Part shown: positions 1-64,000 of the stretch, piece by piece
How positions within the stretch are numbered: position 1 is the first letter of the stretch
Layout: every line of letters begins with the position of its first letter
DNA from: a virus
Length of the DNA stretch: 64,000 bases
Reading direction: 5' to 3' (one strand)
IMG/VR virus record: IMGVR_UViG_3300025121_000886
Span: 1-64,000 of that record
Notes under the pieces: generated by a model
What the model was told of the DNA's origin: nothing
The model's database searches: none
What the model saw: the letters and a program-made list of their open reading frames with translations, nothing else
Translations under genes and position numbers: made by a program

Positions 1-594
1 CTATCTTCCATGAACCTTAAAAAAGTTTACCAAGGACGCTATTAATAATCCCCCCAAAAATATAAAAATAAATGACATTAAACCATTATGTGGGAATATA
101 GAGATACCATCGGGGCTGGTAACTTCAACTTTTCCAGTATCTCCAGTATCTAATAGGGTCTCCCTCAATTTTATTAAGACATTGGATTCTTCTAACTGTG
201 AAACATTTTTAGGTAACTTCTCTAATTTTTTGTAAGAAGCTCTTAAATTTTTGTACCAAAATCCAACGTCTTCTTTTGGAGTGTTGTAGATAATTGAGGT
301 GTATCCTTGTGTATAGCCGGATTTTTCTATATATTTTAAGGCCGTGTTCAATTCTTGCTTAGCCAGTTCTAAGGTGTTTGCATCAGAGGAAAGTTTTAAA
401 TGACCCTCGATATTAACATCAAAAATAATACTGTTAATGATCCTAAAAACAATACAGATTATTAATGCAATTAGGGTGATATAACAATAACGGGCTTCTT
501 TTGATAGAAATGGATCATTGTGTTTTTTAACAATGTGGAATTTTTTCTGTAATTTTTTAGCTTCCTCATAAGATTTTTCGTGTTCTGGGCTCAT
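1..594 (-). CDS. two-span membrane protein, unknown function
   Basis: A 197-residue protein whose stop codon is the first three bases of the window, so it is complete. A basic N-terminal segment precedes a hydrophobic span at about residues 34-58. A mostly polar, partly helical region of some 110 residues follows, then a second hydrophobic span at about 169-190 and a short basic tail. This suggests two transmembrane helices holding a soluble loop on one side of the membrane. I recognise no family. It is the most downstream gene of a leftward accessory block (1-3127) and probably shares that transcript. A phage membrane protein of this size could act in lysis, superinfection exclusion or host takeover, but nothing in the sequence decides this. 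Confidence 0.7.
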   Translation of the reverse strand: MSPEHEKSYEEAKKLQKKFHIVKKHNDPFLSKEARYCYITLIALIICIVFRIINSIIFDVNIEGHLKLSSDANTLELAKQELNTALKYIEKSGYTQGYTSIIYNTPKEDVGFWYKNLRASYKKLEKLPKNVSQLEESNVLIKLRETLLDTGDTGKVEVTSPDGISIFPHNGLMSFIFIFLGGLLIASLVNFFKVHGR

Positions 595-641
595 TTTTAT
601 ATCCTTTTTGTTTACAATTTTTTATAAAAATATTTTTAAAT

Positions 642-1496
642 CTATTTAATTGAATTTCTTCTTTGTTCATTTTGTTTATCAAACTCGATCCATTCTTCTT
701 TCGTTTTTATCTGGACTTTTTCTAATCTTTTTATTGTCCATTCATTATAAAGGGGTGATAATTCACACCCCAACCAATTTCTTTTTAATTGAGTTGCAAC
801 AACTAAAGTAGTACCTGATCCAGAAAATGGGTCTAATACAAGATCATTTTCGTTGGAAGAGGCTAATATTATTTTTCTCAACAGCGCTTCTGGTTTTTGG
901 GTCGGATGTGGTGTTTTTTCTTCCATTCCATTACATATTGTGGGTATTTCAATAACATCTTTTGGTTTTGCACCTAAAGGGTTTGGTGTCCATATATCGT
1001 TTCTTTTCCTTTTATTATTATATTGGCTTGTTTCAGCCTGTGAATGTTTGGGATATTTTAAAGTATGATTTTTATAGGGAATTCTAATGTCATCAATATT
1101 AAAAGTAAATCTTTTATCTTTTCTTAGATGTAAAATACTTTCATGAGACCTTCCCCAATCTGAGCCTAAATTAGCTTTATTTTTATAATGCCAAATTATC
1201 CATTTACAATTTTTAAAATATTTCATTGCAGGATGTTTTAAATCAGCTAAAATTTCAGTGAAACCGCAGATATATAATGTCCCATTCGGTTTGAGTATTC
1301 TCGAAGCTTCTTTTATCTATTTAATAGACCATTGAATATAGAGTTCTATGCTTTTAAATTTATCCCAATAAGCTTTTTTTATATTATAAGGAGGATCGGC
1401 AAAAATTAAATCAATAGATTCTTTTTCAAGTTCTGATAACCATGAGATAGAATCTCCTTCATAGAGGATATTCCCCTTATTCTCATATCTTATAAT
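642..1496 (-). pseudogene. DNA methyltransferase (DPPYN / DPFSGSGTT type) interrupted by in-frame TAG
   Basis: Read leftward, one frame encodes both halves of an amino-methyltransferase. The upstream half has the catalytic motif DPPYN (bases 1383-1397) after a GDSISWLSELEKESID-like entry. The downstream half (ATG at 1226, 194 aa) has the SAM-binding motif DPFSGSGTT. Catalytic motif before SAM motif is the beta-class order. The frame is continuous from about 1496 to 642 except for one TAG at 1317-1319, between WSIK and IKEASRILKPNG, where the family normally continues without a break. No ATG, GTG or TTG precedes DPPYN in this frame; an ATT at 1494-1496 sits about 10 bases after a GGGGAG site. 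The gene is either a recent nonsense pseudogene, is read by suppression, or contains a sequence error. Other genes here end normally at TAG, so general TAG recoding is unlikely. Confidence 0.8.
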
Positions 1497-1816
1497 GGTA
1501 TAATTCTCCCCTCATTATCTTTTATACCAATCACTTTGACACAGGCATATTTAAGATTATGATTTTTTAGCCAAGTTTCTACCATCATATCTCGGACAAT
1601 TTCTGATGAATAGTCTGGATGTCTGCATAAAAATAGAAAGGCTTTAAAATAATAGCTAGATGGGATACAGAAACAGGCAGTTAAATCTCTGGCTTTTTCA
1701 TCTCTAACACGGCATATAAAATCTAATCTAGAGTCTGTGCTGCATCTTTTTTCTGGATTGCTAACATATTCTTGTTCATCAGAAAATCCAAAGCCAATGT
1801 TTATATCAGGTATCAT
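1490..1816 (-). CDS. hypothetical protein, 108 aa
   Basis: A small soluble protein with five cysteines (two near each end of a central RDEKARDLTACFCIPSS segment) and a mixed alpha/beta look. I do not recognise it. Its end overlaps by a few bases the beginning of the interrupted methyltransferase frame, and it lies 28 bases downstream of the RecA-fold ATPase gene, so the three probably share one leftward transcript. No signal peptide or membrane span is visible. Confidence 0.55.
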   Translation of the reverse strand: MIPDINIGFGFSDEQEYVSNPEKRCSTDSRLDFICRVRDEKARDLTACFCIPSSYYFKAFLFLCRHPDYSSEIVRDMMVETWLKNHNLKYACVKVIGIKDNEGRIIPL

Positions 1817-1844
1817 TTTTTCATCTTTTAATTCTCTTTGGTTG

Positions 1845-2564
1845 TTACACAGTTTTTTGAGACATTCGTCTTATGGTGAAGTCAATATCATAATTGAAGA
1901 TTTCGGTAAGGCTTAAGATAACTTCGTGGTTATCTGGTGATATTCTCTCTATTGTGGTTCTTGTCCTTATTTTATTGTTAAAGCTTTCACTCCTTGGTTT
2001 TTGGTATGTTCTTAGACTTCTTTCATCTGATTTATCCTGTGTACAGAGGATAAAGGTGACTTCTGGGTATTCTCTGATGAGTTTGTTTATTCTATATTCG
2101 GTATAATTACTCTCAAGGAATTCTATCGACTTCACTTCTTCAGTAATTTTCTGGGTTTCTAGAATATCATAGCTATCAATAAATATAACAGCATCGGGAT
2201 TTTCTTTTAAGAATTTTTCTACCTCAGATAAAGTGCCTGTGGGTTCATGAATAACCCCAGAAAATTTTATATTATTAGGATCCATATACGCTTTTATTTT
2301 TTCTCGTTCGGGTATTGTTAAATCATTTGTTTTTATCCTAAAATAATCAATTCCCGTTAAATTAGATATGAGCATTTTCATTATATCTTCAGCATACATT
2401 TCAACGGGCATAAACATACATTTTCTTGTATTGTTTTGCATGATGTCTAAAAATAGATTTAGCATAAAGGTTGATCTACCACTTCCATGTTTTCCGTGTA
2501 CGAGGTGTATACCTGGTTTATCTAATTTCTCAAAAGTGTCTTTAAAAATTTGAAGTTTAAACAT
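1845..2564 (-). CDS. DnaB/RecA-fold ATPase domain protein with Arg in Walker A
   Basis: A 239-aa protein that looks like a stand-alone RecA-type ATPase core of the kind found at the C-terminus of replicative DnaB helicases. Residues 24-32 form a P-loop GKHGSGRST in which the invariant lysine is Arg30. Next come a DnaB-like MPVEMYAEDIMKML segment (about 51-64) with the helicase-type Glu, and a Walker B strand AVIFIDS with Asp129. The DnaB N-terminal domain is absent. The K-to-R change normally cripples ATP hydrolysis, so this may be a regulatory or structural paralogue rather than a helicase. It sits in the leftward accessory block next to the methyltransferase. The fold assignment is fairly secure; the function is inferred. 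Confidence 0.65.
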   Translation of the reverse strand: MFKLQIFKDTFEKLDKPGIHLVHGKHGSGRSTFMLNLFLDIMQNNTRKCMFMPVEMYAEDIMKMLISNLTGIDYFRIKTNDLTIPEREKIKAYMDPNNIKFSGVIHEPTGTLSEVEKFLKENPDAVIFIDSYDILETQKITEEVKSIEFLESNYTEYRINKLIREYPEVTFILCTQDKSDERSLRTYQKPRSESFNNKIRTRTTIERISPDNHEVILSLTEIFNYDIDFTIRRMSQKTV

Positions 2565-2589
2565 TATAAGTTTTCCTTTTGATAGGTCA

Positions 2590-2778
2590 TTAATTGTTAA
2601 TAATTTCTACAAAATTTACAGACTCTAAATAGTTTCCGGTAGATGTTCCAAACCATCTTATGGTCACAGAACCTTTTATGGTAGAGAGTTTATAAAAAGT
2701 TAACGGAGTTTGGTCAACACTATAAACATTTCTATAGAGTGCAACAAGGAATTTCTTCGACTTTTTTAGGTTTATCAT
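2590..2778 (-). CDS. small hypothetical protein, 62 aa
   Basis: A short basic-to-neutral protein starting [15 protein letters not shown]. The frame can be extended upstream to 2820, but that would lie wholly inside the next gene. I chose the ATG at 2776-2778, which has a weak GAG-type ribosome site and overlaps the end of the upstream gene by 47 bases. The residues after the basic start look beta-rich ([15 protein letters not shown]). Family unknown. It may be a translationally coupled small partner of the preceding gene. Confidence 0.4.
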
Positions 2779-3043
2779 TATTATAATTCTCAATTGTAAC
2801 CCCAAAACCCGATGTTTCATCCCAGATTATAATAAGGTTGAGGCCAAATTTATCTGATCTGAGAATTATTTCAGCACCCGTGATAATATCTAGAGTCGTT
2901 ATAAAATCTATCAGTTTATCCCAGAATTCTTCTTTGTCAAAGGTCTCTTTCATAAATACATTTAATTCTTTTTTGTGTTCAAATAATTTAGCTTTTAGAA
3001 TTTCTTTGTTTTTTCCCATTACATTTAATGCTATTTTCTTCAT
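2732..3043 (-). CDS. hypothetical protein, about 103 aa
   Basis: The open frame runs upstream to an ATG at 3127 (131 aa). The ATG at 3041-3043 has a good AAGGA site at proper spacing, whereas the 3127 ATG is directly abutted by AGGAA with no spacer, so I prefer the shorter product ([16 protein letters not shown]...). It is a mixed helix/strand protein with a C-terminal beta-like segment ([17 protein letters not shown]). It is the first gene of the leftward block, divergent from the Thg1-type gene. The 58 bases between 3127 and 3185 must hold any divergent promoters. Function unknown. Confidence 0.55.
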
Positions 3044-3184
3044 AAAATCTTTTCCTTGTCCGGTTATAATTTTTAATAATATTTGAGACGTTAAAATGCT
3101 TTTGTTATTTTTACAGACTTTTTCCATTTCCTGTAAAATAAGATAAATGACAAAGTTTAATAAAAATATTTATGGAGAAATGAT

Positions 3185-4036
3185 ATGAAAATTAGAAAAG
3201 ACGATGAGTTAGGTATTCGCATGAAGTCTTATGAGCACATGACAATCCCAGAGAGGTTTATACCGTTTTTACCGATCATCATAAGAGTTGATGGTAGAAG
3301 TTTTTCTGGATTTACAAGAGGTCTCAAAGAACCTTTTGACGAAAATTTTTCGGATTGTATGATTGAGACGACAAAAGCATTGGTAGAAGAAGCTAATGCT
3401 CTGATGGGTTATACACAATCCGATGAGATATCGCTCTTACTCTATGAGGATAATATAAAATCTCAATTGTATTTTGGAGGTAGAGTTTTTAAAACAATAT
3501 CAAGTTTGGCTTCGACAGCAACCTATGTCTTTAACAACTCTCTATTACCAAAATATCTTCCGGAAAAAGTTGGGAAGTGGGCTCGTTTTGATTGTCGTGC
3601 TTTTAATGTCCCTACCAAGGATGAGGCTGTTAATGAATTCTTGTGGAGAGAATTAGATGCCACAAGAAATAGTATAGAGGGTGCAGCAAGGTCTGTTTAT
3701 TCTCATAAAGACTGTTTCTTAAAAAATTGCAGTATGCTTCAAGAGATGCTTTTTCAGAAGGGGGTAAATTGGAATGATTATCCAGACCGATTTAAGAGAG
3801 GAACTTATATTCAAAAAAGATTGGTTGAAAAGCCATTTACAGAGGAAGAGATTGAATATTTTCCTGAAAAGCATAATGCCCGTAAGAATCCTGATTTGGT
3901 TATAAAAAGGCATGTAATATCTGTGATTCAAATGCCTCCTATTCTTAAGGTTGTGAATAGAGTTGGTGTGTTTTTCAATGGAGAAGAACCTGTTGTTTTA
4001 GAAGAAAAAACAGAAAATAATCGGGGTGTTTTATGA
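3185..4036 (+). CDS. Thg1-family 3'-5' RNA polymerase (tRNA-His guanylyltransferase-like)
   Basis: A 283-aa protein clearly of the Thg1/TLP family, enzymes that add nucleotides to RNA 5' ends in the reverse (3'-5') direction. The diagnostic metal-binding blocks are present: IIRVDGRSFSGFTRGL with Asp36, and GYTQSDEISL with Asp80 and Glu81. The FGGRVFKTISSLAS segment and a bacterial-type WRELDATRNSI ... FKRG region follow. Bacterial Thg1-like proteins mostly repair 5'-truncated tRNAs rather than adding G-1 to tRNA-His; whether this one does is inference. The ATG at 3185 follows GGAGAA (an earlier ATG at 3172 hits a stop at once). The stop overlaps the next gene's ATG (ATGA), so the three genes 3185-4861 look like one operon. 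No tRNA-His gene is visible in the window. Confidence 0.9.
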   Translation: MKIRKDDELGIRMKSYEHMTIPERFIPFLPIIIRVDGRSFSGFTRGLKEPFDENFSDCMIETTKALVEEANALMGYTQSDEISLLLYEDNIKSQLYFGGRVFKTISSLASTATYVFNNSLLPKYLPEKVGKWARFDCRAFNVPTKDEAVNEFLWRELDATRNSIEGAARSVYSHKDCFLKNCSMLQEMLFQKGVNWNDYPDRFKRGTYIQKRLVEKPFTEEEIEYFPEKHNARKNPDLVIKRHVISVIQMPPILKVVNRVGVFFNGEEPVVLEEKTENNRGVL

Positions 4037-4431
4037 GTTTAATTACAAGCATGATGATCTTGATAAAGATAAATCCGGGGGATGAGCCTGAGAATCTTGA
4101 TGAATTTATTAGATATGTTAATGATTATGTGAGGAAGCATAATAATAATCAATGTTTTACACGAGTTTCTAAAGAAAATTTAGGGATGTTTGATTCTTGG
4201 ACACTTCTTTGTGGAGATTTTAATCATTTTTCTCCATCTATCAACAAATTTGCATGGTTTCTTTTTAATGAAACCCCCGCAATTTGTAGAATTAAGTCTA
4301 AAGTGATGCTAATCGTTTCTAATGAACATTGGGAACACATGAAGACCTTCTATAGGGTGGATTACATGAAATATGAAAATATTGTTGGTTGTTCTGATGG
4401 AATGAGAATACTAGAAGATCCTGGAAAGTAA
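4033..4431 (+). CDS. unknown protein, first of a tandem paralogous pair
   Basis: A 132-aa protein whose ATG overlaps the Thg1-type gene's stop, implying translational coupling. It shares a scattered but clear pattern with the next gene: a hydrophobic ILIKINPG-like first strand, a helix ending in H-N-N/H-N-K before a Cys, a GDFNHFSPSINKFAWFLFNET block (GNFEDLKPSIDEIVWFIFNKT in the neighbour), and a second hydrophobic strand. The pattern suggests a small alpha/beta domain duplicated in place. I know no family for it. Position suggests a role connected with the 3'-5' polymerase, for example an RNA or tRNA handling partner, but that is only inference. Confidence 0.7.
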   Translation: MSLITSMMILIKINPGDEPENLDEFIRYVNDYVRKHNNNQCFTRVSKENLGMFDSWTLLCGDFNHFSPSINKFAWFLFNETPAICRIKSKVMLIVSNEHWEHMKTFYRVDYMKYENIVGCSDGMRILEDPGK

Positions 4432-4435
4432 TTAT

Positions 4436-4861
4436 ATGAAAAATACAGATATTCTAATTTTGATGAAGGGTAAGATCGATGATTTAGAAAATTATTATAA
4501 ATTTTTGTCAGACACAAATGATTATTTATATGAACATAATAAAGAATGTTTATATAAGACTTCTAAATATACTATGCATTTACAGCAAGATGTATGGTCT
4601 GGCAATTTTGAGGATTTAAAACCTTCTATTGATGAAATTGTTTGGTTCATCTTTAATAAAACAACCGATTTTAAAATGAAAAAAATGTATATGACGATAA
4701 TGATTAATACAGAATACTTATCGATCCCTTTATTTTATAGGAGCATTCCTTATAGCGATTGTGAAAATGCTTTATTTTGTAAAGGAGCTCAACGTTTATT
4801 GGTTAAATATCCTTTTGGGTTTACCAATCCAGATGATTATTCGGTGAAAATGGGTTTGTGA
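4436..4861 (+). CDS. unknown protein, second of the tandem paralogous pair
   Basis: A 141-aa protein starting four bases after the stop of its paralogue. The shared features are a first strand ILILMKGK, the helix segment FLSDTNDYLYEHNKEC, and the core GNFEDLKPSIDEIVWFIF. Sequence identity is low, so the duplication is old. The C-terminal part has its own aromatic-rich segment (FYRSIPYSDCENALF). No catalytic motif is obvious and there is no signal peptide. It ends the Thg1 operon; 280 bases without a convincing gene follow. Confidence 0.65.
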   Translation: MKNTDILILMKGKIDDLENYYKFLSDTNDYLYEHNKECLYKTSKYTMHLQQDVWSGNFEDLKPSIDEIVWFIFNKTTDFKMKKMYMTIMINTEYLSIPLFYRSIPYSDCENALFCKGAQRLLVKYPFGFTNPDDYSVKMGL

Positions 4862-5016
4862 ATATATCTTATAATCAAAGAAGGATTTAAGATACAACTT
4901 TCACATTTTATTGAAAACAAACAAAAAGACTTAAAGTGGTAGATATGTCGCACAGGTCAATATCTTACTATTATAACTAATGATTTTATTTTAAAAGATA
5001 CTTGAATTTTTAGAGA

Positions 5017-5031
5017 TGTGATTAATTTATA
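5017..5031 (+). promoter_or_regulatory. 15-base repeated element, copy 1 (TGTGATTAATTTATA)
   Basis: An exact 15-base sequence lying 125 bases before the ATG of the gene at 5142, in the gene-free stretch 4862-5141. An identical copy lies 124 bases before the ATG of the sheath gene. Equal placement before two late-type genes suggests a transcription start or another 5'-leader signal. I see no standard sigma70 boxes around it. The rest of 4862-5141 shows nothing I can interpret. Confidence 0.35.
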
Positions 5032-5141
5032 AGAAAAAGTGTGAGAAATTAGAACAAGATTTTATTTAATGCGTATTTTCCGTTTATAGGCTGTTCTAAG
5101 ATATTTTATAATAATTCAAACGGGAAATAAGGAATACTATA

Positions 5142-5552
5142 ATGGTTACTGTAAATTCTATGAAGACTTTTGTAAATGTTAATGGTGAAAATTGTAAGCT
5201 TGTAATAGGAAACAAGTTTATAGGGTTATCTTTAAAAAAATCTTTGATTAACACACCACCTAATTTTTCCAATAAGTTGCTTCTTATGACCTCAGAACTC
5301 TTTAAGGAAGATATTTCTGTGGTTGTAAACGACAAAAAAATAGCGATTGTTTATAGTCGTAATTGTAATTCATACATTGATAATATTGGTGTTAGTGGGG
5401 TCAACATTATAGAGAGTCGATTAAAAGATATAATGAAGCAAATCATTAATCTTCTAGGATCTCACAAGGATATTGACCATGACAACTATTTCTTCACAGG
5501 ATCATGTTTACCACGATATTCCAAAATCATCGATCGAAGCAGTCTCAATTAG
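5142..5552 (+). CDS. hypothetical virion-region protein, 136 aa
   Basis: A beta-rich N-terminal half (VNVNGENCKLVIGNKFIGLSL) followed by a helix (IESRLKDIMKQIINLLG). It has an AAGGA site at 5129-5133, well spaced from the ATG. Its last 25 codons overlap the next gene in another frame. It is the first gene of the tail module after the Thg1 operon. In myoviruses this position often holds small tail-completion or terminator proteins, but I see no motif that supports a name. Confidence 0.55.
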   Translation: MVTVNSMKTFVNVNGENCKLVIGNKFIGLSLKKSLINTPPNFSNKLLLMTSELFKEDISVVVNDKKIAIVYSRNCNSYIDNIGVSGVNIIESRLKDIMKQIINLLGSHKDIDHDNYFFTGSCLPRYSKIIDRSSLN

Positions 5553-6501
5553 AAATATAGCTAAAGGGAAAGATATCACAAAAGCCGCAGTTCAAGCCTA
5601 CATCGCCTCGTTTTTGAATACCAAAGGGTCAAGAAGAAACATCTTAAATTTTATAGCACCATTCACTGGACAGTACATAACCGACAAAAGTTACGAGCAG
5701 ACAAATGACGCTACAAAACGACATATTCAACTCGCTCGTTATTTTGGTGAGTTGAAAGAAAGACTTCCTGCTATAATAATCGTTGATTCTGGGGCCACCC
5801 CCCAGAGTTCTTTGGGTGGAAACCATAAAAGATATAGAGATGGTACAAATATTTATATTCAGATAAATAATGTAATGACTGTCCCTTTAGATATAGCTAT
5901 TGCTATATTGGGGGATGAGGCTGGTTGTAATAATATGTTAAGCGCTCTATCCTTGATATTTGGAGAATTAAGAACTCTTGTGGGTGGAAATGTCTTGAGA
6001 TCACCTAAACCAGGTGAAAATTGGGAGGTGAGACTTCCTTTAACATTTTCTACTTCAGCAGTAAGTTCCCAAAATGTCACCGATGACCAAAAAGATGTTA
6101 TATGGAATGCTACTTTATCCATAGAAGCTGAGTATGAGGGTGTAGAAATATTGAAGTATACCATGGATCAAATGAATTTTGTACCCTATTCGAGATCTCA
6201 AGAATTCGGTTATACTCGGGATGATGCTCCAGATCAAGCAGATTTAGGGGGAGATTTTTATGATGGATTTTTAACAGGACCAAATACAATGAAGTTAAAT
6301 TCTCCCACATACATAACATTTAGGGAGGGGCAATATCCATCGGCAGACATGCAGCTAAGGATATCAGATTACCGTATAGCTCTTTTTGATCCAGACACCT
6401 TTCTTGTCACACCCAGAAGGCCAGGAGCATTCACAGTCTACTTAGAATATAAACCTACTTTAGAAGTTTTGACTTCTTTAGATATTACAGTAATTCTATA
6501 A
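5479..6501 (+). CDS. putative tail structural protein upstream of sheath, 340 aa
   Basis: I place the start at the ATG at 5479, eight bases after an AAGGA site; a TTG two codons upstream is less likely. The protein has an N-terminal helical part (ITKAAVQAYIASFLNTKG), a central region with an all-beta look (WEVRLPLTFSTSAV, WNATLSIEAEYEG) and a C-terminal beta segment. That composition, and its place just before the sheath gene, fit a tail-terminator, tail-completion or baseplate component. I could not match it to a named family. It overlaps the preceding gene by 74 bases and is separated from the sheath by a 207-base leader. Confidence 0.6.
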   Translation: MTTISSQDHVYHDIPKSSIEAVSIRNIAKGKDITKAAVQAYIASFLNTKGSRRNILNFIAPFTGQYITDKSYEQTNDATKRHIQLARYFGELKERLPAIIIVDSGATPQSSLGGNHKRYRDGTNIYIQINNVMTVPLDIAIAILGDEAGCNNMLSALSLIFGELRTLVGGNVLRSPKPGENWEVRLPLTFSTSAVSSQNVTDDQKDVIWNATLSIEAEYEGVEILKYTMDQMNFVPYSRSQEFGYTRDDAPDQADLGGDFYDGFLTGPNTMKLNSPTYITFREGQYPSADMQLRISDYRIALFDPDTFLVTPRRPGAFTVYLEYKPTLEVLTSLDITVIL

Positions 6502-6584
6502 AACCGCCATGAATCAGAAATAACAAGTCATTTTATCTTCCTAAATCTTAATAAAATCAAATACCTACTAAGACATTAAGCTTG

Positions 6585-6599
6585 TGTGATTAATTTATA
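6585..6599 (+). promoter_or_regulatory. 15-base repeated element, copy 2 (TGTGATTAATTTATA)
   Basis: Second exact copy of the element also found at 5017-5031. It lies in the 6502-6708 gap, 124 bases before the sheath ATG. Flanking bases differ between the two copies, so the 15-mer itself is the conserved unit. Candidate promoter or leader signal for strong late expression of the sheath. Confidence 0.35.
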
Positions 6600-6708
6600 G
6601 ATTGCCCAGACCGATATTGCTAAAAATTTAACATACGTGGTTTTATCCTATTATAATTTTATACAGAAACCATGCTCGTTCCACAAAATAGAAGAATTAG
6701 GAGGCAAA

Positions 6709-9700
6709 ATGTCTACATTATCCACAAGCACATATACACTCCCGGGTGCATATATTGGGAAAATTATTGAGCCTAACGTTACAGTCTTATCTGGTATACC
6801 TAGATTGCCCTGTTACGTTGGAAAAGGGAGTCGTTTAGCGACCGTTAGAAATGCAGCTATTAGGAGATCTTATAAATCAGATGTTGAATTGACATTTTCT
6901 TCGAGAGCACCTTTTCAAGCTCCATTGACTTATTATGCAGATGGAAATCAAGAGTTAGCAAGACTTTATGATAGTAATGGTGCTGAAATTGATAAAAATA
7001 AATGGCAGTTTAAATTATCTGGAAGTGATTATTCTATTGTTGAATTTGATTCTAGATTTTATGATTCTACAAAAACTTATTATATCGATTATCAATCTGT
7101 AGACCGTACAGTTTTAGATCCTACCCCTTATGAGGATATCAGGACGGTTGATAAGGTATCTGTGACGACAGATACAGAAGAATTTGTTGAATATGAAGAT
7201 TTTATCGTTGTAATGACCTATGATGAATATACGGTAGAAGAAACACAGACAAAACATGATAAAGAGGTTTCTGCTATTGTTCATACTGGAACAGGAACAT
7301 TTACTCATTCTTTGACTGGAACACCTACTCATAAATATAATAGATATTACAAAGTGACATGTATTAGGGCTGTAACAGCTTCTATAGGTGGAGTACTTTA
7401 TTGGTATTCTGTGCCTATATCTGGTGGTAAACTTACAGATAGTCCAACTCTAGACCCAATACAACCACAAAATCCTGTTGATATCACAGATGACCTTGAT
7501 TATAACCTTCATATTCTTAATGTGGAGGCCAATAAAGTTGCAGATCAAGATTTTCTTTTGGAGAATGGTATAACCCTAAGAATAAATACCAATGCCGGTG
7601 CTACAATTGTTCTTAATGATACTTTAGAGTTTAATTCTTATGGACCAGGTATTTTTGAGAGAATAGAAGAATATTCTAATGCTAATCAATATCCAGAAGC
7701 ATATGATTCTATTGAAGAAACTTCTGCTTTGACCAAAACAGGGGAATGGGGGACAGTTTTTGGTGATGCTATAACTTTAACAGCAGATCATATTGCTGTA
7801 GCTGATTTAAGTACTTTAACTGTGACCTGTATTGATGAAGATGGTACATCGACACCTGTAACGACTGCTAAATTAGGTGATGGACCCTATCCTGAAGACA
7901 TGCATCCTGTTGAATTGGCAGCTGATGTACAGGAAAAAGTTAGGGCGGCAGGTGCAGGTGTAACTGAATTAGAAGAATTTACTTGTGTTTATGACCCTTC
8001 TGTTGGTACAGATGGGGCATTTACATGTAGAATCGGTGGTTCGAGTTCTGGAGCATCAGCAGCACAAAGAAGTTTAACTATTGCAGATGCTGTTGGTACA
8101 GTAGGTGCATCTATGAAGTTGACTGCTGCTACAAAAAAATATTCATCGGGTGCAAACTTAACCACAAATGCAGGTTTATCCATTAATGCGACTTCTGCTT
8201 ATACTGGGGATTATAACAAAAATTATAAACTTAGAGTTGTTTCTGTTAACTCTGGGACAGACACAGCAGTTGTTTATTGGACTTCTTATGGGACAAATTT
8301 GGATTCTTCAACATTAGGTTTTAAATCAGGTTATTTTACACTTGATTGGACAGATCCGACGGATGTTGTTAGGGTTGAAATTGAAGAAGGTATTTATGTT
8401 GATTGTGACGTTGATGGTTCAACCAAGATATTACAAGTTGGGGATTCTTGGACAATAGCAGCAAGATGCCCTGTTTTTAGAATTACAGCAAAAGACACGC
8501 GTGATTATACAATTACAGTAGCATCTGTAACCCCCGCCGGAAGTGATCCCACAAAAAGTGGAACGGTAGGTATTTCTTATTATACGAGTACCCCCGAGGG
8601 TGGTTTTGGTTCAACCACATTTAACAATCCCGGTGTTTTAGGGGATATGTCGGCTAATACTGAATTAAGAACCCTTTCTGGTAATTTTGTTATTGCATGT
8701 AGAAATATTGCGGGTGATATTAGGCATTCTGTAACTGTTTCGGGTGCTAATGACAAATGGTCTACCGGTTTGGTAAACACCAATTATATTGATTGGTCTT
8801 TAGGTGAAAGAGTATCTGAAACTTTTCAGACTTCTGATATTTTACATGATGTCTATGGGAACATTACGGGGTATGCCGATACCTACTATGTGATATTAGC
8901 CCATACTGTTTTATCGACCTTAGATGTTGTATCTATCGTTAAAACTGGAAATATTGTTATTTCAGGTTCTATATATGGAACATCTGGTTCACCCTATTTA
9001 TGGTTTACCACAGATCCTGGTGCTGCAATTACTGTGACCTATGATCATCGTGGTGATGAGCCAACCCCGGGGGATATATATTATTTCACGGCTTCTTATG
9101 TAAGACCATCAACGAGTTACGACTCTCCTTTTAGAGTTCTTACCCGAGATGACGCTTTTACATTATTGGCCCCCGCTGCTTCTGATAATGATCTTTATAT
9201 TATGGCTGATCTTGCTTTTGATAATGCTGTATCGGGTATTTATGTATGTCAAGCATCTGATTCAGACCTTGATGGAAATTATACTACTCAAGATTATAAA
9301 AGAGCCATAGAAGCCACAGAAGGACAACCAGAAGTAACTGATCTTATTGTTTTGAATAAAGCTTCTGCTCTTCCTGATGCTATAGCATCTAATGTTCGGA
9401 CGAGTAACCCCTTTGCTAGAAAATTTAGAATGTTATGGTGGGGATGCTCAACTGGAACAACAATAGGGAGCGAGACAGAATCAGGTACTTTGATCTATAC
9501 TGCAAGGAAAACCCTTCAAGTTTATGGGAATTCACCAGCGCATGGTACAAGAGTATTGGTAGCACCCACGACAGCTACAAAGACAATAATACTTCCAACG
9601 GGTCAAGCTTATGCATGTCCTCTTAATGGTTCTTTTGTTGCAGGTCAAATAGCTGCTTTAAATGCTTCTTTTTCTGAACCCGCAGATACCCTTCTTTGGA

Positions 9701-10203
9701 AGACGTTGCCTGGTTTTGATGAGATAGAGGTATATACCACTCCAGAAAATATTTTATTAGGTGGGGCTTCTATATTATTTATGGAAGATATTGGTTCTGG
9801 TGTGTATCGATGTGGTGAATCTATCACAGTAGATACGAGTTCCATTGAATATCATGAAGTATCTGCGATGAATCAACAAATATATGTTACTGCCTATGTT
9901 AGACAGTCTGTTGAAGAAGCTGTTGTATCAATGGTACCTGATGGTGTTCCAGACGGTCTTGCTATGGTTCGCGGGGCGGTTGTTTTAGCTCTTAAAACAT
10001 TGTTAAGCCAGAATAAGATTGCTACATATGAGGACGATCAAGGAAATGAACGACAATTAAATCCGATTACAGATGTTATTGTATTTAGGGATACAACAGA
10101 TAGAACTTTATATCACTTCAAGTATGCCTATTACCTCAGATATCCTATCAAAAGATTATTTGGGCTTTATACAGTAGACTCTAACAATTTTGCGAACGCT
10201 TAA
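6709..10203 (+). CDS. contractile tail sheath protein, unusually large
   Basis: A 1164-aa sheath subunit that polymerises around the tail tube and contracts on infection. The C-terminal 130 residues carry the conserved sheath domain (a VTAYVRQSVEEAVVSMVPDG helix region, LKTLLSQNKIATYED, then ITDVIVFRDTTDRTLYHF). The N-terminus YTLPGAYIGKIIEP is also typical. The ATG at 6709 follows an excellent AGGAGG; an upstream extension to 6637 lacks one. Most phage sheaths are 400-700 aa. Here roughly 500 extra residues of Ser/Thr/Gly-rich beta sequence (about residues 180-760) are inserted and probably form surface domains on the sheath. It is followed 12 bases later by a small tagged protein, and the tail tube comes two genes further on. 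Confidence 0.9.
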   Translation: MSTLSTSTYTLPGAYIGKIIEPNVTVLSGIPRLPCYVGKGSRLATVRNAAIRRSYKSDVELTFSSRAPFQAPLTYYADGNQELARLYDSNGAEIDKNKWQFKLSGSDYSIVEFDSRFYDSTKTYYIDYQSVDRTVLDPTPYEDIRTVDKVSVTTDTEEFVEYEDFIVVMTYDEYTVEETQTKHDKEVSAIVHTGTGTFTHSLTGTPTHKYNRYYKVTCIRAVTASIGGVLYWYSVPISGGKLTDSPTLDPIQPQNPVDITDDLDYNLHILNVEANKVADQDFLLENGITLRINTNAGATIVLNDTLEFNSYGPGIFERIEEYSNANQYPEAYDSIEETSALTKTGEWGTVFGDAITLTADHIAVADLSTLTVTCIDEDGTSTPVTTAKLGDGPYPEDMHPVELAADVQEKVRAAGAGVTELEEFTCVYDPSVGTDGAFTCRIGGSSSGASAAQRSLTIADAVGTVGASMKLTAATKKYSSGANLTTNAGLSINATSAYTGDYNKNYKLRVVSVNSGTDTAVVYWTSYGTNLDSSTLGFKSGYFTLDWTDPTDVVRVEIEEGIYVDCDVDGSTKILQVGDSWTIAARCPVFRITAKDTRDYTITVASVTPAGSDPTKSGTVGISYYTSTPEGGFGSTTFNNPGVLGDMSANTELRTLSGNFVIACRNIAGDIRHSVTVSGANDKWSTGLVNTNYIDWSLGERVSETFQTSDILHDVYGNITGYADTYYVILAHTVLSTLDVVSIVKTGNIVISGSIYGTSGSPYLWFTTDPGAAITVTYDHRGDEPTPGDIYYFTASYVRPSTSYDSPFRVLTRDDAFTLLAPAASDNDLYIMADLAFDNAVSGIYVCQASDSDLDGNYTTQDYKRAIEATEGQPEVTDLIVLNKASALPDAIASNVRTSNPFARKFRMLWWGCSTGTTIGSETESGTLIYTARKTLQVYGNSPAHGTRVLVAPTTATKTIILPTGQAYACPLNGSFVAGQIAALNASFSEPADTLLWKTLPGFDEIEVYTTPENILLGGASILFMEDIGSGVYRCGESITVDTSSIEYHEVSAMNQQIYVTAYVRQSVEEAVVSMVPDGVPDGLAMVRGAVVLALKTLLSQNKIATYEDDQGNERQLNPITDVIVFRDTTDRTLYHFKYAYYLRYPIKRLFGLYTVDSNNFANA

Positions 10204-10215
10204 TAGGAGGGGAAG

Positions 10216-10662
10216 ATGATAGATTATAATAAAATAGTAGAGAGATTAGATATTGTTTCTCAAGAATTTGAAAATAAAGGTTTCAAAGACTTGAGTTTTG
10301 AGTTAGATGAAATTTCACAATCTCTTTTAACAGAAAAAGATGCAGAAAATTCGGGTGATGATATTGATTCAATAAAGGAATCAGTATTTTTTTGGGTAGA
10401 TCAGTTAAGAAAAGATCACAAGGATTTTGGAGATTTAAGTTTTGTTAAAAGATATCTTAATAAAAAAGTTGGGGATAAAAAAGCTTTAGCTTCTCTAAGA
10501 TTATTGGATAGTTTAGACGAAAAAAAATATGCTGTTTTAATCTCTGAATATGTTACAGCCTGTCATAAGGGAAGTTATGCCACGATCGATAACAGTAAAG
10601 TTCATCCAGCTGCTTTGCATATGTGGGGAAATAGAGCATCTTTTAATGAATCTGATGAATGA
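10216..10662 (+). CDS. tagged unknown protein, 148 aa (N-terminal helical hairpin)
   Basis: Starts right after AGGAGGGG. Residues 4-35 form the recurrent two-helix module seen in eleven proteins of this window (RLDIVSQEFENKGF, then DLSFELDEISQSLL). The remaining 110 residues are helical, with WVDQLRKDHKDFGDLSF and a conserved-looking LHMWGN near the end. Similar downstream domains were not recognised. It lies between the sheath and tail tube genes, so it is probably a minor virion or tail-assembly protein. Confidence 0.7.
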   Translation: MIDYNKIVERLDIVSQEFENKGFKDLSFELDEISQSLLTEKDAENSGDDIDSIKESVFFWVDQLRKDHKDFGDLSFVKRYLNKKVGDKKALASLRLLDSLDEKKYAVLISEYVTACHKGSYATIDNSKVHPAALHMWGNRASFNESDE

Positions 10663-10706
10663 GTTTTTCAATAACCACCCTCAATTTTTAGAGATGATGT
10701 TTATTT

Positions 10707-11096
10707 ATGACCTATGATAATTTTTCTGTTTGTGTTAATTGCCTTTCCCCCTGTTGTGCATTATACGCCATAAATGTTACAGATAAAGATATTGAACGCA
10801 TAATGCACATTGTGGGTAAGTCTGAATATTTTGTTAAAACTTCTCGGTGGGGTTTTCCTTACACACATCAAGTAAGGACTAAAAAGATAGATAATTGTGA
10901 TGGTTGGTGTTATTTCACAAATAGGGTAGCTAAAGGACATTATAATTGTGGAATATATGAATATAGACCAGAAGCCTGTAGAGCATTTAGCCCCATTAAT
11001 TGTCCTCATTATTATAAATATGAGGATGGTTTGATTGAAGTAAAAACAATATTAGCACATTTAAAATCAGAGACTATGAATAAGTCCACAAAATAA
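10707..11096 (+). CDS. YkgJ-like cysteine cluster protein
   Basis: A 129-aa protein with the arrangement of the YkgJ family, small proteins thought to bind a metal (zinc or an iron-sulphur cluster). It has CxxCxxxCC at residues 9-17, then CDGWCYF, CGIYEYRPEACRAF and a last NCPHYY. The G-I-Y-x-x-R-P-x-x-C-R signature is characteristic. The enzymatic role of the family is not established. Its place between sheath and tube genes is unusual for a metabolic protein and may point to a modification or assembly role; that is inference. Confidence 0.75.
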   Translation: MTYDNFSVCVNCLSPCCALYAINVTDKDIERIMHIVGKSEYFVKTSRWGFPYTHQVRTKKIDNCDGWCYFTNRVAKGHYNCGIYEYRPEACRAFSPINCPHYYKYEDGLIEVKTILAHLKSETMNKSTK

Positions 11097-11187
11097 AGTG
11101 GTTGGTTATTATGAAAAATAAGAAGACAAATTCAGAAAAAAGATAATTTTTTAGATAAAGAATATTTGCTTTTAAGGAGACAATATA

Positions 11188-11688
11188 ATGGCAAGTAACC
11201 CACATGGTGTTAAAGTTCAAAGTTTAGATTGGAGTCACAAATATGCTCCAACCACGATGACCTATCATGGCATCGTGTTAAAAATGGATGGAAGAGAAGT
11301 AGGCCGTATAACAAGCTGGAATCCTCAACCTTATGGACGAGATGGTGAGCATGTTTATGAGTTGTCCAAAACTACTTTTGGCCGACCAGTAGATTATGTT
11401 CCTGGAAAAAATAATACTTATACTATATCATGTAATCGTGTTGAAGTATGGCTCGATGAATTTGAGCGAGCGATTGGCTTTGATGATGTATGGGTTGATC
11501 TTTGTGATCAGAGAAGACCTTTTACAATTACAGAAACTCTTTATAAGGGTGACGTGAGATATAGAGAATGGACTTATACAGGATGCTGGATCACGAGCAA
11601 AAACCCCGATGCGTACGACGCTGAGGGTAATGCTAAAATTATAGTTTCAGCAGAAATTTCTTATGTAGCTCGTACAAAAACCTTATAG
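11188..11688 (+). CDS. tail tube protein
   Basis: A 166-aa protein of the size and pattern of myovirus tail tube subunits, which stack as hexamers inside the sheath. Supporting segments are LKMDGREVGRITSWNPQ near residues 30-46, YGRDGEHVYELSKTTFGRPVD, and a C-terminal beta strand pair ending AEISYVARTKTL. A strong AAGGAGA site precedes the ATG. Gene order (sheath, tube, assembly proteins, tape measure) agrees with the assignment. Confidence 0.88.
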   Translation: MASNPHGVKVQSLDWSHKYAPTTMTYHGIVLKMDGREVGRITSWNPQPYGRDGEHVYELSKTTFGRPVDYVPGKNNTYTISCNRVEVWLDEFERAIGFDDVWVDLCDQRRPFTITETLYKGDVRYREWTYTGCWITSKNPDAYDAEGNAKIIVSAEISYVARTKTL

Positions 11689-11708
11689 AGTAATTTGGGA
11701 GACTTATT

Positions 11709-12101
11709 ATGAATTTACGAGAAAGAATAGAAGCGAGAAAAAAGAGACAAGCTTCTTTTAATACTTCTTATGTTAGAGTCTACCATGAAGATCCATTGCG
11801 CCTAAAATTTCTTTATGGTCTGGAAAATACAGAATCTTTAAATGACTTGAATATAAAAACAAGTAGATTGAAATTGTCTGTTAAAGCACTGCTAAAAAGT
11901 GCTTCTGGGAAATTTACTATTTCAAGTTTGAAGACCTTAGAAACCGGTGTTATCTTTGTCAAAGGTATTCACGGTGTTTTAGATGGAATGTATTTAACAA
12001 CTGATTATTTGATAGAGTTTCAAGATTTTGAAGGTATTGAAGAATTTGTAAATAATTTATCAGTATATGAAGATGAATTCAAGGTGCAGATAGCTAGTTG
12101 A
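11709..12101 (+). CDS. hypothetical tail-module protein, 130 aa
   Basis: A basic N-terminal helix (LRERIEARKKRQASF) is followed by a compact alpha/beta domain with LETGVIFVKGIHGVLDG. It begins 20 bases after the tail tube stop with a GGAGA site. Genes here often encode tube-associated or tape-measure-chaperone proteins, but no motif allows a firm name. It is the last rightward gene before a leftward insertion of two or three accessory genes. Confidence 0.6.
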   Translation: MNLRERIEARKKRQASFNTSYVRVYHEDPLRLKFLYGLENTESLNDLNIKTSRLKLSVKALLKSASGKFTISSLKTLETGVIFVKGIHGVLDGMYLTTDYLIEFQDFEGIEEFVNNLSVYEDEFKVQIAS

Positions 12102-12112
12102 TGAATATTTTA

Positions 12113-12256
12113 TTATATTTTCTCGCCTTCTATTATATTCAATATTTGTTTTAATTGATCTTCTGTCAGAGAATGTTTAATATCTTCAGTATTATATTTT
12201 TCAAAGAATGCTTTACAATAATTTACAAGTTTTTCAATTCTCTTTTTCTGAATCAT
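12113..12256 (-). CDS. small hypothetical protein, 47 aa
   Basis: A short helical, charged protein (MIQKKRIEKLVNYCKAFF ... LTEDQLKQILNIIEG). The frame could extend to 12313, but that stretch overlaps the zinc-ribbon gene in another frame. The ATG at 12254-12256 overlaps the end of that gene by about 20 bases, suggesting coupling. Function unknown. Confidence 0.4.
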   Translation of the reverse strand: MIQKKRIEKLVNYCKAFFEKYNTEDIKHSLTEDQLKQILNIIEGEKI

Positions 12257-12467
12257 ATCCACATTTACAACAATTATAAATGGTATGTTCTTTAAAGCCA
12301 GGAATATCATCATAGGTGTCTAATGTGCATCCTTTTTTACATTTATGACAAAGATATCTTGTTGTTCTCACTTCTCCATGTCCAGCACCCCAACCAGCGT
12401 GGGGATAACACTTTGAAGTTAAGTCTTTTTTACAATTGGGACAATTTATTTTTTCACCTTTTATCAT
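12234..12467 (-). CDS. small zinc-ribbon protein, 77 aa
   Basis: Three Cys pairs are visible: CPNC at residues 9-12, CHKCKKGC around 40-47, and CCKCG near the C-terminus. This gives one or two zinc ribbons in a protein of only 77 residues. The middle HAGWGAGHGEVRTTRYLC region is reminiscent of zinc-ribbon domains that accompany nucleic-acid enzymes. An AAAGGA site precedes the ATG. It lies just downstream of the N4-type methyltransferase on the same strand and may belong with it functionally. Confidence 0.6.
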   Translation of the reverse strand: MIKGEKINCPNCKKDLTSKCYPHAGWGAGHGEVRTTRYLCHKCKKGCTLDTYDDIPGFKEHTIYNCCKCGYDSEKEN

Positions 12468-12548
12468 TTTTATCCTTTCTATGTAAAAATTTTGTTGTTG
12501 TTCAACTTTTTACAGATTTTTTGAAAAATGATTATATTTATGTAAAAA

Positions 12549-13958
12549 TCAATCCTCAAATAATTTTCTCATTGGCAGATAATTATATTTGATGAATCTG
12601 CTTATTCTATTTCTTGCCATTTCAACATAACTTGGATTTAACTCAATCCCTATAAAATTTCTCAACAATTTTTTAGCCATTATACCTGTCGTCCCGCTAC
12701 CCATAAATGGGTCTAAAACTATTCCAGGAATAAATTTTGAATTACAAGAACATTGAGAATATCCTTGAAATTCTGCGCTCGAATAGACAGTAGGATTATG
12801 ACCTTGTTTTAATCTCTTTTCATTTTCTGTATATACTTCTAATTCAAAAAATCCACCCAATGGTGTTTTAGCATTGGGTATCCCTTTGAAACCTAATATA
12901 CCTTCAGGGTTATTGGTTGAATACAATTTCCTTTTTAGTTCTCCACATTTTTCACAAACATATTCGGGGCAACCGGCTAATATAGGAGTTTCAATCAATT
13001 TTTCTGGAAATACGGCAAAATGGGCTTCTTTAGATGACGCTGGGTTTATGCTCCATACAGTTCTTTTGTTTCTACCATATAATCCATAACAATGTGTGTT
13101 TTCGGCATTTTCTCCCCTGTATTTATCAGCATTTGGCTTGCATGTATTCTTAGATCGACTTCCCCATTTAGACTTTTTATTTCTTTCATATTCAACATTT
13201 ATCGTCTTAAAGGGTTCGAATTGTTGTTCAAAATAATAATCTGGATTTTTAGAGAAAAAGAACAAATACTCAAAATCATTTGAAAATCGATCTTTAGCCG
13301 AACTCGGTAGGCAAGAAGGTTTATGCCAAATTATGGTATTTCTAAGAATCCAGCCTCTACTTATCATCTCTATGGCAAATCTAAATGGGATTAATAACAA
13401 GCTCTTTCTAGGGTAATCAATTTTAGGTTGTTTCCATTTATTAGCCTTAGCCTTTTTTCCTCTTACCCAATCTCCTCCAGCACCACCTGAATTAGAATAA
13501 GTATCTCCAAGGTTTACCCAGCAAGTTCCATCATCTTTTAGAACTCTATGAACTTCATCAAATATATCACAAAGATGGGTGATATACATATCAAAATGGG
13601 GCTCATTTCCTAAGGAGCCTTCCCAAACTCGACATTTTTTACAGCATCTTCCCAATGTTTTTGTCTGTCCAGCACCACTTCCTATAGCATTTTTGTATTT
13701 TGTTTGTTCTACTTGTCCCGGTTTTAAAGGTGTCATGTAATCATCAAATTCGTGATCACAATCGTTTTCTTCCCAGGTTAATGGTTTGGTATCATAATCT
13801 CTCAATCCATAATAGGGCGGTGAGGTTACACACACATCTAAGCTTTTTTCAGGCAATGTTCTTAAAACGTCAACAGCATGACCTTGTATTATTGTATTAA
13901 TGTGTGGTCTGATTATATTGTTTATTGAGCTTTGTTTATTTATCACATCTAGTGTCAA
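12549..13958 (-). CDS. DNA (cytosine-N4 type) methyltransferase with Cys clusters
   Basis: A 469-aa SAM-dependent DNA methyltransferase. The catalytic motif is SPPY at residues 46-49 (SPPY rather than DPPY favours N4-cytosine) and the SAM-binding motif is DPFMGSGTT at about 416-424. Between them is a long target-recognition region with CCKKCRVWEG near residue 110, CEKCGELKRK near 340 and CSCNSK near 405, likely zinc knuckles. It lies on the opposite strand within the tail module, divergent from the gene at 14054. No endonuclease partner is visible, so it probably protects or marks phage DNA as an orphan enzyme. N4 versus N6 specificity is not proven by sequence. Confidence 0.88.
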   Translation of the reverse strand: MTLDVINKQSSINNIIRPHINTIIQGHAVDVLRTLPEKSLDVCVTSPPYYGLRDYDTKPLTWEENDCDHEFDDYMTPLKPGQVEQTKYKNAIGSGAGQTKTLGRCCKKCRVWEGSLGNEPHFDMYITHLCDIFDEVHRVLKDDGTCWVNLGDTYSNSGGAGGDWVRGKKAKANKWKQPKIDYPRKSLLLIPFRFAIEMISRGWILRNTIIWHKPSCLPSSAKDRFSNDFEYLFFFSKNPDYYFEQQFEPFKTINVEYERNKKSKWGSRSKNTCKPNADKYRGENAENTHCYGLYGRNKRTVWSINPASSKEAHFAVFPEKLIETPILAGCPEYVCEKCGELKRKLYSTNNPEGILGFKGIPNAKTPLGGFFELEVYTENEKRLKQGHNPTVYSSAEFQGYSQCSCNSKFIPGIVLDPFMGSGTTGIMAKKLLRNFIGIELNPSYVEMARNRISRFIKYNYLPMRKLFED

Positions 13959-14053
13959 TTTAATTTATCCTTAAAATAAGTTATTCTGACATACTCCCAA
14001 AGCTAAAGCATTTTGGGGTTCTAAAGTTGCTGCTCTTGTAATATTATATTTTT

Positions 14054-14935
14054 ATGGAGAAAACTTTGAAAATACCAGAGTTATTAAAAAGTTTAGATGA
14101 ATTAAAGCAAAAATATTCTTTAAATAAGAAGAATATTGATGAAGTAGTTAACAAAAAAGTTGTTGGATCGACCACCATACCACCTTTAATCATCCCCTCT
14201 AAAAAGGAACTTCGTTCGATCACAATGTTATTCAATAAGTTTGGAAAACATCTTTTATCGGAGGAGTTCGATACATTAAAACAATATGATAAAATCGTCA
14301 TCCTTATCCATACTCTTTCACAGGGTTTTGATAAATTATCTTCCTTGCCGGAAAATATGAATGTCTCAGAATTTTGTTATCTTTGTCATAAATTATTTGA
14401 ATTGGATTTTATATTAAAATGGTGTGAGAAGAAAAAGCGAGGTAATTTATCTTATGTTCTTAATGAGATTAGTGATGGTAATGTAAAGATTGATATATCG
14501 GATAAAGATCTTTATTTAAAACAAGTTGAAGATTTTTTTACTGGTGTTATCTCAAATCCTTTCAAGGATAAATTTCTTAAAAATGAATTAGCTGGAATTT
14601 TACGTTTACCGGTGGTGTGTAATAACTTTTATTTCTCAAATCAAGAATCTTTAGATTCTTATCAATGTGATTACATTTTAAATCGATACCTTTTGATAAA
14701 GGATCAATTTTTATTGGGTATACCAGATGACTTAAAGGGTTATGAGGATATCTTTAATAAAATATGGTCTACCTTCAAACTTTTTTTGGTAAAGGGGGGT
14801 AACAATGAGTTTGATTCTTTATCGAAGTTTGAGATATCAGATAGCTATATAAACATCGACAATTATAATTATTGTCTTCTTTTCCCAAATTCTAGAATGC
14901 CTAAAATATTGAACTGGGGTATTTTTAATGAGTAG
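14054..14935 (+). CDS. hypothetical tail-assembly region protein, 293 aa
   Basis: A largely helical, lysine-rich protein with no signal peptide. Residues 1-30 form an amphipathic helix (IPELLKSLDELKQKYSL). The rest has Cys/Phe-rich helices (SEFCYLCHKLFELDF) and a C-terminal tyrosine-rich stretch. Its end overlaps the start of the next gene by eight bases. Together with the next four genes it fills the space between tail tube and tape measure, where phages encode tape-measure chaperones and baseplate hub proteins. I cannot assign a family. Confidence 0.6.
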   Translation: MEKTLKIPELLKSLDELKQKYSLNKKNIDEVVNKKVVGSTTIPPLIIPSKKELRSITMLFNKFGKHLLSEEFDTLKQYDKIVILIHTLSQGFDKLSSLPENMNVSEFCYLCHKLFELDFILKWCEKKKRGNLSYVLNEISDGNVKIDISDKDLYLKQVEDFFTGVISNPFKDKFLKNELAGILRLPVVCNNFYFSNQESLDSYQCDYILNRYLLIKDQFLLGIPDDLKGYEDIFNKIWSTFKLFLVKGGNNEFDSLSKFEISDSYINIDNYNYCLLFPNSRMPKILNWGIFNE

Positions 14936-15500
14936 CAATGCTATTGATATATTATATGATCTGAAAAAACATTTCGGTCTATGCTCAGAAAATTTATTTT
15001 CAGTCATTGATGCTGAGCATAAATGGAGTTTTTACCCCCCGGATAGTTTAGGTATAGAAATACTATTAAAATTGACAGATATTAATAGGGATGTTTCCTC
15101 ATATAAAATAGCTATTGTTGCATCTTTTCTGGCAAAAATAGATGAAGAACCAATCTATAAAATAATTGGAATAAATATTGATAAAAAGTTAGGAGAGACA
15201 GATAAATCTATAAGATTAGCAACCTCTTCTGATTGGTTTGACATGCTACAGAAAGAGTTTAAGCCCGATCTGGTTGACAAATTATATGAACATTATGATG
15301 AAAAATATGGTGAAAGATTAAAATTGTTATTATCTTCTGATACAACATCTTATGTGTGCAAAAAGTGCAAGAGTAATTATAGTCTGAAGAAGAAAGATAT
15401 TGTGTACTTTTGTCAAAAATGTGGTAACAAACTATTTCTCTTAGATGAAAAGAACAATCCACAGGACCCTTTGGTGCGCTCACGGAAGACCCTAGCTTAG
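14928..15500 (+). CDS. zinc-finger tail assembly protein; upstream partner of a -1 frameshift
   Basis: A 190-aa zero-frame product with an N-terminal alpha/beta domain (HKWSFYPPDSLGIEILLKL ... FLAKIDEEPIY). A helix LVDKLYEHYDEKYGERL follows, then a C-terminal zinc finger CKKC ... CQKCGNKL. The same order, with a finger ending C-x-x-C-G-x-x-L, occurs in the gene at 16069, so the two look like diverged copies. Near the 3' end lies C CCT TTG (15467-15473) and an 11-bp stem. A -1 slip there joins this gene to the open frame 15449-16036 to give a protein of about 369 aa. By analogy with the lambda G/G-T pair this may be a tape-measure chaperone set; that role is inferred. Confidence 0.75.
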   Translation: MSSNAIDILYDLKKHFGLCSENLFSVIDAEHKWSFYPPDSLGIEILLKLTDINRDVSSYKIAIVASFLAKIDEEPIYKIIGINIDKKLGETDKSIRLATSSDWFDMLQKEFKPDLVDKLYEHYDEKYGERLKLLLSSDTTSYVCKKCKSNYSLKKKDIVYFCQKCGNKLFLLDEKNNPQDPLVRSRKTLA

Positions 15501-16036
15501 AAGTCCGTGGGCGCGTTTTAGCATATTGTGGAATACTCCCGACTGATCCTGTTGTTAAGGATATGACAACCTCACTGTGGCATTTTATGTGGGTTTGGAT
15601 AAAAAAACTGAAAGATGAGGAGTTTACCCGTTTTGAAAAATCAATGGGTATATTGTGGGATGAATCTGATTTCAATGCATTTTCTCCCGGTCCAGAGAGT
15701 ATGAATAAACCAGAAAGCAGTTCTATTAGGATTCCAGTTACATTTGCATGTGATCCGACTTTATACAAGTTTTTAAAGGAAAAAGCAGCTGCTACTGCCG
15801 CAAAGAGGATGAATATGGGTTTAGAGGAGGGTGCGCCTATTGTAGAATTAGGTGAACTCCCCAGACATATGTTTGTTAAAGCGATGCGTATGTTAGAGGG
15901 AGGGGTTGATCCTCTAAGTTATATAAAAAAGTTTAAAGAAGAAAGAACACAAAATATAAAAAATGAAAAAATGGGAGAGATCGACAATGAAGTAGAAGAA
16001 AATGAGCCTGAAATAGACGAGATTAGTGATACTTAA
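15449..16036 (+). CDS. frameshift extension of the zinc-finger assembly protein
   Basis: The -1 frame relative to 14928 is open from 15449 (after a TGA at 15446) to 16036. It includes coding-like residues before the first ATG at 15563 (GALTEDPSLEVRGRVLAYCG). That ATG has AAGGA almost touching it, so independent initiation looks poor. The extension adds about 187 residues: a Trp-rich helical part (MTTSLWHFMWVWIKKLKDEEF), a middle segment and an acidic C-terminus (NEVEENEPEIDEISD). Expression by slippage at 15467-15473 is the simplest reading. Alternatives are a stand-alone protein from 15563 or a sequence error. Confidence 0.7.
   Translation, partial: KEQSTGPFGALTEDPSLEVRGRVLAYCGILPTDPVVKDMTTSLWHFMWVWIKKLKDEEFTRFEKSMGILWDESDFNAFSPGPESMNKPESSSIRIPVTFACDPTLYKFLKEKAAATAAKRMNMGLEEGAPIVELGELPRHMFVKAMRMLEGGVDPLSYIKKFKEERTQNIKNEKMGEIDNEVEENEPEIDEISDT
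15467..15514 (+). promoter_or_regulatory. candidate -1 programmed frameshift signal (slippery heptamer plus stem-loop)
   Basis: The heptamer C CCT TTG (15467-15473) is in the correct zero-frame phase X XXY YYZ. After a -1 slip the codons CCC TTT are read and translation enters the 15449-16036 frame. Downstream, 15476-15486 (GCGCTCACGGA) pairs with 15504-15514 (TCCGTGGGCGC), 11 bp with one G-T wobble and a 17-base loop. This is by far the most GC-rich stem in the neighbourhood. The spacer is only 2 bases to the full stem, or 7 bases to its upper six pairs. Confidence 0.7.
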
Positions 16037-16068
16037 ATGATCTTAATTTATTAATTATGAGGTAAATC

Positions 16069-16881
16069 GTGGATACAAAAAATAAAAAACCGTTTGTTAA
16101 AAATATCATAGCTGATGATGAAAATCCCCTTAATAGATTGGGAGAAGTTGTGGATGTTAGAAAATTAGAAGAGATTGAGATTAAAAAGAAGAAAGCTGAA
16201 TTGGCAGGTGCTTCTGGATTACTCCCTCTCACAGAAGAAGAATTTGAGAAAATAGCTTCTCAACCAGATCAACCTCCTTTAGAAGAGGCTTCTAATAAGG
16301 CCGTTTTAGCAGAAAAAGAAGTTGGAGAGAATAACACTTCTATTAAAGATGAGACCTTGATAATACGGGAAAAATCAAGTATTCTAATGGAAAAACTTAA
16401 AAAGAAGTTCAGTCTAGAATCTGTTAAGATTGTTGAGGAAGTATCTGGTATAAATTTTACTTTTAAGGGATTATCTAAAGCAGAGGTAGAATGGGGTACT
16501 GAAATGGTATCTCGTTGGGCATATTCTGAGACAGGTTTTAATCTTGGTCTAGAAGACGTTGTAGCTGCATCTTCTATATGGGAAATAGATGGGATGCCCA
16601 CCCATGAATTGTTTGATGTTAAAAAACGTGAAGATGATTCAGATTTATCTTTACATATTACAACCGCAGACAAGGTTTTAGTGTTCCTTCGAGAGCAATC
16701 TAATAGTAAGTTGATAGATATACTTTATAATATTTATCAAAATAAAATTGAACCAAAATTAAAAATTTCAGGGGTGTTAGAGTATATATGTACAAAACAT
16801 GATATTACTTATGTTATGTATGAAAAAAAACCAGGTAATTATTTTTGTAAACTTTGTGGAGAACCATTATTATCCACTTGA
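16069..16881 (+). CDS. zinc-finger tail assembly protein, paralogue of the 14928 product
   Basis: Starts at GTG (16069) after a TGAGGT site; 270 aa. An N-terminal 100 residues of charged, low-order sequence (RKLEEIEIKKKKAEL) is followed by the shared domain: INFTFKGLSKAEVEWGTEM, a YSETGFNLGLEDVVAASS helix, IWEIDGMPTHELF, a helix SKLIDILYNIYQNKIEPKL and a C-terminal finger (YICTKH ... CKLCGEPL). The match of segment order with the 14928 product suggests duplication around the frameshift cassette. Possible role: baseplate hub or tape-measure assembly factor. Confidence in the gene is high, in the role low. Confidence 0.7.
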   Translation: MDTKNKKPFVKNIIADDENPLNRLGEVVDVRKLEEIEIKKKKAELAGASGLLPLTEEEFEKIASQPDQPPLEEASNKAVLAEKEVGENNTSIKDETLIIREKSSILMEKLKKKFSLESVKIVEEVSGINFTFKGLSKAEVEWGTEMVSRWAYSETGFNLGLEDVVAASSIWEIDGMPTHELFDVKKREDDSDLSLHITTADKVLVFLREQSNSKLIDILYNIYQNKIEPKLKISGVLEYICTKHDITYVMYEKKPGNYFCKLCGEPLLST

Positions 16882-16900
16882 AAATAGGAGTAAATAATTC

Positions 16901-17290
16901 ATGAGTAAAACCCACCAAGAACATCTTGCCCACATTGTAAATATAACAGAAAATCTTGATATGGAACAAGCTAATAGAGTAAGAACTGCTTTTATTAAAG
17001 ACTTTGTAGGAAAAGGAACGTCTTTTCTCATCGGTCGTTTAGCCTCTATGTTTAAACTTACTATGATAGGTTCATCTATAGGATTTAGATTTACTGGAAA
17101 TCCTCATGGATTTACAAAATATTTGTTGAAATCTTTTTTAGAAAAGAAGTTTGGTCCTGTAACGATAAGGACATATAAAAATTTATTAGAGATCGTGATG
17201 ACTCTAGATTTCACAAATAGTCCGGAGGTGAGAGAGCATATAAAACAAGATCTGGAAACTTTTAAGAAGAATAATGGGGAAAAAGAATAG
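16901..17290 (+). CDS. hypothetical tail-assembly protein, 129 aa
   Basis: A helical protein lying directly before the tape measure gene, with an ATG preceded by AATAGGAG. Segments include LDMEQANRVRTAFIKDFVG, a glycine-containing core (FLIGRLASMFKLTMIGSSIG) and a basic C-terminal half. Its place next to the tape measure and its small size suit a tape-measure chaperone or baseplate hub component, but no family match is evident. Confidence 0.6.
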   Translation: MSKTHQEHLAHIVNITENLDMEQANRVRTAFIKDFVGKGTSFLIGRLASMFKLTMIGSSIGFRFTGNPHGFTKYLLKSFLEKKFGPVTIRTYKNLLEIVMTLDFTNSPEVREHIKQDLETFKKNNGEKE

Positions 17291-17348
17291 GGGTTTAAGA
17301 CGGTTTTTAGAACCAATGTTTAAAATTTAAAGATGTGAGTATTTTAAT

Positions 17349-20300
17349 ATGCCTGGTCCAAATATACCTCCAAATATACCACCTGATAATACGCCACCTG
17401 CTTCGAATACAGCCTCTATTTTGGAGTCATTACGTCAAAAAAAGGCATTAGATGACACCAAAAAAGCTAAAAGGGATTTAGATATAGCTAGATCTAAACT
17501 AGAACGTGCAAAAGTTTCAAAAAATGAAATTTCTAAAAAGTCTGGTTTGGGTAAAACATCTACAGTTGACTTAGCTAATATATCTAAGGCAAATACAGCG
17601 GTGGTAGAGGCTGCCCGAAATGTAGATATTTTAACCAAGGCTTTTGAGGGTTATAGGAAAACATTAGGTACCGTTGTTAAAGATACGGGTGGTTTAGGTT
17701 TTGATAAAACATCACAAGACATAAAACTTTTTAATATGTCTTTGGAAAAAACACAAAAGAAATTATCTTTAACCAGGTCAGCGATTGATCTATACTCCAA
17801 AGCAGATAAAGCTACTGGAAGTACGGGCTTTGGTGGTTGGGGTGGTATAGTTACAGATGCTGCTGATCAAGCTGTAGAATCAGTAAAAAGGGCTGGATCT
17901 GAAACCGCTGCTTCTGCTGGAAAAACTTATTCACAAATAGCTCGACGGAGAAAGACTTATTTTTTAGAAAGTTTTGTATATGGATCAGCTCTTACAAATT
18001 CTGTTAAAGCTACAACAGAAGCTATGGGAGATCAAAAATCAGTAACAGAATCTATGGTAGATAGTTTAAATGTGTTTGGCACAAAATTATCTAATTTGGT
18101 TACTGGTCAACATGCTGTAGCTGATACATCAGGATCTATAGCAGATGGTTTGACAGGTATTGGAGAAACAGCTGCTACAACAACAGTAAAATTAGCTTTA
18201 TTGAAACCTAAATTTTATGGTACTGTCCAGATGATGAAGGCTGGTGGTATGGCCATAAAAGAAATATTCAAGAAAACAAAAGAATTAATACCAACCTTGA
18301 CCGCAGCGGGGTTGGCATTAAAGGCCGTTTCTGATATTTCTGAATCAGGTGAATCTGCCTTAAAGAATTTTTATCGAGCTGGTGTAGAACCAGCTCCAAA
18401 GATGGCCAAAACTTTAGGTGAATTGTCCAAGCGTATGGGGACAAACATAAAGTTGAATGAGTTAGCAGCAAGGGCGGCAGTCGATTTAGGTATGGAATAT
18501 GATCAGGTCAGAGAATATGCTCAAAAGTTACAATATGAACTAAATAATACAGATCCAGCTTTGTCTTCAGCAGAAGCTATGGCTAAATTGACCAAACAGA
18601 CAATATTAGCAGCGAGAGCCCTGGAGATGGATGCTGGAGAAGCTATTCAGTTTGTGACAACCAGGACAAACAAATTTGGTGAGTCTTCTGAAGAAGCTGT
18701 GGGTCAACTGAAGGGGATAGTTGATCAGATAAGAAAGACAAATGATTCTGCATTAAAAGCCGGTTTTACTCGTGGTGATCTTTTTCCTGAAGATTTGAGT
18801 AAGCTTATAATTCAAGCTTCTAACGAGACTGGTGCTTATGGTCAAAATCTTGAATTATTGACTCATATATCCACAAAAACTTTTCAGACTGCTAAAAAAG
18901 CTGGAATGACCTATAATGAATCTGTAGAAGGTACTCAAGCAGTTATGAAAGCTTTGACGAGTACTGAAAATGAATTCTTGCGACAGGATGTTGGAACAAA
19001 GTTATATAAGAAGCTTATAGCAGGAGGAGATGCTTATATAGAGCAATTAGGTGATATAGCCCCAGAACAGAAAAAGAGATTAAGAGAAATAGTTGAAGAT
19101 GTTAAAAATGGAAAATCTGCTACCTATGATGTTCAACAATCTATTTATAGCTATCTTTCACAAACTACAGAGGGTGTAAAATTACAATTAGCAGATATGC
19201 AGAAGTTCGGTGATTCAGGCATCGGTGGAAAGATGCTGGAAAATTTATATGGTGTTTCTGCCTCGGGTTCTAAAACATTACAAATGATGTCTCGCGGTGG
19301 TATGTTAAAAGGTCTTATCTCAGATTTTGAGTCTTTACGTGGTAAAAACAAAGGGATGTTAAGTGAGACAGAGGCTCAGATGATGAGATGGCCTAAAACG
19401 TGGGCTGGAACATTTGCGGGCTATCTAAGTTCTATGGGTATGGATTTAGAAAAAGGACTTGTTGGGAGTCCTATTATGCAATATTTACAGAGGGGTGAAG
19501 AAATAACAAACAACATTAAAGAAAGTATAATAGGAACTTTTAAAAATCCAGCTATTACAGCTACAATTGGTCTTTTGATGGCAGCCGGAACTGTTCTAGC
19601 CCCATTATTAGCCGGTAAGTTGGTGAAGAGTGTTACAGGTGTAGATATCACGGGTCATATAAAGAAAGGTGTTGTGGGTGGTTTTGAGAAGTCTAAAGAA
19701 ATATATAGTAAGGTTAAGAATGAAGGTCTGAAAAAGACTTTATCTGATGGTGTCCAATGGGCAGGTAAAAAAAACAGAGAAGTCTATGGTAAATTAGCAA
19801 AGACTGGTCCTTTTAAAGCTATTATTGGTGTTGGTAATACTGTAGGAGATGCTATATCAAGTGCAATGAGAACCGCCGGTTCTTTTGTTGCTAAACAATT
19901 TTATAATGCTATCCATGGTAAAGGTATCACCGGAGCTAGAGAAAAATTAGGGAAGTTTGGAGAAAAGGCTAAGAATGTTGGAAAACAGGGTGTGGAAAAA
20001 GTAAGAAGTGGTCTTGGTCTATCAGAAAGAGGAAAATATGATAAAGGCGGTAGACGTGCTACACCTGAAGAAAGGGAAATGTTAAGAAGGACGGGTCTTC
20101 CCGGTTTTAATCATCCAGGTTTATCAGGTGAAGACATTTCTGGACGAGGGGGTAGGAATTCTTCGAGAAGGAGTAGCCTGAGTAATCTTGCAGATAAATC
20201 AAAAAAATTTGGTAGAAGGGGTTTGGATTCAGTTAATAAGTTTGGGAGAGGGGCTGAAGGGTTTGGTAAGAGAGGTCTTGGTGCTGTGGGTAAATTCGGT

Positions 20301-22988
20301 AAGGGATTAGGTGGCTTGGCATCTTCTGGGTTAAGCGCAGCGGTATTGGGTGGTAGTATGTTACTCGGTGGTGGATTGGATATGGGTGAGATGGAAAATA
20401 TAAATCCTGTTGATGAAATTATTGGGGGATTGCAGGGAGGTGAGGGGGACGCTAAAGAGCATGAAAAGGCGGAGAAAAAAGAAGAGGCTAAAAAACGAAG
20501 GGTAGAAAAAAAGGAAGCATTAAAAGCCAGCTTATCTAGAGGGAAAGAATCGGTAAAAGGGTCATTAAAAGGTGCTTCTGAGGAGTTGAAGAGAATATCT
20601 GGGAGAGGTGCTGATCTTGTTTTAGGTGGGAGAGTAAATGTTGATGAAATGGTAGATTCACCTAGAAAACAGAGGATAATCGAGTTAAGACAGAAACAAG
20701 AAGAAAAGAAGGCATTAAAAGAAGCTCAATTGGTCGCTGATCGAGAAAAAAAACAAGCAGAGGCCGTAAAGAAAAAAGAAGCTAATATAGAGGCAAAAAA
20801 AGCCAGGGAAGTAAAAAAAGCCGAGAGAAAGGCAGCATTACAAAGATATAAGCAAAAATTATTACCAGACGGTGGTATTAAACCTAGCAAATTAGGTTTT
20901 ATGGGGAAAATATTTGGTGGTAAAAAGAGTGCTATACCATCAAAGGGGTTATCTTCTATAGCCATGAAAGGTTTGAAGTTTGGAGCAAAAGGTTTAGGTA
21001 CTGCCGCGATGATGATACCTCTTGCTTCTTTATCTTCAACGGCTGAAGCCATACAAACTGGTGAAAAAGACAAATTAATAAAATCCCTGGGAGGTATGGC
21101 TGGGGGTATTGCTATGGGGGCAGCTATAGGGTCTGTTGTCCCTGTGGTAGGAACAATGATAGGTGGGACAATAGGTGCTTTTGCTGGAGAGGCTTTAACT
21201 GAAAAAATAATGGAGTTCGCTAAAGAGGGTTCTAAAACCCCAGATGAGAAGTTAGTTGCTTCAATAAGACAAAAGGTCAAAGAAGCTATCGCCAGTGAAA
21301 ATATTGATCTTGGAAAATCAATAACAGAAACCATATCAAAAAATGTAAATCTTGAAAAAGATAAAAAATGGTATACTAAATTTATGGAGGTCATTGTAGC
21401 CACAGCTGGTGCATCCGCAGATGATTTTTCTTCTATAGGAAAAGGTTCTATAGAAGATATGAAAAATGAAAAAAAGTTAAAAGAACAGATGGGTGAATCT
21501 GTAGATATCGGTAAAAACATCATAGAAGAGGTTAAATTAAGAGTATCTGAGAAAGAATCTGAGATAGAAAAGGGGAGTGCTAAAGTTATTGAGTTAAAGA
21601 AAAAGATATCTGAAGAAAAATATGGTTTTATGAAAGATGAGTATGAAAAGCAATTAGCTTCTGAGGAAGTTACTCTAAAAAATAATCAGGAATCTTTAAA
21701 AGGCTTAAAAGTAAAGTCAGCTGATTATGCCAAAACTTTTGGGAATAAAGAGTATGAGAAAGCACAGGCAGATTATATAAATGCTACGACTATTATAAGA
21801 GATATAGAAGAGAAGGCATTAGAGAAGAAAAACATAGCAGAGACGAAAAAAAAAGAATTTTTAGATAAGATGGCGGAGGCTCAAAAGATAGAAGATGAGC
21901 GTCAACGTAAATTAGCTGTTGATAAATTAATGATAGAGGATGCTCGATATGTAGAACAGGCAGATTTGGAGTCACGGGAGATAAATGGAATATATGAAAC
22001 TGCTAAAAAAACAAAAGAAGAATCAGAGCTTATTTTACAAGCACAGGTTGGTCGGGATGCTGTTAATAGATTGAATGCACAATATATGGAGACAAAAGAT
22101 AAAGCAGTTAAAGCACGAGAAGCATACAACAAAAAATGGAATGCTTCTGTAAATATAGAAAATGAAGTTGAAAAAGAAGCTGTACAAGCTAAGCTTAAAG
22201 AAGAAGAGGCCGAAATTATCCGATTAGAAGATACTGCTAAGGGGTTCAAGGATGCTGCTGTAGCAAAGACAAAGGAGCAGAATACAACTTTAGCTAAACT
22301 TCAATATAAAGGTGCTGATGCTGAGACTTTAAAGAAGTTGGGTGTGACCCCAGAGAAGAAAAAAGGTGGGGGAAAGAAGGTAAAAACTCAAGGTTATTTG
22401 AGTATGAAAGATATCATAGCAGGTAGAACACCTGAAGAAGTTATAGCAGGTGCTAAAAAACAACCCCCTGTAGGTACAGTTGGTGTCTCTGGCTTAGAAA
22501 ATAAGCCAGTTGCAAAGACGGATACTTCTCTATTACAAGAGACAAAAGACAGAACTTTTCAGAGTTTGCCCGATGATCTGAAAAGAGATGAGAGGTTTTT
22601 AGCCACTTTAACAGCTAATACAAATGCTCTGATAGCCAATAAAGAAGATATCTTACCCACTTTAGAAGATAAAGATAAAGCCGATTCTAAAAAAATTGCT
22701 ACTGAGTGGGCTAAAAATGCAGCTACCTCCACATTAATGAGTAAAGAAGATCAAGATGCTGCTAAAGATGTTATATTAAGAAAAGAGAGAGAAGAAAGGC
22801 CGGGGTCTCTCATTGCTAAGAGAGAAGAGGCTAAAGAAAAAAATAACATTTTGAAAGAGATTGGGGCAGATGTTAAGAATGTTAATACAGCTGATGATTC
22901 GGCTATGATAAAATTTACAAATGTATCTCTAATGCTGGCCGCTTTCGGTAAAAAGACTGCTGAAATAGCACCAAGTCTCACAGCATAA
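17349..22988 (+). CDS. tape measure protein
   Basis: At 1879 aa this is the longest gene. It sets tail length and is threaded through the tail tube before release into the cell. Evidence: long charged coiled-coil stretches (for example about 1040-1170 and 1390-1640), Gly/Ala-rich hydrophobic segments at about 734-757, 990-1012 and 1247-1283 that may become membrane-active, a Pro-rich start (PGPNIPPNIPPDN), and its position after tube and chaperone-like genes. Using the usual 0.15 nm per residue, the tail would be roughly 280 nm, long for a myovirus. The central region is highly basic (KEEAKKRRVEKKEALK). No peptidase or lysozyme domain is evident. Confidence 0.88.
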   Translation: MPGPNIPPNIPPDNTPPASNTASILESLRQKKALDDTKKAKRDLDIARSKLERAKVSKNEISKKSGLGKTSTVDLANISKANTAVVEAARNVDILTKAFEGYRKTLGTVVKDTGGLGFDKTSQDIKLFNMSLEKTQKKLSLTRSAIDLYSKADKATGSTGFGGWGGIVTDAADQAVESVKRAGSETAASAGKTYSQIARRRKTYFLESFVYGSALTNSVKATTEAMGDQKSVTESMVDSLNVFGTKLSNLVTGQHAVADTSGSIADGLTGIGETAATTTVKLALLKPKFYGTVQMMKAGGMAIKEIFKKTKELIPTLTAAGLALKAVSDISESGESALKNFYRAGVEPAPKMAKTLGELSKRMGTNIKLNELAARAAVDLGMEYDQVREYAQKLQYELNNTDPALSSAEAMAKLTKQTILAARALEMDAGEAIQFVTTRTNKFGESSEEAVGQLKGIVDQIRKTNDSALKAGFTRGDLFPEDLSKLIIQASNETGAYGQNLELLTHISTKTFQTAKKAGMTYNESVEGTQAVMKALTSTENEFLRQDVGTKLYKKLIAGGDAYIEQLGDIAPEQKKRLREIVEDVKNGKSATYDVQQSIYSYLSQTTEGVKLQLADMQKFGDSGIGGKMLENLYGVSASGSKTLQMMSRGGMLKGLISDFESLRGKNKGMLSETEAQMMRWPKTWAGTFAGYLSSMGMDLEKGLVGSPIMQYLQRGEEITNNIKESIIGTFKNPAITATIGLLMAAGTVLAPLLAGKLVKSVTGVDITGHIKKGVVGGFEKSKEIYSKVKNEGLKKTLSDGVQWAGKKNREVYGKLAKTGPFKAIIGVGNTVGDAISSAMRTAGSFVAKQFYNAIHGKGITGAREKLGKFGEKAKNVGKQGVEKVRSGLGLSERGKYDKGGRRATPEEREMLRRTGLPGFNHPGLSGEDISGRGGRNSSRRSSLSNLADKSKKFGRRGLDSVNKFGRGAEGFGKRGLGAVGKFGKGLGGLASSGLSAAVLGGSMLLGGGLDMGEMENINPVDEIIGGLQGGEGDAKEHEKAEKKEEAKKRRVEKKEALKASLSRGKESVKGSLKGASEELKRISGRGADLVLGGRVNVDEMVDSPRKQRIIELRQKQEEKKALKEAQLVADREKKQAEAVKKKEANIEAKKAREVKKAERKAALQRYKQKLLPDGGIKPSKLGFMGKIFGGKKSAIPSKGLSSIAMKGLKFGAKGLGTAAMMIPLASLSSTAEAIQTGEKDKLIKSLGGMAGGIAMGAAIGSVVPVVGTMIGGTIGAFAGEALTEKIMEFAKEGSKTPDEKLVASIRQKVKEAIASENIDLGKSITETISKNVNLEKDKKWYTKFMEVIVATAGASADDFSSIGKGSIEDMKNEKKLKEQMGESVDIGKNIIEEVKLRVSEKESEIEKGSAKVIELKKKISEEKYGFMKDEYEKQLASEEVTLKNNQESLKGLKVKSADYAKTFGNKEYEKAQADYINATTIIRDIEEKALEKKNIAETKKKEFLDKMAEAQKIEDERQRKLAVDKLMIEDARYVEQADLESREINGIYETAKKTKEESELILQAQVGRDAVNRLNAQYMETKDKAVKAREAYNKKWNASVNIENEVEKEAVQAKLKEEEAEIIRLEDTAKGFKDAAVAKTKEQNTTLAKLQYKGADAETLKKLGVTPEKKKGGGKKVKTQGYLSMKDIIAGRTPEEVIAGAKKQPPVGTVGVSGLENKPVAKTDTSLLQETKDRTFQSLPDDLKRDERFLATLTANTNALIANKEDILPTLEDKDKADSKKIATEWAKNAATSTLMSKEDQDAAKDVILRKEREERPGSLIAKREEAKEKNNILKEIGADVKNVNTADDSAMIKFTNVSLMLAAFGKKTAEIAPSLTA

Positions 22989-23024
22989 TTGAGATATAAT
23001 AACAATTAATAAATGAGGTATACG

Positions 23025-23249
23025 ATGTCACAAGTATTAGATACAGCTCTTAAAAACGGCGTATGTAAAGTTAAATTAAGTGCAACAGGAGAGGTTAGAA
23101 TTAATGTTCATGGTGGTAATCCTCCATCTCTTGTTATTGAACATGGAAAAGTCTATAATCTTTTAGAATATTATACTGTTTCTCAGATAAAAAAATCTAA
23201 TTTAGGTTCTTTTGTTATGTCTAAAAGGGTTTCTATTTTACCGTCATGA
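23025..23249 (+). CDS. small tail-module protein, 74 aa
   Basis: I start at the ATG at 23025, six bases after TGAGG; an ATG four codons upstream overlaps that site. The protein reads as a small beta-rich domain (CKVKLSATGEVRINVHGG, PSLVIEHGKVYNLLEYY). Its stop overlaps the ATG of the HNH gene (ATGAG), so the two are translationally coupled. It may be a small tail-tip or baseplate protein; family not recognised. Confidence 0.6.
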   Translation: MSQVLDTALKNGVCKVKLSATGEVRINVHGGNPPSLVIEHGKVYNLLEYYTVSQIKKSNLGSFVMSKRVSILPS

Positions 23250-23746
23250 GCACTTCTCTATCAGGTGTGATAAAGTGTTATGTATGTTTATCTCAGATGA
23301 GAGTTGAGTTAGCCCATGAACATCATATAATACCAAGGGCATCATCAGCAGTTGATTCGGTTTCTTTTAATAGTACCGAAAATACCGTATGGTTATGCCC
23401 TAATTGTCACGGCAACCTTCATCGAATAGCAGATAAGCTGTTACATAAGAAGAGTTCTGAGGCGGTTGATTTGGCTACATCTGCCTATCCAGAAGTTAAT
23501 AAAAGAGGTAAGATCATAGCTTTGGCTAAAAATGTGGTTGAATACACCATAATGCGCGGGAATTTACCTTCTGAAGAATTTGATGAGTTAGATCACCATA
23601 TCGATATAACACTCCCAAATAAAGTTTATACAGTCTATAAAGATTTAGCGTCCGAGCATAAACATAATGGGAGAAAGGTCGGGGTGGCTAGATTGATAAG
23701 AGCATTATTAATACAATATGCTAGAAAGTATAGGAGTGATCTATGA
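23246..23746 (+). CDS. HNH endonuclease domain protein embedded in the tail operon
   Basis: A 166-aa protein with a typical zinc-stabilised HNH core: CYVC at residues 11-14, EHHIIPRA around 25-32 (catalytic His), Asn46, and CPNCHGNLH at 51-59. The C-terminal 60 residues (ITLPNKVYTVYKDLA ... ARLIRALLIQYAR) are strand-then-helices, compatible with a DNA-binding domain. Both ends overlap neighbours by four bases (ATGA-type junctions), which is tighter than expected for a freshly inserted homing endonuclease. It may be an old resident with a role in packaging, DNA injection or homing. Which one is not decided by sequence. Confidence 0.8.
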   Translation: MSTSLSGVIKCYVCLSQMRVELAHEHHIIPRASSAVDSVSFNSTENTVWLCPNCHGNLHRIADKLLHKKSSEAVDLATSAYPEVNKRGKIIALAKNVVEYTIMRGNLPSEEFDELDHHIDITLPNKVYTVYKDLASEHKHNGRKVGVARLIRALLIQYARKYRSDL

Positions 23747-25914
23747 GTATTAATGAGCAAAATAAACAACTTCCAGGTGTAAATTATAATGCATCTCTGG
23801 GCCCTGATGATCTAACTTACGCCCAAGGTTGTTTACAGGAGGAAATTACAGAAAGGGAGAAATTATCTATTGGGGATTTTGGTTCAGATCCTAATTATGG
23901 TATCGTCTATTCTCAAGATCCTTCTGTGAGTATTATCGGGTCATTTCCATTCTATGTCTCTCAAAATGAAGATAATGCTTTTAGATTGGATATTACTCCA
24001 GGGACAGCAGTTACTCCATCAGGTATGAGAATTGTTTTAGATGAAATTTATAGAGGTCTATATCTTGTTACCACAGTTCATGGGAGTGTAAATGTTGTTT
24101 ATATAGAGTATGATACAGAGGGAGTCGGGTCTATTCAAAATAGGTTTAATGTTAGGGAAGATATTAGGAGAATTATTGCTACTGGTGTTTTTTTATTGAA
24201 GATAGTAACAATCTCAGATTGGGAGTCGTGGAGTGCTGATGAGAAAAAGCATCTTATTCCCCTGGCGGTTATAACAATTACACGGGTTTCAGGTGTGTTA
24301 ACCCCTAATATAGATATGTCTCGTACTAATTATACCTGGAATAGGCCGTGGTTTTCCGTGGTTGATTATAGACATAGATTACAAGTAGGAACGGGATCTA
24401 TAAGTACCCCACATAGAATTTCATTAAATGATCTATCTGCCGGTGATTTCACAATTTGGCAGTTACTATTTTCTAAAGGTGTTTTGATAGCAAAAGATAG
24501 GGATATGCCCAATGTTATAGGCAGAATTTCAACTGTAGAGATAACAACTACTATGGGAAAATATGACTCTGATGGGTCTGTAACGGGACGACCGGGTTGG
24601 AAATATCTAGAAGTGGGAGCTTACCCCATACATTTGGGGATTGCTAAGGATACAGAGAGTGCAGATGCACCTATATTGATTGACCAAGTCCCTCGTAGGA
24701 ATATTATAATGTGGCCAAGCGATTATACTTATCCAAATACCTTTGTTTTATATTATAGCATGGTATGTGGGGGTGAGCCGCCATTAACTCCTTTATCTAA
24801 TCAAGTAGAACTTGAATTCAGACAATTAATCACAACAGATGAGATTGCTATAACAACAGGGAAGGCAATATCATCTTTTTTAGGTAGGACTGTAAATTTA
24901 GATCGATATATGCCCATACCGTTAAGATTAAAGGTTTTGGCGACAGAAACAGAGTTGATTGCTAATCCACAGGTGATATTGTGTTATACAAGATTAGAGG
25001 ATTCTGGTGCATCAATAAATGTTTCTATTACACAGATAACATATGCAAAGATAAAAATTGGGTTAACCGGGGCGGTTAAAGGTTCTGAGAATTTCAAGAT
25101 AAATTTTACGTTGACGGGTTTAGATGTTAATGGAGACAGTCAACAAGAAACTTTAGAATTTGGACCTTCGTGGGAAGATCATTCTTCTGTAGCGACAGAT
25201 ATGAAAGCATTACAGTTCTTGATATCGAGTAACATTTATTCTCAATTATTATCGGTGACGATAAACAGTCGTGTTGATGATGGGAGTAATTCAGCATTTA
25301 TCATCTATGCTTGTCTGTTAACAAATACAACGATAGAAAAACAAGATTATTTAGCCCTGGCCGATATAATCTGGGATGGAACGAGAGCTTTAAAAGTTTA
25401 TGATATTAGAAATATCAAAAAGGGTGTAGATAAAAATATGATTGAGGGGGTAGAAGTTGGTTTAGCAGCATTGGCCATGTCTCCTTCAGTTTCTATACCA
25501 TCAGGGTCTGTTTTTGATTATTGTCTTGTGGAAGATTGTTCTAATTATAGTTATATTGATCTATGTCAATCTACCCCACAGCATCCTGATGAGGGAATGA
25601 CCTCTTTTTCTGTAGACAGTTCTGATCTTAATTGTGTTTATTACTCTCGGGTATTTGGGCCAAAAAACACTGTTAAATTAGCAGCTTCTGAAATTATACC
25701 TTATGGGTTGGAAGGATCGTCTTTTTCTGTTCAAGTTAGATATAGAAGAATAGATACTTCTATGTGGGCAAGTTGGAGGTCAATGTCTGAATCATTGGGG
25801 AGTTTTGGGAGAGTAGGCTATGTGTTTCCAGCACCCTATCCTGTATTTGTTCAATTTAAGATAGTAGGTACAATAAAAGGTTTTGGAATGATATTTTATG
25901 GAAGTTTGACTTGA
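23743..25914 (+). CDS. putative baseplate wedge/structural protein, 723 aa
   Basis: A large beta-rich protein without signal peptide. It starts MSINEQNKQLPGVNYN and includes segments typical of baseplate-associated proteins (FRLDITPGTAVTPSGMRI, then FDYCLVEDCSNYSYIDL and a C-terminal VRYRRIDTSMWASWRSM). The first part resembles the N-terminal fibre/baseplate attachment domain that carries a time-zero FxITPGTAxTxxG motif in many phages. It ends head-to-head against the leftward gene at 25915, with no gap between the stops. Role assigned from size, composition and position only. Confidence 0.6.
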   Translation: MSINEQNKQLPGVNYNASLGPDDLTYAQGCLQEEITEREKLSIGDFGSDPNYGIVYSQDPSVSIIGSFPFYVSQNEDNAFRLDITPGTAVTPSGMRIVLDEIYRGLYLVTTVHGSVNVVYIEYDTEGVGSIQNRFNVREDIRRIIATGVFLLKIVTISDWESWSADEKKHLIPLAVITITRVSGVLTPNIDMSRTNYTWNRPWFSVVDYRHRLQVGTGSISTPHRISLNDLSAGDFTIWQLLFSKGVLIAKDRDMPNVIGRISTVEITTTMGKYDSDGSVTGRPGWKYLEVGAYPIHLGIAKDTESADAPILIDQVPRRNIIMWPSDYTYPNTFVLYYSMVCGGEPPLTPLSNQVELEFRQLITTDEIAITTGKAISSFLGRTVNLDRYMPIPLRLKVLATETELIANPQVILCYTRLEDSGASINVSITQITYAKIKIGLTGAVKGSENFKINFTLTGLDVNGDSQQETLEFGPSWEDHSSVATDMKALQFLISSNIYSQLLSVTINSRVDDGSNSAFIIYACLLTNTTIEKQDYLALADIIWDGTRALKVYDIRNIKKGVDKNMIEGVEVGLAALAMSPSVSIPSGSVFDYCLVEDCSNYSYIDLCQSTPQHPDEGMTSFSVDSSDLNCVYYSRVFGPKNTVKLAASEIIPYGLEGSSFSVQVRYRRIDTSMWASWRSMSESLGSFGRVGYVFPAPYPVFVQFKIVGTIKGFGMIFYGSLT

Positions 25915-26658
25915 TTAAAAACCGGAAGCATCTCTCATAACTGTAGATGTTACTTCTAATCCAGAAGTGAGATTTATAGCTAATAAATAACCTTTATCAA
26001 TCAGATCAGCTAAAACCATACGAACTGCCGCTTCTGAGCCATCATTTAAAGTAGCACTAGATATATATGTTCCTTCATGATTACCAATAACAGCCCTTCT
26101 AGGACCGGTTATTAAATCTCTTTCGGATGGATCAACATATAAATAAGGTGTTTTCGATAAAAATCTATCTCTTTCTAATACTCCAGAGGAAGCATGAAAA
26201 TAAAGATGGGTAAGAAATTTTTCTAAATTTGTTTCAGCTTGATAGACAGAGGCTAGGGGATAATAACTATAATATAGATCTAGGACATCTGTATCTCTAT
26301 CAAGATGAAAAACAAATTGATTGCTAGAGTTTACTTGAAAATTATATGCTGAATAAGCCATACTTTTTGTTAACCATTTAGAGATGGTGGTGTCATAAAC
26401 CCTAATACTTTTTTCTACACATACCTGGTTTGCAGCTTGAATAATTGGATATCCGGGGGGTGTTGTTAGAGTGGCTGTTGCACCAGATTCTGTAACACTT
26501 ACTGTAGAACTGGCTTCTCTTCTTCGAGCATTTCCTAAAGCGGTATTGCTCGCTGATGCACTTCCTGAATGACCATGATATTTTTGGACAGAGGGTATAA
26601 GATCAGCTATTGTATTAGCATGTTCTAGATAAAGCTTAAAATATATTATAAAAGACAT
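25915..26658 (-). CDS. putative virion structural protein, 247 aa
   Basis: Leftward gene whose stop abuts that of the rightward baseplate-like gene. The N-terminal 50 residues contain a Ser/Ala-rich stretch (HGHSGSASASNTALGNARR), then a beta region (VEKSIRVYDTTISKWL) and a C-terminal helical domain with VRMVLADLIDKGYLLAINL. It has the look of a head-tail connector or baseplate part, but I recognise no family. It is the last gene of a four-gene minus-strand group starting at 28450. Confidence 0.6.
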   Translation of the reverse strand: MSFIIYFKLYLEHANTIADLIPSVQKYHGHSGSASASNTALGNARRREASSTVSVTESGATATLTTPPGYPIIQAANQVCVEKSIRVYDTTISKWLTKSMAYSAYNFQVNSSNQFVFHLDRDTDVLDLYYSYYPLASVYQAETNLEKFLTHLYFHASSGVLERDRFLSKTPYLYVDPSERDLITGPRRAVIGNHEGTYISSATLNDGSEAAVRMVLADLIDKGYLLAINLTSGLEVTSTVMRDASGF

Positions 26659-26675
26659 TTTTGTCTCCTTGAAAA

Positions 26676-27068
26676 CTACTTGTTATTTTGCAGAGAGTTT
26701 TTCTTCTGAACCAATTTTTTCTTTTTATTTCTGAGAACTTCCAACTTTTTTTCTTTTTCTTTTAGGGTTGTATTTAATGTATCAACTTTTTTTCTCAAAG
26801 GGGCAAGGGCTTGTTCACTTTTCCCCTTTTCTTTTAATATATTTATCTTTTTGTATATTTGTTTTTTATTTTTTCTAATATACATAATGTCTTTATAAAC
26901 ACTTTTTATAGCACCAATTATTGAAATAATTAATAGAGCGATTTTACCAATGGCCTTTAATGTGTCCACAACAGTAGCTTCTTTTTGTTGTAATCCTTCA
27001 AGAAAAGAGGCTTCTTTATGACGTTTTTGGTTAATTAACTCTTCTTTTAATATTTTTAGGTTTGGCAT
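26676..27068 (-). CDS. tagged membrane/coiled-coil protein, 130 aa
   Basis: I start at the ATG at 27068 (MPNLKILKEEL). An in-frame TTG six codons upstream is possible. Residues 3-31 are the recurrent helical hairpin (ILKEELINQKRHKEASFLEGLQ). A hydrophobic span follows (AIGKIALLIISIIGAI, about residues 40-56), then a long lysine-rich coiled coil to the end. A short tag, one membrane helix and a coiled coil is unusual for a virion gene. The next gene upstream has the same tag-plus-coil plan without the membrane helix. Confidence 0.65.
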   Translation of the reverse strand: MPNLKILKEELINQKRHKEASFLEGLQQKEATVVDTLKAIGKIALLIISIIGAIKSVYKDIMYIRKNKKQIYKKINILKEKGKSEQALAPLRKKVDTLNTTLKEKEKKLEVLRNKKKKLVQKKNSLQNNK

Positions 27069-27114
27069 AACATTATCCAGTAACAATCTTTAATTGTCAA
27101 TACAATACTTTTTC

Positions 27115-27480
27115 TTAAACATTCATATTATCAAGTTTGGCCTGGTCTAGACGGATTGAGTTATTTATGGCTTTTACAGTTGCTCTTAACCCCATTATTT
27201 TTACTTTATTTAATGCTCCACCCGCTTTTTCTAATTGTTCAATTTTAACAAATATCTTCTTTTTTTGTTCTCTCATTTTCTGGATATTTTTCTTAACAGC
27301 ATCTTTTTTCTTGTTTTTCCCCCCTAATCCTAGATAATCTTTTGTATGGATTAACTCTTTCTTTACCTTTTTGAGGTGCTTTTTAATGCCCGCTTGATGC
27401 AATAATTGTAAATAAGAAGCTTCTTTATAATTTCCATTTTTTTCGAGTTCAATCATTATTTTTTCGATTGTGTTAGACAT
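27115..27480 (-). CDS. tagged coiled-coil protein, 121 aa
   Basis: The ATG at 27480 (MSNTIEKIMIEL) has an AAAGAGA site; an ATG 13 codons upstream lies inside the neighbouring gene. Residues 3-29 are the helical hairpin module (IMIELEKNGNYKEASYLQLL). After this comes a lysine-rich helical region with many E/K heptads (KKKIFVKIEQLEKAGG). It resembles the downstream gene at 26676 in plan, suggesting duplication. Probably a minor virion or assembly protein. Confidence 0.65.
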   Translation of the reverse strand: MSNTIEKIMIELEKNGNYKEASYLQLLHQAGIKKHLKKVKKELIHTKDYLGLGGKNKKKDAVKKNIQKMREQKKKIFVKIEQLEKAGGALNKVKIMGLRATVKAINNSIRLDQAKLDNMNV

Positions 27481-27493
27481 AAATATTTTCTCT

Positions 27494-28450
27494 TTAAGGT
27501 ATTCTTGTGTAATTATCATATCCTTGAACCAGACGGCATGTCAGGTCATGACTTATTAATATTCCAGAAGGTCTGTTAGATTTAACCTCTGTGACTTTCC
27601 ATCTCTGGCCTTCTTCTAAATTACTTGCTTTATCTGTACTTTTTACAACCATAAAATCTTCAGGTGTCACCACAGATATGGTGCTATCTAACCAGGGAGA
27701 TATTGTATTTATTGATTCAAAAATACCGAATTCTGCTAATGTTTTACTCTCAGAATATGTAGGAACATCCGCTTTTATGGTAATATCTTCTCGTATTCTA
27801 TAACGAATATAAATATTGTTTAACAATGGTAAATTTATTTCTGGATTTATCCTTTTAAAGGTAATCCTCATCGTGAGCTTGTTTTGTGTCAGAAGACTTT
27901 CTAAGTTTTCATGGTTTAATGTTAGCCATCTAACACCTGTTTGGTCATAAATTTCAAATATGAGGCTATTACCTTCTTCTAAATTACCGGTGTAGGTGTC
28001 TATACTTTCTACAATCCCCACATTTTTTCTTATGGGTATATCTGTGACAATATAACCTTTTGTTGCTGTTCCTAATAAAGAAAAAGGAACAGGTCTCATT
28101 TGTAGAGAATAATCTGGTATCACATTTACCATGACAGTAGATGGGGATGTTACATCAATTATTTCTGTTAAACAACCAAATTTATTATAGCCACCAACCA
28201 ACCCCACACCCCAGCAAGCTGTACATAATGAATCTGGACCTGCTTCTATACCCCAACATGAACAACGTCTTCCTGATAATAATCGTTGATAGAAATGAAA
28301 TAAAACCTTATCGGTATCTACCACAGACATATTTCTTTCTTTAACAATAGGCAATAACTGTTCCTTCATTATCTTTCGAGCATTATACTCTGTATCTAAC
28401 AAAGGGTTTGTTGCACGAGTTCTTGTTTCTATATATTCTTTAGTTGCCAT
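27494..28450 (-). CDS. putative neck/connector structural protein with Cys knuckle, 318 aa
   Basis: An N-terminal helical part (YNARKIMKEQLLPIVKERN) leads to a zinc-knuckle-like motif RRCSCWGIEAGPDS then LCTACWGVGLVGGY at about residues 61-87. A beta-rich body follows, with paired WLTLNHENLESLL and WLDSTISVV segments. The C-x-C ... C-x-x-C-x-G-x-G knuckle is, from memory, found in phage structural proteins near the head-tail joining genes. First gene of the leftward group; it is divergent from the packaging module, with a 108-base shared upstream region. Confidence 0.6.
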   Translation of the reverse strand: MATKEYIETRTRATNPLLDTEYNARKIMKEQLLPIVKERNMSVVDTDKVLFHFYQRLLSGRRCSCWGIEAGPDSLCTACWGVGLVGGYNKFGCLTEIIDVTSPSTVMVNVIPDYSLQMRPVPFSLLGTATKGYIVTDIPIRKNVGIVESIDTYTGNLEEGNSLIFEIYDQTGVRWLTLNHENLESLLTQNKLTMRITFKRINPEINLPLLNNIYIRYRIREDITIKADVPTYSESKTLAEFGIFESINTISPWLDSTISVVTPEDFMVVKSTDKASNLEEGQRWKVTEVKSNRPSGILISHDLTCRLVQGYDNYTRIP

Positions 28451-28490
28451 TGTAATCGTTATTGTTGTTTATATTGGTATTAAGAATTAA

Positions 28491-28519
28491 TTGATAATTA
28501 ATCTAACTTCTAAAATAAT
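28491..28519 (+). promoter_or_regulatory. weak sigma70-like promoter candidate for the packaging module
   Basis: In the divergent gap 28451-28558 there is TTGATA (28491-28496), a 17-base spacer and AATAAT (28514-28519), 40 bases before the ATG at 28559. In such AT-rich DNA this match could easily be chance. The location, at a strand switch where promoters must exist in both directions, is the main argument. Confidence 0.3.
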
Positions 28520-28558
28520 AACCTTGATCCTATTTTATTTAGTGTTACGAGTATATCT

Positions 28559-29164
28559 ATGAAAAAATCGGTGAGAATTCTTAATATAGACCTGATAGAT
28601 AAAGACAAAAAAGATGTATTTTTGAGAAAAATTACAGATATTGTGGAAAAGATAGGTGCATCGATACCATTTTTTAGATCATTGATAATAACGGGTGTTG
28701 ATAGCGATAAATTATTTTCTATTTATGGTGATGTAGAGATACCTGCAAAGAGAATAAACGAGACGGTGGAAACAAGAGAATTTACAATAGACATCTTGAA
28801 AGAATTTGGCTTTGTTTCAGATTTGCAGAGTAAAAATACTTATGGTAAGTATACTCGTATGCAAGAATGGAAGAATGTTTGTCATAAAAAAGAAGGAGTT
28901 CAAATTCCTCTAGATGAAGATAAATTATTGTATGTGGGGAAAGCTTGGTCTGATACTTTTGCAGAGATGATGCTTCCTCTATTTGGAATAGAACAAACTC
29001 TTGAGGTTAACAAACAAAGATTTTTATTGAGTTTTTATTTGAAGAACATAAAGCCGATCATACCATCGCTTGATTTCTTAAAATATACAACCATGATGTT
29101 TGATCCTGATCTAACAGAGGAGGAAACCGATGATATATCTTTTTCTAGGAAGATAAGGGGTTAA
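28559..29164 (+). CDS. hypothetical protein upstream of terminase, 201 aa
   Basis: A mixed alpha/beta protein (SVRILNIDLIDKDKK start, helix VFLRKITDIVEKIGA, then strands and an acidic C-terminus DPDLTEEETDD). It precedes the large terminase gene by four bases and so is cotranscribed with it. The place is where small terminase subunits often lie, but I see no helix-turn-helix and would not call it one. Function unknown. Confidence 0.6.
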   Translation: MKKSVRILNIDLIDKDKKDVFLRKITDIVEKIGASIPFFRSLIITGVDSDKLFSIYGDVEIPAKRINETVETREFTIDILKEFGFVSDLQSKNTYGKYTRMQEWKNVCHKKEGVQIPLDEDKLLYVGKAWSDTFAEMMLPLFGIEQTLEVNKQRFLLSFYLKNIKPIIPSLDFLKYTTMMFDPDLTEEETDDISFSRKIRG

Positions 29165-29168
29165 TTTT

Positions 29169-31421
29169 ATGAAAAGAAGACAAAATGATCAAGATCAAGA
29201 TATAGATTATGAGCTTCATGATTTTAGCAAAGATTTTCCAGATTATGCTAAAAAATCGGATACTCGAAGAAAAGATGGATCAGAGGTATTCGATCCAGAA
29301 AAGATGGTTGATGAGGTTATCAAACACGGTTTTGATTCTTCTGTATTATCTGAAATTGATGATTCTTATTTTAGAAATAGACGTGCTAAAAATGTTTTGG
29401 ATTGGATTACCCAAAAAGAATATCTAGGGATAGCAACAGTATACCCCGTACAGGTAATGGCTTTATTGAAATTGTTTGCTGATTACTGCCCTAAATGTTC
29501 TGACTATAATTTTCTCAATAATCTTTTTGATGAAAGTCTCGATGAAATAAGAGATAGAGTGCAGGTTTTTAAGGATGGTATATGCCCAAAATGTCATAGC
29601 ACAAGACTTGATTTTATGCCTGATTATAACCCTAATGCTCGAAAAGATTATTTTTTACCAAAACCCATAGAACTCGTGGGTGTAGCAGGTCAACGTTCTG
29701 GAAAAACTTTTCTTGTGGCCGCAGCAGCTACTTATGTAGAGCATCTTTTTGTAACCCTGCCTTTTCCAGCAAATTATTTTGGTCTAGGAAGTAGTACTAC
29801 ATTTTATATGACATTTTGTGCTGTTACGGCTACACAAGCATATGATAATTTATGGAATGAGTTTAAGGGGATGTATCTTGATTCTTCTTGGTTTAAAGAA
29901 TATAACCGATTTTTAATAGAGCAATCTAAACGTTTGGGTGTAAACCCACTGGTCCGTATTTTGGATGCAGCCATTATTTATGTTAATAAGCGTATTTCAT
30001 CCTCCGTAGCAGCCGCAGATACGAGGGCTCTTCGTGGTTATACTAGATTTTTTGCAGCAATAGACGAATTGGGCTGGTTTGATGCAGAAGCATCCAGCCT
30101 AAAGATAAAAGCCAATGCTAATGGTACCTATGCAGCTTTATCACATTCACTTCTTACCGTAAGAACTTCAGCTAATTATCTTATGACCAGAGGTGTTGTA
30201 AATCCTCCTACCGGATACATGTGTAATGTGTCTTCTCCAAGTTGTGTTAATGATAAAATAATGCAACTTCTCAGGAGAAGTGATTTCGATACTACAAAGA
30301 CAGCCTTTCATAAAGCCACCTGGGAGATGAATCCTAGAATAAAAGAGAATGACCCCGATCTACAAGCAGAAAGAGAGGAGAATGAGGCAGACTTTGACCG
30401 TGATTATAGGGCGACTCCCCCAATAACAACAAATCCATTTATACCAGTTGGAACTGCTTTAAGCAATGTTTATAAATTTATTGATGAGGATGTAAATCCA
30501 GCAATAATATTGCCTGTTCTTTATCAAGATATAGATGGAGATAAAGGTGGTGGAGCACAGTTTTTATATTCAGAACTTCCAGAAATGCTAAATCTAGATA
30601 GGTCGGTACCTCGTTGTTTGGCCGTTGATGCTGGTGAGACAAATAACAGTTATGCTCTAACATTATTATCATTTTTACCGCACACAACGGTGGCTGTACC
30701 CGATCTCTTGATGGAATTATCCCCAAAATATCATAAACCTGAGGGGATGCCTGTTAAATTGGTGGTTAAATTTTCTTATGTTTTCGACTATGTTATAGAA
30801 CCCTTGGTTAGATCATTAAATATAGTACATGTATTATTTGATAGGTGGAATTCAGCACAACAAATATCAGAATTAGAGGATATTGTAGCAGATGCTGGTA
30901 AAAAGACTATTGTGACAAGACATTCTCTTGATTGGCAAGATATGAAAGGAGTTAGAGACAAAATAATTATGGGGAATGTCCGATCTTCAAAACCCCAAAT
31001 GAGTTTTGAGGAAGCAATGAGAAATCCAGAAAATGTGGCTATGAAGGATCCTTTGGCTCATTTAATTTATCAGGTATTTGCCGTTAGAAACGTTGGTCAC
31101 AAAGTGTATAAACCTATGAGTGGTACTGATGATCTCTGGAGATGTTTGGCTCTTGGGGTTAGATTTATGTTTCATGTTGATAGGAGAGAGGGGGATAATT
31201 CAGAGTTATATTTAAACTCTGGCTCAGTTGAATATAATAGACGAACCCCAAAGAGAGATAATAGAATTATCACTGTCTCTAGAAGCAATTATCTTTCTAA
31301 TAGAGACAAGTTTCATAATAATAAAGGTGTTAACACAACAGTTTTGAGGACATCTTCCAGCATAAGACGAGAAAGTCCTTTTATATCGGTTATTAATAAT
31401 GAATATTATAACAATAGATAG
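29169..31421 (+). CDS. terL: large terminase subunit
   Basis: A 750-aa DNA-packaging motor: N-terminal ATPase that pumps DNA into proheads and C-terminal nuclease that cuts it. Walker A is GQRSGKT at residues 174-180 and Walker B FFAAIDE at 294-300 with Glu300. The RNase H-like nuclease shows Asp487 (AVDAGETNNS), an acidic strand VLFDRW with Asp558 and a third acidic site near KDPLAH. Before the P-loop sits a zinc ribbon inserted between CPKC (107-110) and CPKC (139-142), not standard in T4-type terminases. The last 80 residues are Arg/Asn/Ser-rich and probably disordered. Forms an operon with 31434 and the portal. Confidence 0.93.
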   Translation: MKRRQNDQDQDIDYELHDFSKDFPDYAKKSDTRRKDGSEVFDPEKMVDEVIKHGFDSSVLSEIDDSYFRNRRAKNVLDWITQKEYLGIATVYPVQVMALLKLFADYCPKCSDYNFLNNLFDESLDEIRDRVQVFKDGICPKCHSTRLDFMPDYNPNARKDYFLPKPIELVGVAGQRSGKTFLVAAAATYVEHLFVTLPFPANYFGLGSSTTFYMTFCAVTATQAYDNLWNEFKGMYLDSSWFKEYNRFLIEQSKRLGVNPLVRILDAAIIYVNKRISSSVAAADTRALRGYTRFFAAIDELGWFDAEASSLKIKANANGTYAALSHSLLTVRTSANYLMTRGVVNPPTGYMCNVSSPSCVNDKIMQLLRRSDFDTTKTAFHKATWEMNPRIKENDPDLQAEREENEADFDRDYRATPPITTNPFIPVGTALSNVYKFIDEDVNPAIILPVLYQDIDGDKGGGAQFLYSELPEMLNLDRSVPRCLAVDAGETNNSYALTLLSFLPHTTVAVPDLLMELSPKYHKPEGMPVKLVVKFSYVFDYVIEPLVRSLNIVHVLFDRWNSAQQISELEDIVADAGKKTIVTRHSLDWQDMKGVRDKIIMGNVRSSKPQMSFEEAMRNPENVAMKDPLAHLIYQVFAVRNVGHKVYKPMSGTDDLWRCLALGVRFMFHVDRREGDNSELYLNSGSVEYNRRTPKRDNRIITVSRSNYLSNRDKFHNNKGVNTTVLRTSSSIRRESPFISVINNEYYNNR

Positions 31422-31433
31422 GAGAATATTATC

Positions 31434-31808
31434 ATGCAAAAATTAATAGACATTGTTTATAGAGCAGTCACAGGATCAAAAGCAGAGGTTATATATCGAG
31501 AATTGAAAGGAATGGGATATCCAGATAAAATAGAGGACAAGGAAGTTTCAGATATTGTTGCCATGTCTAAAGAATTAGATAATTCAGAAACCGAGCGTTT
31601 ATCTTCTTTTGATAAATTGATGAGAACTTCTAGCAAAACATCAATTCTCGGTTCAGATAAATTTAATTTTATTTTTGACAATGAAAATAAAAGCACTAAA
31701 GCATGTAAAAACTGTGGTGGTGGGCTAAGTTCGATATCTTTAGCCTCCCAGAAAGCGGCATTATATTGTGAGGTGTGCAAAATAGCTTATAACCCAGAAG
31801 CAATTTAA
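31434..31808 (+). CDS. zinc-ribbon protein between terminase and portal, 124 aa
   Basis: A helical N-terminal half (IVYRAVTGSKAEVIYRELK) and a C-terminal zinc ribbon CKNCGGGLSSI ... YCEVCK. Twelve bases separate it from the terminase and ten from the portal gene. A small ribbon protein here could be a packaging cofactor or a small terminase replacement. That is inference from position alone. Confidence 0.65.
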   Translation: MQKLIDIVYRAVTGSKAEVIYRELKGMGYPDKIEDKEVSDIVAMSKELDNSETERLSSFDKLMRTSSKTSILGSDKFNFIFDNENKSTKACKNCGGGLSSISLASQKAALYCEVCKIAYNPEAI

Positions 31809-31818
31809 GGTTAAATTT

Positions 31819-33786
31819 ATGTTTTCTAAAAAACAGCATAATAGATATGGATCGGCCTCTTATGGATCTAAAGATGTAAGGAGAGGGTCTTATAATATCA
31901 ATCGTTTTAATCCACAACGGTTTTCCCTAGAAGCGGGTTCTATCGTAGAACAGTCTCTTCCTAGAGACCCCGTGGGCTTAAATAAATTACACAAAATGAT
32001 TTATTTAAGGGGGTCAATAGCTGGACCAGCCGTTGATCTGTATAAGACACTTCCTTGGTCTGATTGGACTATCTCCGGTTTGAAAGATCCCAAAATAAAA
32101 CGTATTTATGAAGATTGCTTAAATGCTTTAGATGTCAAGGGGTTGATGCCTCATATAACTGGTGAATATTTAATTTTTGGTAGAAGTATTGTTTCATTAT
32201 TGTTTGATGAGACAAAGGGGTATTTTACAAGTTCAATAGTACAAGATCAAGATTTTTGTAGGATAACACCAATATTTGTCGAGGGATTTGACCCTAAAAT
32301 TGATGTTATGCCTACACCGGGGATGAGACAATTTATAGCCTCAAAGGATCCCAGAGATTTAGAGGCTAAAAAACGTCTTCCTAAAGAATTGTTAAAGCAA
32401 CTTCGAACAAATAGCTATATACCTTTAGAACCGGCTAATACTTTATTTTTACCAAGAAGAGCATTTGGTACAGATCATCTAGGAACTTCTTATTATTCTA
32501 GATTGATAGATACCTGGGCTTTAAGGGTGGGTTTGATAAATGCTCAATTAATACAGGTTAAAAGAAGAGCTGGTGCTATTCGTCATGCAGTTGTTGGCAC
32601 GGATAATTGGGAGCCAAATTCAGATGAGATGGAAGATATTGCGGGTACAATTTTGCAAGCAGATGAAGATCCTGTTGGGGCAGTTATTGTCACCAGACAG
32701 GGTGTAGAAATAGGGGAGGTTCCTGGTGCTGGCGGGGGTGCAGTATGGAAAATGGCTGATGAATGGTCATACATTATGGAGACAGAACTTAGATCTTTAG
32801 GTTTAAGTGAAACTTTTCTAACGGGTGATGCTACTTATGGTCAATTAGAGATGGCAACATCAGCTTTTGTAGAACAATTACTTGCCCTCAGATGGTATTT
32901 AACCAAGAAAACTATTATTGATAAAATATTGACGACTGTAGCTAGAGTCAACCAAATATATAAAACTACATCATCTGAGCTGGATTTAGGTATAAGGACA
33001 AGTGTGTCTTTACGTGCTAAAACTGAAGAAGTTGGTTTTGAGGATTTGTTGTTACCGAGGTTTGAATGGAATAAGAAATTTAAACCAATTTCTGATGAAA
33101 CTTATATGGGTATTTTAGGTACTATGGAAGAGAAAGGTCTTCCTGTAACACTTCAATCGTGGGCAACAGCTGGTGGATTTGATATAGATAGAGAAATGGA
33201 TCTGTTACCAGAAGACATTAAATTAAGAAAAAAAGTCTCTGAGTATAAAAAGAAAATACCTAATTCGGGCGGTGATGATGAATTCGGTGGTGGAGATTTT
33301 GGAGGGGGTGGGGATGAGACAGAAGCTTCTCATAAATTACAGTCCAAAGATCCTATGTGGAAAAATGGAAAATTTATAGATTTAGACATCAACACTTTTT
33401 CTAATATTTTAGCAAGAAGCTTTACAAGTAAAGAGTTACAGGAATTGTCCGCAAAAGATAATAGAAAGGAGATAATTTCTGAAAAAATAGGTCAGAGAAA
33501 TGCTGAATTATCTGAAGTGATGTTAATGCGCTTAGGTGTTTTTAAACCAAGAGAAATTTCACCCGAGATAAATAATGAAGTTGTTAGGTGGATTATTGAT
33601 TCAGATATATCAGGACAAGAGATGCTTAGAGAGTTATATAAATTATCTAAGATAAGTAGAAATGGTAAAACTGTTTCATCGAGAGAAATGTCCGGTTTGT
33701 TGTCATCAGCTGCATGTACCTGTGGTAAAGAAATTGGTGATCAGCCTGATAAATCTCATTTATTGTTGTCTGGTGCAATAGATTAA
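31819..33786 (+). CDS. portal protein
   Basis: A 655-aa portal, the dodecameric ring at the packaging vertex. Evidence: placement directly after the terminase, length, a long central domain with RRAGAIRHAVVG, the portal-like segments SPSD-free EPANTLFLPRRAFG and LGTSYYSRLIDTWALRVGL, and ATSAFVEQLLALRWYLTKK just before the C-terminal third. A glycine-rich hinge (GGDDEFGGGDFGGGGDE, about residues 490-506) separates the core from a helical C-terminal domain with a CTCG pair. The hinge ends in ETE-ASHK, one of several E-A-S sites that might be cut by the prohead protease. Confidence 0.82.
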   Translation: MFSKKQHNRYGSASYGSKDVRRGSYNINRFNPQRFSLEAGSIVEQSLPRDPVGLNKLHKMIYLRGSIAGPAVDLYKTLPWSDWTISGLKDPKIKRIYEDCLNALDVKGLMPHITGEYLIFGRSIVSLLFDETKGYFTSSIVQDQDFCRITPIFVEGFDPKIDVMPTPGMRQFIASKDPRDLEAKKRLPKELLKQLRTNSYIPLEPANTLFLPRRAFGTDHLGTSYYSRLIDTWALRVGLINAQLIQVKRRAGAIRHAVVGTDNWEPNSDEMEDIAGTILQADEDPVGAVIVTRQGVEIGEVPGAGGGAVWKMADEWSYIMETELRSLGLSETFLTGDATYGQLEMATSAFVEQLLALRWYLTKKTIIDKILTTVARVNQIYKTTSSELDLGIRTSVSLRAKTEEVGFEDLLLPRFEWNKKFKPISDETYMGILGTMEEKGLPVTLQSWATAGGFDIDREMDLLPEDIKLRKKVSEYKKKIPNSGGDDEFGGGDFGGGGDETEASHKLQSKDPMWKNGKFIDLDINTFSNILARSFTSKELQELSAKDNRKEIISEKIGQRNAELSEVMLMRLGVFKPREISPEINNEVVRWIIDSDISGQEMLRELYKLSKISRNGKTVSSREMSGLLSSAACTCGKEIGDQPDKSHLLLSGAID

Positions 33787-33944
33787 TTTCAACACAGTCT
33801 CCTTTATTCCTCTTAAATATCTTTATTAGTCACCTCAAATGTTAAGACCTTGATTAATTCTTTTCTTAATAATTACAATATTAAAGACAAACACTAAGTT
33901 TTAATAATTATGTGATATGTGTTTTTAAAAAAGCGAGTGATTTC

Positions 33945-34694
33945 ATGAGCTATATGAATTTAGATAGATCAGGTTTTCAAGTTACAGGTGAATATCAATT
34001 ATCCACCCAAATGTTCGAAGGATATAAATCAGAAATACAATCCAAAAGCGATGGAACAAGAGTGGCTGTAGCTAAAGCAGATGGTATAGAATATGTATTA
34101 GATGTAGATTGGTTAAGAGCCGCATCGAAAACTTATCAAGTTTCAGATAATATTAAGGATTTTGTCTTTGTGGAAGTCCCTGGATTGACAATAGATATCC
34201 CTAATAGAAATATGGATGAGTTTGGTTATGATGTTGTGACAGAGTTTTCTCCCAGATCAGGACGTTTTGTATTTAGAACATTTGTGGGAAAACCAACTTG
34301 CAAAGACCATAATAATAAAGATGTCACAAAAGCCGTGGGTATAAATTTTGATTCTTTTTTGGTGCCCTGGTCTAATGGTTATTATAAGATAAAAACCTTG
34401 TCTGGTTTTGACCGGAGTAAGGACAGTATTCTTGCAAATGAGATACTTACCAAAAAAAGAATTGGTTATAGCATGGGAGCTCTCGTTGGTGAGAGCCGTT
34501 GTTCTATATGCAATGCAGTTTCATGTGTTCCTGCTCACAAACAGTGCATACACTTCCGCAACTATGGGAAGGGCAAACTTTTCCAGGGGAAGTTAATATA
34601 TGATAGATGCAGATATGTTGAATTTATAGAGATGAGTTCTGTTCTGGACCCCGCTGACGTAACAGCCGTGGAAAATAAGCGGGTTTGGGAATAA
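33945..34694 (+). CDS. putative prohead maturation protease
   Basis: Starts at ATG 33945 (a GTG at 33912 opens the frame earlier). Of 249 aa, the core reads PNRNMDEFGYDVV, FRTFVGKPTCKDHNN with His122, and KKRIGYSMGALV with Ser176. His and Ser in this order and context match herpes-assemblin-like prohead proteases. A Cys cluster CSICNAVSC ... QCIHF (Cys186, 189, 194, 201) follows, then EMSSVLDPADVTAV, typical of the family's end. Such proteases cut scaffold, portal and capsid proteins during maturation. Position between portal and major capsid protein agrees. The Cys insert is a variant I recall from large phages. Confidence 0.68.
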   Translation: MSYMNLDRSGFQVTGEYQLSTQMFEGYKSEIQSKSDGTRVAVAKADGIEYVLDVDWLRAASKTYQVSDNIKDFVFVEVPGLTIDIPNRNMDEFGYDVVTEFSPRSGRFVFRTFVGKPTCKDHNNKDVTKAVGINFDSFLVPWSNGYYKIKTLSGFDRSKDSILANEILTKKRIGYSMGALVGESRCSICNAVSCVPAHKQCIHFRNYGKGKLFQGKLIYDRCRYVEFIEMSSVLDPADVTAVENKRVWE

Positions 34695-34748
34695 AAATTT
34701 TAGAATGAATAATTTTTCCACAAAACAATTATTAAGGAGTAATTACTA

Positions 34749-36137
34749 ATGATAACAAAATCTCCCGAGAACCTCAGAGAGTCAAGATTACAAAGGTTGG
34801 CTAATTATAATAGCCAAAAAAACGGGGTGGGAGGCAAGGATCAGAGGTCTGCAACAGGTTTTCCTATGAAATCAGTTACCTGGGACCCCGAGAAACAAGC
34901 CCCATCTTCTTCTGATTACTATGGAGCACCTCCTGATGCAGGTTTTGGTTATGGTGCTGCAAAGTGTACAGGATGTTCTAAAGTTATGGCCATTAGGTTG
35001 AAACCTCGTGATATGGGTATTGTACCAAAAGGAACACCTATTGTTAGCGAGAATTCTCAACCAGCTATTTATGAATCTTCTTTTTGCCCAGAGTGCGGGA
35101 ACGAACTTGAAGTCGTTTCTGAACTTAAGGGGTTTATGCCCTCTGTTGATAAGTCAATAACTTATGGGAAATGTTCTGTTCATGGGGAACAGGTTACAGC
35201 GAATTCTAATGGTAAAGAAAAGTGTGGTTTTTGCACAGCTTGTGGTCAACCGGTTAATGCTATTGAAGCATCGTTTACACAATTTATTCCTTTTCTTGAA
35301 AAAGCTCCTGAGAAAATTGCAGCAAATCAAGTATCAATGCAACTTTTCAACAAAGATAGCAAGGATCCTCACTGGGTTATTATGTTATCGGGTGATCCCT
35401 ATGCTAAAGTAACTCTTTCTGAACAGTCAAGACCAGATGAGATTAGACCTATGTTTGTCTCTGAATCTTATAGAGATACAGTTTTAGAAGCATTGACAAA
35501 GATGCCAAGTTCACAGGTATTTGCTTCTATTAAAGCTAAGGTTTATTCAACTGTTATAGATAAAGAATCTTTGGCTGGTTCTATTAAAGATAGACTTCTC
35601 AAAGAAGGAAATAAAAAAATTCATCGCATGGTTGAAAGACATAAATCATGTTTAAATCTTGCCATTGAAGCAAGTTACAAGAATTATGATATTGATAACC
35701 CTTTAAAAGCAGCTATTTGTCAAACATTGATAGATTTTGGGATTGATAATGCTCATCGTCATGTAGAGGCTTCTTTCAAGATTGGTTTCAAACCATTTAT
35801 AGATAAAATATTCGCCCTTGCCGAAAAGTATTCTAAGATGAGCGATGAAGGTCTTGAACATTTCGCTACCCTCTTAAGAGAATCTTCTGTCAGATTACCT
35901 GAAGATGTTATTGCTGAATCTTCTAGTGATGGAATTACTGCCAATTTTCAACCTGAGATAGTAATTTCTAATACTGAAGAACAAGATTTAAAACACAGAC
36001 TTACTAATGGAAATTTTCCAATAAGGATACAGGGAAGTAGAGACAATGCTCCAGCGTCTCTTAAAGACGATATCAGAGGAAAACTCCATCTTAATAAAAA
36101 GATGTATATGATCGAAGAATTGGACGAAGAAAAGTAG
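34749..36137 (+). CDS. putative prohead scaffold/core protein with zinc ribbons
   Basis: A 462-aa protein between protease and capsid genes, the usual scaffold position. The N-terminal third has zinc-ribbon pairs (CTGCSK about residue 74, CPECGNEL about 114, CSVHG, CGFCTACGQ). The C-terminal half is a long helical, charged region (IKDRLLKEGNKKIHRMVERH, LKAAICQTLIDFGI). Three sites read IE-AS or VE-AS (NAIE-ASF, LAIE-ASY, RHVE-ASF), which could be protease cut sites. Zinc ribbons are not usual in scaffolds, so a structural core protein is also possible. ATG at 34749 after AAGGAG. Confidence 0.6.
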   Translation: MITKSPENLRESRLQRLANYNSQKNGVGGKDQRSATGFPMKSVTWDPEKQAPSSSDYYGAPPDAGFGYGAAKCTGCSKVMAIRLKPRDMGIVPKGTPIVSENSQPAIYESSFCPECGNELEVVSELKGFMPSVDKSITYGKCSVHGEQVTANSNGKEKCGFCTACGQPVNAIEASFTQFIPFLEKAPEKIAANQVSMQLFNKDSKDPHWVIMLSGDPYAKVTLSEQSRPDEIRPMFVSESYRDTVLEALTKMPSSQVFASIKAKVYSTVIDKESLAGSIKDRLLKEGNKKIHRMVERHKSCLNLAIEASYKNYDIDNPLKAAICQTLIDFGIDNAHRHVEASFKIGFKPFIDKIFALAEKYSKMSDEGLEHFATLLRESSVRLPEDVIAESSSDGITANFQPEIVISNTEEQDLKHRLTNGNFPIRIQGSRDNAPASLKDDIRGKLHLNKKMYMIEELDEEK

Positions 36138-36242
36138 AGTTGTGTTTTAACTTAAATTAGTTGTGATGAAAAATGAAACAAGATAGTTATTTAAGCAGAA
36201 AAGATAAAAGATAAATCTTTTCTCAATATAAGGAGATTAAAA

Positions 36243-37004
36243 ATGTATGATCTGAGAAAATCATGGTTTTCTAATAAGACTGAAAAAAGAGTGAGCCCTG
36301 GAAATAGTTTTACAGAGGAAGGGCAATGTGCTGTATTAGATACGGCTGTGACCTATGAGTGTTATAAACAGAGTGCAGCTATGACTGATCATTTTGGTGG
36401 GTTTGCCTTGATTGATACTCAAAGTTATTCGGTTATGCCTAGAGTTGAAGATAAAACAGTTCCATCTTCTGGAACATTGACGGTACAGATGGATAAAACA
36501 ACCCCAGTACTGGCCTCTGTATCTATTCTGATAACTTATACAGATGGTACTACCGGATGGATGGTATATGACGCCACACCAGATGATCCTGCGGACTATA
36601 ATATTTCTGCATCTGGTCTCTTAACTTTTTATGATGATGTTTTAGTAAAAGGTGCAACGGTTAACATTCGTTATAAATACAGTCTTACTGTTGAGGAAGC
36701 TAATAGACTTTATTGGGAACGGTCAGTTAATAATAAAGCATCAGCAACTCTTGGGCAGTTTACATTAGGTTATGGTGAAGGTGAGATATTTACATCTGAG
36801 TATTATTCAGCTGCTGAAACTTCAACTGCTAATGCTAATTTTACAGCAGTTGGGAATTATGTAACCATCGGTGCATCTGGACTTATTGTTCCTTATGAAA
36901 ATACGCTTGCTAATCGAGTGAATGCAATCGGTTATGTTATTAAACCCCCTACAGCTTCCGACCCTCTTCTCGGGATACATTTTAGATCATATAGGGTTGT
37001 ATGA
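36243..37004 (+). CDS. putative capsid decoration or head structural protein, 253 aa
   Basis: A beta-rich protein just before the major capsid region. Segments TLTVQMDKTTPVLASVSIL and GATVNIRYKYSLTVEEANRLYW look like an immunoglobulin-type or head-fibre-type fold. The C-terminus (NAIGYVIKPPTASDPLLGIHF) reads like the end of a decoration protein or a second, shorter capsid-associated subunit. A strong AAGGAG precedes the ATG, consistent with high expression. No firm family. Confidence 0.6.
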   Translation: MYDLRKSWFSNKTEKRVSPGNSFTEEGQCAVLDTAVTYECYKQSAAMTDHFGGFALIDTQSYSVMPRVEDKTVPSSGTLTVQMDKTTPVLASVSILITYTDGTTGWMVYDATPDDPADYNISASGLLTFYDDVLVKGATVNIRYKYSLTVEEANRLYWERSVNNKASATLGQFTLGYGEGEIFTSEYYSAAETSTANANFTAVGNYVTIGASGLIVPYENTLANRVNAIGYVIKPPTASDPLLGIHFRSYRVV

Positions 37005-37051
37005 TGATAGGATAAGATAGAATTTGCTTAATGATTTTATATAGTTTCAAC

Positions 37052-37084
37052 GGCCAATTTAATGTTGTAACCATTAAATTGGCC
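37052..37084 (+). repeat. perfect 13-bp inverted repeat (hairpin)
   Basis: GGCCAATTTAATG (37052-37064) pairs perfectly with CATTAAATTGGCC (37072-37084) across a 7-base loop in the gap between two head genes. No U-run follows on either strand, so it does not look like an intrinsic terminator. It could be an mRNA processing or stability element, or a protein-binding site. Confidence 0.7.
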
Positions 37085-37135
37085 ACAAAAAATCATTGAT
37101 GTCTTAAGATTCTTTTTACAGATATGAGGTTTGAG

Positions 37136-38053
37136 ATGAATATCAAAAAAATTTTCAATGCATTGGGTGATATGCATATAGTTTCAGCCAGACTCAAGAC
37201 TCGCGGAGAAGATGGGTTAGCTTCTCGTATAGAACGTCTTGCAGATAAGATGCTGAATGAGGTTGTTGATGAAGATGAAGCTTCAGACGACCGAAAGAAT
37301 AGAGTAGCATCTATGTTTGAAGAGGGAGTCACACCAGAATTTGTAGATGCAGAAGACAGTTATTCTGGCGATGATTATTTAGAAGAATATCCCATAGACG
37401 ACGAAGAATATATTGATGAGGAGTCTCCCGTTGAAGATTTATCGTTAGATGAGTACCCGGTAGAAGACGAAGGTTTTATCGATGAAGAACTCCCGGTTGA
37501 AGATGAATATTATGAAGATGAAGACCTTAATCTTTCTGATGAATATGCTACAGAAGACACATTTTCTGAAGACGAATATTTAGGAGACAATTATTCAGAA
37601 GATGAATATCCTATAGAGGATGAGAATTTAGATTATAATGATAACGAGGATTTTGATCTTGAGAGTATTGATCTTCAAGCCAGTAGAGTATTTGATGTTT
37701 CTGGTAGAAGGATAAGATCGTCAGCTGATCTTAGAACAGCTGAAGTAGATTTTACTCAAAGTGAGTTTATTACAGCAGCAGGAAAAAAACCGAGTAGATC
37801 TGAAGTTGCCCGTTCTTTTAGAAAGATGAAACAAAAAAAGGGAAAAAAAAAGACTTATGTCTGTTGTGAGAAACCTAGATTAAAGACCACTCTTAGCGGT
37901 GGGAAAAAGATATGGTATTCAAACTGCAAGTATAAAGCAAAATCTTCAACTGGAAAACCAATGTTAGCAAGTGTTTTTCGAGTTGTAGGGAAGGACCCTA
38001 GAAAAAAACCCAGATTTATCATGATGCATAATAAAAAAATGAAGTATTGTTAA
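37136..38053 (+). CDS. tagged acidic/basic head accessory protein, 305 aa
   Basis: The ATG at 37136 follows GAGGT; an ATG four codons upstream has none. Residues 1-43 contain the recurrent helical hairpin (IVSARLKTRGEDGLASRIERLADKML in sense). Then about 140 residues are strongly acidic and repetitive, built from units such as DEYPVEDEGFIDEELPVED. The last 110 residues are very basic (SFRKMKQKKGKKKTYV) with a compact Cys-containing domain (CCEKPRLKTTL ... NCKYKAKSS). Such a polyampholyte just before the capsid gene suggests a scaffold-like or DNA-packaged internal head protein; inferred, not shown. Confidence 0.65.
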   Translation: MNIKKIFNALGDMHIVSARLKTRGEDGLASRIERLADKMLNEVVDEDEASDDRKNRVASMFEEGVTPEFVDAEDSYSGDDYLEEYPIDDEEYIDEESPVEDLSLDEYPVEDEGFIDEELPVEDEYYEDEDLNLSDEYATEDTFSEDEYLGDNYSEDEYPIEDENLDYNDNEDFDLESIDLQASRVFDVSGRRIRSSADLRTAEVDFTQSEFITAAGKKPSRSEVARSFRKMKQKKGKKKTYVCCEKPRLKTTLSGGKKIWYSNCKYKAKSSTGKPMLASVFRVVGKDPRKKPRFIMMHNKKMKYC

Positions 38054-38182
38054 CGTCTCAATTTTTGTAATTTTAGGATTAGAGTTATATAGCTGTGAGG
38101 CGAGTCCACGTTTGATTTATATATTAGCTTTTATCTAAGGATTTCAGAAAATGAGCAAAATAAATATTAGGAGATTTATATA

Positions 38183-39343
38183 ATGGCACTTATTAATCCT
38201 TTCAATCCTTATTCTCAAAATAGAACAGCATCAACTGTTCCAGAATATGTTACTGATAACGGTGAACCAGTAATGGAAACGTTGCGCGCTGGTATTAAGA
38301 AACCTAGAAGTGGAAAAACTTCTTTTTCTAATTCTACTCCTCTTATTGCAAGCAATGGTGAACTTAACGCCACCAGTAAAAGGGACCTCATGAAGAATAT
38401 GCTTACCATGAGGGATATGGTTCAACAGGGGAAAATCCGCAGATCTTCAGCTGATATAACCAGACAGAGATTAGCTGCTCACAAAGAACTTTTAAGACAA
38501 GCCTTCAATGAGAGAAATAGTCAAGTATTTGAAGCGATTGGACAAGTTATTTCTGATGAAATCTATGAATCAATGGGAAGAGAAGGTTTTGCTCGAAATG
38601 TTTTAGCTTTCTGTCCTCTTGAAGGAGATGAAACAGCTCGTATTAAGATCAGAACCAAGGATGTTATTTCTTATGTTGTGACGGCGAACCCTGAAGTGGT
38701 TGCCTGTCATGTAAGAGCCCATTGGCTGTATCCACAAGAATTTTATTTGATATGCACTCTTTTAGCAGAAAATAAAGATATTGCTCAAACCGGTGGTACT
38801 TTAATTGATGATAAATACCAAGACGGTATGGAAAGCATTTTTGTACAGGAAGATCTGGTATGGAAGACCCTTGCTGATTTAGCTGCTCCTGCACAGAATA
38901 ACCTTTATGTTTTTAATACCTTAACACCTTCTACTTTCTCAGCCCTTAGAACTCAGGTGTGGAGATGGGGTATTACACCTACGACAGCTATTATCTCTTT
39001 TGATCTGTGGGATGATATAATCACCGATTCAGAGTTTGCTAATTGGTGGTCAGAGGTAGCGAAACATGAAATCATTCTCACCGGAAAAATTGGTGGTCTC
39101 CTCGATGTAGAACTTAGAACAGATGGGTATCGTCAAGAAAATTTACAGGTTTTAAATCCTGGTGAAATTTATATGTGTGGTGCTCCAGAAAGTTTGGGAG
39201 CAATTTGTGAACGACAACCAGTAATTTCTAAACCAATTGATCAAGCTGTGTTACAACGACCACAAAGAGGATGGTATTTGGAAGCGATCGAGGGTATGGC
39301 TATTGCCAACTCGAAAGCTATCTCAAGAGGCTATCGAGTATAG
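38183..39343 (+). CDS. major capsid protein
   Basis: A 386-aa protein with a strong AGGAG site. The helical N-terminal 110 residues (ATSKRDLMKNMLTMRDMVQQ, RQRLAAHKELLRQAFNERN) could be a delta domain. They lead to an HK97-type body with GREGFARNVLAF, HWLYPQEFYLICTLLAENK, a loop DDKYQDGMESIFV and the C-terminal ILTGKIGGLLDVEL, QVLNPGEIYMCGAP. It follows the protease and scaffold candidates and is followed by a terminator-like hairpin, both as expected for the most expressed head gene. Fold assignment is from pattern and position. Confidence 0.85.
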   Translation: MALINPFNPYSQNRTASTVPEYVTDNGEPVMETLRAGIKKPRSGKTSFSNSTPLIASNGELNATSKRDLMKNMLTMRDMVQQGKIRRSSADITRQRLAAHKELLRQAFNERNSQVFEAIGQVISDEIYESMGREGFARNVLAFCPLEGDETARIKIRTKDVISYVVTANPEVVACHVRAHWLYPQEFYLICTLLAENKDIAQTGGTLIDDKYQDGMESIFVQEDLVWKTLADLAAPAQNNLYVFNTLTPSTFSALRTQVWRWGITPTTAIISFDLWDDIITDSEFANWWSEVAKHEIILTGKIGGLLDVELRTDGYRQENLQVLNPGEIYMCGAPESLGAICERQPVISKPIDQAVLQRPQRGWYLEAIEGMAIANSKAISRGYRV

Positions 39344-39392
39344 GCTTTAGTTGTTTTCCTTTAAAAGTTAAAAGAATGTTAAGATAGAAATC

Positions 39393-39412
39393 GGGGAGAT
39401 ATTTTTCTCCCC
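39393..39412 (+). terminator. terminator-like hairpin after the major capsid gene
   Basis: GGGGAGA (39393-39399) and TCTCCCC (39406-39412) form a 7-bp stem with loop TATTTT, 50 bases after the capsid stop. It is followed by a pyrimidine-rich CCCTCTCTTTTCTC rather than a pure U-run, so termination would be partial. A partial terminator here would boost capsid mRNA relative to downstream genes. Confidence 0.5.
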
Positions 39413-39459
39413 CCCTCTCTTTTCTCAAAAAATAATATTACATGCTTGAGGAGAAATTT

Positions 39460-40053
39460 ATGAAGTTAATTGAAAAAATAAATTTGGTGATGAAAAAAGC
39501 TCAAGCGCGCGGTGAGACAAATACAGTGATTGAACTTCAAAGAATAGCATCTGAATTAAAACCGATAGATAACAGAAATATCGATAGAAGTTCAGAATCT
39601 AAGATTTCTAATTATGATGCTGATGCTGATGTCTTTATTAGAGAAATTAAGGAAGTTGCTAATTCACTGAAGGCCAAAGGCGAATTTGCTTATGCAAAGA
39701 ATTTAACGGCTGCCGCTCAAGAATTTGTAGAACCACGCGAAGCTTCAACTTCTATAAACACAAAAGAAGATAGAGAAGCCAAAGAATGGGCAGGTCTTAT
39801 ATCAGAAGTAGCTGATGTGGATGAAAAATTGGCTAAAAAATTAATTACAGCCCTTTATGAAGTAGAGTCAGCTAAAAAGAGTAAAGCCAAAAAAAATAAA
39901 AAAGCTGAAGACGTAGAAGCTGAAGATGAAGAAGATACTTCTGAAGAAGACGAGGATTATTCTGAAGAGGATGAAAAAGATTATTCAGAAGATGAAGAAG
40001 ATACCGAAAAAGATGGAAAGAAAAAAGCTAAGAAAAAGGGAAGAGAAAACTAG
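39460..40053 (+). CDS. tagged head accessory protein with acidic/basic tail, 197 aa
   Basis: The ATG at 39460 follows GAGGAG. Two hairpin-type modules are visible: residues 1-35 (LVMKKAQARGETNTVIELQ) and about 57-85 (VANSLKAKGEFAYAKNLTAA). A third helical pair follows (LITALYEVESAKKS). The C-terminal 60 residues alternate acidic runs with a basic end (KKKAKKKGREN). The PRE-AST junction after the second module is a possible maturation site. It lies directly after the capsid protein and matches the 37136 product in tag plus acidic plus basic order, so the two may act together in the prohead. Confidence 0.65.
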   Translation: MKLIEKINLVMKKAQARGETNTVIELQRIASELKPIDNRNIDRSSESKISNYDADADVFIREIKEVANSLKAKGEFAYAKNLTAAAQEFVEPREASTSINTKEDREAKEWAGLISEVADVDEKLAKKLITALYEVESAKKSKAKKNKKAEDVEAEDEEDTSEEDEDYSEEDEKDYSEDEEDTEKDGKKKAKKKGREN

Positions 40054-40167
40054 GTCGTCGTCCTTTTTTTAATCACAGCAGTATCTTAATCCCCCACCAA
40101 TTTTAAGCAAGCCTATTTAAAAGATCATAAAATTAATTTTCAAATGAAAATTCACGAGGTGGTAATT

Positions 40168-40551
40168 ATGCAAATAAGTTTAGAAGCAAATTATTATGAA
40201 GAGTCTGATTTTGTTTTGGGGAGAATGTGGGTTTTTGAGGGTGATTATTATCACCCAGAATCAGTTAGAATAGGGGAATTTCAGTTTTTAACGAGTGAAA
40301 AAAAAGTTTTAACATCGGGTCAATTTGATCGTTATTATGGGAATAGCGATGGATCATTTACTTTTATCCTAAACCATCCTAGAAGTAGAGATAATATCAT
40401 TCTTAGGGTTGAACTCACTTTAGTTGATGGAACATTATTAAATAGGGAGGAGAGTGCAGGCTTTATTCCTAAAGAAGACAGGAATTTAGCAGAAAATATT
40501 GTCGATAGTGTTGAAAACATTTCACTCTCAGAGTTAGATTATTCTCTATAA
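40168..40551 (+). CDS. hypothetical head-region protein, 127 aa
   Basis: I start at ATG 40168 after GAGGTGG. An ATG eight codons upstream lacks a site. A beta-rich protein (FVLGRMWVFEGDYYHPE, SDGSFTFILNHPRSRDNIIL, RVELTLVDGTLL) with an acidic C-terminus. Could be a capsid decoration or immunoglobulin-like head protein. Family not recognised. Confidence 0.55.
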   Translation: MQISLEANYYEESDFVLGRMWVFEGDYYHPESVRIGEFQFLTSEKKVLTSGQFDRYYGNSDGSFTFILNHPRSRDNIILRVELTLVDGTLLNREESAGFIPKEDRNLAENIVDSVENISLSELDYSL

Positions 40552-40636
40552 TCGTTTTTGTATATAAAATTTACTCGATTTTATAGGAATATCATATTAA
40601 AAAAATGCACGTTTAAAGTTGTGCTTGGAGGTTTAT

Positions 40637-41530
40637 ATGCACATAGAAACTGAAAAATTAGCCGCTAAAAAGTTGGATTCTATTATTTATAAAATAGATA
40701 AGGTCGCATCAGATTTTGAAGAAAAAGGATACACAGATTTATCTACTATGTTAGATATGGTATCTCATGAGATATTGGCCGGTATTGAACCTTCTGAATC
40801 AAATCCTCCTATTGGATTGAAGGGTGCATCTAATGTTTTATTATGGCAAGATATGATGAAAACTTATGGGGATGAAATAAAAAAATATCCAGACACACGA
40901 ACACGTTGGGCTGCCGCTTTAGCTATTCTGGTTAATGTAGCAAAGCGTAAAGCTATCCCCATTCCTATTCCAGAACTTGTTAATATAGTAAACCCTAAGG
41001 CAGAGATTGTAACTGTTGTGCTGGAACTTGATCAAGAAGCTAAGAAGTTTTCAAGTAAAGTCATAACTTTTGTTAAATCTCAATTTCATGCAATTCCTTA
41101 TAGAAATCTAAAAAAACAACCTGCTAATTGTGGTTTTGAGAAAAAAAATAAACTTTATTATTTTGGATATTATTTATGTCTTGAAATACCTCGGGGGAAA
41201 GAGGTACCTGTTCAAGATGTAGGGTCTGATTTAAGAGAAGCTTTAATGCAAAAATTTAGAATGAAATCTACTGAATTTGATGGAGCTCTCTATAAATTAA
41301 CAGGTGAACGTGACGAGAATTATTCTTATATCACATTCACTGGTGAGGGGGAAGCCGCACAGGTCTGGTTAACCATGTATTTTTACTATTATTTTACAGA
41401 AGATCAAGTAAAAGCAATGTATGATTATATGTATGGGGTTGGTAAAAGCACTCGTTTAACGAATGTTAATACTTTAACAAGAGCAATTCAACGTGTGTTA
41501 AACACCTGGATTAAACGAGGTATTGAATAA
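40637..41530 (+). CDS. tagged structural protein, 297 aa
   Basis: ATG 40637 after TGGAGG. Residues 10-48 carry the helical hairpin in a very clear form (KIDKVASDFEEKGYTDL, then STMLDMVSHEIL). The remaining 240 residues are alpha/beta, with TRTRWAAALAILVNVAKRK, an aromatic-rich centre (LYYFGYYLCLEI) and a C-terminal helical end. It lies among head-to-neck genes. Because the 10216 product shares the closest form of the tag but not the body, the tag behaves like a separate module. Confidence 0.65.
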   Translation: MHIETEKLAAKKLDSIIYKIDKVASDFEEKGYTDLSTMLDMVSHEILAGIEPSESNPPIGLKGASNVLLWQDMMKTYGDEIKKYPDTRTRWAAALAILVNVAKRKAIPIPIPELVNIVNPKAEIVTVVLELDQEAKKFSSKVITFVKSQFHAIPYRNLKKQPANCGFEKKNKLYYFGYYLCLEIPRGKEVPVQDVGSDLREALMQKFRMKSTEFDGALYKLTGERDENYSYITFTGEGEAAQVWLTMYFYYYFTEDQVKAMYDYMYGVGKSTRLTNVNTLTRAIQRVLNTWIKRGIE

Positions 41531-41545
41531 ATTTAAAGGTAATGT

Positions 41546-41974
41546 ATGATGTTACAAGCAGTTTTTAACCATTATCCCTATCAGATAGCTGTTTCTGGAA
41601 GCACAACTTTTTCATTAGAGAGTAAAGTCTCTGTTGAAACTTTGCTCTCACCTTCTCTTATTTTTTGGAACACTTCTGCTTATGATGAAGTTAGAGTGGT
41701 ATTTACCAGAAAATTAGATTTTGGGTCTGGTTTAGATCCTTTAGAAGATGGAACATTTGAAGAAGAAATGTATTCTGGATATGCTTCTCAAGGGAAATCA
41801 ATTAAATTACCTATAGATGAGAGCATGATCCATGTTTATACAGAATATCCAATATTGTCCCATAATGTTTCTGTTTATAATGAGACGGGGGAGATAATAA
41901 TTGTAAGGTTTCTGTTAACAGGATTTTATGATTCAGTAACAACCGCTACCATAAACTCTTACAGGAGAGATTGA
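41546..41974 (+). CDS. hypothetical head/neck protein, 142 aa
   Basis: Two adjacent ATGs (41546, 41549) follow AAAGGT. The protein looks all-beta (YQIAVSGSTTFSLESKV, EVRVVFTRKLDF, IIIVRFLLTGFYDS) with a single domain of about 130 residues. Such small beta proteins after the capsid gene often are head completion or neck components. No family match. Confidence 0.55.
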   Translation: MMLQAVFNHYPYQIAVSGSTTFSLESKVSVETLLSPSLIFWNTSAYDEVRVVFTRKLDFGSGLDPLEDGTFEEEMYSGYASQGKSIKLPIDESMIHVYTEYPILSHNVSVYNETGEIIIVRFLLTGFYDSVTTATINSYRRD

Positions 41975-41976
41975 TT

Positions 41977-43245
41977 ATGAAACAAGATAGTAAATTTTTT
42001 GAATGGTCAACAGCCATGAGAAAGGTTTTATCTTCTTTTATTAGAAGAGATAATTTATTAGGTGATTCTCTAAAGATGTATCAAATTGGTCGTTTATATC
42101 AAGACAATTATATGATAAAATTATCAGAAACCTTGTTAGAATTAATCGAGGATGTTGATGATGTATTAGAAGGAAGAAGGTTTATGCGAAAACCTATCAC
42201 AATACCTTCTAAATATATAAAAGGTTTAGATTATCCTGCTGCCGAAAAGATGGTAGCTGATGCCATCCCGTGGATGAATAAGGATCAAGAAAAAATTATT
42301 ATAAATAACCTTAAAAAAGCGGGTTATCCACGTCCTGATAAGCTTACCAAAAAGTTTCTGCAAGACTTGGTTACCTATCCGGTTTATGAGTTTTTTATAC
42401 AGATTGATAAGGGTGTTTTATTTGATAAAGTGGTCTCTAAGATACCTCTTCCCAAAGCAGCTGGACTGAAAAAGCCTAAATTTGATGTAGCATTATTGGC
42501 ATTCCATTCAAAAAGTGGCTACGGATTGTCTTTTTCTGCTGATATAACCACTACTGGTGGCGAAGTTGAAGCAACTTTATTTCTTGATCACTGGTTTCTG
42601 AAGGATATTATAGATACTTGGGTTAAACCAGTTATTAGCAATATTAAAGAAGAAGGCGGTACTCCCGTTGAAACAGCCAGACATTATGCTAAAAAGATAG
42701 ATGATGAAATACAGTTAAGAACAAAATCAATGACAAATTTATCTTTAGTTAATGCTGTAAAACCTGAAGTAATATCTGAGAATGAAAATATAATATTAAA
42801 CATCACATATATTTTACAGTATCGATGTAAATCAGCTGATGTAGAATATAGAAAAAAGGAAATAACCGACTTTTTAAAGGCCGCTTCTGCTAGATTGGGA
42901 AGTGCTTCAGAAGTCACAAAGACTGCTATTAGAGCAGCTAAAGGATATCAGAGAGTGACAGCACAAAAATCTTTAACAGATTTGTGGGAGAAGGGTAGAG
43001 ATGTCTTTTATTCAGTTAAGGTCTCTTTTTTAATTGGGGAAGAAAACAAGTTCGAAACTTTATTAAAGAAAACGATTGATGTAGCTATAGATGTATCGAC
43101 CTTATTAGGTGTTTCCGGTGAAGAACGTGGATGGACAGATGATGATGAAATTGAATGGGGTTATGAGGAAGAAGATACTGATGACTCTGATATTTCTGAA
43201 GATGAATTGGATGATTCTGGTGAGCTTATTGAAGAGGATATTTAA
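41977..43245 (+). CDS. hypothetical virion-region protein with acidic tail, 422 aa
   Basis: ATG 41977 after AGGAGAG; the frame opens two codons earlier at TTG. A helical N-terminal domain (SSFIRRDNLLGDSLKMYQIG) leads to a mixed middle (IQIDKGVLFDKVVSKIPLP, LSFSADITTTGGEVEATL) and a basic helical segment. The final 40 residues are almost purely acidic (DDDEIEWGYEEEDTDDSD). It ends three bases before the RuvC-like gene. Perhaps a head-associated or DNA-handling protein; function unknown. Confidence 0.55.
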   Translation: MKQDSKFFEWSTAMRKVLSSFIRRDNLLGDSLKMYQIGRLYQDNYMIKLSETLLELIEDVDDVLEGRRFMRKPITIPSKYIKGLDYPAAEKMVADAIPWMNKDQEKIIINNLKKAGYPRPDKLTKKFLQDLVTYPVYEFFIQIDKGVLFDKVVSKIPLPKAAGLKKPKFDVALLAFHSKSGYGLSFSADITTTGGEVEATLFLDHWFLKDIIDTWVKPVISNIKEEGGTPVETARHYAKKIDDEIQLRTKSMTNLSLVNAVKPEVISENENIILNITYILQYRCKSADVEYRKKEITDFLKAASARLGSASEVTKTAIRAAKGYQRVTAQKSLTDLWEKGRDVFYSVKVSFLIGEENKFETLLKKTIDVAIDVSTLLGVSGEERGWTDDDEIEWGYEEEDTDDSDISEDELDDSGELIEEDI

Positions 43246-43248
43246 AAT

Positions 43249-43698
43249 ATGAAAACAAGAGTTTTGGGGATAGATCCGGGTGCTAAAAATTTTGCTTATG
43301 GTCTACTTGAGGATGGAAAATACTCCACTTCTGGAAAATTTGTACCAATAAATAAAGTTACCTATGAAGATTTATGTGCCTGGTCGTTACAAATTCATGA
43401 TTTTTTAGCTTCTTTAAAATTAAATCCAGAATCTGATTGGATTGCTATAGAGCGATATGCACAGAGGGGGATGTATAAAAGTTTTTTTGAACCAATAAAT
43501 TTGATGGTAGGAATTTTTATAAGAGAAGCTATGCCTATTATAATAGATTTACAAATGGCGTCTACTTGGAAGACATGGATGAAGAAAACATATAAAATAG
43601 AACCAGTTCAGATTTATCCTGGGACAAATGATCATGAAGCTTGCGCTTTATGTTTAGCCGAATATTCATATACAAAAGCATTGAAGGACGCCAATTAA
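43249..43698 (+). CDS. RuvC-like Holliday junction resolvase
   Basis: A 149-aa RNase H-fold nuclease with the acidic residues expected of RuvC: GIDPG with Asp9, IAIERY with Glu68, and NDHEACALCLAEY with Asp128/Glu130 at the end of the fold. In phages these enzymes cut branched DNA before packaging, so its place behind the head genes makes sense. It overlaps the next gene by one base (TAATG). Length is near that of bacterial RuvC and phage homologues. Confidence 0.82.
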   Translation: MKTRVLGIDPGAKNFAYGLLEDGKYSTSGKFVPINKVTYEDLCAWSLQIHDFLASLKLNPESDWIAIERYAQRGMYKSFFEPINLMVGIFIREAMPIIIDLQMASTWKTWMKKTYKIEPVQIYPGTNDHEACALCLAEYSYTKALKDAN

Positions 43699-44777
43699 TG
43701 GAAGTGTGTGATTATCAGATAAATAAAAGTGAATGTCTTAAAGTACACAATTTATTTAATAATACACCTCAAAATTGTGATTTTATGGATTGTTCTTTAA
43801 TTAATTTATTATCTTTTGTAGCTTCTCTAAAAGATACAGAAGTCTTAAAAAATATTTTAGATATGTTAGATATGTCCCATTTATTAGAAGTGTGCTTTTT
43901 AAGAAAAGATGAAAAATTTTTATGTCCTTGTCTGGGTTATGTGTTTATCCCATGCTCTGTTAAAAATTGTGATCAATGGATCGATCTTTCTGATTTTTTA
44001 AATTGTGGATTGTGTCTTCATGAAAAGATGTCTGGGAAACAGGGGGAACTCGGTTTGGGAATTTTAGCATATATCTTAAAAAAGGATATAAAATACACTA
44101 AAAAAACATTAGATTCAGCACTTAAAAAGATGTGGAAGACTGAGTTATATAAGGAGATTGATCCAGAATTTGAAGTTTATCATATGGACGGTTTTTGTGT
44201 TAATTGTGAAAAGAAATTATCGTTTGATAATGCATTTAGAGTAGAAGGATTGGTTTATTGTTCACAAGACTGTTATCTAGAAAAGCCTCCTATAGCCCTT
44301 AATCTTGAAAAGTATTTAGGGGTTTCTTTTAACACCTTAGTAGATGTGATATTAAAACGGTTTAAAGGGTTGGCATTAGTCTCTAAAGTTTTGGGATGTG
44401 AGGATATTTCTATTATTGGTGAAAAATGGAAATGGTATATTTTAAATAATATTCAACCAAGTTTGAACAATAATCAGCTTTTGTCTAGAAATTATACAAG
44501 AAGCGGTGATCTATTATTAGATCTGAAAAATAAATATGAAACACATCGATGTTTATATGAAAAATGTGATAATACAAAAAGTGTTAGATTACAACAATTA
44601 TATAAGATAGAAAATACAGCTAGAAATATTTTAGCGGTAGAGCGATGTGATCATTGTAAAAAAAATGTAGATTGTAAACAATTAATTAATAATCATAATC
44701 GTATGTGCAATGAATTTGAGTGCAAAACGAATTTAAGGAGAATTTTAGATGAACGATATGACCGAAAAAATGTTTGA
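43698..44777 (+). CDS. cysteine-rich unknown protein with several zinc-finger-like clusters, 359 aa
   Basis: The ATG at 43698 uses the last base of the resolvase stop. Cys pairs occur throughout: FLCPCLGYVFIPC, LNCGLCLHEK, CVNCEKKLSF ... VYCSQDCYL (treble-clef-like), and CDHCKKNVDCKQ near the end. The middle part (YLGVSFNTLVDVILKRFKGL, SKVLGCEDISIIGEKWKWY) looks like a helical, possibly helix-turn-helix region. A nucleic-acid-binding or transcription role is possible. It overlaps the next gene by 29 bases. Unknown family. Confidence 0.6.
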   Translation: MEVCDYQINKSECLKVHNLFNNTPQNCDFMDCSLINLLSFVASLKDTEVLKNILDMLDMSHLLEVCFLRKDEKFLCPCLGYVFIPCSVKNCDQWIDLSDFLNCGLCLHEKMSGKQGELGLGILAYILKKDIKYTKKTLDSALKKMWKTELYKEIDPEFEVYHMDGFCVNCEKKLSFDNAFRVEGLVYCSQDCYLEKPPIALNLEKYLGVSFNTLVDVILKRFKGLALVSKVLGCEDISIIGEKWKWYILNNIQPSLNNNQLLSRNYTRSGDLLLDLKNKYETHRCLYEKCDNTKSVRLQQLYKIENTARNILAVERCDHCKKNVDCKQLINNHNRMCNEFECKTNLRRILDERYDRKNV

Positions 44778-45510
44778 GCGTTTAACACACAAACTTGCTG
44801 AAACCAGAGGAAAAAGGTTGGATTTAGAAATCTGTGATGCTTCTGTTTTATCTGAGCTTGGTGCTAAAGTATTAATGAGATACAGTTCGGCGGTTGGTAT
44901 TCCTTCATTTGACTCAGTAAGAGAATTCTTTGCAAGTCAATATCAAGGAGAGTTAATACCCTCCCCTGAATATTTTAGATGTTTTCCAGAAAAAGAAGCC
45001 TTAGAAGTTGTGGTGAGCCGCCTTCAGGTAAAAAGGGAGTATAATGATCGAAATATCATGACTCCAATCGTTTCTGAAGTTAAATATATAGACGATGATA
45101 AAAATGTGTGGAGTGTTAAAGAAACTGAGGGAAAGAAGATTCTGATCAGAAATGAAAAACAGGATATTGAACAACTTTTAAAGATCAATGATTCCCCCGT
45201 ACAGAATAAAACTGCCACACTTCATTATAAAGATGCTTCATCGGTTGGAAATAGGGTGAATGTCGGGGATGAGATAAAAATATTTATGAATGGTATTGTT
45301 ATTAGAGCAGTTGTTTCAACACAGCCAGCGCTTGGTATGCTTGAGGTTATTGATAATAAAGGGAACAGATTTGCTATATCAGTTAATTCTGTATTAGAAG
45401 TTGTAACCCCCGGGGCAGAGACCAAGAAACAACTTAAAGATGAGGTGTATGAGTATTTTGTTAAGGTCTATGGGCCTGATTATGCAGCTCAGATGGTAGA
45501 AAATGTATAA
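44749..45510 (+). CDS. hypothetical protein, 253 aa
   Basis: Starts inside the end of the Cys-rich gene, after AAGGAG. The N-terminal half is helical (MFERLTHKLAETRGKRLDL). The C-terminal half contains a small beta domain of the SH3/KOW-like kind (VNVGDEIKIFMNGIVIRAV, LEVIDNKGNRFAISVNSV). A final helix ends VYGPDYAAQMVENV. Gene context (resolvase, Cys-rich protein, small HTH protein) suggests DNA or transcription work, but no catalytic motif is visible. Confidence 0.55.
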   Translation: MNDMTEKMFERLTHKLAETRGKRLDLEICDASVLSELGAKVLMRYSSAVGIPSFDSVREFFASQYQGELIPSPEYFRCFPEKEALEVVVSRLQVKREYNDRNIMTPIVSEVKYIDDDKNVWSVKETEGKKILIRNEKQDIEQLLKINDSPVQNKTATLHYKDASSVGNRVNVGDEIKIFMNGIVIRAVVSTQPALGMLEVIDNKGNRFAISVNSVLEVVTPGAETKKQLKDEVYEYFVKVYGPDYAAQMVENV

Positions 45511-45521
45511 GGCAATAAGTT

Positions 45522-46157
45522 ATGACGAAAAGTGAAATAAATATGGCCACAGAAGTTCGTATAAAGGTATTATCTTTATATGAGGGTGGGAAAGAACTTG
45601 ATGAAATTGCCAAAGAGCTAAAGTTAGGTCTTGGCGATATAGAGTCTATTATATCAGATACTTCTAATATTGTAGCTGCGGATATTATTAATAGAGAAAT
45701 AATTGATCTAAAAATATTGTTGAAGGTTGCAAAAACAAAGTATAAGAGCAGTATGGATTGGAAAGATGCTCAGGCTGTTACAGGAATATCAGCTGAATTG
45801 GAGAATTTATTAAGACATCAACGAGAACTTTATGACCCTAATATTGATTTTGAGGAGCATGATCGTAGGGTTGTGAGGAAAGTGGTTATGGAAATTATAA
45901 AAGCAACTTCTTCGGCAATTTCTAATGTAAAACAGGCCGCTTCTTTAACCTTGGATAATAAGCAACAAGAAACTTTAGAACGATTACTAAGTGAATGTAT
46001 TAGGACGATAGGAAGAGAGTCCAAAAAAATATATTTTGATGGATTGACAGCTTTAGCAGAATATTTAGGTGCTTCTTTACCAAAACATATTCAAGACAAG
46101 ACAGAAGAGAATATTGTGGCGATAGATTCAATTAGAGGGAGAAAGAGCAAGTCGTAA
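45522..46157 (+). CDS. HTH protein, candidate small terminase subunit, 211 aa
   Basis: An N-terminal helix-turn-helix (VRIKVLSLYEGGKELDEIAK then ELKLGLGDIESIISD) is followed by a long helical region with IINREIIDLKILLKVAKTK and ELENLLRHQRELYD. A basic C-terminus (SIRGRKSKS) ends the protein. N-terminal HTH plus coiled coil plus basic tail is the plan of small terminase subunits, which recognise DNA for packaging. The large subunit is 14 kb away, so a different DNA-binding role is also possible. The assignment is tentative. Confidence 0.5.
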   Translation: MTKSEINMATEVRIKVLSLYEGGKELDEIAKELKLGLGDIESIISDTSNIVAADIINREIIDLKILLKVAKTKYKSSMDWKDAQAVTGISAELENLLRHQRELYDPNIDFEEHDRRVVRKVVMEIIKATSSAISNVKQAASLTLDNKQQETLERLLSECIRTIGRESKKIYFDGLTALAEYLGASLPKHIQDKTEENIVAIDSIRGRKSKS

Positions 46158-46267
46158 TTTGCCAAGTTTTATACCTACCTTTTTAATTTTCATCAAGACA
46201 TATTATTTATTAAAAGAATAGCCATTCATCTAATAATCATTAAATTTTTAACACGAGGAAAAAATTT

Positions 46268-47461
46268 ATGGCATCTTTAAGCAAGGCTACAAGAGGATCA
46301 ACACATTCTTTTGAAGCTGTTTTCACAGGAAAAACACCTTATAATATAAATAGATCACCAGTATTGACATTAACAGACCCCAATGGAATACAGACGGTTA
46401 ATGTTGATCCCTCATCAGGAATAGAAATTTTAGGGAGTGACACCTATCGTTATAGATGGCCAGTTCCTTTAGACGCTGTTTTGACCACAGATTCAACAAA
46501 ATGGCAAGCAGATTGGCAGATTATAACATCAGATGGTCAAGTTGATACTTGGACAGAGACTTTTGATGTGATAGATGCTGCTATAACTGAATCGTCTGAG
46601 AGAAAAAGGACTTATTTTACAATAGGTGGCAAAGGTATTCGGGTCATGATCAGAACACAGACTTTATTGAATGACATTAAATTAAATGTTATTCATTCTA
46701 CGAGCGATGATTATCCCGTTGTTACAGACGCTATTTTAGGGTCAAATACTTATAACATAAGGTTGACCATTGATGGTGATACTCATGTTTATTATTTTGA
46801 TATACCTTCTACAAAACCAGCTACATCACCAGCTTCTGATTACATTGTCAATGATTTGGCTATTGGTGAATATCAAGTTTTTTGGGATATTCAGGAGACA
46901 GTTACTTCCGAATATAATATGCTTTTTCAACTTTTGAGGGTAGCAAACAGGATATGGCTCAATTTTATACCTTCGATTAGAATGTTGATCGATAAACTTC
47001 AGAAAAGAGCTGGGACAGTCCAAGCATATGAAGACGCTGATGTTTATGAATATCTACAACAAGGTTTGACCATTATAAATTCTATACATCCCACAACTTC
47101 ATGGACAATCACACAGCTCCCTACAAATTTTTATAATTTTTTGGTGGCCACGACTTCTGTACATGCTTTGAGCGCTCAGCATATCTTAGAGAGTGAGTTA
47201 CAATTCTCATTCTCAGGTCAAACTATTTCTCTTGATTATGATCGTACTGGAAATCTTGAGAGCGCTTTGAGTAGATATTTAGATTGGATAAATACACATC
47301 TTACAAATTCTAAAATGGCTACATATCGCAGATCGTTCCCCACCGCTATAGTAGCTGGTCGTCCGGCTAGTTTGAGCATGAGGGAAAACAGGGTTGTGCG
47401 TATGGATTATCAATCTTCAGAAGATTTAAACAGATTGCTTTTAACCATGGGATTATTGTAA
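46268..47461 (+). CDS. putative neck/tail structural protein, 397 aa
   Basis: The N-terminal 110 residues form an Ig-like beta domain (SFEAVFTGKTPYNI, ADWQIITSDGQVDTWTETFDV). A second beta part follows (IRLTIDGDTHVYYFDI), then a helical C-terminal half (VANRIWLNFIPSIRMLIDKL, VYEYLQQGLTIINSIHP). It begins after ACGAGG in a 110-base leader. The helical half resembles head-tail connector domains. Name not certain. Confidence 0.55.
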   Translation: MASLSKATRGSTHSFEAVFTGKTPYNINRSPVLTLTDPNGIQTVNVDPSSGIEILGSDTYRYRWPVPLDAVLTTDSTKWQADWQIITSDGQVDTWTETFDVIDAAITESSERKRTYFTIGGKGIRVMIRTQTLLNDIKLNVIHSTSDDYPVVTDAILGSNTYNIRLTIDGDTHVYYFDIPSTKPATSPASDYIVNDLAIGEYQVFWDIQETVTSEYNMLFQLLRVANRIWLNFIPSIRMLIDKLQKRAGTVQAYEDADVYEYLQQGLTIINSIHPTTSWTITQLPTNFYNFLVATTSVHALSAQHILESELQFSFSGQTISLDYDRTGNLESALSRYLDWINTHLTNSKMATYRRSFPTAIVAGRPASLSMRENRVVRMDYQSSEDLNRLLLTMGLL

Positions 47462-47589
47462 TTTATGTTCAATGTTGTAGTGTTTATTTTTATTGAGATG
47501 GTCTTAATATATCTATTGGGGTTGTTTAGAAAAGGCTGAAAATATCATCGAAGTTTATCACAAGATTCATTAATAGAGGATATAATTTT

Positions 47590-48036
47590 ATGGATAACAA
47601 AAATATTTATAATTTATTAAAAGACATCAAAAAAGATGGCTTTTCTGAAGAGGCATCTCTTATAAATAAAGCATTAAAAAAATGGGGTGATAATCATAAG
47701 GTTATAGCCTCATTTGAGAATACATCTGAGCAAGAAACATTAAACTTAAGAACTTTGCGACAATGGATTTTAAATGATTACCGAAAAGTAGCATTTGAAA
47801 TTCATAATGATGGAGTTTTGATTGACCCTGTTGATCAAGAATCTTTTATGCAAGGACCAGCTATGTTAATCACAGGTCATGGTTTTCGTCCTGTTGAGAT
47901 AGCAGTTAATGTTTTTGGGGAGGTTGGTATTAATTATCAAGATGGTGCTTGGTCTAGGAGAAAGGTTCACTCTGAAAATATCATGTCTTTTTATGAGAAA
48001 CTTAAAAGAATTTTGAATGGACGTAAGGGGGATTAA
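47590..48036 (+). CDS. tagged hypothetical protein, 148 aa
   Basis: Residues 4-32 are the helical hairpin (IYNLLKDIKKDGFSEEASL, then INKALKKW). The body has TLRQWILNDYRKVAFEIHND and a beta-rich end (AMLITGHGFRPVEIAVNVF). An AGAGGA site precedes the ATG. It lies between connector-like genes; probably a minor virion protein. Confidence 0.6.
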   Translation: MDNKNIYNLLKDIKKDGFSEEASLINKALKKWGDNHKVIASFENTSEQETLNLRTLRQWILNDYRKVAFEIHNDGVLIDPVDQESFMQGPAMLITGHGFRPVEIAVNVFGEVGINYQDGAWSRRKVHSENIMSFYEKLKRILNGRKGD

Positions 48037-48108
48037 GGGGTATTAGTCTTTGTTCTGTAAATATATGTTTTGGTTGTGAATATATTAATCCAAAACAAGG
48101 AGATACCG

Positions 48109-49044
48109 ATGATTGCTAAAAGATTATCACCTGAGATGTTAGATTCTCTCTTAGAAAAGAAAAAAACGATTTATGTAAGAAATAAAACAAATCCCCGGGG
48201 TATAGTTTCAGTAATGTTTATTATTCCCAATGTTCAAAAAACAATTACAAAAATGGTATATGTATCTGCTTATCCACAGGCAATTACTGATGAAGTTCCT
48301 CATAGTACTGTGGGTGAATCTTATGATTTTAGAAGATATTTGATGAAGGGTATTCTTGAACTCGTTGACCCCGATGAAGCAAAAAAAGAATTGACTGCTG
48401 ATGCTTTAAAAGAGTTACAGGGTTTAAGAATGAGAGATCAGAATTTTAAGAGACGGACAGTTGTAGCACCAAGAGTTATAACTGGTATAGGAGATCGTGT
48501 TGAAGAATTAACAGAATTTGAACCTCCTAAAGGATGGCATACATCAGAACCACCTAGAGGGGGAGGCTATGACGGAAAAGCGGCGATAGATATGTTGGTC
48601 TCAAACAATCTTCCAAAAACGGAAGCTACCAATTTGATCAGAAAGGGCTATGTAGCCCCTAAGGTAGAGATGGGCTTTGAATTTGATAATATATCTTCAG
48701 TAGATATAAATCCACGGGTGATGGATATCGTGATGCAGTCTGAAAGTGGCGGAATGAAGGTAAAAGAAGCTATTGGATTATTGAGGGGATTAGAGGATCT
48801 TTTTACCGAGGCAGATATAGGTTACCTTATTTCTAAGGGTGTTCCTGAATTGAAAGCTTACGCTGAAGGTTTATTAGCACAGATGGATAAAAATACCGCT
48901 CCAATAAAAGAGGAAGCAAAAGAAGATATTATAAATGTAGAAGAGGTAAAAGAAGACCCTGTTGAAACTTTTCAGGAAGAGAATGATATTATAACCGGGA
49001 TAACAGAAGAACAGACGACTAATAAGAGACATAAACGAAGATAG
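48109..49044 (+). CDS. hypothetical protein, 311 aa
   Basis: ATG 48109 follows AAGGAG; the frame opens earlier at TTG 48070 without a site. A beta N-terminal domain (TIYVRNKTNPRGIVSVMFII, TITKMVYVSAYPQAIT) leads to helical segments with GKAAIDMLVSNNLPKTEAT and a UBA-like helical part (LLRGLEDLFTEADIGYLIS). The C-terminus is acidic (IKEEAKEDIINVEEVKEDP), then basic. Unknown family; tail or neck position. Confidence 0.55.
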   Translation: MIAKRLSPEMLDSLLEKKKTIYVRNKTNPRGIVSVMFIIPNVQKTITKMVYVSAYPQAITDEVPHSTVGESYDFRRYLMKGILELVDPDEAKKELTADALKELQGLRMRDQNFKRRTVVAPRVITGIGDRVEELTEFEPPKGWHTSEPPRGGGYDGKAAIDMLVSNNLPKTEATNLIRKGYVAPKVEMGFEFDNISSVDINPRVMDIVMQSESGGMKVKEAIGLLRGLEDLFTEADIGYLISKGVPELKAYAEGLLAQMDKNTAPIKEEAKEDIINVEEVKEDPVETFQEENDIITGITEEQTTNKRHKRR

Positions 49045-49063
49045 TTTGTTTTTTGGAAAAAAT

Positions 49064-49792
49064 ATGGCTGAAATAACTGAGATAAATCAGAAACTTATAG
49101 ATGCAATAAACGAAGGAAAAAAGGTTGTTGAACAAACTGATCGTGCTTATTTGGGGGAGAGAGAACCTTTTGTTATCACCTCTGAACTTTGGCTCAGGCA
49201 GAGCACAAAACAATATATTTTCCTCTTTAATAATCCAGGAAGTTTAGAAATTCAGTTAAGTCAAAGGATGGCCGAGCAGAAAACACATTCCGGGACAATC
49301 TTACATGTTTGGCCGTCTAATGACAGAGAAAGTTCTTATGATGAACCTGTTTTAACGATGGAATTTCAAACAGGGAGTACTTGGTTGATAATTGTCCCAG
49401 ATCCTAGAGACCCTAAGAGTCAAAAGAGAATAATGAGCGCTGGTTTAAAAAATTATTATGACTTTTTAGGGTTTTTATCTCAGCCAAAAATACTTGATGA
49501 TGGTGAAGAGAACGTACATATCATAATTATGAACACCATTAATTTTCCACAGTTAACGGTATGGGGACAATTTCAGAAAGATGGTCCTACATATAGAGAA
49601 ACAGTTGATTCAGCGGGTAAAATAGATGGTTGGTCTGTCCCATTTACTGTTTATCATTCATATCCTCCTCTACATAGGGCGGATTTGATGAAAAAGACAT
49701 ATGAGGATCAATTTGGTTCTGTAGCACCCATAAAATATAGAAGTGTGGGTAATACCGGTTCTAGAATTAGAAAGTCAGGTATTCAGAGATAA
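49064..49792 (+). CDS. putative tail/baseplate-associated protein, 242 aa
   Basis: ATG 49064 (MAEITEINQK); the frame opens at TTG 49046. The body is beta-rich (LRQSTKQYIFLFNNPGSLE, TGSTWLIIVPDPRDPKS, VHIIIMNTINFPQLTVWGQF), followed by a basic Gly/Arg end. It closes the rightward run of connector/tail genes and ends six bases before the tRNA. It looks like a proximal tail component. No named family. Confidence 0.55.
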   Translation: MAEITEINQKLIDAINEGKKVVEQTDRAYLGEREPFVITSELWLRQSTKQYIFLFNNPGSLEIQLSQRMAEQKTHSGTILHVWPSNDRESSYDEPVLTMEFQTGSTWLIIVPDPRDPKSQKRIMSAGLKNYYDFLGFLSQPKILDDGEENVHIIIMNTINFPQLTVWGQFQKDGPTYRETVDSAGKIDGWSVPFTVYHSYPPLHRADLMKKTYEDQFGSVAPIKYRSVGNTGSRIRKSGIQR

Positions 49793-49797
49793 AATAT

Positions 49798-49870
49798 TGC
49801 GGGGTGGACCAGCTGGTAGGTCAGAAGACTCATAATCTTCGTGTCGAGGGTTCGACTCCCTCCCCCGCAA
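49798..49870 (+). tRNA. tRNA with anticodon CAU (Met; Ile2 not excluded)
   Basis: A complete 73-nt cloverleaf: acceptor TGCGGGG/CCCCGCA, D stem GACC/GGTC with 8-base loop, anticodon stem GAAGA/TCTTC with loop CTCATAA (anticodon 49831-49833), T stem GAGGG/CCCTC with loop TTCGACT, discriminator A. CCA is not encoded (CTA follows). It begins six bases after a stop codon, inside a late structural transcript, so it must be cut out by RNase P and 3' nucleases. A11-U24 is an initiator-type pair, but the three G-C pairs of the initiator anticodon stem are missing and position 1-72 is paired. I therefore favour an elongator. Confidence 0.92.
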
Positions 49871-49979
49871 CTAACAATAATTCTTCCTATTAATCTCATT
49901 TTTTTTATATCTGTAAAATATCTACATCAAATCTTTAATTTTCATCAACAAACAATTCAAAATAATAGGTGTGGTTGCT

Positions 49980-50333
49980 ATGTCTTTAAAAGATTATATT
50001 GGAAAATACGATGTGAATATCACAGAAAATAAGGATGGTTCAATAAATTTTAAGGTTAAAAGACTTCTTGAGTTCTCAGGTGAATGGTTAGAAGCACCAA
50101 ATTATACTATTCCAGCATGGACGATGGAGGAAGCTTTCGCTTATGAGAAAAAACTTATTATGTTTACTCTATCTGATCTAAGAGGAAAAGCTGATAGACT
50201 TCAGGTTGAGTATGAGAAAGAAAAGAAAAAAAGGGATGAAGAAGAAAGAAAACGGCTCAAAAAATCTGGAAAGGTGTCGGGGATACTCTCTATTTCTGAA
50301 ACGATTGGGGGTGAACTCACCCTCGAAGAATAA
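49980..50333 (+). CDS. hypothetical protein, 117 aa
   Basis: ATG 49980 after AGGTGTGG; GTG at 49971 is in frame. A small alpha/beta N-terminal domain (IGKYDVNITENKDGSINF, FSGEWLEAPNYTIPAWTME) is followed by a long charged helix (LQVEYEKEKKKRDEEERKRL). It ends before the TnpB element and may be the last gene of its transcript. Function unknown. Confidence 0.55.
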   Translation: MSLKDYIGKYDVNITENKDGSINFKVKRLLEFSGEWLEAPNYTIPAWTMEEAFAYEKKLIMFTLSDLRGKADRLQVEYEKEKKKRDEEERKRLKKSGKVSGILSISETIGGELTLEE

Positions 50334-50382
50334 TAAACATTTTTAAGATTTATCATTTAAAAAGTTATAAAATTCCTCAAAA

Positions 50383-50403
50383 CCCCGACCGCTTGCGGTG
50401 GGG
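50383..50403 (+). repeat. left-end hairpin of the TnpB element
   Basis: CCCC-G-ACCGC-TT-GCGGT-GGGG folds into a hairpin of 5 plus 4 base pairs with one bulged G. This GC-rich structure stands out in AT-rich surroundings and lies upstream of the tnpB promoter. IS200/IS605 elements carry subterminal hairpins at both ends; this is the left one. The exact element boundary cannot be fixed from one copy. Confidence 0.6.
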
Positions 50404-50431
50404 ATATACATAAAAATAATTAAAATAATGT

Positions 50432-50460
50432 TTGACTTTCAGTAAATATCTTAATATACT
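50432..50460 (+). promoter_or_regulatory. sigma70-type promoter of tnpB
   Basis: TTGACT (50432-50437), a 17-base spacer and TATACT (50455-50460): five of six matches in both boxes at ideal spacing, 39 bases before the start codon. It is the best housekeeping promoter I see in the window, and suggests the element is transcribed by host polymerase independently of the phage programme. Confidence 0.65.
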
Positions 50461-50479
50461 TAATATTTAATATTAAGTA
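50457..50479 (+). promoter_or_regulatory. 9-bp inverted repeat overlapping the tnpB promoter
   Basis: TACTTAATA and TATTAAGTA flank a 5-base centre and overlap the -10 box and the likely start point. The placement is that of an operator. An RNA hairpin at the 5' end of the transcript is the alternative. Confidence 0.4.
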
Positions 50480-50498
50480 ATTTTTAGGAAATAGTATT

Positions 50499-51743
50499 TT
50501 GTATAAAACGCAATCAAATCAGATTAAGAATATGAATAAAGACACCTATAATCTTTTAAGAAGGTTGTGTTGGCATTCAGCGCGTTTGTACAATTACGGT
50601 CTATATACTGTAAGACAGAATTATTTTGAGACGAAGACATATTTACCTTATGTGCAAAATTATCATTATTGTAAGACCAATGAGAATTTTAAGGTTTTAC
50701 CAGCAGCTGTAGCACAGCAGACGTTAAAGGTTGTAGATAGGAGCTTTAAGTCTCTTTTTGGGCTTTTGAATGCTAAGAAGCACAGTAAATATCAGAGTCG
50801 TGTGTCTATCCCACATTATTTACCAAAAGATGGATATTTTCAGGTCATGATACCTAACAATGGGTTTCAGATTAAGGGTAATGAGATAAACATAGGTATA
50901 TCGAGGTTTTTGAAGGAAGATACTGGGATTAAAAATATAGTATTAGATTTTCCGACACAGATTAATGCTAAAGATGTAATAGAAGTAAGGATAATACCGC
51001 AACAGAAGGCACATTACTTTAAAATGGAGGTGGTATATGAGGTAAAAGAACAAGAATTAAAGCTAGAGCATAAAAATGTTTTATCGATTGATATAGGTCT
51101 AAATAATTTAGCGACATGTTTTGATACAAAGAACAATAGGGCTTTCATCTTAGATGGAAGGCGTTTAAAATCAATAAATTACTATTGGAATAAACAAAAC
51201 AGTAAGCTACAAAGTATCAAAGATAAACAAAACATCAGGAATTATACGAAACAACAATTTTTACTGAAGAGGAAGAGAGAAAATAGGATTAAAGACATAA
51301 TAAGAAAGAGCTCTAAGTATATTTCTGATTATTGTATTAAGAATGACATAGGGACGATAATTATAGGACACAATAAAGGTTGGAAGCAAGACATTAATCT
51401 TGGAAGGGTGAATAATCAGAAGTTTGTACAGGTACCTTTTGGATATTTGATGTCAAGCCTTGAGTCTAAATGTGAAGAGTTTGGTATGAAGTATTCAGAG
51501 ATACAAGAGTCCCATACTTCTCTATGTTCGGCTTTAGATAATGAGGAAGTTAAACATCATGATGTTTATATGGGGAAGCGTATATACAGAGGGCTTTTTA
51601 GAAGTAGAGAAGGAAAGCTCGTTAATGCTGATGTTAATGGTGCTCTAAATATTGCTAGGAAGTCAAAAGTAACTGCAATGGAGGTAACTTCTGAGCAGGT
51701 AATGGGTATTGTGGCATACCCTGTAAGAATAAGGGTATTTTAG
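50499..51743 (+). CDS. tnpB: TnpB (IS200/IS605 OrfB) RNA-guided nuclease family, altered RuvC-II
   Basis: A 414-aa TnpB. These are RNA-guided DNA endonucleases, relatives of Cas12, that help the transposon persist. The TTG start at 50499 (MYKTQSNQIK) follows AGGAA and matches the usual N-terminus of this subgroup (NLYNYGLY-like LYNYGLYTVRQ, KVVDRSFKSLF, HYLPKDGYF). RuvC-I is LSIDIGLNNLAT with Asp198, RuvC-III NADVNGALNI with Asp378. At RuvC-II, where most TnpBs have Glu, the text is IIIGHNKGWKQD with His291-Asn292. A Glu at about 337 (IQESHTS) may substitute, as proposed for rearranged TnpB groups. The Cys4 finger is degenerate, with only one Cys. Active or dead nuclease cannot be decided by eye. 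Confidence 0.9.
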   Translation: MYKTQSNQIKNMNKDTYNLLRRLCWHSARLYNYGLYTVRQNYFETKTYLPYVQNYHYCKTNENFKVLPAAVAQQTLKVVDRSFKSLFGLLNAKKHSKYQSRVSIPHYLPKDGYFQVMIPNNGFQIKGNEINIGISRFLKEDTGIKNIVLDFPTQINAKDVIEVRIIPQQKAHYFKMEVVYEVKEQELKLEHKNVLSIDIGLNNLATCFDTKNNRAFILDGRRLKSINYYWNKQNSKLQSIKDKQNIRNYTKQQFLLKRKRENRIKDIIRKSSKYISDYCIKNDIGTIIIGHNKGWKQDINLGRVNNQKFVQVPFGYLMSSLESKCEEFGMKYSEIQESHTSLCSALDNEEVKHHDVYMGKRIYRGLFRSREGKLVNADVNGALNIARKSKVTAMEVTSEQVMGIVAYPVRIRVF

Positions 51744-51748
51744 ACAAA

Positions 51749-51832
51749 CTTCTTACGAAGCCTTGGGGCTTGCCCCAAGGTATGTCACTAGGGATTGATC
51801 TTCTTAGAATTGTCTAATACAACTTTAGTTGT
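51749..51832 (+). ncRNA. right-end hairpins / putative omega RNA 3' part
   Basis: Three hairpins in the 90 bases after tnpB: CTTC-TTAC-GAAG (51749-51760), CCTTGGGG-CTTG-CCCCAAGG (51761-51780) and ACAACT-TT-AGTTGT (51819-51832). In IS200/IS605 elements this region is both the right transposon end and the scaffold of the guide RNA, which continues into the flanking DNA. The transcript boundary is inferred, not seen. Confidence 0.5.
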
Positions 51833-51899
51833 GTCCCGTAAAATAAGGTCTTAAGATTAAAAATTTTAGCAAGGACAAACAATTTTACAGGAATTTTTT

Positions 51900-53297
51900 A
51901 TGAAAAAGAAAAAAATGAAGATAAATAAAGATATCCTAGAAAGAACCTCAAATATTCTTACTGAAGATATCGATACAGAAAATATTGGGACATTTATTGA
52001 AGATACTCTAAAAGAGTCTCTAACGTCAAAAGATCGTCTATTAAACTCTTCTAATATGAACCCGGAAATGAGAAAAAATAAAATGAGGAGCATTGGTATA
52101 AAAAGAGACTTAATGTTAGATCAAAAAATGTTTACAAAGCCCAATACTCTAGATGAATATAAAGATTATTTTCTGAATAATCTTGGAAATAAAGCGACTG
52201 CATTAGAATTTTTCAAAAAATTATATGAAGATTCCATGTTAAAAATAAAAGAACTCATACCCGATTATGCTGAATATTGGCCAACATCTCAACATTATTC
52301 TTCCTGGATAGAGGGCTCACCATCTGGAATCGTAGATCATTTTACTGCCAGCTCTACTGCATCAAGTGTACTTCGTTGGTTTTCTTCCTATGATCAATGG
52401 TTGATTGGTTCAAAAAAACGAGCATCAGGCGCGTGTACTTCTTTTCTTGTTGATATAACTGGCGAGATATTCTGTCTTCTAAAGTTTTGGGAAGGAGAAG
52501 CAGACTGGCACGAACCTCTCGTCAACAGGAAATTTATAGGAATTGAACACGTTTCCTGTGGTGAATTAAAAGAAAAAGATGGAGAATTTTATTGGTGGCC
52601 TAAGAATTGGGGCTCAAAATACCCTTTTCAAGAAACTTTATCTCCATTAAAATTGACTTCTCCCTGGAGGGGGGCAACCTATTTTCAACCCTATACCACA
52701 GAACAAATACTTTCAAACATTTCTATAAAAAGGGCATTAATAGCCTATTATGGAAGTCAATTAAATGTAAGAAATTTTATAGATCATGCTGTATTAAGAA
52801 CAGATAAAATGGATATGAGCCCAGTTTGGCCATTACAACAAATAAATAGTATCGTTCTCAATAAATCTATGAATAAAAAGAGCATAACTCTTCTCTTTGA
52901 AAGCACTCTACAAAAAGATATTTCAATAGATCATCCAATAAAATTTGAATATCCTATACCTTCTTCTAAAAATGTTCAAGTTATTCGAGAAGATGAGTCT
53001 ATTCTTGAGACGGTGACTACAAGATTAGAGCATTATTCAAGTTATTTAGAACCTATAAGATGGATACAAAGAATGTTGTTCGATATGAAATATCTGGGAT
53101 CAGAATTGGCTATAAATGGGGTCATTGGAAGTATTGAAACAGTAAATGCCATAAAAAGAGTTCAAAAAGAAAGTTTATATCCAATAACCGGAATTATGGA
53201 TGAAAACATTAAAGAACGCATAAGATTATTGTATCAAGACTTTTGCTCAAAAAAAGAGTTACAGAGAAAAAAAGACCAAGCACCTTTACAGAAATGA
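51900..53297 (+). CDS. N-acetylmuramoyl-L-alanine amidase with peptidoglycan-binding domain
   Basis: A 465-aa peptidoglycan hydrolase that cuts between muramic acid and L-Ala. An Amidase_2 fold occupies about residues 140-310: GIVDHFTAS with zinc His147, SFLVDITGEIFCL, ADWHE, FIGIEHV, and DHAVLRTDKMDMSP with His296, Lys303 and Asp305. A PG_binding_1 domain at about 393-450 follows (WIQRMLFDMKYLG ... NAIKRVQKE). The 130-residue helical N-terminal extension has no signal peptide or membrane span. Located between the TnpB element and tail-fibre genes, it may be the endolysin or a virion-associated lysin; the N-terminal extension favours the latter slightly. Confidence 0.82.
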   Translation: MKKKKMKINKDILERTSNILTEDIDTENIGTFIEDTLKESLTSKDRLLNSSNMNPEMRKNKMRSIGIKRDLMLDQKMFTKPNTLDEYKDYFLNNLGNKATALEFFKKLYEDSMLKIKELIPDYAEYWPTSQHYSSWIEGSPSGIVDHFTASSTASSVLRWFSSYDQWLIGSKKRASGACTSFLVDITGEIFCLLKFWEGEADWHEPLVNRKFIGIEHVSCGELKEKDGEFYWWPKNWGSKYPFQETLSPLKLTSPWRGATYFQPYTTEQILSNISIKRALIAYYGSQLNVRNFIDHAVLRTDKMDMSPVWPLQQINSIVLNKSMNKKSITLLFESTLQKDISIDHPIKFEYPIPSSKNVQVIREDESILETVTTRLEHYSSYLEPIRWIQRMLFDMKYLGSELAINGVIGSIETVNAIKRVQKESLYPITGIMDENIKERIRLLYQDFCSKKELQRKKDQAPLQK

Positions 53298-53308
53298 GGT
53301 ATATATAA

Positions 53309-53761
53309 ATGGCCTATGAAATGTTAGCCCTATTAACCAATGTGGCCAAGACATATTATATGGAACAATCATTGAATGGAAAATCTTTTAAAGTGGATCA
53401 TTTTGTTGTAGGACGATATGGTCATGACCTTACCGACCCAAAACAAGCTTTAACTCCTAGACCCGAGATGACCTTAGATATCTATAATGAAGAACTTGGT
53501 AAAGTCTATGGCCCCACCGACCTTACTGGACAATATGACGTAGATGATGCCCCATTTTGTAAAGAATATGTTTGCACACTCCCCCGGTCCACTCTTGTAT
53601 CTGAAATAAGTTCTATTGGATTAGTTGCTACTGTTGTTTATGTTCCTCCAAGTGGAACAGGTGCTCTAGGAGATCAATTCTTGTATGCATACACAAATTT
53701 TCCATTAAAGGTTAAGACTGATCTGGATCTCATGGTTTTTAACCTCCAAGTTCAATATTAG
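53309..53761 (+). CDS. tail-collar-fibre-like protein, 150 aa
   Basis: A small beta protein with the pattern FVVGRYGHDLTDPKQALTP, RSTLVSEISSIGLVATVVY and a conserved-looking end. This spacing (F-x-[IV]-G-x-x-G-H/G then a hydrophobic S-E-I-x-x-I-G) is shared with the gene at 57186 and is, by recall, that of small tail-collar/fibre N-terminal domains (DUF3751-like). Such proteins attach fibres to the baseplate. It precedes the large spike gene by 12 bases, so the two are likely partners. Confidence 0.6.
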   Translation: MAYEMLALLTNVAKTYYMEQSLNGKSFKVDHFVVGRYGHDLTDPKQALTPRPEMTLDIYNEELGKVYGPTDLTGQYDVDDAPFCKEYVCTLPRSTLVSEISSIGLVATVVYVPPSGTGALGDQFLYAYTNFPLKVKTDLDLMVFNLQVQY

Positions 53762-53773
53762 ACGGAGAAAAAA

Positions 53774-56700
53774 ATGAGTATTAAAGCTTTTATAGAGTTC
53801 GGGTCAAAGGACAGTCCTGAATATTGGAATAAACAACACAAGGACATAATACAGAAGGGTATTTATACAAGTTATACTCTAACAACTGCATCCAGTCCAC
53901 CTACAATAACAGTCCCAGCATTTTCGGCCATGACTTCACAAGGTATGACTGTCATTAATGACGCTGATGTTATATTAACCTTAGCAGATGACGGAGTTAA
54001 CTGCGTATACCTAAGAGCCATTTACAATGCATTGGCAGCAGCAACCATAACTTTAACCTCAGACCTTGAAGTAGTATATAACGCTATCCCCCTTGAACAA
54101 ACAATACTTTTTGCAAAGGTTACAACATCGGGGGGAAGTATAGGAAGTGTAAGTTTAGCCGAGGCAGAAGTTATAGATGCCGTTGGAAGAAAATTCTGGA
54201 GAGACCCTGTGGACACAACCCTCCCGGCTGTTGGTGTTAGCCGAACGGGTGATCTTGTACTAAAAAAAGATGATAAGGGTATTTATTATTTTAATGGTAC
54301 AAGCTGGGAAAATATTTTAAATATAAGTGCTCAATGGAAACCTTCTGTAGCTAATTATGCAAGTCTACCCTCTGTAGGATCATCAACAGATGGCGATGCT
54401 GTCGTTGTTAGAGATGAAAATCTGATATACACCCTCGATCCAGCAGATAGTAAATGGAGACCTATATCAAGTTGGTTACCCCCCGTTGCTAATGAAGGTG
54501 ATTTACCTATTTTAGGAAGTGCTATTCCACCTAAAACAAATGATTTACGTCTGGTGGTTGATGAAAGAGAAGTTCATACTCATGGTGGTGATGGTGATTG
54601 GCATCCCTTAAATCAATGGAGAACCCCCAAAACAAAAGCTCAAATAGACATTTTAACTGGCTCAAATGGTGATGCTAGAGTAGCTACAGACGAGGGAGAA
54701 ATATATGTTAGATATAGCTCTTCCTGGAAAAAAATAGGAGCTAATGGAACTTATCTAACTGTCGGGAATACGACAGGTGATTATATTGGATCAACACAAG
54801 CACCTGTCCAAGATGCTATAGGTGCATTACCTTCTACTGGTGGTAGAATTGTTATTAAACGAGGTACATATACCTTTGACCTACCAGTTTCTATATCAAA
54901 ACCAAATGTTACAATAGAAGCTGAAACACCTGGATCAGTAAATATTATAGCAAGTTCACCAATAACCACTCTATTTTCGGTATCTGCTGTCAATTTTAGG
55001 ATGTATGGGATAAAATTAGATTTAACAGATTCAACATATACTTCTACAACAGGAGCGATTTTATTTGGTGGTGCAAGTAGTTCTGAGACAGAAGGTGGAG
55101 AAATAATTGACTGTGTATTCGATAAACCATATATAGCTATCAATCTAAATCACACTTCTTGTAACAATTCTCTTCCTATAATAATTCAGAGGTGTCAATT
55201 TAAAGACGTTCAATCTACATCCGGTGCTGTAGTAATAAAAGCTTCTTTCACTCGTGGTGTAATCATATCAGAATGTGATTTTTATTCAAATATTTCTGGA
55301 ATAAAATTTATAAGCTGTTATCAATCCAAAATAATCAATAATATAGCTCATGGAACAACATCAAATAACGGTACATATTTTATTCATGGTGATAATTGCT
55401 ATAATATTGAAGTAGACGGAAATGATATATACAATACTGATTCTACAGTAAAATCAAGTGGTTCTATCTATTTTACCAAGGGGACTATATCCCCCATTTG
55501 TTATGGAATATCGATAACAAACAATAAAATAAAAGTCAACACTGGTGGATGTGCTCAAATAGAAATTTATGGCAACGGATTAGACGATGAGGGGTTTAAC
55601 ATATCTGAAAATGAACTGTATGGTGTTTCCACAAGAGGTATTAAAATAAATGCATGTAAAAGGGCAATAATATCTAATAATTATATTGCTTGTGGAAAAA
55701 CAAATTCTATAGATATCACAAATAGTAACAATATATTGATCAATGATAATATATTAAAGCCCGAAAACAATTCTGGTACAAAAGGAATTTCTATTGATTC
55801 TTATTCATATAATGTTATTGCATCCAATAACAGTATCAATTTATCAATAGGTAAAGGTATAGAATGCTATGCAGATCACAGTATTATCTCAAATAATACT
55901 ATTATTGATAATACCGAATCAGCTATTTATATGGGATCTGATGGATATTATATTGTATCTAACAACAAAATAAGAACAACTGCCTCCACAGAATCATTGG
56001 TAGTATTAGAATCATCTGGGGGTGATATTTATGCTGTGACTGTCTCTGGAAATAATATAACTTCTGATATCACAGTAGGGACAGGTATATATGGTATATA
56101 TGCACCGGGTGATCTATATAATTCTCTCATAAATAATAATATCTTCAATCTGTCTTCTACTTCCGGTAACTTTGAGGCGGCAATATCTTGTAATAATATA
56201 ATAACAACGTGCATTAATAAGAATACAACCAAGGGAAGTGATCTAAATTACGGGATAAGAATTCTAAATAGCACGGGTGGCTTAATTTATCGATCCTCGA
56301 TTAGTGAGAACATAATCAATTTCACAACCTTAGAAGGTATAATATTTTCAGATATTTATGCTTCTTCTATAAATTTTAATGATATATGCGGATATTCATC
56401 GGATCAGTATGGAATAGCCATGTTAGAAGATGGAACACATTCCATACTCTATGGTAAAGAAGCTACCTTAATAGGAAACAAGATAAATAATTATGCACAT
56501 GGAGGAATGTATTTACTTATAGAAACTGATGCAATAATAAGTCAAAATACCATTTATACTTTTTCCAGAGATACAACACCGAGTGGACGCGGTATCTATA
56601 TTATGTCCCATTTAACGGGAAGAGCTGGTGGAAATACTGCATATAATATCAGAATAGTAAATAACATAATCCATGATGGATATACAGGTATATATGCTTC

Positions 56701-57172
56701 CATCTCTGATTCAATAATAAGTGGAAATTCTATTTATGACATTGTTAACTTTGGTGTTGAATTACCCCACTCTTTAGACGATGGTGAGCACAGTGCTATT
56801 AAAAGAAATGTGATAATAACCGGAAATAGCTTCTCAGATATTGATAATAAAGCTATCTGTGATTGGTCACATATAAGTTTTATAACAATCTCCAATAACA
56901 CTTTTTATTTATTGTACTCTGGGACGAAAGCTATTTTCTTCACCAATGATGGACATGGAATTACCATAAATGGGAATACCTTTTATGTAGATGATAAGGC
57001 CATTGACTTTAATAGTACTGATAATTTTATTGGTTTTACTGCAATAGGTAATGTGTTTAGTAAAACACTGGTTTTACATACTCATAATTTACCCGATCCA
57101 GTTACTACAAAGTCAATAACTTTAGCCAGAATGGAAGATTGTAATGTATTTGAAGTATCTTTAATATCTTAA
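53774..57172 (+). CDS. tail spike with right-handed beta-helix, 1132 aa
   Basis: Residues 1-150 form an attachment domain. About 158-321 contains four tandem units of roughly 40-45 residues, each ending in an aromatic x-W pattern (GIYYFNGTSWENI, IYTLDPADSKWRPI, VHTHGGDGDWHPL, IYVRYSSSWKKI). From about 327 to the end runs a parallel beta-helix: a pectate-lyase-type entry (GRIVIKRGTYTFDL) and then dozens of N-N/S-N-N turns (ISNNYIACGK, INNNIFNLS). Trimeric spikes of this type bind and often cleave host polysaccharide. I see no specific catalytic pair. It sits between two collar-like genes, which may hold it on the virion. Confidence 0.82.
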   Translation: MSIKAFIEFGSKDSPEYWNKQHKDIIQKGIYTSYTLTTASSPPTITVPAFSAMTSQGMTVINDADVILTLADDGVNCVYLRAIYNALAAATITLTSDLEVVYNAIPLEQTILFAKVTTSGGSIGSVSLAEAEVIDAVGRKFWRDPVDTTLPAVGVSRTGDLVLKKDDKGIYYFNGTSWENILNISAQWKPSVANYASLPSVGSSTDGDAVVVRDENLIYTLDPADSKWRPISSWLPPVANEGDLPILGSAIPPKTNDLRLVVDEREVHTHGGDGDWHPLNQWRTPKTKAQIDILTGSNGDARVATDEGEIYVRYSSSWKKIGANGTYLTVGNTTGDYIGSTQAPVQDAIGALPSTGGRIVIKRGTYTFDLPVSISKPNVTIEAETPGSVNIIASSPITTLFSVSAVNFRMYGIKLDLTDSTYTSTTGAILFGGASSSETEGGEIIDCVFDKPYIAINLNHTSCNNSLPIIIQRCQFKDVQSTSGAVVIKASFTRGVIISECDFYSNISGIKFISCYQSKIINNIAHGTTSNNGTYFIHGDNCYNIEVDGNDIYNTDSTVKSSGSIYFTKGTISPICYGISITNNKIKVNTGGCAQIEIYGNGLDDEGFNISENELYGVSTRGIKINACKRAIISNNYIACGKTNSIDITNSNNILINDNILKPENNSGTKGISIDSYSYNVIASNNSINLSIGKGIECYADHSIISNNTIIDNTESAIYMGSDGYYIVSNNKIRTTASTESLVVLESSGGDIYAVTVSGNNITSDITVGTGIYGIYAPGDLYNSLINNNIFNLSSTSGNFEAAISCNNIITTCINKNTTKGSDLNYGIRILNSTGGLIYRSSISENIINFTTLEGIIFSDIYASSINFNDICGYSSDQYGIAMLEDGTHSILYGKEATLIGNKINNYAHGGMYLLIETDAIISQNTIYTFSRDTTPSGRGIYIMSHLTGRAGGNTAYNIRIVNNIIHDGYTGIYASISDSIISGNSIYDIVNFGVELPHSLDDGEHSAIKRNVIITGNSFSDIDNKAICDWSHISFITISNNTFYLLYSGTKAIFFTNDGHGITINGNTFYVDDKAIDFNSTDNFIGFTAIGNVFSKTLVLHTHNLPDPVTTKSITLARMEDCNVFEVSLIS

Positions 57173-57185
57173 AAGGTTAAAAAAT

Positions 57186-57626
57186 ATGGCAGAATACGCG
57201 GTATTAACAACAAATGGGAGAACATATTTCAGCAAAACCTCTGAAGGTTGGGCAGTTTATGTCTATAGATTTTCTATAGGGACAGGGGGACATAATCCAA
57301 CGACCTATGAGCCCTTAGAAATAACCGATATAGATATTGATGATTTAACCACTCCCATTGAAATATCTCCAAGTATCACAAAAAAATTGATAACGGCTGT
57401 AACTCGACCAAATGATAATAGTATTGCAGCTTTATGTAAGATAGAAGAAGATGAAGCTCTAGAAAATAAACTATCTGAGATAGGTATCTGGGCAAACATT
57501 TATGATGATTCACAAATTCTCCAAGATGAATATCTCATTGCTGTCGTTCATTTCCCTCCCATATACAGAAAAGGTGCTCCCCATACACAAGTCACTTGTT
57601 CTTGGAATGTAATCATAAGTTTCTAA
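57186..57626 (+). CDS. tail-collar-fibre-like protein, paralogue of 53309 product, 146 aa
   Basis: Shares the plan of the 53309 product: VYRFSIGTGGHNPTTYEPLE near residue 28, a central beta region, LENKLSEIGIWANIYDD and a C-terminal strand. The G-T-G-G-H-N motif is the better preserved copy. It begins 14 bases after the spike stop. Two copies flanking a spike gene suggest a module for joining fibres to the baseplate. Confidence 0.65.
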   Translation: MAEYAVLTTNGRTYFSKTSEGWAVYVYRFSIGTGGHNPTTYEPLEITDIDIDDLTTPIEISPSITKKLITAVTRPNDNSIAALCKIEEDEALENKLSEIGIWANIYDDSQILQDEYLIAVVHFPPIYRKGAPHTQVTCSWNVIISF

Positions 57627-57637
57627 CGAGGTTTTCT

Positions 57638-58015
57638 ATGTCATTTAAACTCCCCAAAAAAGAAGTTCTTTTTGAGCTATCTAAAATAGCTCAAGATTTA
57701 GAACACCTAAATAAACCAAATTTAGCTGAAAAACTTGATATGGCCTGTAATATATTAGATGTTTCTCCTAAAGATGAGGACATAAAAAAACTGTTTCTCA
57801 AATATTTTTCAGAGGCTTCAAGTCATTTTAATTCTATTAGTGATTTTTATAACCCTGATTTTCATACAAAGCAGATTAATAATATAAGAAAATTATTAGA
57901 TAAGATAGAAAATGAACTCAAAAATCCATTAACTTCTTATAATCATGAAAATAAAATAGTTAGTTATACCATATTAAACCTATTCAGCTTAATTTTAAAA
58001 GAAGCATCTGATTAA
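57638..58015 (+). CDS. tagged hypothetical protein, 125 aa
   Basis: ATG 57638 follows GAGG; the frame opens earlier inside the previous gene. Residues 8-40 are the helical hairpin (ELSKIAQDLEHLNKPNLAE then KLDMACNILDV). The body is entirely helical, with FLKYFSEASSHFNSISDFY and a basic middle. It separates the spike cassette from the three-member fibre family. Minor virion protein likely; function unknown. Confidence 0.6.
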   Translation: MSFKLPKKEVLFELSKIAQDLEHLNKPNLAEKLDMACNILDVSPKDEDIKKLFLKYFSEASSHFNSISDFYNPDFHTKQINNIRKLLDKIENELKNPLTSYNHENKIVSYTILNLFSLILKEASD

Positions 58016-58065
58016 CTTCTTTTTAAATTGACTTGACAAGTAAACAAATACATTAGGAGAACATT

Positions 58066-58707
58066 ATGAGTTTACAACAATTAACAATAGACAACCTCGG
58101 AACAAAAACAGTTGAATTGGGCGGGAAGACAATAACAGGAGGGGGAAGCAGCACGATTGACAGACAATGGCTTTCTCTTACTGATTGTAAAGGAAATTAT
58201 CCTGATCTGGCTACTCAAATATCTGGTCTTATCACATCGGGAGAAATTAGAGTGACTTTAGAAGGTTTAACTTTAACCGCTGCAAACCTCCTTGTGTTAA
58301 AAGATATGGAGTCTACCATTATCAATTTCACCTCAGATTATGTAGAACATGCGGCTCTTGCAGCCGATGTATCCTTAAATTCTATTTCTTTTCCATATGC
58401 CATGTATCTGATAGGATTTAAAGCCTTGTCTATAAATGGTGTTGATACCGCTGTAGCAGATTATAAACAATTCGATATTATGCAAACAACCGGAGGGGCT
58501 ACAGCGACGATATTTACAGCCACCACAGAAGCGACAACCACAACTTATGGTATGGGAACATTAACTGCAAATACAGTTATAACCAAAACTATATCAACAC
58601 AAGTTATTACTGTGGCTGGATCAGTATTAAGATTTTTAGTTGGTGATGTAGGTGTTACTGGTAAACAATTCAATGGAATTTTAATTGCCCAATTTATAAG
58701 AGCTTAA
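58066..58707 (+). CDS. small fibre-family protein A, 213 aa
   Basis: First of three adjacent related genes. The N-terminal 90 residues hold LTIDNLGTKTVELGGKTI, WLSLTDCKGNYPDLATQIS, a strand EIRVTLEGLTLTAANLLVL and KDM. The next gene repeats this (WISLCDLVGNYPDLVNKLT ... VLFDGFYLTTENILALKDM). The C-terminal half is a Thr/Ala-rich beta domain. AGGAGA precedes the ATG. Probably fibre tips or small spikes made as alternative receptor binders. Confidence 0.65.
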   Translation: MSLQQLTIDNLGTKTVELGGKTITGGGSSTIDRQWLSLTDCKGNYPDLATQISGLITSGEIRVTLEGLTLTAANLLVLKDMESTIINFTSDYVEHAALAADVSLNSISFPYAMYLIGFKALSINGVDTAVADYKQFDIMQTTGGATATIFTATTEATTTTYGMGTLTANTVITKTISTQVITVAGSVLRFLVGDVGVTGKQFNGILIAQFIRA

Positions 58708-58727
58708 CCCCAGAGAGGTAAAAATAA

Positions 58728-59411
58728 ATGTCTACAGTAATAACACAGCCTATAAACGGAAGTTACCTCAAGGTAACAAATAAATCAAACCAAGAACTGA
58801 CTCTTATGAACCAAAAGTTAGCTCCTTATGGGGGTTATATCTACATACAAAGAAATTGGATATCTCTGTGTGATTTGGTTGGAAATTATCCTGATCTTGT
58901 AAATAAATTGACTGATCTTGTAACCTCAGATAAAGTAGAAGTTCTTTTCGATGGATTTTATTTAACCACCGAAAATATTCTGGCTTTAAAAGATATGGTA
59001 ACAAAAATTGATTACCATTTCACGAAATCTGTATCACATTCTGCTGTGGCTGCTGCCATAAAACTTTTTATATTTTGGTTACCTTATGATTGGAATTTTA
59101 TTGGATTAAAAATAATTCCAAAAGCATCCTTAACAGTAGATGTCACTAATGTAGCCTATAAATCATTGGCTATAACTCAATATGACACCTCCACACCGGG
59201 AGCAACGGTTTTAGATACAATAACCACAAGAACAGCAACAACAGCTATAAATAGAACTGGTGATTTTACTATTAATGTTCCTTGGTCTTACACTTTTGCT
59301 ACACAACAAGCTATAGCCAAAGAAGATTTTGTTTATATTACAGCTACAAATGTTGATGCTGGAAGAGCTTTAAGTGCTGAGATAGAACTTATTTATATAA
59401 GACAAGGGTAA
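58728..59411 (+). CDS. small fibre-family protein B, 227 aa
   Basis: Second member, 20 bases after the first. The N-terminal domain is collinear with member A, including G-N-Y-P-D-L and A-L-K-D-M. The C-terminal part differs (FIFWLPYDWNFIGLKIIPKA, AEIELIYIRQG), as in receptor-binding proteins whose base is conserved while tips vary. No enzymatic motif. Confidence 0.65.
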   Translation: MSTVITQPINGSYLKVTNKSNQELTLMNQKLAPYGGYIYIQRNWISLCDLVGNYPDLVNKLTDLVTSDKVEVLFDGFYLTTENILALKDMVTKIDYHFTKSVSHSAVAAAIKLFIFWLPYDWNFIGLKIIPKASLTVDVTNVAYKSLAITQYDTSTPGATVLDTITTRTATTAINRTGDFTINVPWSYTFATQQAIAKEDFVYITATNVDAGRALSAEIELIYIRQG

Positions 59412-59481
59412 TATTTATATTCTCGATATTCTTAACTTCATAAGTTTTTGAGAACTTTGCCAATATAGAGGGGGAAAAATA

Positions 59482-60192
59482 ATGTCTGAAGAATATAAAA
59501 TTATAAATTTTACTGACACAACAGTTCATGTTGCTGGGAAGGATATATCTGTAGGTGGTTATAAATTATACGATTCTAAGGTAATAGAAGATCCTAAAAT
59601 ACAGGCAAAGATCGAAGCTTTAAGAGTCTCTGGACACATTGTTGTAGAATATCAGGGAGTACAGATTACTGAGGATATTTTCTCAAAAAGTTACAGGCGT
59701 CCGGGTGCTCAAATACATGGAACATCTTTTCCAACCACACCACATACAGGCCAAGTATTTTTAAGAACTGATCTCAATATCTATTATTATTGGGATGGAA
59801 CAACTTGGTCTGCCTTTTCCTCTCTAGGTTCAGGATTACCTAAAATAGTAACAGTATGTCATGCTGGCCTAGTAGAAAAAACTGTAACAACCTATTTATT
59901 AGGGTCTGCAACATCGGGTATACCCCTACAAGCATGTAAATTAGACTTTGTTAATATAACAGCTTATGTTGCACCTGGAGCTGGACAGAGCATAACTGTA
60001 AGTGTTATAAACATAACAACGGCTTCTACAAAAACTTATTTATTGGAAAATGATGAAAAATATCATGAATACATAATAGTTGCGGCAAATCTAACATTTT
60101 CAGCAGATGATGAATTGGTGATATCAACGACATCTACAGATGGAAGTATCGGTCAAGATATAAATATTGCACTTCGTTTTAATGAACCATAA
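59482..60192 (+). CDS. small fibre-family protein C with WDGTTW unit, 236 aa
   Basis: Third member: the short N-terminal part IINFTDTTVHVAGKDISVGG and SGHIVVEYQGVQIT aligns with A and B. It is then joined to a GQVFLRTDLNIYYYWDGTTW unit, the same Y-x-W-D-G-x-x-W type as the four units in the 53774 spike. A C-terminal beta domain follows. This suggests shuffling of building blocks between fibre genes. Good GGAGGG-like site before the ATG (59482) after a 70-base gap. Confidence 0.62.
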   Translation: MSEEYKIINFTDTTVHVAGKDISVGGYKLYDSKVIEDPKIQAKIEALRVSGHIVVEYQGVQITEDIFSKSYRRPGAQIHGTSFPTTPHTGQVFLRTDLNIYYYWDGTTWSAFSSLGSGLPKIVTVCHAGLVEKTVTTYLLGSATSGIPLQACKLDFVNITAYVAPGAGQSITVSVINITTASTKTYLLENDEKYHEYIIVAANLTFSADDELVISTTSTDGSIGQDINIALRFNEP

Positions 60193-60211
60193 ATAATTTA
60201 AGGAAAATAAT

Positions 60212-60706
60212 ATGAATATAAATAGTTCATTCTCAACGGTAATAAATGGACTTAAAGTTAAAGGAAAACATTCTTTAGCAAAAAAAGTTCAGGAAAAAAT
60301 GAAAAAGTTAATGGCAGATGTTATAAAAACTGCTGGCTTTAAATTCACAAGGATATGGATAGATAGTCATCATGGACCCTCTTTAGCTATTAATTTCAAA
60401 GATGAATTACATTATGTAGGTGGTGCGAACTCAAGAGATATGGAAGTTGTTGTTCAAGGAAATGATTTGTATATTGATACACATGTTCCAAATCAAGACA
60501 TAAGGTCTTGTGAACTTCATGAACTTGGTAAAGGTGATATCCTCAGAGCTGAAATATTTGAAAGAGGAAGTGATCAATATGGAGAAAAAGTAGAAATATA
60601 CTCTTGTACCAGAGAAATGACCTTCCAGGGCGAAGATTATACAGAAGAGATTGCTAATATGGATACAAAAGAATTTATAGATTATGCAGAAAACTATATG
60701 TTTTAA
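60212..60706 (+). CDS. tagged hypothetical protein, 164 aa
   Basis: Residues 5-34 are the hairpin (FSTVINGLKVKGKHSLAKK then VQEKMKKLM). The rest is a mixed domain with FTRIWIDSHHGPSLAINF, MEVVVQGNDLYIDTHVP and an acidic C-terminus. An AAGGAAA site precedes the ATG. Lies among fibre genes; function unknown. Confidence 0.58.
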   Translation: MNINSSFSTVINGLKVKGKHSLAKKVQEKMKKLMADVIKTAGFKFTRIWIDSHHGPSLAINFKDELHYVGGANSRDMEVVVQGNDLYIDTHVPNQDIRSCELHELGKGDILRAEIFERGSDQYGEKVEIYSCTREMTFQGEDYTEEIANMDTKEFIDYAENYMF

Positions 60707-60747
60707 CATAATTCTAAAATTTTTATGTCAAATATTGGAGAAATTAT

Positions 60748-61191
60748 ATGAATCAATTAAATACCCTAAAAGATATATTTAGAACAGCCCAGATGCTTGA
60801 AAAAGATGGTCATGGTATAGAATCTATAAAACTATACTCTAACATTTTGAATATGCTTGGAGAGAAAGATCCCTGCAATAAAATCATAAAAGATATTGAG
60901 GAAAAATATGAATCATATCAAGACCATTTTCAGAAAACAGGGTCTGAAAAAGTTAGTCCTAATCAAAAAAAGAGACAGTCTTTACAAAAAAGCATAGACA
61001 AAATTGTAGAGATCATAAGTGCTATGAGAGCAGCTAGAAAACCTTTATTAGCTAAATTACATGGCAGTATTTTACCAAAACTTGCTTTAGGACTTCGTTT
61101 AAAATTAAAGATATTAGCTGATAAAATAAAAAAGTTAGAAGAAAAAGTAGAAAAGTTACGAGAACAAAAGAAAAAAATTGCTGACAAATAA
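60748..61191 (+). CDS. tagged coiled-coil protein, 147 aa
   Basis: Residues 4-33 are the hairpin (LKDIFRTAQMLEKDGHGIE then SIKLYSNILNML). The C-terminal half is a lysine/glutamate coiled coil (LKILADKIKKLEEKVEKLR). The central QKKRQSLQKSIDKIVEI resembles the minus-strand tagged coils at 26676 and 27115. It ends five bases before the glycosyltransferase gene. Confidence 0.6.
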   Translation: MNQLNTLKDIFRTAQMLEKDGHGIESIKLYSNILNMLGEKDPCNKIIKDIEEKYESYQDHFQKTGSEKVSPNQKKRQSLQKSIDKIVEIISAMRAARKPLLAKLHGSILPKLALGLRLKLKILADKIKKLEEKVEKLREQKKKIADK

Positions 61192-61196
61192 TTGAA

Positions 61197-61955
61197 ATGT
61201 TCTCAATCTTAATCCCAACCTGTATTCAAAGACTTTCTATAACAAAAGATTTAATACTTCAGATCATAAAGACAAATCCACAAACCATAAAAGATAATCT
61301 ATTAAAAATATACATGACATTACACATCCCCCGTCTTGATAAGCATAATGCCAAGATTATAGAAGAATTATCTTATATAAAAGAGATAAAAATAATCTAC
61401 CCCAAAAATACTCACATCTCAAAAAACTTAAATATTATGTTAACAACAGCCTTACATGAAAATATATCAGATGAATTATATCTCATTAAAATAGATGACG
61501 ACACATATCCACTAGAAAATGATTGGTTAAATGTATATAGAGAAGTATATAATAGAATACCGGGTGTCGGAGTATTATATTCTTGTAAAACTTTAACTGA
61601 AATATATGAAAGGCTTCTTAATAATATTGGAATAACAAGTCAAGAAAAAAGCGGTATGCTTATGTTTTTCAATAGAAAAATAATTAATAAATTGGGTGGT
61701 TTTCAGGAATTGCTTGATCCTTATGGTAATGAAGACCTCGATTTCTTACTTCGTTCTGAACTTTCCGGTCTTAATAATTATGGAGTTCTTAGAACGGGAG
61801 ATCACGGTATCTCAGTAAAACATGGAAAAGAAGTATATCCCAAATTAAACAGTTGCTTTGATAAAAACGCTAGAGAATTAGCACAAGAAAAATTTCAGAG
61901 TATAAAAAAAGAATATCTGACAAAAAACAGATCAACAAAAATATATTTGGAGTGA
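61197..61955 (+). CDS. GT-A fold (family 2-like) glycosyltransferase
   Basis: A 252-aa protein starting with SILIPTCIQRLS, the first strand of a nucleotide-sugar-binding fold. It has a DDD motif at residues 100-102 (YLIKIDDDTYPLENDW) for metal and sugar nucleotide, and GGFQELLDPYGNEDLDFLL (168-186) with the acidic pair expected to act in catalysis. It lacks a ribosome site of its own and probably depends on coupling to the previous gene. In a fibre cluster it could modify fibres or host surface sugars, or phage DNA if bases are hydroxylated. The acceptor is unknown. Confidence 0.72.
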   Translation: MFSILIPTCIQRLSITKDLILQIIKTNPQTIKDNLLKIYMTLHIPRLDKHNAKIIEELSYIKEIKIIYPKNTHISKNLNIMLTTALHENISDELYLIKIDDDTYPLENDWLNVYREVYNRIPGVGVLYSCKTLTEIYERLLNNIGITSQEKSGMLMFFNRKIINKLGGFQELLDPYGNEDLDFLLRSELSGLNNYGVLRTGDHGISVKHGKEVYPKLNSCFDKNARELAQEKFQSIKKEYLTKNRSTKIYLE

Positions 61956-61957
61956 TT

Positions 61958-62479
61958 ATGGGAAATAATATAAAAACAATAGAATTTGAAAATTTTTTGG
62001 TGTCTAAAAAAGACATGCTAGAAGGTCTAAAATCAATAAAAACGGGAAGATCTAGCAATGAGCCATTATCGTTACCCTCTAAAGTGATAGAAATTCCGGA
62101 CAGAAAAGTATTTTTATACATAGGCTGTATAAAAAAATTGGTGTCCATGATGCTCTATGGAAAATTGTCTACAAAGTGTGAAATGCTTGATATGAACGAG
62201 TCCCAATATTATGAGGTACCTTCTAAGGGAGAAGCATTCATTTTCGATCCTGATGAAAGATATGGTGGTCTAGAAAAGATTATGAAGATGTCTGATCTCG
62301 ATGCATTATCAGCACAGATAAAATTAAATAAACCCCTTAAGAAAATAAAACCCCGTCAAGCAAATTATGATAAAAAACCAACTCTTAGCGACATAGTCTA
62401 TGAACTTGAAATACGTGGGAAGACTGTTTTAGCCGATAAACTCCAAGAAAAAATTCAGGATATTAAAGAGGAGATATAA
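61958..62479 (+). CDS. hypothetical protein with C-terminal hairpin tag, 173 aa
   Basis: ATG 61958 follows TTGGAG; GTG 61952 is in frame and overlaps the previous stop. The N-terminal 130 residues form an unknown alpha/beta domain (KVIEIPDRKVFLYIGCIKKL). At the very end, about residues 142-172, is the helical hairpin (LSDIVYELEIRGKTVLADKL then QEKIQDIKEEI). This is the only C-terminal occurrence, showing that the module is position-independent. Confidence 0.6.
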   Translation: MGNNIKTIEFENFLVSKKDMLEGLKSIKTGRSSNEPLSLPSKVIEIPDRKVFLYIGCIKKLVSMMLYGKLSTKCEMLDMNESQYYEVPSKGEAFIFDPDERYGGLEKIMKMSDLDALSAQIKLNKPLKKIKPRQANYDKKPTLSDIVYELEIRGKTVLADKLQEKIQDIKEEI

Positions 62480-62480
62480 T

Positions 62481-64000
62481 ATGGGATTACATCCAGTAAC
62501 TGGTAGAGATATGGGAAGTTCATGCCTATTAATCGTAGGCACAGATACTCAAACAGCTCAATATAAGACAATGAATGCAGCTTTAACAGAAGCAGCGAGA
62601 ATAAAGGCAGAAGACCCCACAAAATATGTTACCTTAATGCTTCTCCCCGGGAGTTATAATGCTCCAACTTTGACCGTTCCAGACAAAACTTGTATAACTG
62701 GCATTCCTGGAGGTGATGGAGAATCTATAAAAATATTATCTGGTAATTCTCCGTGGGTCATAAATGGAAATTATATAACACTCCAAAATTTGACAATAGA
62801 TGCTACAAATACGTCAGGTATGGTCTTATTAGCTATACACACATCTGCAACAAATGTTTTTGTTAAATCATTAAAATTTGTATGCACCAAGGCAAATACC
62901 ACCTTAATGTCTGTAACAGAATCAACGCGGATTCAATTACAAGATATTAACTTTGATATATCAAATACTGGTGGAGATGTTCTTTTGGTAAATGGATCAT
63001 CTGCTGATGTAATATTAAAAAATATAGCTGGTAGATCATCCGCTTTAATGGATAATGGCTTTAACATACAGGAAGCTAGTATTATTGATATCGATGGTTG
63101 TAATTTAGACATAGACTGTGCTGGAGCAGTAGCTAGGTTAGCTAATATAGCTAATTTATATCTACAAAACTCCAAATTCTCTGGGGGGAGTAGAGGTATT
63201 AAGATAGAAAACTGCCCTGCTTTTGTCGGAAATGGGATCAATGTAAAAAATAATACAGTTTTTAACATAGCTGTTGATGAATCATCCACAGCAAACTCCT
63301 CTACTGGGATGATATCCGTCCTGGGTGACATAAATCCCAATAAAATATACAATAACAGTAATGGTGCATCTATCGCTGCTATGACAAAAAGAGAAGACTC
63401 AATTGATCGTATTCAATACTTAATTGGGTCTCAAGTTGTTGGAAATCAAAAAACACCATCAGAGCTATTTGTAGGTGAAGGATGTCCAGATCCCAGTAAT
63501 TTAACGATTTACCAACGAGACCCCACCAGTATATTTCATAGAATTGACTCCGGTGGATATGGCGATGCCATAACTTTTGACTCCGAGACTGCTGGAAATT
63601 GTCTTTATATTGGTTCAACATTTGTTAGAGGTGCTGAGGCAAAGAGAAAACATTATGGCTTTCAATATGAGCTGTCTCAAACAATGTTGGGTGGTACTAT
63701 TGTATTTGAATACTATGATGGAGCAACCTGGCAAGAATTTGATACAATGACAACGAGCAGTTCATTTGTCAATCCAAGTGAATTATCTTCTAGAATAGGA
63801 AGTTTTGGAAACAATCCTTTTCTGAGACAAGACAAATTAGAAGAATTATACTATTCATTACAACCGTTATCATCAGAATGGGAAGATAACTCTGAACCGG
63901 GAGTCACCTTCAAGTTTATGAGGATTAGAATAACATCTCTATTGACAAGAAAACCCATATTCAAATACATTAGATTACATTGCAACTCTTCTTGTATTAG
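62481..64000 (+). CDS. partial beta-helix tail spike (runs off the window)
   Basis: Open from ATG 62481 (after GAGGAGA) to the last base, 506 codons without a stop. N-terminal residues 10-60 contain an alpha segment and the entry KYVTLMLLPGSYNAPTLTVP. From about 60 to 270 short strands separated by N/D-rich turns (ITLQNLTIDATNTSG, LYLQNSKFSGGSRGIKI) form a right-handed beta-helix. After this a beta domain contains YEYYDGATWQEFDTM, again an aromatic-D-G-x-x-W unit. A second spike or appendage protein beside the 53774 spike. Its C-terminus is not in the window. Confidence 0.78.
   Translation, partial: MGLHPVTGRDMGSSCLLIVGTDTQTAQYKTMNAALTEAARIKAEDPTKYVTLMLLPGSYNAPTLTVPDKTCITGIPGGDGESIKILSGNSPWVINGNYITLQNLTIDATNTSGMVLLAIHTSATNVFVKSLKFVCTKANTTLMSVTESTRIQLQDINFDISNTGGDVLLVNGSSADVILKNIAGRSSALMDNGFNIQEASIIDIDGCNLDIDCAGAVARLANIANLYLQNSKFSGGSRGIKIENCPAFVGNGINVKNNTVFNIAVDESSTANSSTGMISVLGDINPNKIYNNSNGASIAAMTKREDSIDRIQYLIGSQVVGNQKTPSELFVGEGCPDPSNLTIYQRDPTSIFHRIDSGGYGDAITFDSETAGNCLYIGSTFVRGAEAKRKHYGFQYELSQTMLGGTIVFEYYDGATWQEFDTMTTSSSFVNPSELSSRIGSFGNNPFLRQDKLEELYYSLQPLSSEWEDNSEPGVTFKFMRIRITSLLTRKPIFKYIRLHCNSSCI

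Follow-up and report, generated by a model that had tools for sequence, protein, structure and literature searches.

The sorting of dozens of small proteins into jumbo-phage particles was treated as an open question in 2017 (PMC5694885). The capsid-targeting sequence of phage T4 is a cleaved, N-terminal element of 10 to 20 residues, and head proteins of giant phages have propeptides (PMC5694885). In the scaffolding protein of phage P22 (gp8), C-terminal residues 271 to 300 form a helix-loop-helix of about 30 residues (PMC9965877). The encapsulation peptides of bacterial microcompartments are amphipathic helices of 15 to 20 residues on enzyme cargo (PMC11157265). Tail-spike-like proteins, those of phage RaK2 among them, have an N-terminal region in common (PMC3622015), which is a different motif from the one studied here. 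Our literature searches, including ones that paired helical hairpins with capsid targeting or internal head proteins and yielded no paper, turned up no description of the module.

We analyzed a 64,000-nucleotide window, positions 1 to 64,000 of IMG/VR virus record IMGVR_UViG_3300025121_000886 (93,150 bases). The source is a large, uncultured bacterial virus. Judged from sequence comparisons, a two-helix hairpin module shared by otherwise unrelated phage proteins is real. It is a helix-turn-helix of about 30 residues. Like the T4 capsid-targeting sequence, it is one short element on different proteins with an apparent tie to particle assembly; unlike that sequence, it is a hairpin, may be N- or C-terminal, also occurs beside tail-like genes, and has no clear cleavage motif. 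Like encapsulation peptides, it is short, helical, and attached to either end of different proteins, but it has two helices and its carriers are phage proteins.

Hairpin copies in the window

A preliminary description had placed the module on eleven proteins. The segments quoted there are present where it put them, although five ORFs start further upstream: the listed starts 37136, 39460, 40637, 57638, and 61958 fall inside ORFs 37124, 39442, 40619, 57596, and 61952, respectively. Support was measured by leave-one-out, and the figures below are the matches per shuffled proteome scoring at least as high as the copy (100 shuffles). We also ranked 347 ORFs of the record with a profile built only from other phages. 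Ranks 1 to 6 all fell on listed proteins, in the order 61952, 40619, 39442 (second copy), 10216, 60212, and 37124; one decoy (9.6 bits) in 50 shuffled sets outscored 10216, 60212, and 37124.

Both approaches detected the N-terminal hairpins of ORFs 10216-10662 (148 amino acids [aa]; module at 10234..10329, plus strand; leave-one-out, 0.00), 40619-41530 (303 aa; 40682..40777, plus; 0.02), and 60212-60706 (60218..60313, plus; 0.04), as well as the C-terminal hairpin of ORF 61952-62479 (62375..62467, plus; 0.00). ORF 10216-10662 has a large sheath-like ORF (6637) on one side and a tube-like ORF (11188) on the other. The module near the N terminus of ORF 27115-27519 (27391..27480, minus) was also strong in leave-one-out (0.02) and did not appear in the list of 26 matches to the other-genome profile.

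Intermediate leave-one-out values were obtained for the N terminus of ORF 37124-38053 (37163..37255, plus; 0.33), which the other-genome profile recovered, and for ORF 57596-58015 (near the N terminus, 57665..57757, plus; 0.14). The former has an acidic middle and a basic C-terminal domain, and its gene immediately precedes the major capsid protein gene (phrog_2522; 38183..39343, plus). The gene immediately 3' of the capsid gene, ORF 39442-40053, has two hairpins (39469..39561 and 39634..39726, both plus). The first is weak by sequence (15.73) and has predicted helices; the second scored 1.21 and was recovered by the other-genome profile. The N-terminal copy in ORF 47590-48036 (47596..47688, plus), the next gene past a head-tail connector gene, was likewise weak (3.74). 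Its N terminus resembles that of ORF 85116, located beyond the window, with a score of 62; no pair reached 50 in one shuffled set. Neither 57596 nor 47590 figures in the list of 26 other-genome profile matches.

Possible modules lie at the N termini of ORFs 26676-27086 (26979..27071, minus) and 60748-61191 (60766..60858, plus). Leave-one-out missed both; with the other-genome profile, 26676 was absent from the 26 matches listed and 60748 was at noise level. Nine of the eleven listed proteins therefore have some independent support, from leave-one-out, the other-genome profile, or the 47590-85116 similarity, whereas 26676, 60748, and the first copy of 39442 are assigned by resemblance. The glycine of the pattern first proposed for the module is missing from 26676, where it is replaced, and from 57596, where asparagine takes its place. 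The module was not found in the products of the capsid gene or of the head maturation protease gene (phrog_18299; 33912..34694, plus).

A profile of the 12 listed segments found 85116 as an independent copy (E = 1.7e-6); with the other-genome profile, it was at noise level. ORF 67125, also beyond the window, appeared carrier-like by eye and was assessed only as a member of the profile. These two ORFs look like further likely carriers in the record.

Fold of the module

In single-sequence AlphaFold models, two-helix hairpins were predicted for 10216 (helices 4-21 and 24-45) and for 39442 (helices 2-22 and 26-43 in the first hairpin; 58-78 and 82-96, at low confidence, in the second). Mean pLDDT was low in both models (63.5 and 65.7, in no stated order). 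Because the conserved positions (L, E, G, L, A, L) appear to be structural, they reveal no binding surface. By our reading, the hairpin resembles TPR, PPR, and alpha-solenoid repeats, in which G and A/L are similarly spaced, but it occurs as one or two units and not as an array. It might be a generic helical unit whose origin or spread involved no shared function. One of 37 segments matched PPR among the Pfam repeat families (E = 7.3e-4), and a search of solved structures gave weak matches to the Nup93 solenoid (E = 0.013 to 0.038). The PPR profile gave 60212 only 15.6 bits, below the cutoff of 25. Foldseek returned no match to the 10216 model at an E value of ≤0.001; at ≤10 there were 67, and the many TPR proteins among the best 50 of these are uninformative given the low model confidence. 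We regard the generic unit as quite unlikely, as the module, single or double and usually terminal, occurs on many proteins, within virion regions, and only in near relatives. The profile was also well apart from shuffled and reversed decoys: among 60,250 shuffled ORFs, the best single one reached 12.1 bits and none scored higher.

Carriers and their termini

In total, we counted 41 copies, carried by 37 proteins from 8 phage records, with 28 copies N-terminal, 12 C-terminal, and 1 internal. The 14 copies of the source record are profile seeds and score by construction. Copies below 12 bits were kept out of the count (e.g., 13410 in record G003, 8.4 bits). Two carriers proposed by eye, 4941 in G002 and 140637 in G076, scored just 2.0 and 3.6 bits and were not counted. 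Profiles were extended by ungapped matches only, G076 133832 was taken out by hand, and the search with the source-record profile took in 66 of 79 new loci. The 37-row segment alignment holds 37 of the 41 profile rows, omitting four near-identical ones.

The attached bodies were described as dissimilar, and with modules masked we found no pair within the source record at an E value of ≤0.01. The proposal of a mobile module also held up: carriers have it at the N terminus, the C terminus, or both ends, and three bodies (37124, and 87118 and 174602 in G076) have module-free homologues, as in G075 for the C-terminal domain of 37124. The module has therefore been gained or lost on given bodies.

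A docking or targeting role, as first suggested, is plausible from the sequences; a propeptide fits poorly. A T4-type propeptide would guide internal head proteins into the prohead and then be cut by the prohead protease. The predominance of N-terminal copies, the presence of a head maturation protease gene, tagged genes flanking the capsid gene, other repeated N-terminal tags in related phages, and the giant-phage precedent all favor it. After the 28 N-terminal copies, the motifs SxE (7 observed/2.6 expected) and [LI]xE (10/5.3) were also somewhat above expectation, with AxE at 3/2.7 and [TS]A at 6/3.0, but these excesses are hard to read because the tested stretch overlaps the second helix. 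No clear or consistent protease motif emerged among these four. Together with the C-terminal copies and the tail-like neighbors, this argues against a propeptide of the T4 type, which we consider improbable.

Position beside virion genes

Several carrier genes have a capsid, portal, protease, connector, sheath-like, or tube-like gene as a direct or near neighbor, and copies adjoin tail-like as well as head genes. The bodies are uncharacterized, so "virion protein" is assigned by gene position only. Enrichment in virion regions was borne out in relatives: compared with random small genes, carriers were nearer to virion genes in G069 (P = 0.0015) and G074 (P = 0.001). In G076, none of the 138 genes of the first 80 kb carries the module and 11 of 13 copies fall in the 80- to 150-kb virion stretch (P = 5.5e-5). 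The G076 value is approximate because its 249-gene set omits 85551 and 85878; gene picking skips ORFs under longer antisense ORFs, which also affected 67125 (added by hand).

The same slots are used in relatives, for example next to the 27494 orthologue and in the interval from sheath-like to tube-like genes. Same-place reuse was not significant against random small genes in G076 (P = 0.14), G068 (0.12), or G002 (1.0), nor against small genes already beside virion orthologues (G069, P = 0.18; G074, 0.24; G068, 0.40; G076, 0.997; G002, 1.0). We thus dropped slot reuse beyond virion adjacency. G069, G068, and G074 are near relatives and hence not independent.

These positions, and the small size of the carriers (median, 131 aa), would also suit assembly chaperones or scaffolds, each serving the structural protein of the adjacent gene, with the hairpin connecting these proteins to a common factor of host or phage origin, for instance a chaperone or the membrane. 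The carriers tested against PHROG and Pfam gave no convincing match to a known chaperone, and their bodies differ in kind; we find this explanation rather unlikely.

The post-capsid protein as a candidate partner

Hairpins also occur in the acidic product of the gene immediately 3' of the major capsid gene. In the source phage, this protein has two near its N terminus; in G076 and L163 (139591 and 2907) there is one per end, the C-terminal one being strongly basic (net charge, +8 and +10, respectively). With their two rows left out of the profile, these C-terminal hairpins scored 16.5 (L163) and 12.0 (G076) bits against 10.9 for the best decoy; a profile from the source record only gave just 7.8 and 4.7 bits. 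On our analysis, the protein is laid out like a scaffold or core protein. In G076 and L163, a basic C-terminal hairpin ends the protein, a layout similar to that of P22 gp8, but the source phage has its hairpins near the N terminus, and the module, unlike that of gp8, is dispersed over many proteins. The helix-loop-helix of P22 is a coat-binding element; gp8 was absent from the 26 solved-structure matches at an E value of ≤10.

Post-capsid proteins across the clade also have an N-terminal hairpin, and its homology with the module is suggestive only. An hhalign comparison gave a probability of 16% (E = 0.0016; 0 of 200 column shuffles as good), with an AUC of 0.76 versus 0.69 for the reversed profile. 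A profile of 29 clade-wide post-capsid N termini did not raise the modules of the source record above noise.

The hairpin could well be a terminal, uncleaved docking domain of virion-assembly proteins in part of the Lu11/PaBG-like clade, a reading whose partner and function we infer and hold tentatively. While particles assemble, the hairpins would attach to one common partner and, staying uncleaved, deliver numerous small proteins to the forming heads and tails. Our best candidate for this partner, or for the ancestral carrier, is the acidic post-capsid protein. A broader version seems doubtful to us: a dockerin-like phage system in which a single assembly partner, possibly this scaffold-like protein, recruits at least a dozen unrelated small proteins to head and tail through a dispersible, uncleaved hairpin, and related phages would do so with tags of other types. 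A recognizable tag common to many uncharacterized proteins would make virion-assembly proteins of the clade predictable from sequence, would single out the post-capsid gene as a candidate hub, and might be used to load cargo into engineered capsids.

Distribution and origin

The module was present in 8 of 49 records searched, all in one part of the capsid tree. The suggestion of similar hairpins in other large phages was right for near relatives only: eight named members of the capsid clade, of which seven are jumbo phages, gave no copy. Within the Lu11/PaBG-like clade, the module is, on these searches, confined to near relatives. G075 (177 kb), from the same part of the tree, yielded no copy; G070 and G072 carry the module, and G073 is a 17-kb fragment. 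A first tree without these four records needs two changes in module presence. A tree including them needs five, with all four labeled module-free even though G070 and G072 carry it.

The LYKKDPKLA tag on nine proteins of G002 and G003 was rejected as a member of the family, since 35 of 200 column-shuffled profiles scored equally. A cellular origin was likewise set aside: only 4 of 237 genomes of the phylum Omnitrophota matched at an E value of ≤0.001, and one of these is simply the L163 phage contig. We read two other Omnitrophota matches, L219 and L220, as containing pairs of ATP-grasp-ligase-like genes. Modules were more alike within than between genomes (P = 0.0004; source record and G076 only), a difference driven by G076 (22.4, versus 11.5 in the source record and 10.2 between genomes). 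This likeness may come from recent duplication or from the way the copies were found.

A helical hairpin shared by proteins of the virus record and its relatives

We built an ungapped, 32-position profile from the 12 segments of the roughly 30-residue hairpin that the preliminary description had noted on 11 proteins and ran it on 116 picked genes of the record. The profile recovered the 12 seeds and one nonseed protein encoded outside the window, 85116 (ORFs are named by start position; 20.9 bits, E = 1.7e-6). No other gene exceeded 5.8 bits; the top decoy scores were 10.8 bits in 100 shuffled proteomes and 3.0 bits in the reversed one. In a stricter test, 27 segments taken exclusively from other genomes were made into a profile, which was run against all 347 ORFs of the record; this profile is not wholly independent of the first, as its segments were recruited by iteration from the record's own copies. 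Ranks 1 to 6 went to 61952, 40619, 39442, 10216, 60212, and 37124 (13.3 to 7.6 bits), and the seventh ORF scored 4.0 bits; the best decoy in 50 shuffled sets (9.6 bits) exceeded the last three of these six. That the family exists is, in our judgment, close to certain. Membership of the 11 listed proteins held up in part: six ORFs filled the top ranks of the stricter test, but in leave-one-out runs only 6 of the 12 segments were recovered at ≤0.14 equal-scoring hits per shuffled proteome, 4 were recovered poorly, and 2 were missed entirely.

The consensus core, LExxGxxxLAxxL, is flanked on both sides by hydrophobic positions. Single-sequence AlphaFold models predicted helices at residues 4 to 21 and 24 to 45 of 10216, joined by a short turn (local confidence, 69 to 82). 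In 39442, helices were predicted at 2 to 22 and 26 to 43 for the first copy (75 to 82) and at 58 to 78 and 82 to 96 for the second (41 to 75). The mean pLDDT was only 65.7 (10216) and 63.5 (39442).

Distribution among relatives

Profile A3 (the 12 segments plus 85116 and 67125) had no match in eight named phages of the same capsid clade and, of 66 IMG/VR capsid relatives, matched just 5 at E ≤ 0.1. One of the five matches, in relative G004 (E = 0.0025), is a true N-terminal copy, encoded upstream of the portal gene. Nearer records were obtained from alignments restricted to the nearest relatives; the 188-kb relative G076 gave six A3 matches at E ≤ 0.05. After profile iteration, a search of 16 sets (12,050 ORFs) yielded 41 copies scoring 12 bits or more, carried by 37 proteins from eight records: 14 copies on 13 proteins in our record (seeds, which score by construction), 13 on 13 in G076, 4 on 3 in both G069 and G074, 3 on 2 in G068, and a single copy in each of G002, G004, and L163. 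The best decoys reached 12.1 bits in 60,250 shuffled ORFs and 7.1 bits in reversed ORFs. The large genomes of Lu11, NCTB, and G005 (5,015 ORFs, minimum length 40 amino acids [aa]) had zero copies with this profile. A wider profile, A6, matched 8 of 49 records at E ≤ 0.01 (G002, G004, G068, G069, G070, G072, G074, and G076) and none of the eight named phages at that threshold.

In the capsid tree, these eight records all fall to the same side of a split with good support; no copy was found in four sampled records on that side (L023, L024, G073, and G075), three of which are fragments. Among genomes of the phylum Omnitrophota, 4 of 237 matched at E ≤ 0.001, the L163 contig included. Two function-unknown families, phrog_17638 (E = 2.3e-4) and phrog_38542 (E = 0.006), match 10216 and 40619 in the module region, suggesting that further phages may carry the module. 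Among Pfam and PHROG families with a known function, there was no convincing match to the module. It appears new as a family within the libraries and literature searched; as a kind, a sorting element common to unrelated proteins, it is a variant of the known.

Carriers and their genomic position

Carriers are 58 to 309 aa long (median, 131). Of the 41 copies, 28 start by residue 30 and count as N-terminal, 12 end ≤12 residues from the chain end and count as C-terminal, and 1 is internal. With the modules masked, no protein of the record resembled another at E ≤ 0.01, in line with the earlier statement that the attached bodies lack mutual similarity. Body and module are conserved together between some phages (G004 8966 and G076 105480; G002 5247 and G076 126585; sets in G068, G069, and G074). 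The module has also been gained or lost on given bodies, as its description as mobile implied, because three bodies occur elsewhere without it. The C-terminal domain of 37124 has a module-free homologue (G075 59304; 26% identity, E = 3e-7) at the same site, just 5' of the capsid gene; the G076 87118 domain is module free in G002 and G003 (53% and 65%), and homologues of the G076 174602 body without the module occur in L046 (37%) and in another G076 gene (31%).

In G076, none of the 138 genes of the first 80 kb has the module, and 11 of 13 carriers lie within the 80- to 150-kb virion-gene stretch (76 of 249 picked genes; hypergeometric P = 5.5e-5, with limits set after the positions of virion orthologues had been seen); the other two lie at 174 kb. 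All three carriers in both G069 and G074 are ≤2 genes from orthologues of neighbors of our record's carriers. Against random small genes, this placement was significant in G069 (P = 0.0015) and G074 (P = 0.001) but not in G076 (P = 0.14), G068 (P = 0.12), or G002 (P = 1.0); against small genes already adjoining virion orthologues, it was not significant in G069 (P = 0.18) or G074 (P = 0.24). Four sites recur. One lies between a large sheath-like gene (our reading, made without a PHROG or Pfam match) and a tube-like gene (a weak PHROG tail-tube match) in our record, G068, G069, and G074 and, by eye, G002. Another is beside or ≤2 genes from the 27494 orthologue (our record, G068, G069, G074, and G076), and a third is beside the 57186/53309 family (our record, G069, and G074). 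The fourth, 3' of the capsid gene (38183 to 39343, plus strand, in our record), is occupied by the directly following gene in our record, L163, and G003, whose copy is below the 12-bit cutoff, and by the third gene in G076.

Docking or cleavage

A docking, targeting, or propeptide module had been proposed. A cleaved targeting peptide fits less well than an uncleaved docking domain, because copies occur at either end of proteins, double copies exist, head-side and tail-side sites are both used, and no clear cleavage signal follows the 28 N-terminal copies. The uncleaved hairpin would dock small proteins onto a common assembly partner; such a role in virion assembly is plausible, at slightly less than even chances. 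The foremost candidate for the partner would be the scaffold-like post-capsid protein, or whatever that protein binds, an identification that we regard as doubtful.

By a simple rule (an acidic stretch encoded ≤2.5 kb 3' of the capsid gene), an acidic post-capsid protein was assigned at 59 of 88 fetched loci (42 distinct). By eye, many carry a helical hairpin at the N terminus, possibly the module described here, followed by an acidic tail and a short basic segment at the end. Those of G076 and L163 end in a basic hairpin (net charge, +8 and +10) that scored 12.0 and 16.5 bits with both left out of the profile (best decoy, 10.9) and only 4.7 and 7.8 bits with a profile of our record's copies alone; the G003 hairpin was weaker (8.4 bits, full profile). 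Residues 271 to 300 of the P22 scaffold are described as a U-shaped helix-loop-helix on the procapsid inner face (PMC9965877). The P22 scaffold and the G076 and L163 proteins are alike in layout, but the scaffold gave no sequence match to the module (26 solved-structure matches at E ≤ 10). The product of PaBG gene 79, the post-capsid gene, is absent from the 14 virion bands in Table 1 of PMC7412058; absence from that table is consistent with a scaffold that is lost during maturation or with a protein whose size or abundance was below detection.

Other repeated N termini

A second N-terminal tag, near KNELKALYKKDPKLAIEVAKVLGYKIKA, occurs on nine small proteins of G002 (L093 to L095; 300, 6316, 6792, 16059, 30444, and 30709) and G003 (L096; 7971, 11560, and 11905), four of them encoded just 5' of the capsid gene. 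Profile comparison did not demonstrate a relationship to the hairpin. A beta-strand-like N terminus (near MRKIxVxIxTTA or MKIQLAVA) is repeated in G005 (L126 to L140; 233814, 234411, 239411, 243721, 264719, and 269374) and Lu11 (158055, 159756, and 160208), and VATA, IATA, FASA, or VTSA stretches occur in the capsid N-arms of Lu11, HRDY3, BcepSauron, and NCTB; these are perhaps propeptides cut after [TS]A. A stretch near KEQKAAYIKAHPNSKYAK recurs close to the N termini of G005 233814, 234411, and 239411 and of L079 11 and 817. Four L027 proteins encoded upstream of the capsid gene (4445, 5094, 5583, and 6545) share, by eye, an M[SG]YL[ND]xV/I start, and a run of NCTB proteins (141235 to 154945) has a common LFxGTPPTxAD-like N-terminal stretch.

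The virus record

The window spans bases 1 to 64,000 of the record, which is 93,150 bases long. Terminase, portal, head maturation protease, virion structural protein, and major capsid protein matched PHROGs 17415, 16240, 18299, 16710, and 2522, respectively. Among the matches listed, identity of the terminase and capsid protein to their counterparts in Lu11, PaBG, NCTB, and further phages was approximately 29 to 34%. The first 24 kb of the window, compared by megablast with 50,697 phage records, gave no match. L163 (JAQUAP010000069.1) is a contig of 5.3 kb assigned by binning to a "Candidatus Omnitrophota" metagenome-assembled genome, and its capsid protein is 43% identical to ours; with its hairpin-ended post-capsid protein, it is a weak hint of the host. 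Within the virion region lies an IS605 OrfB/TnpB-like gene (50499 to 51743, plus strand; Pfam OrfB_IS605, E = 3.4e-25, and Cas12f1-like_TNB), close to a tRNA-Met gene (49798 to 49871). The phage also encodes Thg1, a tRNA-His guanylyltransferase (3185 to 4036, plus strand; Pfam E = 1.5e-27), and, outside the window on the minus strand, arginase-family (82287 to 83360), nucleoside hydrolase (86405 to 87322), and macro-domain (79141 to 79626) proteins.

What the first reader, a model, noticed from the sequence alone, without database searches (positions are those of the whole stretch)
15449..15514. Candidate -1 programmed ribosomal frameshift at C CCT TTG before the tape measure
The zero-frame gene 14928-15500 overlaps an open -1 frame 15449-16036 whose coding-like part begins before any good start codon. 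A phase-correct X XXY YYZ heptamer (15467-15473) and an 11-bp stem (15476-15486 with 15504-15514) lie in the overlap. Frameshifts between tail tube and tape measure are an established theme (lambda G/G-T and many relatives), but the partners here, a zinc-finger protein and a Trp-rich acidic extension, do not look like the classical ones.
Basis: seen in the sequence. Interest (0 to 1): 0.8.

Follow-up and report, generated by a model that had tools for sequence, protein, structure and literature searches.

The report
Conserved frameshift in phage tail chaperone
An uncultured contractile-tailed phage makes a second, longer version of its tail-building helper protein by having some ribosomes slip back one base at C CCU UUG; the same slip position recurs in dozens of diverged relatives, so this is a real but known kind of trick, here with an unusual slip site, a co-evolving RNA hairpin and a duplicated helper gene.

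Summary
C CCT TTG (15467-15473) lies in phase in gene 14928-15500. The -1 frame is open 15449-16036 and has no ATG/GTG/TTG before 15563. The 11-bp stem 15476-15486/15504-15514 is present.

One genome alone is weak: an in-phase heptamer in so short an overlap has about a 15% chance. Comparison settles it. Twenty distinct viruses (tube proteins 25-56% identical where given) carry an in-phase C CCT TTN here, each followed by a -1 extension. Nineteen more carry A AAA AAN or G GGA AAN. No relative had the halves fused in frame or separated. The stem recurs in three relatives with four compensated base pairs; there the spacer is 5-7 nt.

The extension's best structural hit (E 0.02, weak) was Bacillus phage G gp182. 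That protein is annotated as a joined (two-frame) tail assembly chaperone directly before the tape measure, and it carries the same GxxxxDPxxxxM motif.

This is therefore a lambda G/GT-type -1 programmed frameshift. The partners are divergent but classical; a zinc ribbon was added to G. The window also holds a second, unshifted G copy (16069-16881).

New member of a known kind. Slippage itself, its efficiency and the function are inferred, not measured.

The parts
14928..15500 (+). Zero-frame gene: gpG-like tail assembly chaperone, 190 aa, helical core (residues 56-136) plus C-terminal zinc ribbon (CxxC at residues 144 and 162)
   Evidence: HMM built from relatives' zero-frame proteins without W: E 2.2e-12; model pLDDT 72; weak zinc-ribbon Pfam matches below cut-off
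15467..15473 (+). Slippery heptamer C CCT TTG (CCU/UUG re-pair as CCC/UUU)
   Evidence: sequence; in-phase CCCTTTN in 20 distinct viruses: Z = A 10, G 6, T 2, C 2
15476..15514 (+). 11-bp RNA stem-loop, 2 nt after the heptamer: likely -1 frameshift stimulator
   Evidence: -19.3 kcal/mol; four pairs with changes on both sides among W, L065, L066, L067
15449..16036 (+). -1 frame: GT-like extension (189 aa from the slip), fused to residues 1-181 of the zero-frame protein
   Evidence: HMM of relatives' extensions: E 2.3e-29, only significant hit in the window; residues 10-50 after the slip modelled at mean pLDDT about 95 although residues before 33 precede the first start codon
15563..16036 (+). 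ORF a gene caller would annotate as a separate gene (false start at ATG 15563)
   Evidence: no usable Shine-Dalgarno sequence; conserved DP motif and helix lie upstream of it
16069..16881 (+). Second, non-frameshifted copy of the gpG-like chaperone, 270 aa, also ending in a zinc-ribbon-like segment
   Evidence: relatives' HMM E 1.3e-16; BLASTP to 14928-15497 E 4e-10
17349..22988 (+). Tape measure protein (1879 aa)
   Evidence: position, length and helical/repetitive composition; no family match other than a weak glycine zipper
11188..11688 (+). Tail tube protein used to find relatives
   Evidence: weak PHROG tail tube match; 53% and 25.5% identical proteins upstream of the equivalent gene pair in L004 and Virus Rctr197k

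Best explanation
Programmed -1 ribosomal frameshift in a tail assembly chaperone gene. Most ribosomes translate 14928-15500 and make the short chaperone (G-like, 190 aa). A fraction, with CCU in the P site and UUG in the A site, is held by the hairpin 15476-15514. The two tRNAs re-pair one base back on CCC UUU, and these ribosomes continue to 16036, making a fusion of about 370 residues (G-T-like). As inferred from lambda, G-type domains coat the tape measure (17349-22988), and the T domain of the rarer fusion recruits tube subunits, so a fixed ratio of the two is needed. Shown here: anatomy, phase, conservation of the slip position, covariation of the stem, homology of the extension to an annotated frameshift-extended chaperone. 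Inferred: that slippage happens, its efficiency, and the binding roles.
For: In-phase C CCT TTN followed by a -1 extension in 20 distinct viruses, and A AAA AAN or G GGA AAN in 19 more. Relatives' extension HMM hits 15449-16033 in the window at E 2.3e-29 and nothing else significantly. The invariant DP and conserved residues lie before the first start codon. Stem covariation, four double changes against a shuffled mean of 1.2. Strong Shine-Dalgarno-like sequence 9-15 nt upstream in several relatives, such as L004, L006, L054, L055, L056, L066, the other known bacterial stimulator. Top structural hit (E 0.02) is Bacillus phage G gp182, annotated tail assembly chaperone, joined from two pieces, directly before the tape measure; profile match to it E 1e-7 in a one-sequence search. 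C_CC.U_UU.G and C_CC.U_UU.A shift above 0.10% in E. coli without stimulators (PMC4066793). Lambda model: PMC5009743.
Against: UUG is not among the best A-site codons in E. coli (UUY is better). The stem, if fully paired, begins only 2 nt after the heptamer (5-7 nt in L065-L067). No obvious Shine-Dalgarno-like stimulator upstream in W (-3.4 kcal/mol). Structure matches are not individually significant. No expression data; host unknown.
Confidence: 0.94

Rival explanations
1. Two separate genes: the downstream one starts at ATG 15563 by re-initiation or its own ribosome site, and the overlap is fortuitous.
For: A gene caller gives ORF 15563-16036, and Virus Rctr197k is annotated this way.
Against: No Shine-Dalgarno sequence at usable distance. 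The conserved, confidently modelled part starts about 23 codons upstream. The overlap with an in-phase heptamer is kept in 39 viruses.
Confidence: 0.03
2. Sequencing or assembly error, or a frameshift mutation that broke one ancestral gene.
For: Metagenome contig; the two frames differ by a single base step.
Against: A second contig is identical over 10.6 kb (possibly not independent). Diverged viruses have the same out-of-frame arrangement with slippery sites.
Confidence: 0.01
3. Transcriptional slippage rather than ribosomal slippage.
For: Some relatives have A7 or T7 runs (L023) where polymerase slippage is possible.
Against: CCCTTTG has no run longer than three; the position of the codon boundary and the hairpin fit tRNA re-pairing.
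Confidence: 0.01
4. The hairpin is an intrinsic terminator or attenuator, not a frameshift stimulator.
For: G+C-rich stem followed by GTTTTA.
Against: Not recognised by the terminator scan (its loop limit of 8 would exclude it anyway). Only four T in a row; it would cut off the tape measure operon. Covarying homologues sit just after the heptamer in L065-L067.
Confidence: 0.05

Closest known systems
Lambda gpG/gpGT tail assembly chaperone frameshift (Xu, Hendrix and Duda; reviewed in PMC5009743)
   Same: Gene pair between tail tube and tape measure, short chaperone plus rarer -1 extended fusion, slippery heptamer near the end of the first gene.
   Different: No sequence similarity found to lambda proteins with the family libraries; heptamer C CCU UUG; stem-loop stimulator; zinc ribbon on the G part; contractile tail inferred from the large upstream gene; second G copy in the operon.
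Bacillus phage G gp181/gp182 (JN638751)
   Same: Annotated tail assembly chaperone with joined gp182 directly before tape measure gp183; extension with the same GLPPSDPRVSQMNDAQW-type motif; -1 in-phase A AAA AAC.
   Different: Different heptamer; G part much shorter and not recognisably similar by profile (E 0.012); no zinc ribbon.
Virus Rctr197k genes 069/070 (KX853510)
   Same: In-phase C CCT TTA at locus L005 15680 joining two genes annotated separately; homologous extension.
   Different: Annotated as two hypothetical proteins; no zinc ribbon; G+C-rich genome; no covarying stem established.
E. coli dnaX -1 frameshift
   Same: Combination of X XXY YYZ, upstream Shine-Dalgarno-like element and downstream hairpin, each present in some of these viruses (from general knowledge).
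   Different: dnaX shifting gives a shorter product at about 50%; here it gives a longer, probably minor one.

Membership tests
lambda G/GT-type tail assembly chaperone -1 frameshift | Located between major tail tube gene and tape measure gene | tested here: met
   Tube 11188-11688, tape measure 17349-22988, pair in between; same order in L004 and L065
lambda G/GT-type tail assembly chaperone -1 frameshift | Slippery heptamer in phase at the end of the first gene with an open -1 frame continuing | tested here: met
   C CCT TTG 15467-15473; conserved position in relatives
lambda G/GT-type tail assembly chaperone -1 frameshift | Second frame lacks its own start and ribosome site | tested here: met
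   First start codon 32 codons in, no Shine-Dalgarno sequence
lambda G/GT-type tail assembly chaperone -1 frameshift | Sequence or structure homology to known tail assembly chaperones | tested here: inconclusive
   No Pfam, PHROG or NCBIfam chaperone match. Extension: top structural hit E 0.02, not significant, but it is phage G gp182 and other tail/tape-measure chaperones follow; profile match to G gp182 E 1e-7 in a one-sequence search
lambda G/GT-type tail assembly chaperone -1 frameshift | Minor fusion product (a few per cent) actually made, both products absent from virions | not testable with these tools
   needs expression and virion proteomics
X XXY YYZ -1 PRF with stimulators | Downstream structure and/or upstream Shine-Dalgarno at suitable spacing | tested here: inconclusive
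   Covarying stem present, spacer 2 nt in W but 5-7 nt in L065-L067; no clear upstream Shine-Dalgarno in W

The most novel reading that the evidence does not exclude
After duplication of the G gene the phage has partly uncoupled the two products. The unshifted copy (16069-16881) supplies most of the plain chaperone, while the shortened copy with the slip site (14928-15500) mainly serves to make the frameshift fusion, so the G:GT ratio is set by two genes and not by the slip rate alone. The zinc ribbon shared by both copies would be a new interaction module.
Probability: 0.25. Interest if true: 0.55.

Novelty: new member of a known kind. Interest (0 to 1): 0.4.

Why it matters
It extends the tail chaperone frameshift to a broad, almost unnamed group of large phages whose proteins match no chaperone family, giving an annotation handle (position, heptamer, GxxxxDPxxxxM motif) and correcting a two-gene annotation in Virus Rctr197k. 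It gives a natural series in which the slip position is fixed while the heptamer (CCCTTTN, AAAAAAN, GGGAAAN, CCTAAAA, TTTTGA) and the stimulator (hairpin or Shine-Dalgarno) have been exchanged, useful for studying how a needed protein ratio is kept. C_CCU_UUR was not found reported for phage tail chaperones in the papers searched (a limited library). The duplicated chaperone makes the ratio-control idea testable.

Tried and rejected
BLASTN of 14000-17000 and tblastn of the extension against 50,697 phage records: nothing. Family libraries for all chaperone parts: nothing but zinc ribbons and a few unnamed weak PHROG matches. PDB structure search with the zero-frame model: only zinc-ribbon segments; viral library likewise. 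A literature hit for CCCTTTA with frameshift (SPP1) was a terminator sequence, irrelevant. MAFFT alignments A9 and A12 put gaps inside the stem of W; the pair count was done on A13 with three N placed in the loop of W, where the codon alignment puts the missing codon. Genome contigs gave one tube relative on a Planctomycetota MAG contig without a detectable chaperone pair; host not inferred from it. Loci without a detectable chaperone pair in the stretch held (L064, L068, L069, L070, L074, L076, L078, L081) neither support nor refute. L091 was not examined.

Full report
What is there. The window is part of a 93 kb uncultured virus record. The gene 14928-15500 ends ...NNPQDPLVRSRKTLA*, and C CCT TTG at 15467-15473 is in phase with it. 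The -1 frame is open from 15449 to 16036 without ATG, GTG or TTG until 15563. The 11-bp stem 15476-15486/15504-15514 is real and, at -19.3 kcal/mol, the most stable hairpin of its arm length in the 64 kb.

Is it more than chance in one genome? Barely. In-phase X XXY YYZ heptamers occur at about 1% of codons, so an overlap of this size has one with about 15% probability. A second contig (L001) is identical over 10.6 kb, which speaks against a simple sequencing error but is not an independent virus.

Relatives. Relatives were found with the tail tube protein 11188-11685, which does not depend on the frameshift region. Downstream of the tube, the equivalent gene ends in an in-phase slippery heptamer and continues in the -1 frame in 39 distinct viruses. 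Twenty have C CCT TTN (W, L004, L005 = Virus Rctr197k, L006, L007, L020, L054-L058, L060, L061, L063, L065-L067, L071, L072, L075; Z = A 10, G 6, T 2, C 2). Nineteen have A AAA AAN or G GGA AAN. L018 has T TTT TGA at the stop; L034 and L037 have C CTA AAA. L023 shows a +1/-2 relation at a run of seven T, which could be a different shift or an assembly error. No relative had both parts in one frame or cleanly separated. Loci in which an independent HMM scan found no chaperone pair are listed under tried and rejected.

The extension. The extensions align over their first 50 residues, with DP nearly invariant. In the window this motif lies before ATG 15563. An AlphaFold2 model gives mean pLDDT about 95 for residues 10-50 after the slip, of which 10-32 precede that ATG. 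ATG 15563 has no Shine-Dalgarno sequence at usable distance while several neighbouring genes do. An HMM built without the window's sequence hits 15449-16033 at E 2.3e-29 and nothing else significantly in the whole window.

What family. No curated family names these proteins. The structure search of the extension against viral models returned as its best hit Bacillus phage G gp182 (E 0.02, not significant alone), with other tail or tape-measure chaperones of Staphylococcus, Lactobacillus and Bacillus phages among the top eleven. In the phage G record gp181/gp182 are annotated tail assembly chaperone, gp182 is joined from two pieces, and gp183, the tape measure, follows. The phage G extension carries GLPPSDPRVSQMNDAQW after an in-phase A AAA AAC and matches the extension HMM (E 1e-7, single-sequence search).

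Stimulators. In L065, L066 and L067 the same hairpin follows CCCTTTG with a 5-7 nt spacer. On a codon-guided alignment 93% of cells pair, and four of eleven pairs show changes on both sides (shuffled mean 1.2; slid controls 0-1). There are only four sequences, so this is good but small evidence. In the window the spacer is 2 nt if all eleven pairs form. Other relatives have strong Shine-Dalgarno-like sequences 9-15 nt upstream (L004 -9.3, L006 -12.2, L055 -11.8, L056 -11.3, L066 -11.5 kcal/mol; 5% background in the window -7.3), and L013 and L015 have 13-bp stems. Slip-site strength: C_CC.U_UU.A and C_CC.U_UU.G are among heptamers giving more than 0.10% -1 shifting in E. coli without stimulators, weaker than UUY motifs (PMC4066793).

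Mechanism. The best reading is the lambda G/GT scheme: the short chaperone coats the tape measure, the rare fusion recruits tube subunits (PMC5009743). Anatomy and evolution are shown here; slippage, its level and the binding roles are inferred.

What is different here. The zero-frame protein carries a C-terminal zinc ribbon (two CxxC), seen also in L063, L071 and L072 and not in most relatives. The window also has a second chaperone copy, 16069-16881, which matches the relatives' profile better (1.3e-16) than the frameshifted copy (2.2e-12), shares the zinc-ribbon region, and has no heptamer or extension. In L004 and L065 the tape measure follows the extension directly. This suggests duplication with division of labour, which is not tested.

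Noticed in passing
window 16069-16881: A second, unshifted copy of the G-like chaperone, with a zinc-ribbon-like end, lies between the extension and the tape measure; absent at this position in L004 and L065.
   Followed up: partly
window 16901-17290: 129-aa protein of no known family between the second chaperone copy and the tape measure; absent from that position in L004 and L065.
   Followed up: no
window 12549-13958 (minus strand): DNA methylase (N6_N4_Mtase, E 1e-43) inserted on the opposite strand between the tube gene and the chaperone region.
   Followed up: no
window 3185-4036: Thg1-like tRNA-His guanylyltransferase (Pfam E 1.5e-27) in a phage genome.
   Followed up: no
window 50499-51743: TnpB-like OrfB_IS605 protein with Cas12f1-like TNB domain.
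   Followed up: no
L023 6930-7050: The chaperone halves are in a +1/-2 relation at a run of seven T: different shift, polymerase slippage or assembly error.
   Followed up: partly
L005 (KX853510) 15189-16423: Virus Rctr197k genes 069 and 070 are annotated as separate hypothetical proteins but are joined by an in-phase C CCT TTA -1 site.
   Followed up: yes
L007 14022-18776 (minus strand): Large protein with portal-like ends that seems to contain two intein-like insertions; read by eye only.
   Followed up: no
window 6637-10203: 1188-aa protein in the tail sheath position, longer than the 669-930 aa counterparts in L023 and L034, and matching no Pfam or PHROG family.
   Followed up: no
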